A stretch of 22,397 bases of DNA. Source: Bacteroidales bacterium (lineage in GTDB: Bacteria > Bacteroidota > Bacteroidia > Bacteroidales > UBA932). This document shows positions 1 to 22,397 of this stretch, in pieces. Position numbers and translations under genes: made by a program. How positions within the stretch are numbered: the first letter of the stretch is position 1; each line of letters starts with the position of its first letter. The notes below the pieces were generated by a model that had not been told where the DNA came from, ran no database searches, and worked only from the letters and a program-made list of their open reading frames with translations. The DNA lies in NCBI GenBank assembly GCA_024683255.1, contig JAIKYL010000066.1, forward strand, positions 1 through 22,397, read 5' to 3'.

Positions 1-309
1 GGTTACGGGCATCAGGGAAAAGGCGCCGTAGTCGTTGATCCAGGGGCTGGGCTGGTGCGTCTGCTTCAGGCCGCGGATGTGGGTGGCGTCGTAACGGTAC
101 GTCCAGCCGTCGCCATCGGCCCCGGTCTGCGGCGTCCAGGCGTGCATCCCCCACGGTACGGCAATGGCCGGATAAGTGTTGCCGGTGGACAGGTTGTAGG
201 TGGAAAGCGTTCCCACCAGCGGGTTCACGTAATCCACCGGTTCCACGGCAGGTTTCCGGGCAGTGCAGCACACGGCCAACAGCAGCAATATGGGAAGGAA
301 CCTTTTCAT
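1..309 (-). CDS. GH92 family alpha-mannosidase, N-terminal part only (runs off window)
   Basis: Only the first 103 residues are present; the gene continues beyond base 1. Translation from the ATG at 309-307 gives a hydrophobic leader with a Cys-Cys pair at residues 14-15 (MKRFLPILLLLAVCC), so it is exported and possibly a lipoprotein, although the lipobox is not ideal. It then shows hallmarks of the GH92 N-terminal domain: DYVNPLVGT near residue 26, a STGNTYPAIAVPWGM block, WTPQTG, and KQTHQPSPWINDYG near residue 85. GH92 enzymes are calcium-dependent exo-alpha-mannosidases that trim N-glycans or yeast mannan. The start lies 2 bp beyond the stop of the upstream GH92, so both are almost certainly co-transcribed. 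The motifs differ clearly from those of its neighbour, so this is a second subgroup rather than a recent duplicate. The catalytic region is outside the window. Confidence 0.93.
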   Translation of the reverse strand, partial: MKRFLPILLLLAVCCTARKPAVEPVDYVNPLVGTLSTYNLSTGNTYPAIAVPWGMHAWTPQTGADGDGWTYRYDATHIRGLKQTHQPSPWINDYGAFSLMPVT

Positions 310-311
310 AA

Positions 312-2594
312 TCAGCGCCATTGAATGGTGGAGGCGTTCACCAGGTCGGTATGGGTAATGCGGAAGCCTTTGTTCTTGCCGTCCAGGCGTACGCGGGAAG
401 GGGCCGTTCCGCTGCGGGTAATTACCAGCGTATGACCGTCCGGCAGTGAAATCTCTGCCCGTTCAAAACTGGGACGGGTGAGGGTGTAGGACGGATCTCC
501 GGGGCAGTCCGGGTAGAGTCCCAGCATGGAAAAAACGGCCCAGGCACTCATGGTGCCGGTATCATCGTTGCCCGGAAGGCCGTCCGGGGCATTCTTGTAA
601 TAATCGGCCAGAATGCGTTCCACGGTGCTCCACGTCCACTTTTCGGACCCTTTGAAGCGGGAGAAGAGGTACGGATATACAATGTCCGGCTCGTTGGTGG
701 GGTCGTAGAATCCGCCTTCAAACACCTGCTGCAGCCGCTGGACATAGGTGCGGGACCCGCCCATCAGTTTGGCGTAGCCCTGCACATCGTGCGGAACGGC
801 AAACGTGTAGTTCCAGGCACTGCCCTCGTGGAAGCCGGGCGCGTTGGAGAAGTTGGCGCCGTCGGAGGGATCGAAAGGCGACAAGAAAGCACCGTCGGAA
901 CGGATGGGCCGAAGGCAGCCGTATTCCGCGCTGTAATAGTTCCGGTAGCCCAGCGAACGGCTTTTGAAACGGGCTGCGTCTTCCTCATAGCCCAGGGCCG
1001 ATGCCAGCTGGGACAGCGCATAATCGGCCACATAATATTCCAAGGCGTGGGAGACGGAGTTATCGCCGGAGAAATCGGCCGCGTAGAGGCCCAGGGGGAT
1101 GTATCCGCCTTCCAGGTACGGGTCGTTGTCCGGACGCATAAGGTTCTCGGCCCCGGGGGAATCGGCCGATTTCAAAAACGCCTCATAAGCTGTGCGGACG
1201 TCGAAATCCCGCAGGCCTTTGAGCCAGGTATCGGCAATTACCGGGATGGCGGGGTCTCCCTCCATGGTCCAGGTTTCCCGTCCGAAAAGTTCCCATTTGG
1301 GCATCCAGCCCCATTCGCGGTACATGTCGATCATGGAGCGGACCATATCCAGCTGCTTCTCCGGATACAGGAGCGTAAGGAGCGGATGCAGGTTCCGATA
1401 GGTGTCCCAGAGGGAGAAAACCGTATAGCGGTTGCCCCCGTCAATGGTGCCGATACCCTTTTCCCGCAGCTTCCTTAGAGGCACGCCGGCGGGGCCGGTA
1501 GGGATGGTATAATCGTCTATGGCAGAAGGATTTCCATATTCCATCAGGGGATACTGCCCGTTCACATCGTTCAGGATGCTGGGATGCAGCAGGCAGTGGT
1601 ATAGGGCCGTGTAAAACACCGTCATCCTGTCCACCGGACCTTCCACGCGGACGCGGCCCAGCGCCTCTTCCCAGGAGAGGGTGGCGGCATCGGCCACCGC
1701 GTCAAAGCGGAAGCCCTGCTGCTCGGCGTCCAGGTTGGCCCGGGCGTTCTCAATGGACACAAAGGACACGCCCACCTGCACCAGCACCTCTTCGCCGGCG
1801 GCCAGGCGGTCATAGTGGAACCAGAAGCCAATGTCGTCCCCACTCATTTCGCGGGCATAGGCGGTGTACAGCTTGTACTGGCCTGCATCGGCATCCCAGG
1901 CGCTTTCCGCGCCCATCGGCCGCTGTTTTTTCCAATAGCCGCAGGCCGATGGAAGCTTGTTCACCCGCAGCACAAAGTACAGCGGAAACACGGCCTGGCG
2001 GTTGTAGCAGAAGGTTCCCAGGAGTTTGGAGCCCTCAATTTCCGTATCCGAAACCCGCCGCACCGTGGCGCCGCTTTCGTTGGTAAGGCCTTCCCCCAGA
2101 TTCACCAGGATATTGCCCTCACCGCCCGGGAAGGTATAGCGCTCCAGGGAAGTGCGGGTGGTGGAGGTGACATCGGCCCGGATACCATTGAGCAGCGATA
2201 CCCCGTAATAGCCGGGACGGGCCACCTCCTCCGTGTATTCGCAGCCGTAAATGTGATAGTCCACCTGCACCGGCCCGGTGGTGGGCATGGTTAGCACGGA
2301 TCCTGCCTCCGGACAACCCACGCCGGAGAGGTTCACGTGCGAGAAGCCGGTGAAATAACGGTTTTCGGCCGTGTAGGGCGTGCTCCACCAGCGGCTGTCC
2401 TTGTCAAAGACGTTGAGGCTGGAGCCCATCACATTGAAGGGAGAGACGCTCATCATGCCGTTGGGCGTAACGGCGCCAGGGTTGCAGGCCCCGTAATTGG
2501 CCGTGCCGATGAAAGGATTCACATAAGAGGTAACCCCCTGCGCATGCAGAAGGCCGCTTACCAGGAGGAGGAGAAGGCTTAGGCGGAGCTTCAT
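312..2594 (-). CDS. GH92 family alpha-mannosidase (complete)
   Basis: This 760-residue protein has the usual GH92 length. A signal peptide (residues 1-18, ending LLHAQ) precedes YVNPFIGT at about residue 24, and a GAVTPNGMMSVSPF block follows. The C-terminal (alpha/alpha)6 domain carries SLWDTYR and the HEGSAWNYTF block, whose Glu at about residue 590 matches the family's catalytic acid. PGNDDTG at about 674-680 holds the Asp residues that act as catalytic base and calcium-site ligands in characterised members. From family knowledge it should remove terminal alpha-linked mannose by inversion in the periplasm or at the cell surface. The linkage (1,2, 1,3, 1,4 or 1,6) cannot be read from sequence. 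Its ATG overlaps the stop codon of the LacI gene (ATGA, 4 bp), so translation is probably coupled and the regulator likely governs this enzyme. Confidence 0.95.
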   Translation of the reverse strand: MKLRLSLLLLLVSGLLHAQGVTSYVNPFIGTANYGACNPGAVTPNGMMSVSPFNVMGSSLNVFDKDSRWWSTPYTAENRYFTGFSHVNLSGVGCPEAGSVLTMPTTGPVQVDYHIYGCEYTEEVARPGYYGVSLLNGIRADVTSTTRTSLERYTFPGGEGNILVNLGEGLTNESGATVRRVSDTEIEGSKLLGTFCYNRQAVFPLYFVLRVNKLPSACGYWKKQRPMGAESAWDADAGQYKLYTAYAREMSGDDIGFWFHYDRLAAGEEVLVQVGVSFVSIENARANLDAEQQGFRFDAVADAATLSWEEALGRVRVEGPVDRMTVFYTALYHCLLHPSILNDVNGQYPLMEYGNPSAIDDYTIPTGPAGVPLRKLREKGIGTIDGGNRYTVFSLWDTYRNLHPLLTLLYPEKQLDMVRSMIDMYREWGWMPKWELFGRETWTMEGDPAIPVIADTWLKGLRDFDVRTAYEAFLKSADSPGAENLMRPDNDPYLEGGYIPLGLYAADFSGDNSVSHALEYYVADYALSQLASALGYEEDAARFKSRSLGYRNYYSAEYGCLRPIRSDGAFLSPFDPSDGANFSNAPGFHEGSAWNYTFAVPHDVQGYAKLMGGSRTYVQRLQQVFEGGFYDPTNEPDIVYPYLFSRFKGSEKWTWSTVERILADYYKNAPDGLPGNDDTGTMSAWAVFSMLGLYPDCPGDPSYTLTRPSFERAEISLPDGHTLVITRSGTAPSRVRLDGKNKGFRITHTDLVNASTIQWR

Positions 2595-3598
2595 ACAAGC
2601 GTGGCTTTCAAGGTAATCTTGTCTTTTACGTTGCCGAAGTCCTCACCGGCATCCTTCATCTCAATGAGGCGGAACAGGTACTCTCCGGCCTGATCGGCAA
2701 TCTGCGCCAACGGCTGCTGGATGTAGGTGATGGACGGGGTGAAGAAGCTGTACACGTTGGAGTAGTCGAAACTCACTATCCGGATGTCCTTCTGGATGCG
2801 TACCCCCTTGCGGTACAGGGCCTTGAGCACTGCCACAGCGGGCACGTTGGAGGCCATTATCAGGCCGTCCGTCCCCTTGTCCATCACCTTATCGGCCACC
2901 TTATCGGCCTCGGCTTCCGTGATGTTGAAGGGCAGATGATAGATGTTGGCTTTCCGTCCCAACACCTCGCGGAAGGTCTCTTCACGGTCGGTCATGGAGG
3001 AGACGCGCATGCCGTAGGAGACCATTTCAATCTTTCTGGCGCCCTGTTCGCGGATGGCATTGATGGCCAGGTGCATGGCTTCGATGTTATCCGTGAGGAC
3101 GGTGGGAATATCCCAGTCCGGATGATGCCGGTCAATGACCACAAAAGGCCGGCCGGATTCTTTCAGGAGCGCCATCCCGTCGGCAGAGCCCTGGCACGGG
3201 ACCACCACAAAGCCTTCCACATCCTTTTCCAGGAAGGACTGCACCAGCCGCAGGAATTGTTCCGAATCCTCGTCCGTATTACCAAAGAGGACGGTGTAGC
3301 CGTGCTTATTGGCCATCCTCTCCAGGTGATTGACTATTGTACCATAGAAGATGTTCCCCATGTCGGACAGGATCACGCCCAGCACCCGCGTGCGTCCCTG
3401 CCGAAGGATGCGGGCGGCGTTGTTGGGCCGGTAATTCAGCCGCCGGGCCACTTCCAGGATTCGTTTCTTGGTGGCTTCGCTCACACGGTATTTCTGCTTC
3501 CCGTCGGCACCGATGCGGTTGTTCATGACAAAGGATACCAGGGCGATGGAAACGCCGGCTTCCTTGGCTATGTCCTTGATGGTGATGTTTTTGGCCAT
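2591..3598 (-). CDS. LacI-family transcriptional regulator
   Basis: A 335-residue protein with the standard LacI/GalR build. The N-terminal helix-turn-helix (TIKDIAKEAGVSIALVSFVM, residues 6-25) and hinge region (NYRPNNAARILRQGRT, about 55-70) bind DNA. A periplasmic-binding-protein-like effector domain begins at VLGVILSDMGNIFYG. The effector is probably a sugar released by the linked glycosidases, but this is inferred from position alone. It sits in the same transcription unit as two GH92 genes: 4-bp overlap with the first GH92 and 13 bp after the GH2-like lipoprotein. A LacI regulator lying inside the unit rather than divergent suggests autoregulation. No LacI-type operator palindrome was found next to it, and no SusC/SusD pair lies in the window. 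Confidence 0.95.
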   Translation of the reverse strand: MAKNITIKDIAKEAGVSIALVSFVMNNRIGADGKQKYRVSEATKKRILEVARRLNYRPNNAARILRQGRTRVLGVILSDMGNIFYGTIVNHLERMANKHGYTVLFGNTDEDSEQFLRLVQSFLEKDVEGFVVVPCQGSADGMALLKESGRPFVVIDRHHPDWDIPTVLTDNIEAMHLAINAIREQGARKIEMVSYGMRVSSMTDREETFREVLGRKANIYHLPFNITEAEADKVADKVMDKGTDGLIMASNVPAVAVLKALYRKGVRIQKDIRIVSFDYSNVYSFFTPSITYIQQPLAQIADQAGEYLFRLIEMKDAGEDFGNVKDKITLKATLV

Positions 3599-3611
3599 AG
3601 TTCTAATGCTT

Positions 3612-5102
3612 TTATTTGTGGGGGACCAGGATAAAGGCCGGGTCCGGAATAAGGGTCAGTTGGTTTCCGTGGCTGCGGAAGGAGAAAGGAGTGTCTCCCC
3701 TGAGGGTGAACCTTTCCGTCTCCAGCCAGGATGTTTCCGGGTGGGTTCCCTCTTCTCCGGAGGTTGTCCGAAGGGTTTTGAAGGCCGATGCGGCCCCCAG
3801 GTCCGGAGCCTGCCCGAAGTAGCGGAGGCCGCTTTCCCGGCCCTGCAGCCGGAAGGGCGTTCCGGGGCTTTCCACCTTCAGGACACCGCTCCCGAGTAAG
3901 GTAAAGACGGCGGTCCGGTCCGGGTAGCGGGCGCGCAGTACCAGGGAGTCTCCCTGCAGGTTCCAGCTGCACTGGGCGCGGCCCTCTGCCGGAAGGACCG
4001 GTGCCAAACCGCCAGGAAGCAGATCCCTGTCCTTTACGCGGAGGAACTTCACGCAGCCTTCGGCCCGGTCGAAGACCATCTCCACGTCTTTGCTTCTTAT
4101 TACCAGGCGGGTGTCTCCTTCCGTTACCGTAAGCGGCCCACTGGCTTGGAATTCCTCCGGAGAGGAGTTGTCTTTCAGGAGGAAGGATTCGCTGGCGAGA
4201 ACGCTGCCTTTTTCCACCAGCGGACGCTCTTCCCGGCTCACCGCCTCAAAGAACAGCCGGTATTCGCCGGGCTTTTTCATGCGGGGGAGTTTGATACGGA
4301 ACTCTTCGGCACTGCCGGGCTCCGTTTCAAAATGAAGTTTTCGCTTGAACAGGCGTTTCAGGGGCTTTCCGTCCCGTTCCACCCACCAGCGTATGGTGTA
4401 ATCTTCCAGGGAGGAGAACTGCCGGCGGTTTTCTATCCGGAATAGGCCGTTCTCCGGCTCTACGGCCTCTATGCCGATATCCTGCCAGGCATGGCGTACG
4501 GCCGCGGAACGGGTGTCCGGCCGCTCCAGGCTGTCCGGTTTTGGATACAGATAGAATCCGGCGCTGTCGCAAAGCTCCTGCAGCGCCCGGGAAAGGGGAG
4601 CGGTGTTAAGGGCATTGACGCCCGCCTTCTTAAGCGCCGCCAGCGTTTCCCGCCGCACTTGGCCGCTTAAGTTGGCACCCCGGAAAGGGACCTTGCAGCC
4701 GTTCACCATAAAGGTATCCTTCTTATAGGGCTCAATGCGCCGGAAGGCCACCGGGTGGTAGCTGTCCTTGTTATCCACCTTCAAGTGGAGGGTGTAAAGC
4801 TGCGGGGTTTCTGCCGTCCATTGGCGTACGTCCCGGAGGCGGTCCGGCACGGTTTCCGTGGTATCCCGGACACGGTACAAGGCATCGGCCAAAACGGTGC
4901 CGTCCTGGTCAATGAGCTCGTAAAACACTTCCACAGGCTTTTCAGAGCGCAGTTCCAGCTGGAAAAGGCCCGTTAGCATGTCCTCTTCCAGCGTGGCCTT
5001 CACGTCATAGTCCACCCCGGTCGGCCCGCTTGGAAGGGCGGGTACGTTCCTGCTGCAGGCAAGCAGCACCAAGGCAGCTCCTATGACGGCGAGGCGTCTC
5101 AT
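3612..5102 (-). CDS. Truncated, probably non-catalytic GH2 (beta-galactosidase-like) lipoprotein
   Basis: The 496-residue protein starts with a lipoprotein signal (LVLLAC, Cys16) and then resembles only parts of a LacZ-type GH2 enzyme. Residues about 30-125 look like the immunoglobulin-like domain 2, ending in WTAETPQLYTLHLKV and the FRRIEP block. FMVNGCKVPFRGANLSGQ (131-148) matches the GH2 motif leading into the barrel, followed by a stub (ETLAALKKAGVNALNTAPL, ELCDSAGFYLYPK). Residue 205 onward resumes with domain 4 (ENGLFRIENRRQFSSLEDYT), and about 322-496 resembles part of domain 5 (YFGQAPDL). The N-terminal jelly roll and most of the TIM barrel, including the general acid/base (NE) and nucleophile Glu strands, are absent; normal relatives exceed 1000 residues. 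The frame is intact, so this is not a simple frameshift wreck. Its start overlaps the rnr stop (ATGA). A sugar-binding or scaffold role is speculative. Confidence 0.8.
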   Translation of the reverse strand: MRRLAVIGAALVLLACSRNVPALPSGPTGVDYDVKATLEEDMLTGLFQLELRSEKPVEVFYELIDQDGTVLADALYRVRDTTETVPDRLRDVRQWTAETPQLYTLHLKVDNKDSYHPVAFRRIEPYKKDTFMVNGCKVPFRGANLSGQVRRETLAALKKAGVNALNTAPLSRALQELCDSAGFYLYPKPDSLERPDTRSAAVRHAWQDIGIEAVEPENGLFRIENRRQFSSLEDYTIRWWVERDGKPLKRLFKRKLHFETEPGSAEEFRIKLPRMKKPGEYRLFFEAVSREERPLVEKGSVLASESFLLKDNSSPEEFQASGPLTVTEGDTRLVIRSKDVEMVFDRAEGCVKFLRVKDRDLLPGGLAPVLPAEGRAQCSWNLQGDSLVLRARYPDRTAVFTLLGSGVLKVESPGTPFRLQGRESGLRYFGQAPDLGAASAFKTLRTTSGEEGTHPETSWLETERFTLRGDTPFSFRSHGNQLTLIPDPAFILVPHK

Positions 5103-7237
5103 TTCCGGCTTCTTTTCCGGGGACGGGCCTCTCGCCGCTCCATGTAGTCCTCCATCTCGGAGGTCTCAGTTACTTCTTCGGCCGGTTTTTCGTGCTCCGG
5201 TTCTACCAGTTCGTAGTCCAGGAGCTTCTGCTCCAGGTTGGTGCCCTTCACGCGGATGCGCACCGGGTCTCCCAGGCGGAGGGAATGGTGGGTGCGGCGG
5301 CCCACGGCGCGGTAATGGTCTTCGTCAAAGACATAGAAGTCTCCCCGGATGGTGCGGTAGGAGACCATGCCTTCAATCTTGGTGGGATCAATCTCCACGT
5401 AAATGCCCCATTCCGTAACGCCGGAGACATGGCCGTCGAATTCCTGGCCGATCTTGTCCTCCATGAATTCCACCAGCTTGTACTTGGTGCTCTCCCGTTC
5501 GGCCTCGGCGGCCACCACTTCCCGCTCGCTGGCGTGCTTGCACTGGGCGGCGTAATAGTCGGCGCTCTGGGAATCGGCCCCGGCCATGTACAGGGCCAGC
5601 AGGCGATGCACCATCATGTCAGGATAACGCCGGATGGGAGAGGTGAAGTGCGTATAGAAGTTGAACGCCAGGCCATAGTGGCCGATATTGTCGATGGAGT
5701 AGCAGGCCTTGGCCATGGAGCGCAGCGCCAGGATCTGGATGGCCCCCAGCTCCGGTTTGTCGGCCGCATCCTTCATGAGGCCGTTGAGGGTCTTGGCGAT
5801 GTCCTTTCCGTTCTCGATGGGCCCCACCTTGTAGCCGAAGTGGCCGGCGAAGTCCCTGAGGCCGGAAAGCTTTTCCATGTTGGGGAGGTCGTGCACACGG
5901 TAAACGAAAGTCTTGGCTTTGGCCTGGGCCTTTCCGCCCATCTTGCCGCCCGTGGCCACATACTCCGCAACATTGCGGTTTGCGAGTAGCATGAACTCCT
6001 CAATGAGCCAGTTGGCTTCCCTCGAGAATTTCTGGTGCACGCCAATCGGCTTTCCATTCTCGTCAATGTCCACCTTCATTTCCGGGCGGTCAAAATCCAC
6101 CGCGCCGGCGGCAAAACGCTTTTTGCGCAGCTTGAGGGCCAGGTCATTGAGGGTGAGGATGGCTTCCTTGATTTCCGGCGGCACAATCCCGCTCTCGCTG
6201 CCTTTGCCGAACTCCTGCTCCATGGCCTGGGGACCGGCGTCGATGATGGCTTGGGCCAGTTCATAGTCAAAACGGTAATCCGAAATGATATTTGTCCGGC
6301 CGAACCAGGGGTTGATCACCTTGGCCTGGGGCGTAACTTCAAAGACGGCCGAGAAGGTGAGTTTTTCCTCCTGCGGGCGCAGGGAACAGAGCTTGTTGGA
6401 GAGCTTTTCCGGGAGCATCGGCACGGTGCGGTCCACCAGATACACGGAGGTTCCCCGCTCCTGGGCTTCCTTATCTACGGCCGATCCGGGACGCACGTAA
6501 TAAGTGACATCGGCAATGTGCACGCCCACTTCATAATTACCGTTTTCCAGCTTGCGGAAGCTGAGGGCATCGTCGTAGTCCTTGGCGTCCGTGGGGTCTA
6601 TGGTAAAGGTGAGCACCTGCCGGAAGTCCCGCCGATGGGCGCGGTCCTTGTCCGTGATGGTGTCCGGAATCTGGTCGGCAGCGTTTTCCACTTCTTTGGA
6701 GAAGCGGTACGGAAGGCCGAATTCGGCCAGGATGGCGTGCATCTCCGTCTCGTTCTCCCCTGGCATGCCCAAAACGTCTACCACATGACCGTGCGGCCCT
6801 GCTTCCCCGCGCTCCCAGCCGTCCACCACGGCGGCCACCTTCATGCCCCGTACGCCGCCTTCCGGCACCGGGACCGAAATATCGTAAGGCATGGTCTTGG
6901 AGCTCATGAGCACCCAGGCCTGCTTGCCCACAATGTGCAGGATACCCACAAAAGGCTTGTTGCTGCGTTCCAGTACGGCGATGATTTCCCCGCTGCGGCG
7001 CTTGGCACTGCCCACTTTCTCCTGGGTCACGGCCACCCGCACGGTATCCCCGTGCAGGGCTCCGCGGGTCTTGGAAGCCTTCACATACACGTCTTCCTCC
7101 TGCCCTTCTATGCGCACGAACACGAATCCTTCGCGCGACATGAGGGCCGTCCCCACAAACTCCGGTACTACATGCTTTTTCTTCTTCTTTCCACCGGCCG
7201 CCTGGCCGCCTTTCTTGCGGTTTTTGTTCTTGGACAT
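5099..7237 (-). CDS. rnr: Ribonuclease R (RNase II/R family 3'-5' exoribonuclease)
   Basis: This 712-residue protein has the full RNase R layout. A Lys/Arg-rich start (residues 1-21) precedes cold-shock/OB folds (about 25-150). The RNB catalytic domain follows, with the magnesium-binding cluster TIDPTDAKDYDDALS at 212-226 and the downstream block HFTSPIRRYPDMMVHRLL. An S1 RNA-binding domain (GQEFDGHVSGVTEWGIYVEI) and another basic tail (RREARPRKRSRK) end it. It degrades structured RNA processively from the 3' end in the cytoplasm, in mRNA turnover and rRNA quality control. The start is set by the basic N-terminus and by a TATATTTG promoter element 23 bp upstream. The stop overlaps the next gene's ATG by 4 bp, so an exported sugar-related lipoprotein is co-translated with it, which is unexpected. 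Confidence 0.96.
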   Translation of the reverse strand: MSKNKNRKKGGQAAGGKKKKKHVVPEFVGTALMSREGFVFVRIEGQEEDVYVKASKTRGALHGDTVRVAVTQEKVGSAKRRSGEIIAVLERSNKPFVGILHIVGKQAWVLMSSKTMPYDISVPVPEGGVRGMKVAAVVDGWERGEAGPHGHVVDVLGMPGENETEMHAILAEFGLPYRFSKEVENAADQIPDTITDKDRAHRRDFRQVLTFTIDPTDAKDYDDALSFRKLENGNYEVGVHIADVTYYVRPGSAVDKEAQERGTSVYLVDRTVPMLPEKLSNKLCSLRPQEEKLTFSAVFEVTPQAKVINPWFGRTNIISDYRFDYELAQAIIDAGPQAMEQEFGKGSESGIVPPEIKEAILTLNDLALKLRKKRFAAGAVDFDRPEMKVDIDENGKPIGVHQKFSREANWLIEEFMLLANRNVAEYVATGGKMGGKAQAKAKTFVYRVHDLPNMEKLSGLRDFAGHFGYKVGPIENGKDIAKTLNGLMKDAADKPELGAIQILALRSMAKACYSIDNIGHYGLAFNFYTHFTSPIRRYPDMMVHRLLALYMAGADSQSADYYAAQCKHASEREVVAAEAERESTKYKLVEFMEDKIGQEFDGHVSGVTEWGIYVEIDPTKIEGMVSYRTIRGDFYVFDEDHYRAVGRRTHHSLRLGDPVRIRVKGTNLEQKLLDYELVEPEHEKPAEEVTETSEMEDYMERREARPRKRSRK

Positions 7238-7259
7238 ATACAGTTTAGGTAAGGTTGTA

Positions 7260-7267
7260 CAAATATA
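7260..7267 (-). promoter_or_regulatory. Sigma-ABfr -7 element for rnr
   Basis: TATATTTG on the minus strand matches the Bacteroidetes -7 consensus TAnnTTTG. The -33 region, 20 bp further upstream, is only TTTT. A transcript from here would have a leader of about 15 nt before the rnr ATG. Confidence 0.6.
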
Positions 7268-7273
7268 ATGAAA

Positions 7274-7302
7274 TTTGCTAAAAATTAAAACATTTTAGCA
7301 AA
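7274..7302. repeat. Perfect 10-bp inverted repeat over the rnr promoter -33 region
   Basis: TTTGCTAAAA (7274-7283) and TTTTAGCAAA (7293-7302) are exact reverse complements around a 9-bp spacer. The centre, near 7288, falls where the -33 box of the rnr promoter should be. It also lies 39 bp past the recO stop. The AT-rich stem and lack of a following U-run make it a poor terminator, so a protein-binding dyad is my preferred reading. It is an inference. Confidence 0.6.
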
Positions 7303-7340
7303 GAAGTTTTAATATGTCTAAACCATTATAGGTCGGGACC

Positions 7341-7994
7341 TTACCGGTACAGTTCCCGGAGGACGGAGAGGGAGCGGATATTGATGGGCTGGTCCGTGTG
7401 AAATTCCAGATAGCGGAGGAGCGTGTCGCAGAGGTCGCTGCGCTGCTGTCCGGAGAGGGGGATGAGCATGGCCTCGGAGAAGCCGCTTTCCAGGAAGGGC
7501 TTCAGCAGGGGAGCGTTTTCCCCGGCGAACGGGACCACATCGGCAAAAGTGGGCCGAAAACCCAGCGCCCCCGAGAGCTCCAGCAGGAAACGGACGTGGA
7601 AGTTGGCAAAATCCTCCTCCAGGGCGTCCAGGGTTAGGATGCTGCTCACACACCATTCGTACAGGCCGTCCTCATAGGTGCCTTCCCGGAGCGTCCGGAA
7701 AAGTACTTCGGAGAGGAACAGGCTCATGGTGTTTTTGTGGAGGTTGCCCCGGATGCCGTTGAGGGTGTCCCGGGCCTGGATGTTCCGGATGCTCCAGAGC
7801 TCACTCTTGGGGTTTTCCACTACCTCGGCCTCCAGGATGTTCAGCGGAAGCAGCAGGGCCGTCCCCGCCTTCCGGGCCGATGGTACCAGAAACCCGCGCC
7901 GTCCCCATTCCCGCGACAGGGTGTGCACCACTACCGCGTTTTCCCCCACTTTGGTGGTGGTAAGGACAATGAGCTCTGTGGTTCCTTTATTCAT
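7341..7994 (-). CDS. recO: DNA repair protein RecO
   Basis: A 217-residue protein of the RecO family. The N-terminal OB-fold half (IVLTTTKVGENAVVVHTLSR, then GRRGFLVPSAR) precedes a helical C-terminal half with FLLELSGALGFRP. RecO works with RecR to load RecA onto SSB-coated single-stranded DNA during gap repair. It is a little shorter than many RecO proteins (about 240), and the four-cysteine zinc motif seen in some families is not visible, as is common in Bacteroidetes. Its start overlaps the rdgB stop by 8 bp, so the two are co-transcribed and probably translationally coupled. The weakly conserved family makes sequence-only calling less certain, but the N-terminal pattern and the conserved FLLELSGALGF block support it. 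Confidence 0.88.
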   Translation of the reverse strand: MNKGTTELIVLTTTKVGENAVVVHTLSREWGRRGFLVPSARKAGTALLLPLNILEAEVVENPKSELWSIRNIQARDTLNGIRGNLHKNTMSLFLSEVLFRTLREGTYEDGLYEWCVSSILTLDALEEDFANFHVRFLLELSGALGFRPTFADVVPFAGENAPLLKPFLESGFSEAMLIPLSGQQRSDLCDTLLRYLEFHTDQPINIRSLSVLRELYR

Positions 7995-8610
7995 TCTTCA
8001 AGAATTCCGCCATGGCCCTTAAGGCCTTTCCGCGGTGTGAAATGGCGTTTTTCTCTTCTTCCGTAATCTCGGCGGCCGTCACGTTGTAGCCTTCCGGAAT
8101 GAAAACGGGGTCATAACCGAAACCGCCTTCCCCATGACGCTCCAGAGCAATTTTGCCCTTCATGATGCCGTCAAAGAAGTGCATTTCTCCGTTAAGGATC
8201 AGGGTGACGGAAGTGCGGAACTGAGCCTTGCGGGTGGCGTGCGGTGTTTCCAGTCCCAGATCCCGGGCGGCCGATGCCTCCACCTCCCGCCGGGTCATCT
8301 CCGTAAGGAGCTTTTGGATGTTGGCGGCAGGGTCTTTTTCTTCGCCTGCATAACGGGCAGTCTGCACGCCGGGGCCACCTCCCAGGATGTCCACCTCCAG
8401 GCCGGTGTCATCGGCAAAACAGTTGAGTCCGGTTTTCTTGTAAATATATTCGGCTTTCTGCAGGGAATTGGCCCTGAGAGTGTTGCCTGTTTCGGGAATA
8501 TCTTCGGTGATGCCCGCCTCTGCGGGGGTAACCAGCTGGAATCCCTTACCCAGGATTTCCTGCGCCTCACGGAGCTTTCCGCGGTTACCGGTAGCAAAAA
8601 CAATCTTCAT
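7987..8610 (-). CDS. rdgB: Non-canonical purine NTP pyrophosphatase (RdgB/HAM1)
   Basis: 207 residues starting MKIVFATGNRGKLREAQEIL, the classic HAM1/RdgB N-terminus. FADDTGLEVD (65-74) contains the catalytic Asp, GGGPGVQTARYAG is the substrate-loop block, and GEGGFGYDPVF and SHRGKALRAM complete the signature. It hydrolyses ITP, dITP and XTP to monophosphates, keeping deaminated purines out of DNA and RNA. The frame stays open for 69 codons upstream, but that extension has no family similarity and crosses a promoter element at 8677-8684, so the ATG at 8610 is chosen. It heads an rdgB-recO unit and is divergent from the S41 protease gene. Confidence 0.95.
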   Translation of the reverse strand: MKIVFATGNRGKLREAQEILGKGFQLVTPAEAGITEDIPETGNTLRANSLQKAEYIYKKTGLNCFADDTGLEVDILGGGPGVQTARYAGEEKDPAANIQKLLTEMTRREVEASAARDLGLETPHATRKAQFRTSVTLILNGEMHFFDGIMKGKIALERHGEGGFGYDPVFIPEGYNVTAAEITEEEKNAISHRGKALRAMAEFLKNE

Positions 8611-8676
8611 AACAATCTGCTTCAAAAACTGCCGGCACACACGGCCGGCAAAACTACTAACTATTCTTTCCGGCCG

Positions 8677-8684
8677 CAAAGATA
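8677..8684 (-). promoter_or_regulatory. -7 element (TATCTTTG) toward rdgB-recO
   Basis: The minus strand reads TATCTTTG, a full match to TAnnTTTG, 66 bp before the rdgB ATG. No good -33 TTTG lies at the expected distance. Confidence 0.5.
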
Positions 8685-8697
8685 GGCATTTTTTTCG

Positions 8698-8705
8698 TAT
8701 CTTTG
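8698..8705 (+). promoter_or_regulatory. -7 element (TATCTTTG) toward the S41 protease gene
   Basis: The plus strand reads TATCTTTG, the same octamer as the divergent element 13 bp away, 38 bp before the protease ATG. The -33 position has no clear TTTG. Confidence 0.6.
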
Positions 8706-8743
8706 TCTTTTGGCACTGATATTGTGCCACTTCGGAACCGATT

Positions 8744-10369
8744 ATGAAAAGATACTTTACCATACTGGTTTTACTGGCCGTCTGCCTGTCCGCGCAGGGC
8801 CAGTCCAAGAATTTCACCCTGGGTCAGTGGGTGGAAATGCACAACGCCATATTAAAGGAACTTAACCGTTCTTATGTGGACTCGCTGGAGGTGGGCCGCA
8901 TAGAGCGGGCGGGCGTGGATGCCATGCTGGACGCCTTGGATCCCTATACCGTATATGTGCCGGAAGAGGAGCAGGAGAATTTCCAGATGATGCTTTCCAG
9001 CACGTACGGAGGCATTGGCTCCGTGATTTACAAGCCGGACCTTAACGGAAACGTAATCATTAACGAACCGTACGAGGGCTCACCTGCCGCACTGGCCGGG
9101 CTCAGGTGCGGAGACGAGATTCTCACCATAGACGGAGAATCCACCCACGGGCTGGACAGTCAGACCTGCTCGGAAAAGATGCGCGGAAAGCCCGGCACCA
9201 CCGTGGTCTTCACCGTGAAGAAACTCCGCGCGGGAGAGACCTGGAAGGCCGGAGAGGTCATTGAAGTGCCGGTTGTGCGCCAGCGCATCGTGCTGCCCTC
9301 CATAGAATATGCCGATATGCTCAACGAGCGGGATGGCTATGTGCTCCTGTCCAAATTCACGGACGGTGTGGGCCAGGGGATCCGCGAAGCCTATTATAAG
9401 CTGAAAGCCAAAGGCATGCAGCGCATGGTGCTGGATCTGAGGGGCAACGGCGGTGGCCTCATGAACGAGGCCGTGAACATTGTTTCGCTGTTCGTTCCCA
9501 AGGGTTCCGTGGTTGTATCGGCCAAGGGGCGTGCCCCGGGATCGGACGTGGTGTACAAGACCACTTCAGATCCGGTGGACGTGGACATTCCGCTGATAAT
9601 CCTGGTGGACTCCGCATCGGCCTCGGCCTCGGAAATTGTTTCCGGCGCACTGCAGGACTATGACAGGGCCACCATCATCGGTACGCGCACTTACGGGAAG
9701 GGCCTTGTTCAGAGCATCCGTCCGCTGCCGTACGACGGCCAGCTCAAGGTTACCACCGCCAAATATTACACGCCTTCGGGCCGATGCGTGCAAGCCATCG
9801 ACTACACCCACCGCAACGAGGACGGCAGCGTGGGCCACATTCCGGATTCCCTCACGCACGAATTCACCACCGCCCATGGCCGCAAGGTGCGGGACGGCGG
9901 CGGCGTAACCCCGGACTTCGAGGTAAAGGCCCACCGCTATTCCCGCCTCACCTATTCGCTGGTAATGAGCGGGATCGTGGAGCAATACGCTCTCAAATAC
10001 GTTTGCGAGCACCCCTCCATCCCGGCGGTGGATGACTTCCATTTTGCCGATTATGAAGACTTCGTGGCCTTCTGCGCGGACAAGACTTTCGACTACCGCT
10101 CATCGGCCCGGGCCTATCTGGACGAGGTGAAGAAGAACCTGGACGAGGACGGCCTCGCAGAGGCTGCCTCGGAGGAACTTGCGGCGCTGGAGAAGAAGCT
10201 GGAAATGGATAAGGATACCTTCCTGCGCCTTAAGAAGGACGAAATCATTCCCTTCATCGAGGAGGAGATTGTGGTCCGTTATTACTTCCAGGAGGCTGGC
10301 ATCCGCGTCCGTACCCGTTACGACGAGCAGCTTCACAAGGCCCTGGAACAGCCTGCCATCAGCTGGTAA
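8744..10369 (+). CDS. S41 family C-terminal-processing-type serine protease
   Basis: A 541-residue exported protease. The signal peptide is residues 1-19 (LVLLAVCLSAQGQ). An N-terminal helical region ending MLDALDPYTVYVPEEE leads into a PDZ domain (about 85-170: GGIGSVIY, GSPAALAGLRCGDEILTIDG). The S41 catalytic domain contains VLDLRGNGGG, then SASASASEIVSGAL with Ser294 as nucleophile and TYGKGLVQ with Lys319 as general base. The 25-residue Ser-Lys spacing and Gln323 four residues further on fit the CtpB-type triad. It probably trims or degrades periplasmic proteins from their C-termini. A C-terminal region of about 150 residues (rich in Glu and Lys) is typical of Bacteroidetes CtpA homologues. 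The U32 gene follows after 3 bp, suggesting one transcript. Confidence 0.95.
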   Translation: MKRYFTILVLLAVCLSAQGQSKNFTLGQWVEMHNAILKELNRSYVDSLEVGRIERAGVDAMLDALDPYTVYVPEEEQENFQMMLSSTYGGIGSVIYKPDLNGNVIINEPYEGSPAALAGLRCGDEILTIDGESTHGLDSQTCSEKMRGKPGTTVVFTVKKLRAGETWKAGEVIEVPVVRQRIVLPSIEYADMLNERDGYVLLSKFTDGVGQGIREAYYKLKAKGMQRMVLDLRGNGGGLMNEAVNIVSLFVPKGSVVVSAKGRAPGSDVVYKTTSDPVDVDIPLIILVDSASASASEIVSGALQDYDRATIIGTRTYGKGLVQSIRPLPYDGQLKVTTAKYYTPSGRCVQAIDYTHRNEDGSVGHIPDSLTHEFTTAHGRKVRDGGGVTPDFEVKAHRYSRLTYSLVMSGIVEQYALKYVCEHPSIPAVDDFHFADYEDFVAFCADKTFDYRSSARAYLDEVKKNLDEDGLAEAASEELAALEKKLEMDKDTFLRLKKDEIIPFIEEEIVVRYYFQEAGIRVRTRYDEQLHKALEQPAISW

Positions 10370-10372
10370 ACC

Positions 10373-11662
10373 ATGCAACGTAAAGACCTGGAAATCATGG
10401 CTCCGGCGGGCAACTTCGGTTGCCTTATGGCCGCCATTGAAGGTGGTGCCAATTCCGTTTACTTCGGAATCGGCCACCTTAACATGCGTTCGCATTCGGC
10501 CAACAATTTCTCCCGGGAGGACCTGCCGGAAATCATGCGCATCTGCCGGGCGTACGGCGTCAAAGCCTACATGACGCTGAACATTACCTTGTACGGGGAG
10601 GACCTGCAGGCTGCATATGAGACGCTGGATACCGCACGCGCCGCCGGGGTGGATGCCATCATTGCCTCGGATATGGCGGTAATCCTCTACTGCCGGAAGA
10701 TTGGCCTGGAGGTGCACATTTCCACGCAGTTAAGCATTTCCAACGTGGAGGCCCTCCGCTTCTACGCCCAGTGGGCCGATGTGGTGGTCCTGGCCAGGGA
10801 ACTGAATCTGGACCAGGTGAAGGCCATCCACGAAGCTATCATTGCGGAGCACATCTGCGGCCCTTCCGGAGAACTGGTGCGCATAGAGATGTTCTGCCAT
10901 GGAGCCTTTTGCATGGCCGTTTCCGGCAAGTGCTATCTGTCCTTGGCAGCCTATGGAGCATCGGCCAACCGGGGCGAATGCATGCAGATCTGCCGCCGGG
11001 GGTATCTTCTCACAGATTACGAAACCGGCAACGAAATCCAGGTGGACAACAAGTACCTTATGTCGCCCAAGGACATCTGCACCATAGAGTTCGTGGACAA
11101 ATTCGTGGAGGCGGGTGTCCGGGTGTTCAAGATAGAAGGCCGGGCCCGCAGTGCCGATTATGTGAAAACCACCTCCCAGTGCTACCGCCAGGCGGCCGAT
11201 GCCGTGGCCGACGGAACGTTCACCCAAGAGCTGGGTACTTCCCTAAAAGAGCGGCTGGCAACCGTCTTTAACCGCGGCTTCTGGGACGGCTATTACCTGG
11301 GTGCCCCCATGGGCGAATGGAGTGCCAAATACGGCTCCCACGCTACCCGGACCAAGATTTACGTAGGTAAAGTTACCAACTGGTTCGACAAGATCGGTGT
11401 GGCCGAAATCCTGGTGGAAGCCACTCCCCTCAATGAGGGCGATGACATCCTGTTCATCGGCCATACAACCGGCATCCTGGAAATGAAGATAGAGGACCTG
11501 CGGGTAGATCTTGAACCCGCTAAGACCTGTCCCCAGGGCGTAAAATGCTCAGTGGCGGTACCGCTGGATTCCATGCCGGAGGATAAGGTGAACCCGGATG
11601 CCGCCGGTGAGCGCATCCATCCCCGTCGCGGAGATAAAGTCTTTCGCTGGGTAGAAGCCTGA
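10373..11662 (+). CDS. Peptidase U32 family protein (TrhP/RlhA-like RNA hydroxylation factor)
   Basis: A 429-residue protein opening with LEIMAPAGNFGCLMAAIEGGANSVYFG-like U32 sequence. It carries the U32 signature at 172-190, starting EMFCHGAFC and ending SGKCYLS. Cys180, Cys187, Cys203 and Cys207 (NRGECMQICR) match the iron-sulfur ligands of the family. Although named peptidases, characterised homologues TrhP (YegQ) and RlhA use prephenate-dependent chemistry to hydroxylate tRNA U34 or 23S rRNA C2501. Length (about 430) and the C-terminal small beta domain (GKVTNWFDKIGVAEI) fit TrhP better, but the substrate cannot be fixed from sequence. It is cytoplasmic, begins 3 bp after the S41 stop, and converges with the esterase gene with 1 bp between stops. 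Confidence 0.92.
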   Translation: MQRKDLEIMAPAGNFGCLMAAIEGGANSVYFGIGHLNMRSHSANNFSREDLPEIMRICRAYGVKAYMTLNITLYGEDLQAAYETLDTARAAGVDAIIASDMAVILYCRKIGLEVHISTQLSISNVEALRFYAQWADVVVLARELNLDQVKAIHEAIIAEHICGPSGELVRIEMFCHGAFCMAVSGKCYLSLAAYGASANRGECMQICRRGYLLTDYETGNEIQVDNKYLMSPKDICTIEFVDKFVEAGVRVFKIEGRARSADYVKTTSQCYRQAADAVADGTFTQELGTSLKERLATVFNRGFWDGYYLGAPMGEWSAKYGSHATRTKIYVGKVTNWFDKIGVAEILVEATPLNEGDDILFIGHTTGILEMKIEDLRVDLEPAKTCPQGVKCSVAVPLDSMPEDKVNPDAAGERIHPRRGDKVFRWVEA

Positions 11663-11663
11663 C

Positions 11664-13088
11664 CTACGGCTCCAACGGCAACATCATTGCGGAGGCGTCG
11701 TCCGTCTCGTTGGGGGTAAGCTGGAAAACCATATAGAGGGGGTGCTCCGGGGTATAGGGGAACCAGCCGCGGCCGGGGTCTCCGGTCTTCACGAAGTTTA
11801 CCCAACAGTCATTCACATGATCGGCCAGCACCTTGTCCAGCGGGGTGAAGGGACGGTCGCTGTGGTCCTGGGAATGGAATACGTACCAGAGTTCGGAGGA
11901 GTGGAAGGCACCCTTCATATCGTGCGGCTTTTCCTTGCTGTCCGGCAGGCGGCGGGCAAACTGGTATGCGTAGACCGGCGTTCCGGTGGCGTTCCGGAGT
12001 TCGCAGAACCTGTCGATTCCGGCCCCCAGGGCGCCCATGTCGTCCCTGGTGAAGCCAATCATGTAGGGAATATCCTTGATGGAACCGTCCCGGGCTGCGT
12101 CTTCAAAGCTCTTGATGGAGACGTAACCGTCCACAATGGGCCGGGTCATGATCCCCGCAGGCTTCCCGGTTTTTTCGGTATAGCGCTTGGGGAGGCTGTA
12201 GATTTCTTCCGTGGAGGCTGCGCGCATCTTTTCCAGGGTGTCGTAACCGGCCCAGTCAAAGACCTCTTTGCTCCTTTGGGCAATCTCCTCCAATCCCGTG
12301 GCCTGCAGCATGGGCCTGTCGGACACACCGCCGCCGCTCATGATGATGGCCTTTTTGATGAGGTTCCCGGTGAGCGGAGAACTCACCAGGGTCTTCACGC
12401 TGCCGGCTCCGGCGCTCTGGCCGAAGATGGTGATGTTGTTGGGGTCTCCGCCAAAGGCGGCAATGTTGTCATGGACCCACTTTACGGCCGCAATCTGGTC
12501 CAGGATGCCGTAGTTGCCGGAAACGCCGTGTTCACTTTCTTCACTGAGCAGCGGATGCGCCAGGAAACCGAAGATGCCCAGACGGTAGTTGATGGTAACC
12601 AGAATAACATCTTTGGAGCCCCACACCTTGCCGTCCATTTCCGGCTCGAAACCCCAGCCGCCCGTGTACGCGCCGCCATGGATCCAGATGGCCACAGGCA
12701 GTTTCCTGCTGCGTTCGCCGGGCGCCGGAGTCCAGACGTTAAGGTACAGGCAGTCTTCGCTGAAGGGAGGATCTCCCTGGAAGAAGAATTCGCTGTTGTA
12801 GGGGTTTGAATTGCCGATATGCGGGTCCTGCACGGCGGCCGCGCTGAAATCATCGGCCGGCCTTACGCCGTCCCAGGGAATTACGGGCTGGGGCTCTTTC
12901 CAGCGGAGATTCCCGATGGGAGGAGCGGCATAAGGGACGCCTTTGAATACATAAACGCCTTCAATGGAAGTCTCCACTCCCAGTATTTTTCCGCCGTCTA
13001 CTTTGACAATGGTCTTGTCCTCTTGGGCGCAGCCCAGGGCAAGGGCACCCGAAAGGGCCAGAGCCATAATTATCTGAGTGTATTTCAT
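11664..13088 (-). CDS. Type-B carboxylesterase lipoprotein (para-nitrobenzyl esterase family)
   Basis: A 474-residue alpha/beta hydrolase with a lipoprotein signal (LALGC, Cys20). Family blocks follow in order: GVYVFKGVPYAAPPIG, SEDCLYLNVWTP, the oxyanion-hole IWIHGGAYTGG, and the nucleophile elbow GQSAG with Ser225. The candidate acid is Asp349 or Asp350 (MIGFTRDDMG), where many relatives have Glu, and the His is probably H396 (GAFHSSEL). It should hydrolyse carboxylic esters, perhaps acyl or phenolic groups on plant glycans, at the cell envelope; the substrate is unknown. The stretch between the acid and the AYQF strand is only about 25 residues, much shorter than usual, so part of the lid appears missing. 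It has its own promoter and follows a YfcC-type carrier gene. Confidence 0.93.
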   Translation of the reverse strand: MKYTQIIMALALSGALALGCAQEDKTIVKVDGGKILGVETSIEGVYVFKGVPYAAPPIGNLRWKEPQPVIPWDGVRPADDFSAAAVQDPHIGNSNPYNSEFFFQGDPPFSEDCLYLNVWTPAPGERSRKLPVAIWIHGGAYTGGWGFEPEMDGKVWGSKDVILVTINYRLGIFGFLAHPLLSEESEHGVSGNYGILDQIAAVKWVHDNIAAFGGDPNNITIFGQSAGAGSVKTLVSSPLTGNLIKKAIIMSGGGVSDRPMLQATGLEEIAQRSKEVFDWAGYDTLEKMRAASTEEIYSLPKRYTEKTGKPAGIMTRPIVDGYVSIKSFEDAARDGSIKDIPYMIGFTRDDMGALGAGIDRFCELRNATGTPVYAYQFARRLPDSKEKPHDMKGAFHSSELWYVFHSQDHSDRPFTPLDKVLADHVNDCWVNFVKTGDPGRGWFPYTPEHPLYMVFQLTPNETDDASAMMLPLEP

Positions 13089-13096
13089 GACTATGT

Positions 13097-13127
13097 GGTT
13101 TTTCTTTTGTCAAATGTAAGAAAAACC
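13097..13127. repeat. Perfect 10-bp inverted repeat enclosing the esterase -7 box
   Basis: GGTTTTTCTT (13097-13106) and AAGAAAAACC (13118-13127) are exact reverse complements with an 11-bp spacer. The -7 element TACATTTG fills most of the spacer and touches one arm. A repressor binding here would block the promoter. The stem is too AT-rich for a convincing terminator of the upstream carrier gene. Confidence 0.6.
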
Positions 13128-13142
13128 ATTGATAATGACAAA
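13111..13142 (-). promoter_or_regulatory. Sigma-ABfr promoter of the esterase gene
   Basis: On the minus strand a -33 TTTG (13142-13139) is followed, after exactly 20 bp, by TACATTTG (13118-13111), matching TAnnTTTG. The distance from the -7 box to the ATG is 22 bp. Spacing and both boxes fit the Bacteroidetes consensus. Confidence 0.75.
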
Positions 13143-13143
13143 T

Positions 13144-14466
13144 TTACCACACCCACAACGTGGGAATGAGAAGCAGCAGCCCCAAGACCAGCAGTACCAG
13201 GACAGCTTTCCAAATCCAGGCCAGCCAGCGGGAGTAGGGAATGCGGGCCATGGCCAGGGCGGCCATCAGCACGCCCGAGGTGGGCGTGAGCATGTTGGTG
13301 AAGCCGTCGCCAAACTGGAAGGCCAGCACCATGGCCTGGCGGGAGACGCCCACCATATCGGCAAAGGGGGCCATGATGGGAATGGTGATGGCGGCTTTGG
13401 CAGTGGCGCTGGGAATGAGGAAGTTAATGAGCGCCTGGATGCCGTACATGGCCGATAAGGATGCCATCGGCCCCGTACCGTCCAGCCCTTCCTGCATGCC
13501 GTGGAGGATGCTGTCCACAATGTGCCCGTCCTGCAGGATCACTATGATGCCGGATGCGAAACCCACCACCAGGGCCGCGGAGAGGATGTCTCGGGCGCCG
13601 GCGATGAGTTCATCGGCAATCTTGTTGGCCGAAAAGCCCGCGATGATGCCGCAGACAATCCCCATCACCAGGAAGAGGGCGGTGATTTCCGGCATGTACC
13701 AGTCCCAGCAGGTAACGCCAACTATGAGCGCAACAACCGTGAGACCCAGAACGGCAAGGATCCAGCCCTGACGCTTGGTGAGTGGTTCCCGGAGGGTGGA
13801 GGAAGTGTCCGGGGGGCATTCCACCTCCGGGGCAGCTTTCTTACTCCTTCTGGCGTAAATCCATACCGCCACAACCAGCAGCACCGTAAAGAAAGCCCAG
13901 CAGATGAGTCGGTATCCCATGCCGGAGAAAAGGGGCAGATCGGCCATTCCCTGTGCGATGCCCACGGTGAAAGGATTCAGGAAGGCGCTGGAGAAGCCGA
14001 TGTTGGATGCCACGTACACTACCAGCATGCCCATAAAGGCGTCGTAGCCCATGGACACCACCAGCGGCACCACAATTCCCACAAAGGGAATGGTTTCCTC
14101 GCTCATCCCGAAGACGGCGCCGGCCAGGGAAAACAGCACCGTAATGGCTGCCAGGACCAGTTTGTCCCGCTTCCCCACCTTGCCGATGAAGCGGCTGATT
14201 CCGGCCGATACGGCTCCGGTGGCGTTGAGCAGCCAGAACGCGCCGCCCACCACCAGGATGAACACAATGATGCCGGCCTGCTTTACAAAGCCGTGATAGA
14301 TGGCCGAAAAGATCTGCCAGGTCTGGGGCGCGGCAGGGACGCTTTGATAGCTGAGGGTACCGTCATCGGCCGTTACATACTGACCGCCCGGCACAAACCA
14401 GGTGAGCACCGCGCAAAGGAGAATGAGCGCGGCAATGAGTACGTAAGTGTTGGGCAGTTTGCGCAT
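13144..14466 (-). CDS. YfcC-family membrane carrier
   Basis: A 440-residue, very hydrophobic protein with about ten to twelve membrane segments. The first segment (TYVLIAALILLCAVLTWFVP) runs into WFVPGGQY, and a periplasmic stretch leads to IIVFILVVGGAFWLLNATGA, a pattern typical of the YfcC family. FGMSEETIPFVGIVVPL and NPFTVGIAQGMADLPLFSGM are the two conserved re-entrant-like blocks. FLIPSATAKAAITIPIMAPF and GFTNMLTPTSGVLMAAL repeat the theme in the second half. The family belongs with ion transporters (DcuC/ArsB-like clan) and is annotated as basic amino acid antiporter or C4-dicarboxylate carrier, with little proof of substrate. The ATG overlaps the polyprenyl synthase stop by 1 bp (TAATG), so the two genes are translationally linked. 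Confidence 0.85.
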   Translation of the reverse strand: MRKLPNTYVLIAALILLCAVLTWFVPGGQYVTADDGTLSYQSVPAAPQTWQIFSAIYHGFVKQAGIIVFILVVGGAFWLLNATGAVSAGISRFIGKVGKRDKLVLAAITVLFSLAGAVFGMSEETIPFVGIVVPLVVSMGYDAFMGMLVVYVASNIGFSSAFLNPFTVGIAQGMADLPLFSGMGYRLICWAFFTVLLVVAVWIYARRSKKAAPEVECPPDTSSTLREPLTKRQGWILAVLGLTVVALIVGVTCWDWYMPEITALFLVMGIVCGIIAGFSANKIADELIAGARDILSAALVVGFASGIIVILQDGHIVDSILHGMQEGLDGTGPMASLSAMYGIQALINFLIPSATAKAAITIPIMAPFADMVGVSRQAMVLAFQFGDGFTNMLTPTSGVLMAALAMARIPYSRWLAWIWKAVLVLLVLGLLLLIPTLWVW

Positions 14467-15434
14467 TACACGGTGCGGCCAACAAGCTTTTGGGCAAAGT
14501 TATCAAGAACCTCACGCTTCTGCGGATCAAATCCTTGCAGCTTGTCAACGGCGCTCCGGTGTAGGGCGGCAATTTCCTTGCGCGCCAGGGCGGGGATGTT
14601 CAGGGATTCGTAGATGGCTTTTACGGTGGCAATCTTATGGGCCTTCTGCTCAGGCGTTTCCGCCGGCAGGGCCAGGCTTTCCTGCAGGCCTTGGGCACCG
14701 CATTCCAGCGCTTTCACCGTGAGCCAGGACTTCTTGTTGTTCACAATGTCTCCGCCGATGGGTTTGCCAAAAACGGCTGCATCTCCGTACGCATCCAGAT
14801 AGTCATCGGCCACCTGGAACGCCAGGCCCAGGTCGTAACCATAGGCATAGATGGCGCGGCATTCCTCCTCCGGAGCTCCGGCGATGATGGCGCCCATCTG
14901 GGCCGAACAGGCAATGAGGACGGCTGTCTTAAGGCCGATCATCTGCATGTAGTCTGCCATGGGAACCACGTCCAGATTCTCGAAATCCATGTCCAGCTGC
15001 TGGCCGTCGCAGACCTCCGCCGCCGTCCTGGAAAACAGCGCCAGCACGGCGGGAAGCACGGGTGCAGGGGCCTGGATGAGGCGCCTGTAGGAATCTATGC
15101 ACATGACATCTCCGCTGAGGATGGCGGTATCCTGATTCCATTTCTTCCATACGGTGTCCTGCCCCCGGCGCATGGACGAGCGGTCCATGATGTCGTCGTG
15201 GATGAGGGTGAAGGTGTGGAAGACTTCCAATCCCGCCGCCGGCTCCAGTATCTCCGGCCCGAAGGAATCCTTATACAGGCCGAAGGTGGTGAGGCAAAGC
15301 CGCGGACGCAGCCGTTTTCCGCCAATGGCAATCATGTACCGGAGCGGGTCGTACAGCCCTTTGGGCGCGTCCTGGAACTGGATATTCTGGAAAAGGTCCT
15401 TAATGGCAAGGTCTAGGTGGGATTCGCTGATCAT
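14466..15434 (-). CDS. Polyprenyl (geranylgeranyl/farnesyl-type) diphosphate synthase
   Basis: 322 residues from the chosen start. It has the trans-prenyltransferase blocks: GGKRLRPRL, the first Asp-rich motif HDDIMDRS followed by RRG, the GQQLDMDFE block, a K-T-A block (GLKTAVLI), and the second Asp-rich motif FQVADDYLDAYGD with GGDIVNNKKS downstream. It condenses IPP units onto an allylic diphosphate in the cytoplasm for quinones or undecaprenyl carrier. The chain length (C15, C20 or longer) is not certain from sequence. The frame stays open 16 codons further upstream, but those codons contain the TATCTTTG promoter element, so the ATG at 15434 is preferred. A 1-bp overlap links it to the YfcC carrier. 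Confidence 0.92.
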   Translation of the reverse strand: MISESHLDLAIKDLFQNIQFQDAPKGLYDPLRYMIAIGGKRLRPRLCLTTFGLYKDSFGPEILEPAAGLEVFHTFTLIHDDIMDRSSMRRGQDTVWKKWNQDTAILSGDVMCIDSYRRLIQAPAPVLPAVLALFSRTAAEVCDGQQLDMDFENLDVVPMADYMQMIGLKTAVLIACSAQMGAIIAGAPEEECRAIYAYGYDLGLAFQVADDYLDAYGDAAVFGKPIGGDIVNNKKSWLTVKALECGAQGLQESLALPAETPEQKAHKIATVKAIYESLNIPALARKEIAALHRSAVDKLQGFDPQKREVLDNFAQKLVGRTV

Positions 15435-15435
15435 G

Positions 15436-15460
15436 GTATCTTGTGTTTCCACAAAGATAC
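15436..15460. repeat. Near-perfect inverted repeat overlapping the prenyl synthase promoter and leader
   Basis: On the minus strand GTATCTTTGTG, GAAA, CACAAGATAC forms a 10-bp stem with one bulged base and a GAAA loop. One arm contains the -7 element and the other ends next to the ATG. It could be an operator dyad, or in read-through RNA a stable GNRA-capped hairpin close to the start codon. Confidence 0.55.
15452..15459 (-). promoter_or_regulatory. -7 element of the polyprenyl synthase gene
   Basis: The minus strand reads TATCTTTG, a full TAnnTTTG match, 17 bp upstream of the ATG at 15434. It lies in the 52-bp gap after the TolC-like gene, so the prenyl synthase need not depend on efflux operon read-through. 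Confidence 0.6.
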
Positions 15461-15486
15461 GGCATTTTCCCGAAAGCGGCAAGCCC

Positions 15487-16803
15487 CTAGAACTCCAGCC
15501 GGCCGCCGCGGTAAAAGTCCACCAGACGGGTCTGGAAGAGATACTCGTAAGTGGCCTGGACGGCGTCCGAGCGGGTCTTCAGGAGCTGGTTCCGGGACTC
15601 GTTGAATTCCGTGACCGTGGCCTTGCCGTTCTCGTATTTGGCCTGGACCAGGGTGAATGAATCTTCAGCCGCGGCGGAAGCAATCTGCGAGGCCTCCCAT
15701 TTGGCGCGAGCGGCTTCGGCTGCGTTCCAGGCCTGCTGGATCTCTTTGTACAGGTTCTGCTTCACGCGGCGAAGGGCAATCTCCTGGTTCACCTGGTTCA
15801 GTTTGGCGGAGCGCACCTGGTTCCGGGTACTGAACTTGGTGAAGATGGGAATGTTGAGAGACACTCCCAAGTAAGAGCTGAAGTTGCTCTTTAGCTGGTC
15901 AAAGAAGGCTTTTCCGCCATAATTGGAGTAGTAATTGGTGCCGCTGCCGCCGCTGATGGAAAGGGACGGGAAGTAATTGCTCTTGGCAATAGCGATGGAA
16001 CGCTCCGTTCCCTTCAGACGCAGCTCTTCGGCCCGGATGGCGGGGCGGATACCCAGCGCCTGTGCGTAGATATCGTCCGGCGTGCCCAGGAAAACGCCTT
16101 CCATGGAAACATTGGGCCGAACGATGGAAAAGCCTTCCCAGGTGCCCAGCTCCAGCAGTTGGGCCAGGTCCAATAGGGACGCGCGCACATTATTATCGGC
16201 CTGCACCAGCGTTACACGGCTCTGGGCCAGGGAGGCCTTCTGCTGGGACACTTCGGCGGCGGAGGAGCGGCCGCTCTCGAACATGCGTTCCAGGCGCTCC
16301 ACCTGCAGGGAATCGATGGCGATCTGCTGCAGTGCAACATCGCGGATCTCATAGCTGTACAGGATCTGGACATAGGCCTGGGCCACCTGGACGCGGATAT
16401 CGTCCTTGGCCTTTTCCAGATCGGCCAGGGCAGCCTCCAGGTTCAAATCCGAAAGACGGATCTGGTTGTACGTGGCGCCACCGTCAAAGAGGTTCATGTT
16501 GGCGCCGATGCTGAAGCCCGTGGAGCTGGAGTTACCGCTCTCGTAGGTATTGTCTCCGCCCAGGCCGCGGCCGAAGCTGAAGTTTTCGCTGGCCGATGCG
16601 CTAACGCCGGGCAGCCAGCTCATGTGGGCGGTGTTCCGGTCAATTTCCCGGCTCTCCACGCTGTTGGCCTGCTGGGCCACCGTGAGGTTGTGCTCCATGG
16701 CCCAGGAAGTGCATTCCGCCAGGGTCCAGGGATGCGAAAAGTCCGGAAGGGTATCGGCCGGAGCCTGCAGGGCAAAGGCCAGTGCTAAAAGTAACGCTTT
16801 CAT
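15487..16803 (-). CDS. TolC-like outer membrane efflux protein
   Basis: A 438-residue outer-membrane channel protein. The signal peptide is residues 1-17, followed by the family start WTLAECTSWAMEHNLTVAQQ. Two outer-membrane efflux repeats are visible. The first includes FSIGANMNLFDGGATYNQIRL and the long helix LEKAKDDIRVQVAQAYVQILY; the second includes GVSLNIPIFTKFSTRNQVRSA and the helix IQQAWNAAEAARAKWEAS, with FTLVQAKYENGKATVTEFNE near the end. As a trimer it would form the exit duct of the tripartite pump encoded just upstream. It begins 2 bp after the adaptor gene and is the last gene of the operon. No convincing terminator is visible in the 52 bp after its stop. Confidence 0.95.
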   Translation of the reverse strand: MKALLLALAFALQAPADTLPDFSHPWTLAECTSWAMEHNLTVAQQANSVESREIDRNTAHMSWLPGVSASASENFSFGRGLGGDNTYESGNSSSTGFSIGANMNLFDGGATYNQIRLSDLNLEAALADLEKAKDDIRVQVAQAYVQILYSYEIRDVALQQIAIDSLQVERLERMFESGRSSAAEVSQQKASLAQSRVTLVQADNNVRASLLDLAQLLELGTWEGFSIVRPNVSMEGVFLGTPDDIYAQALGIRPAIRAEELRLKGTERSIAIAKSNYFPSLSISGGSGTNYYSNYGGKAFFDQLKSNFSSYLGVSLNIPIFTKFSTRNQVRSAKLNQVNQEIALRRVKQNLYKEIQQAWNAAEAARAKWEASQIASAAAEDSFTLVQAKYENGKATVTEFNESRNQLLKTRSDAVQATYEYLFQTRLVDFYRGGRLEF

Positions 16804-16805
16804 AA

Positions 16806-17891
16806 CTAGATGATTTGAGGACCCCGGACCTTATCTTCAAGGGAAAGGCCGCTCTTGATTTCAATGTTCACGCCGTCGGAAAGGCCGGTTTCCACCGGAC
16901 GGTTCTCGTAGGTGCCATCGGCCTTGAGCACGTAGACGAAGGTATCGTCTCCTTCAAACTGGATGGCGCTTTCCGGGATCATGAGTACGTTCTCCACTCG
17001 CTGGAGCTCAATCTCCGCATTGGCGCTGTAGCCGCTGCGGATGGTAATGTCGGAAGGAACCTTCACCGTGGCTTTGATCTCAAAGAGGTTGGTGCCGTTG
17101 GATTCAGTGGCCTTGGGGGCGATGTACTCCAGGGCGGCGTCAAAGTGCAGGTCCTGCAGGGCGCCCACGGTGATAATCACCGGCAGGCCGATGTGCAGGC
17201 GGCCCACCTCCGTCTCGTCGATGTTGCCGTCGAAGATGAGGTCGTCCATATCGGCCACGGTGGCGATGGTGGTACCGTCGTTGAAGGTGTTGGAGTTGAT
17301 GACGGTGTTACCCACCTTCACCGGAATGTCCAGGATGAGGCCGGCAACGGAGGAACGCACCAGGGTGGAACTGCCGCTCTTATTGGATGAAGAAACACCA
17401 TCGCGCACAATCTCCAGGGCTTCCTGGGAGGCGGCGTACTCTTCCTGCGCCTGCTTGAGGGCCTGGGCCACCTGCTCGAAGGATTCGGCACTCACCAACT
17501 GCTGGTCAAAGAGCTTCTTCTCTCGCTCGTAGTTGGTCTGGGCCTGCTTCAGGTTCACTTCGCTAAGACGCACGCGGCTCTGGGCCGATGAAAGCTGGCT
17601 CATCTCCGGAATCACCTTGAGCTTGGCAATAACCTCGTTTTCCTTCACCTGGTCGCCGGCCTGCTTGTACAGCTCGGCCACGATACCGCTGATCTGGGCC
17701 TTCACGTTAACCTCGTCCCGGGGCTGGATTTTGCCCGTTACAACGGTGGATTTGGCAATGGTGCCCATTTCGGGCGTGAGTTCCTGGTACTGGATATCCT
17801 TGGGACGGGACCGCTGGAACAGGTACACGAAGGTGCCGATGAAAGCGGCCGCCACCAGGATAATCATCAAAATTCTACCAAACTTTTTCAT
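16806..17891 (-). CDS. Periplasmic adaptor protein (HlyD/MacA family)
   Basis: A 361-residue membrane-fusion protein. One N-terminal membrane anchor (ILMIILVAAAFIGTFVYLF, residues 7-25) holds it in the inner membrane. A half-lipoyl segment (VTGKIQPRDEVNVKAQISGI) precedes a coiled-coil hairpin (about residues 95-165, rich in Gln, Glu and Ala). The second half-lipoyl (STLVRSSVAGLILDIPVKVG) and beta-barrel domain (FDGNIDETEVGRLHIGLPV) follow. It would bridge the MacB-like permeases and the TolC-like channel. The gene starts 106 bp after the permease stop, the only sizeable gap in this operon, and that gap holds two REP-like hairpins. Expression could therefore differ from that of the upstream genes. 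Confidence 0.95.
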   Translation of the reverse strand: MKKFGRILMIILVAAAFIGTFVYLFQRSRPKDIQYQELTPEMGTIAKSTVVTGKIQPRDEVNVKAQISGIVAELYKQAGDQVKENEVIAKLKVIPEMSQLSSAQSRVRLSEVNLKQAQTNYEREKKLFDQQLVSAESFEQVAQALKQAQEEYAASQEALEIVRDGVSSSNKSGSSTLVRSSVAGLILDIPVKVGNTVINSNTFNDGTTIATVADMDDLIFDGNIDETEVGRLHIGLPVIITVGALQDLHFDAALEYIAPKATESNGTNLFEIKATVKVPSDITIRSGYSANAEIELQRVENVLMIPESAIQFEGDDTFVYVLKADGTYENRPVETGLSDGVNIEIKSGLSLEDKVRGPQII

Positions 17892-17917
17892 ATCAAAATA
17901 TCTTTTGTTTCTATTAT

Positions 17918-17997
17918 GAGATTGCCGATCAAATCAAGTCGGCAATGACGTTTTGTGTCAGCAATAACCGTCATGCCCGGCCCCGACCGGGCATCTC
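17918..17997. repeat. Inverted pair of REP-like palindromic units (BIME-like)
   Basis: Unit 1 (17918-17950) is GAG, stem ATTGCCGA, a 10-nt loop, stem TCGGCAAT, then GACG. Unit 2 (17969-17997) is CGTC, stem ATGCCCGG, loop CCCCGA, stem CCGGGCAT, then CTC. Read in reverse complement, unit 1 has the same flanks as unit 2 (CGTCAT and ATCTC), while the stem bases differ with compensating changes. This is the structure expected of mobile REP elements in inverted pairs. The pair abuts the permease stop codon and fills the permease-adaptor gap. No transposase is visible nearby. Confidence 0.75.
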
Positions 17998-19254
17998 CTA
18001 TTCGTCTCTCATGGCATCCACGGGCTTGATCTGCATGGCCCGGGCGGCAGGCATCAATCCGGCCAGCACGCCCAGCACCGCCAGCAGGACGGCTGCCAGC
18101 ACGGCGGTCCAGAAAGGCACCTGGAAGGGGGCCTTGAGCACGCCGTCCGTGGTCATGGCCAGTTCCACTCCGGAGAGGATGAGCACGCTGAACACGATGG
18201 CCGACATGCCGGCTACCAGCGTGAGCACGATGCTTTCGGAGATGATCTGCCCCAGGATCTGGTTGGGCGTGGCGCCGATGGCGCGCCGGATACCAATCTC
18301 CGTGGTGCGTTCCTTCACGCTCACCATCATGATGTTGGACACGCCGATCACTCCGGCCAGCAGCGTTCCTAGGCCGATGAGCCAGATAAGGAAATTGATG
18401 CCGTTGAACAGGTTGTCTACGATGCCGAAGATGAGCTGGGTGTTCAGCAGGAACAGGGCCTGCTCGTCGGTGGGGTCTACATAATGCTTTCTGGCAATCA
18501 CTTCCCGCACACGGGGCGTGAGGTCGCTCATCGTAATGCCGGGCTTGGCCGTGAAGCAAAGCAGGTGCACGGTGTTGCCCAGGTTGTAGGCCCGGCGGGC
18601 TTGGTTGATGGGGAGGGTAACCGCATCGGATGCACTTCCGTTGATGCTGATTCCGCCGGAATCCCTCCAGTCCACGCCAATCACCGTATAATAACTCCCG
18701 TCCACGCTCACCCTTTGGCCCAGCGGGCTTCCGCCTTCGGGGAAGAGTTCTTCATAGACCCGTTTGCCGATGACGCATACCTTCCGCTCCTGCAGATTGT
18801 CGGCGTCGTTCAGCCATCGGCCGTATTTCATCTCGGGCGTTTCTATATTGGCATAATCGGCCCGGGCGCCTTTCACTACGGCGCGGGAGGAAGTATGTTC
18901 GTCGCGGGTTACGCTTTTACCCCAGAGACTTACGGAAGGGGTAACAGTCTCCAATTCCGGAACCATGTTCTTGAGGCGGTCCACATCTCCGTAGTCCAGA
19001 TTCCAGGTCCGACCCTTTTCAAATCCTTTGTAGGGCTTGGTGGTCCTGTCGGTTGCTATGATGCAGGTGTTCTGGGCAAAGCCCTCGAAGTTCTGGACCA
19101 GGAGTTCCTTGAAGCCCTGGCCGCCGCCGGTTAGGAGCATGAGCATGAATACGCCCCAGAACACACCGAAACCGGTGAGGAGGCTGCGGGATTTGTTCCT
19201 GAGGATGCTGTCCAGGATTTCCCGGAAGGTATCTGTATCAAACCACTTTTTCAT
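17998..19254 (-). CDS. MacB-like ABC transporter permease (second)
   Basis: A 418-residue permease of the MacB/FtsX superfamily. TM1 (SLLTGFGVFWGVFMLMLLTG, about residues 24-43) is followed by a large periplasmic domain (about 45-275). Three C-terminal membrane segments lie at about 285-310, 335-360 and 375-400. The coupling-helix block GVIGVSNIMMVSVKERTTEIG followed by RRAIGATPNQIL is the conserved FtsX-domain motif. It carries no ATPase domain and must share the ATPase encoded at the head of the operon. Its ATG overlaps the stop of the first permease by 1 bp (TGATG). With that permease it probably forms a heterodimer in the inner membrane. Confidence 0.93.
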   Translation of the reverse strand: MKKWFDTDTFREILDSILRNKSRSLLTGFGVFWGVFMLMLLTGGGQGFKELLVQNFEGFAQNTCIIATDRTTKPYKGFEKGRTWNLDYGDVDRLKNMVPELETVTPSVSLWGKSVTRDEHTSSRAVVKGARADYANIETPEMKYGRWLNDADNLQERKVCVIGKRVYEELFPEGGSPLGQRVSVDGSYYTVIGVDWRDSGGISINGSASDAVTLPINQARRAYNLGNTVHLLCFTAKPGITMSDLTPRVREVIARKHYVDPTDEQALFLLNTQLIFGIVDNLFNGINFLIWLIGLGTLLAGVIGVSNIMMVSVKERTTEIGIRRAIGATPNQILGQIISESIVLTLVAGMSAIVFSVLILSGVELAMTTDGVLKAPFQVPFWTAVLAAVLLAVLGVLAGLMPAARAMQIKPVDAMRDE

Positions 19255-20516
19255 CAGTCGGCCCTCAATGCTTCAATGGGTTTAACACGCGCCGCTTTCC
19301 AGGCGGGGATGGCCCCGGCGATGGTTCCGGCGATAATAAGCAGCAGGGTGGCTTCCAGGGCCACGTCCAGGCCAACGGTGGGGTCCACCAGCATCTGGAT
19401 CTTCTCTCCGCCTATATCTATCGAGCGCTGGGCTACGGTCTTGTCCATAATCTGGCACGCCACCATCCCCAGGAACATCCCTATATAACCGAAGGCGGCG
19501 GTGATGGTAATGCTTTCGGCAATGATGAGTTTGAGGATTTCGCCGGGCTTGGCGCCGATAGCCTTTCGGATGCCGAACTCGTGGGTGCGTTCCTTCACGG
19601 TGATGAGCATGATGTTGGATACGCCCACTATGCCGCTGATGAGGGTGAGGATACCCAGGATCCAGAGGGCTATGTTGATCATCCGGGAAGCCTTGTTCAT
19701 CTCCAGGTTGTCGGTATAGCCGTTGTTGATCCAGATGCCACGGCGGTCGTCCGGGGCAATGTCGTGCCGGAGCCGGATGGCGGTGCCGTACAGTTTCTCG
19801 AAGGCTTCGTGTTCCTCCAGGGTTTCCGGTCCGGTGACGGAGAAGGAGATGCTCTCCACCTTGTCCGTGTTGTCGTAGATACCTTTATACGTAGAGAAAG
19901 GGATGGGGCACAGGCGCGACATTTCCGATTCGTCGGTGTGATAGATGCCGACAACCCGGTAGGAGATGGCGCCGGCGGCAATCCATCGGCCCAGGATGGC
20001 GTCCGGGTCTTTGGGGGACAGTTCCCTGGCTTGATAGAGGCTGATGACAATGACTTTGCGGCGTTCGTCCACATCGTCCGGATTCAGGAAGCGGCCGGTG
20101 TACATCCGCATCTTTTCGGCCTCCTTGTAGTCCGGCATCACCCCGCGGAGGGCGCCGGACACGCTGAGTCCGTTCAAGGATAGGGAGACGCTGGTGACGC
20201 CGGTTCCGCGATAGACGTCGTGGATAATCCCTTTCCACTGCTCTGATTCGGTGAAAAGGACATCGCTCTCGTCCAGCTGGATGTCCCGCCCTTCCTTGTA
20301 TCCGGCATAGGGCTTGGAGGTACGCCAGCCCTCTACGGTGATATTCTGTGAGATATAGTCCTCGATATTGCCCATGAAGGAGTTCATGAGGCCGTTGCCG
20401 GCTCCCAGCAGGGCAATGAGCAGGAAGATACCCCAGCTCACCGCGAAGCCCGTTAGGGCCGTGCGGAGCTTGTTGTTGCGCAGGGTGCTGCTTATTTCGT
20501 GGAATAATTCTCGCAT
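19254..20516 (-). CDS. MacB-like ABC transporter permease (first)
   Basis: A 420-residue permease similar in build to its neighbour but clearly different in sequence. TM1 (LTGFAVSWGIFLLIALLGAG) is followed by a periplasmic core domain of about 230 residues, then three C-terminal membrane segments. The conserved block GVSNIMLITVKERTHEFG followed by RKAIGAKPGEILKLI marks the FtsX/MacB permease family. Family members work by mechanotransmission, driving periplasmic substrates or lipoproteins out through a TolC-type duct. The ATG overlaps the ATPase stop by 1 bp (TAATG) and the stop overlaps the next permease start by 1 bp, so all three subunits are translationally coupled. Confidence 0.93.
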   Translation of the reverse strand: MRELFHEISSTLRNNKLRTALTGFAVSWGIFLLIALLGAGNGLMNSFMGNIEDYISQNITVEGWRTSKPYAGYKEGRDIQLDESDVLFTESEQWKGIIHDVYRGTGVTSVSLSLNGLSVSGALRGVMPDYKEAEKMRMYTGRFLNPDDVDERRKVIVISLYQARELSPKDPDAILGRWIAAGAISYRVVGIYHTDESEMSRLCPIPFSTYKGIYDNTDKVESISFSVTGPETLEEHEAFEKLYGTAIRLRHDIAPDDRRGIWINNGYTDNLEMNKASRMINIALWILGILTLISGIVGVSNIMLITVKERTHEFGIRKAIGAKPGEILKLIIAESITITAAFGYIGMFLGMVACQIMDKTVAQRSIDIGGEKIQMLVDPTVGLDVALEATLLLIIAGTIAGAIPAWKAARVKPIEALRAD

Positions 20517-21229
20517 TACTTGATGATGCTGCCGCCCCAGGCGGAGTGGGACCGGTTCTCTTCTATCTCGCCGATGATGCCGTCCTTGATGTGGATGATC
20601 TTGTCCGTCTCGTTGGCCACGCCGCCCTCGTGGGTAACCACTATGATGGTGAGGCCTTCTTCCTGGTTCAGCTGCTTGAGGAGCTGCATCACTTCCACGC
20701 TGGTCTTGGAATCCAGGGCGCCGGTGGGCTCATCGGCCAGGATGATCTGCGGCTTGGTGATGAGGGCGCGGGCGATGGCCACACGCTGCTTCTGACCACC
20801 GGACATCTCGTTGGGGAAGTGTCCGGCCCACTGGGTAAGGCCCAGCTTCTCCAGATACTCCATGGCCATCTCGTGCCGCTTTTTCCGGCCTATGCCCTGA
20901 TAGTAAAGCGGCAGTTCCACGTTCTCCACGGCCGTCTTGAAGTTAATCAGGTTGAAGCTTTGGAACACAAAGCCGATCATCCGGTTGCGGTAGTCGGCGC
21001 TCTGGCGTTCCGAAAGGTCCTTGATGAGGGTTCCGCCCAGGTGGTAGGTTCCTTCGTCGTAATTGTCCAGGATGCCCAGGATATTGAGGAGCGTGGACTT
21101 TCCGGATCCGGATGCACCCATGATTGAGACGAATTCGCCCTTTTCTATATTAAGGTCAATGCCTTTGAGCACGTGCAGGGGCTGCCCGTTGTCATAGGTC
21201 TTGTGAATTCCGTTAAGCTCGATAAGCAT
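20516..21229 (-). CDS. ABC transporter ATP-binding protein (MacB/LolD family)
   Basis: A 237-residue ATPase with every expected motif: Walker A GASGSGKST (38-46), Q-loop VFQSFNL (Q90), signature MSGGQ (142-146), Walker B ILADEPTGALD (163-173) and H-loop His200. The DEPTGALD sequence and short length place it in the MacB/LolD/FtsE group, which energises separate FtsX-type permeases. It heads an ATPase, permease, permease, adaptor, channel operon. By family knowledge such pumps export peptides, antibiotics or envelope molecules; the cargo here is unknown. A good promoter lies about 31 bp upstream. Confidence 0.96.
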   Translation of the reverse strand: MLIELNGIHKTYDNGQPLHVLKGIDLNIEKGEFVSIMGASGSGKSTLLNILGILDNYDEGTYHLGGTLIKDLSERQSADYRNRMIGFVFQSFNLINFKTAVENVELPLYYQGIGRKKRHEMAMEYLEKLGLTQWAGHFPNEMSGGQKQRVAIARALITKPQIILADEPTGALDSKTSVEVMQLLKQLNQEEGLTIIVVTHEGGVANETDKIIHIKDGIIGEIEENRSHSAWGGSIIK

Positions 21230-21260
21230 CTTGTCGCTGTATTAGTATGCTATTACACTG

Positions 21261-21291
21261 CAAATATAAGGCGCTTTTTTTATTCTGCAAA
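21261..21291 (-). promoter_or_regulatory. Sigma-ABfr promoter of the efflux operon
   Basis: On the minus strand a -33 TTTG (21291-21288) and a -7 TATATTTG (21268-21261) are separated by 19 bp, an excellent match to the Bacteroidetes consensus. The -7 box ends 31 bp before the ATPase ATG. Confidence 0.78.
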
Positions 21292-21322
21292 ATTTTTTCG
21301 ATAAAAAGGCCGATTTTTTCGA
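21292..21322. repeat. 10-bp direct repeat upstream of the efflux promoter
   Basis: ATTTTTTCGA occurs at 21292-21301 and again at 21313-21322, a period of 21 bp or two helical turns. The first copy abuts the -33 box of the efflux promoter. In-phase direct repeats at this position are typical activator or response-regulator sites; the binding protein is unknown. Confidence 0.5.
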
Positions 21323-21429
21323 CGAGTAATCCGGTGCCGGTCTTCTCTTCTTTGCAAAAAACCTGCCCTTTTGGAAAAAAATCACTATTTTAGCGGTCCG
21401 TAACTGAAAAGAATACAATAACAGATATT

Positions 21430-22397
21430 ATGGCAGATCAGATTAAGAAAACCCTTCGCGACTCGGCGGCCATGCGCTGGACAGCCCTGCTGCTGCTGGC
21501 CCTCGCGATGTTTTGCAGCTACATTTTCATGGACATCCTGTCCCCCATCAAGGACCTGATGCAGGAAACCCGTGGATGGGACTCCACCGCCTTCGGAACC
21601 ATGCAGGGCAGCGAGGTGTTCCTGAATGTATTTGTGTTCTTCCTCATCTTCGCGGGTATCATCCTGGATAAGATGGGCGTCCGCTTCACCGCCGTGCTAA
21701 GCGCCGGGGTGATGCTGGTGGGCGCTATCATCAAGTGGTTCGCCGTGAGCGAATCCTTCATGGGCAGTGGCCTGGAGACCTGGTTCACGAACAACCTCAA
21801 TTATATTCCGCTCTTCGATGAGCTGGGCGTGTCGCCTTTCTACCGGGGCATGCCGGCATCGGCCAAACTGGCGGCCTGCGGCTTCATGATCTTCGGCTGC
21901 GGCTGCGAGATGGCCGGCATTACGGTGAGCCGCGGTATAGTGAAGTGGTTCAAGGGACGTGAGATGGCCCTGGCCATGGGTTCGGAGATGGCCCTGGCCC
22001 GCCTGGGCGTTGCCACCTGCATGATTTTCTCCCCCTTCTTCGCCAAGCTGGGCGGCAGCGTGGACGTTTCCCGCTCCGTGGCCTTCGGCGTGGTGCTCCT
22101 TTGCATCGCCCTCATCATGACCATCGTCTACTTCTTCATGGACAAGAAGCTGGACAGCCAGACCGGAGAGGCCGAAGAGAAAGACGACCCGTTCAAGGTG
22201 AGCGATATCGGCAAGATCCTCTCGGACGGCGGATTCTGGATCGTGGCCCTGCTGTGCGTGCTTTATTACAGCGCCATCTTCCCCTTCCAGAAGTATGCGG
22301 TGAATATGCTCCAGTGCAACCTTACGCTGGTGGAACCCGCAGCCGATTCCTTCTGGGCCGGTTCCAGCGTAACTATAGTCCAGTACGTCATCATGCT
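21430..22397 (+). CDS. MFS transporter (MFSD1-like), N-terminal 322 residues, runs off window
   Basis: The frame opens at the ATG at 21430 (MADQIKKTLRDSAAMRWTAL) and stays open to the window end. TM1 is ALLLLALAMFCSYIFMDILS, followed by a typical MFS loop and TM2 (VFLNVFVFFLIFAGIILDKMG, where GIILDKMGVR resembles MFS motif A). TM3 is AVLSAGVMLVGAIIKWFA. GFMIFGCGCEMAGITVSRGIVKWFKGREMALAMG matches the MFS helix 4-5 region, and at least one further TM follows before the window ends. The DILSPIKDLM and KGREMALAMG pattern is like lysosomal MFSD1-related carriers and their Bacteroidetes homologues. The eukaryotic relative moves dipeptides; the substrate here is unknown. About 35 residues after TM3 form an unusually long periplasmic loop. 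It is transcribed away from the efflux operon. Confidence 0.88.
   Translation, partial: MADQIKKTLRDSAAMRWTALLLLALAMFCSYIFMDILSPIKDLMQETRGWDSTAFGTMQGSEVFLNVFVFFLIFAGIILDKMGVRFTAVLSAGVMLVGAIIKWFAVSESFMGSGLETWFTNNLNYIPLFDELGVSPFYRGMPASAKLAACGFMIFGCGCEMAGITVSRGIVKWFKGREMALAMGSEMALARLGVATCMIFSPFFAKLGGSVDVSRSVAFGVVLLCIALIMTIVYFFMDKKLDSQTGEAEEKDDPFKVSDIGKILSDGGFWIVALLCVLYYSAIFPFQKYAVNMLQCNLTLVEPAADSFWAGSSVTIVQYVIM

Follow-up and report, generated by a model that had tools for sequence, protein, structure and literature searches.

Lineage-specific iteration of the asymmetric heptamer ATCGGCC in Candidatus Cryptobacteroides-like Bacteroidales, a possible self-recognition word

To our knowledge, most chromosomal words that are highly iterated have been described either in cyanobacteria (HIP1) or in one of two families of proteobacteria (the DUS of Neisseriaceae and the USS of Pasteurellaceae). 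Chi, a further over-represented word, is polar with respect to replication, and ComP, the DUS receptor, is a pilin. In the available text of Elhai 2015 (PMC4390886), HIP1 is given as GCGATCGC and is replaced by alternate HIPs in some cyanobacterial genomes; HIPs are palindromic and accompanied by cognate methyltransferases, and methylation together with methyl-directed mismatch repair is proposed to create and preserve the word. USS comprise 9 bases and DUS 12, and eight DUS dialects track phylogeny in Neisseriaceae, according to the available part of PMC3630211. Both ComP (PMC3868556 and PMC3630211, available parts) and the predicted USS receptor ComN (PMC12616744, available part) belong to type IV pili. 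Within the Bacteroidota, the naturally competent Riemerella columbina prefers its own DNA (PMC7965970, available part). Among the papers listed in literature searches, no iterated element of this kind was found for Bacteroidota, in keeping with an earlier note on the DNA described here, which knew of none by name.

The window (the whole 22,397-nucleotide stretch analysed, 1..22397) is ordinary chromosome of a Bacteroidales bacterium and carries 54 exact matches to ATCGGCC on its two strands, or 2.41 per kb. With 34 copies on the plus strand and 20 on the minus, this slightly exceeds the earlier count of approximately 52 (33 and 18). The chance expectation, previously put at about four, is 6.0 under dinucleotide shuffling, with none of 100 shuffled sequences attaining 54. 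Shuffles that hold the protein, codon usage, and codon-junction bases constant yield 9.7 ± 2.6 copies (100 shuffles), so the excess survives the codon model that had been set beforehand as its test. ATCGGCC ranks first among the heptamers of the window under all four nulls used (first-order Markov, second-order Markov, and codon shuffle with or without the junction base).

Plus-strand copies lie at 115–121, 603–609, 1023–1029, 1074–1080, 1161–1167, 1689–1695, 1915–1921, 2172–2178, 2891–2897, 2903–2909, 4884–4890, 5573–5579, 9517–9523, 9616–9622, 10102–10108, 10469–10475, 10960–10966, 11456–11462, 11820–11826, 12852–12858, 13466–13472, 13939–13945, 14365–14371, 14805–14811, 16195–16201, 16420–16426, 16753–16759, 16917–16923, 17250–17256, 18816–18822, 18856–18862, 19985–19991, 20732–20738, and 21858–21864. 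Minus-strand copies lie at 996–1002, 1164–1170, 1944–1950, 3783–3789, 5446–5452, 5680–5686, 6479–6485, 7875–7881, 8269–8275, 9779–9785, 10774–10780, 11194–11200, 13450–13456, 14203–14209, 14933–14939, 16591–16597, 17186–17192, 17583–17589, 18372–18378, and 21308–21314. The overlapping plus copy at 1161–1167 and minus copy at 1164–1170 form the full palindrome ATCGGCCGAT (1161–1170). All 13 positions that the earlier note had named, the palindrome included, fall within two bases of a real copy. It had also proposed that A precedes TCGGCC about twice as often as the other bases together; A is indeed preferred (54 cases against 5 + 5 + 21 = 31 for C, G or T), at a lower ratio of 1.7 to 1.

The copies occupy different reading frames, as had been claimed: NNG-GCC-GAT (Ala-Asp) accounts for 24, NNA-TCG-GCC (Ser-Ala) for 16, and ATC-GGC-C (Ile-Gly) for eight, with GGC-CGA-T and NGG-CCG-AT contributing three and two. 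The copy at 9779–9785, in the S41 peptidase gene (8744–10369), reads GGC-CGA-T from its coordinates and uses the rare Arg codon CGA, and the one at 21308 is the sole copy outside gene calls, in AT-rich surroundings; the CGA copy and an intergenic one had been pointed out before. Across 646 kb, all six frame and strand classes exceed a codon-preserving null, with observed/expected counts of 238/89.5, 22/7.6, and 261/23.4 for the sense classes and 68/11.5, 19/2.1, and 427/105.4 for the antisense classes. Where CGA completes the word (GGC_T context), it supplies 68 of 136 Arg codons in word-rich genomes, but word-poor genomes use it in 1 of 57. Within the window words, third positions that are silent are retained in 111 of 121 cases in the word-rich genome G001, versus an expected 92.8 ± 4.1. 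Conservation of whole words in the same genome is not exceptional (38 of 52, or 73%, where 140 frequent heptamers have a median of 67%); the evidence of upkeep is in the silent bases and not in whole-word conservation. Effects on the protein are slight: relative to low genomes, Ile-Gly, Ser-Ala, and Ala-Asp stand at 1.12 to 1.16 times, placing 18th, 32nd, and 25th among 317 dipeptides, and Gly-Arg at 0.96 times. Since all six classes are enriched, silent bases are conserved, and CGA is chosen, the force that maintains ATCGGCC acts on the DNA, regardless of reading frame, strand, or gene direction. The earlier attribution to the DNA word itself rather than to codon pairs or dinucleotides thus holds, and its wording as selection is compatible with the data, as is a biased repair or conversion process.

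Nor is the enrichment confined to the window, the other outcome that would have spoken against the earlier note. The nearest genome examined contains 3,643 copies of ATCGGCC versus 267 of the reversed word, and close relatives share the excess. A fuller form, (C/T)ATCGGC(C), characterizes a single clade of Candidatus Cryptobacteroides-like Bacteroidales: each of the 13 genomes whose whole-genome ratio exceeds 6 falls within one 22-row clade of an RNase R tree, and the heptamer is missing from some sister lineages. Some relatives carry words of their own, clearly so for CATATGC, GGGAATAT, and TCCCGAC and less clearly for CATCGAC and others. In coding DNA, CATATGC reaches 116 observed copies versus 27.3 expected in genome G126 and GGGAATA 57 versus 17.5 in G128, each in all six frame classes, while GTCGGGA reaches 32 versus 2.4 in G139 in five of the six. 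ATCGGCC itself exceeds the codon null by a factor of about 2 to 6. The dialects are congruent with phylogeny when placed by eye on a tree of one gene, in which 40 of the 83 rows have whole-genome counts. A possible shared template, CATNNNC, is no more than suggestive.

The word has sharp ends, with base preferences flanking the ATCGGC core at −1 and +6 and none of note beyond. Across the 25 stretches measured it occurs at 0.8 to 2.4 copies per kb, and its spacings (1,044 in all) cannot be told from random ones (KS p 0.59). Among the genes in annotated word-free gaps are one for a transposase and others of SusC, SusD, and BACON type. A bias relative to replication direction had been suggested as a check, and no strand polarity was detected in 25 loci (chi-square sum 12.75, 25 df, p 0.98). 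Adjacent words alternate in orientation slightly more often than chance, which the self-recognition model considered below does not predict.

The best mechanism we can offer, and only tentatively, is that ATCGGCC serves as a lineage-specific self-recognition word read by a putative strand-blind system. A putative sequence-specific DNA-binding protein would read the word in DNA that is entering the cell or broken, and self-DNA carrying the word would, through homologous recombination, then increase its frequency to saturation, like the drive proposed for DUS. The DUS dialects of Neisseriaceae and the preference of R. columbina for its own DNA serve as precedents. The putative reader may be linked to ComEC and operate without a type IV pilus, and alterations in its specificity would give rise to dialects. 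We know of no competence in this Bacteroidales group. The earlier note had called for a competence system to be sought, and the outcome is divided: ComEC (PF03772) was found in 35 of 35 genomes, while none of the 16 word-rich genomes, and two of the 35 overall, gave an over-cut-off match to PF00437, the ATPase of type IV pili and type II secretion. ComEC also occurs in genomes without a detectable word and therefore does not explain which genomes have one. It is conceivable, if a doubtful step further, that in uncultured Bacteroidales of the gut each lineage has its own DNA password, an asymmetric word of seven to eight bases in thousands of copies with a putative reader that needs neither type IV pilus nor methyltransferase, that marks self-DNA, limits gene exchange, and has been switched more than once among close relatives.

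A functionless origin is rather unlikely, in which a sequence-specific nick, mismatch-repair bias, or gene-conversion bias makes words from near-words as a by-product. Such a force would be blind to frame and strand, as observed, and would accord with the slight amino-acid effects and with the depletion of some near-words (observed/expected 9/25, 14/35, and 8/23 for ATCGG[A/G/T]C, 65/101 for CTCGGCC, and 25/39 for ATCAGCC). Other near-words, A[A/C/G]CGGCC, are however at expectation (96/92, 102/96, and 89/88), and any drive would deplete near-words at synonymous positions, so depletion does not discriminate. If a bias is specific for a heptamer and its target differs in some lineages, it would in any case need a variable recognition protein.

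Methylation and Chi-type recombination are each improbable. By analogy with HIP1, an orphan methyltransferase would modify the word, methyl-directed mismatch repair would create and preserve it, and a new enzyme would bring a new word; the presence of some 1 to 2 copies per kb, the sharp boundaries, the use of all frames, and the other words of relatives would suit this (cf. PMC4390886, available part). Five methyltransferase families (PF00145, PF01555, PF02384, PF02086, and PF07669) were searched in the 16 word-rich genomes, which are draft MAGs and possibly incomplete. No over-cut-off match to any of the five was obtained in five of these (G001, G078, G104, G109, and G125) or in G126 with its strong CATATGC word, and no single family exceeded the cut-off in more than seven of the 16. 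The search for a matching enzyme that the earlier note had recommended thus yielded none of the five families common to word-rich genomes, which speaks against its methylation-target reading, and ATCGGCC lacks the palindromy of HIPs. As a Chi-like hotspot, the word would be recognized on a single strand by AddAB/RecBCD. It is short, asymmetric, lineage-specific, and over-represented, and the same null places Chi (GCTGGTGG) first among 8-mers in 100 kb of E. coli (33 observed versus 10.3 expected). Chi is, however, skewed 1 to 7 and 8 to 17 between strands in two E. coli control stretches, whereas ATCGGCC shows no polarity in 25 loci, and the Chi-like site that had been suggested, taken as polar, is not borne out. 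Given this lack of polarity, of a common methyltransferase among the five families searched, and of PF00437 over cut-off in the word-rich genomes, methylation of the HIP1 type, polar Chi, and pilus-type uptake all fit poorly.

It is quite improbable that the word is bound by an abundant nucleoid or chromosome-organizing protein needing dense, strand-blind sites; words occur in every stretch measured, non-polar, randomly spaced, and sharp-ended, but if the role were structural, close relatives could hardly have exchanged one word for another at thousands of sites. A bias in codon pairs, amino acids, or dinucleotides, which might be invoked as 48 of the 54 window copies lie in the Ala-Asp, Ser-Ala, and Ile-Gly readings, is refuted by the codon null, the excess in antisense and rare-codon frames, and the choice of CGA, and L001, closely related and similar in GC, has 10 copies versus 8.6 expected.

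A self-recognition word in a large uncultured gut genus would add a further independent case, whose several lineage words permit a direct test of word origin and switching, and would indicate a sequence-specific DNA recognition system not yet described. It would also serve as a simple marker of self and foreign DNA and for lineage assignment of contigs in rumen metagenomes, and offer a practical hint toward the transformability of these bacteria.

The HIP1-like and uptake-like readings of the earlier note survive as analogies. ATCGGCC resembles Chi of E. coli in being short, asymmetric, and over-represented, but it is non-polar and denser, at 0.8 to 2.4 per kb versus 33 Chi sites in 100 kb. 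With HIP1 it shares iteration beyond codon and composition expectation, a density of about one per kb, placement in coding DNA in any frame, and alternates in some genomes; it differs in its asymmetry, with no preference at +7 or beyond to make up a palindrome, and in the lack of a common enzyme among the five families searched in the 16 draft MAGs, where HIPs have cognate methyltransferases. DUS and USS are longer than the seven- to eight-base words found here, which are about 2- to 6-fold over the codon null, and the pilus ATPase typical of their uptake machinery is absent over cut-off from the 16 word-rich genomes. Like DUS and USS, however, ATCGGCC is asymmetric, present in a thousand or more copies on both strands without polarity, accompanied by the ComEC inner-membrane DNA channel in all 35 genomes, and one of a set of dialects that, judged by eye, follow phylogeny.

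The heptamer ATCGGCC (core ATCGGC) occurs 54 times in the window (34 plus-strand and 20 minus-strand copies), whereas dinucleotide shuffles give 6.0. A stricter null, in which codons were permuted only between positions that agree in amino acid, in the first two codon bases, and in the base that follows, keeps the proteins, codon usage, and codon-junction dinucleotides and predicts 9.7 ± 2.6 copies. The excess of the DNA word that the earlier note proposed by eye is thus borne out against both nulls, its coordinates for individual copies are correct to within 2 bases, and its remarks on their reading frames hold. The window itself is ordinary chromosome of 22,397 bases and 58% GC, with genes for RNase R, RecO, a Ham1-type pyrophosphatase, S41 and U32 peptidases, a polyprenyl synthetase, a GH92 hydrolase, a LacI-type regulator, and an efflux set (OEP, HlyD, two MacB/FtsX permeases, and an ABC ATPase). 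A short intergenic hairpin former, GCCCGG..CCGGGC, lies at 17968-17998; pieces of about 30 bases of this element occur at 27, 28, and 12 places in the relatives G020, G029, and G078 and once each in G001 and G104, making it a dispersed palindromic repeat.

Word-rich genomes are those with an excess of ATCGGCC. In 646 kb drawn from the window and five of these, the word is above the codon null in each of the six combinations of frame and strand, with observed/expected counts of 238/89.5, 22/7.6, and 261/23.4 in the sense classes and 68/11.5, 19/2.1, and 427/105.4 in the antisense classes. The rare arginine codon CGA fills 68 of the 136 arginine positions between a GGC glycine codon and T in word-rich genomes, but only one of 57 in word-poor genomes, while its overall share of arginine codons is 4.4% and 5.7%, respectively. 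The shuffles, the codon null, the excess in every frame, and the use of CGA together rule out codon or dinucleotide bias as the source of the word. C or T is preferred before the core and C strongly after it, with no base preference of note further away. One-substitution neighbors are mostly at or under expectation, the clear exceptions above it being TTCGGCC (231/136) and ATCGGCA (210/88). Outside ORF calls the word occurs 36 times against 6.0 expected, although context places many of these copies in genes missed by the caller; DNA with no stop-to-stop frame of at least 90 amino acids has 8 copies versus 1.1 in 10 kb, and that with none of at least 60 amino acids has 1 versus 0.4 in 4 kb, so that the increase outside genes is weak. 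Some non-gene copies have an A run on one side and a T run on the other (window 21308; locus L016, 228 and 3279) and others adjoin just one such run (L113, 13071, 13100, 15364, 19270, and 19299; L174, 16725); one such bordered stretch in L113 recurs.

Silent positions within the words are retained more often than comparable positions elsewhere. The window aligns with G001, its nearest comparison genome, over 20,796 bases at 90.0% identity, and 111 of 121 third positions inside words are kept, compared to 92.8 ± 4.1 predicted by matching codons, followed by an identical base, that lie outside words. The corresponding values are 37 of 53 against G020 (expected 30.4 ± 3.0) and 17 of 22 (14.6 ± 2.0) and 28 of 31 (18.4 ± 2.4) against two G104 contigs. 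Retention of entire words in G001, 38 of 52, is unexceptional (median of 140 frequent heptamers, 67%).

The word shows no strand bias in the 25 of 42 loci that reach 10 kb (chi-square sum 12.75, 25 df, p 0.98; the 17 shorter loci were left out), and its strand bears no relation to gene direction in the same loci. This equality rules out a polar site; Chi, as a control, is split 1 versus 7 and 8 versus 17 in two E. coli stretches. The 1,044 spacings between copies match random scatter (KS p 0.59), with no regular spacing. Neighboring copies lie in opposite orientation in 795 cases and on the same strand in 613, compared to 921 and 848 under the codon null (locus L004, which overlaps G105:C4, was left out of this count). 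The opposite-orientation share of 56.5% is the highest of 68 frequent heptamers scanned (median 45.4%), and same-strand pairs 8-200 bases apart number 177 against 240 expected, a range in which the codon null is also uneven. Since this alternation is partly present in the codon null and is not seen for three other words, we set it aside as evidence. The measured stretches contain eight word-free gaps of at least 4 kb. Four stretches covering six of these gaps were inspected, and 10 of the proteins encoded in three of these four were compared with Pfam: a transposase, a SusC-type plug protein, a SusD, two BACON proteins, a NAGPA, a GHL10 hydrolase, a fimbrillin (below cut-off), and two without a family. 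This content fits, but does not prove, a slow build-up of the word in resident DNA.

The excess extends well beyond the window. G001 (2.3 Mb) contains 1,821 + 1,822 copies of ATCGGCC versus 129 + 138 of the reversed word, and these genome-wide counts, with those of relatives, rule out an excess restricted to the window. The ratio of word to reversed word ranges from about 0.7 to 13.6 over 101 genomes of the genus of G001, an even draw from a larger group, and this variation within the genus rules out a genus-wide composition effect. The window RNase R has 594 relatives; the best 80 are all Bacteroidales or Bacteroidia by title, many of them ruminant-derived, and include one Prevotellaceae, one Candidatus Merdivivens, and two Candidatus Cryptobacteroides. 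A tree of 83 rows was built from these 80 together with G001, G020, and the window, none being dropped, and whole-genome counts were obtained for 40 rows. All 13 genomes with ratios above 6 fall inside one 22-row clade, in which eight other rows have ratios of 1.8 to 5.5. Because its two named members fall among the relatives on this tree, we infer that the genus is Candidatus Cryptobacteroides, which belongs to the Bacteroidales in taxonomy. In one 81-locus comparison, the five loci of 10 kb or less were left out.

Several relatives favor other words. The survey covered 41 relatives along with the window and E. coli, at 19 to 193 kb per genome; heptamers were scored by Bonferroni-adjusted -log10 p, and the frame test was applied to nine of the relatives. 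The reversed-word ratio gives a coarse guide and is biased in the case of CATCGAC; claims on other words therefore use codon nulls. In 100 kb of E. coli, the same k-mer method places Chi top among 8-mers, and the heptamers CACCAGC, part of Chi, and CGCCAGC, for which we know of no role, score 5.0 and 4.5. A score of 2 is reached in 10 of 13 word-rich genomes surveyed; no heptamer reaches it in 17 of the 28 other relatives, some of which were seen over only about 20 kb. Outside the word-rich set, G126 (24.5), G139 (13.8), G128 (10.8), G110 (7.1), G113 (5.7), and G132 (5.5) lie above the control, and G116 (4.8), G129 (4.7), G137 (2.9), G136 (2.3), and G127 (2.2) are no higher than it (below about 5). 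The evidence is strong for CATATGC in G126 (116/27.3 in coding DNA, six of six frame classes), for GGGAATA (57/17.5) and ATATTCC (69/21.9) in G128 (six of six), whose tree neighbor G132 has the same word family, and for GTCGGGA in G139 (32/2.4, five of six; 3/0.2 outside genes). It is moderate for CATCGAC in G110 (103/48.7 in 84 kb) and weak for TGTCTAT (38/11.9) and TATGGAC (51/17.8) in G116. ATCGGCC itself is at codon-null expectation in G126, G128, G139, G116, and G102. The last, source of locus L001 with an RNase R 85% identical to that of the window, yields no detectable word over 53 kb and has a whole-genome ratio of 3.3 (607 versus 182, by the rough reversed control). Since G102, G116 (L015), and the G110 group nest within the ATCGGCC clade, these lineages seem to have lost ATCGGCC or exchanged it for another word; the position of G139 (L079), on a long branch, is unsure. 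The template CATNNNC, chosen after the words were seen, ranks 4 of 8,960 in six lineages, 22 of 8,960 in six genomes without G110, and 18 of 8,960 in 20 genomes, which is at most suggestive of a common template for several of the words. A second, weaker word, TCCGGA(A), with the palindromic core TCCGGA, is over-represented in the window and word-rich loci as well as in G129 and G134. Within the coding DNA of the word-rich genomes, TCCGGAA stands at 334/165.2 and exceeds expectation in six of six frame classes; TCCGGA(A) is also raised in several relatives regardless of the main word.

Profiles for candidate machinery were run on 35 genomes, 16 of them word-rich (PF07669 on 26). Methyltransferase families pass their cut-offs in 10 of 35 genomes for the C5 family PF00145 (4 of 16 word-rich), 10 for PF01555 (3 of 16), 15 for PF02384 (3 of 16), and 5 for PF02086 (3 of 16). 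PF07669 passes in 13 of 26 (7 of 16 word-rich, or 5 without the borderline G114 and G029, which pass only with neighbors); its weak matches in frames of about 301 amino acids look like other proteins, presumably resembling the release-factor methylase PrmC. None of the five families passes in the word-rich G001, G078, G104, G109, and G125 (5 of 16), draft MAGs in which single absences mean little (G001 is 90% and G078 80% complete; completeness is not stated for the other three). A conserved orphan methyltransferase of these common families was not found across word-rich genomes, and its lack in five of them makes a conserved enzyme of this kind unlikely. Some words containing GATC are strongly avoided in L003, L004, L005, L007, L013, L016, and L017 (GATCGCC 0 versus 19.3, CGTGATC 2 versus 18.0), a pattern resembling the avoidance of restriction or the effect of another sequence-specific force. 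ComEC is present in all 35 genomes. The type IV pilus/type II secretion ATPase family PF00437 passes in two of 35; weak matches, which cover profile positions 139-220 and lie for the most part in frames of about 700 amino acids, look like other proteins. G042, which lacks the ATCGGCC excess, encodes a clear PF00437 ATPase (L298, G042:C1:329707-330810, 419.5 bits), a match of a kind absent from word-rich genomes.

Taken together, the force behind ATCGGCC acts at the level of DNA, is blind to strand, and is specific to a clade. We tentatively propose that ATCGGCC may be a self-recognition word that would spread through recombination, a model that would explain its asymmetry, its presence on both strands, the differing words of relatives, and its upkeep at silent sites. 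Alternatively, a repair bias with no function may produce the word. The HIP model of Elhai, in the available text of PMC4390886, accounts for both the density and the alternate words, but it requires palindromes and methyltransferases; ATCGGCC is not a palindrome and the five families surveyed supply no common enzyme, making this account improbable here.

Among the papers listed on the word itself, uptake sequences and dialects, HIP1, Cryptobacteroides motifs, and signature sequences more broadly, none, judged by its listing, reports such a word in Bacteroidota. Within the available text of PMC7965970, Riemerella columbina is described as favoring its own DNA, and the k-mers listed for it are A/T-rich and exceed base-composition expectation, their function being left open by the authors. 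The self-recognition model has a precedent in the Neisseriaceae, as set out in the accessible portion of PMC3630211, but the known form of that system is disfavored here, since the PF00437 pilus ATPase passes its cut-off in 0 of 16 word-rich genomes.
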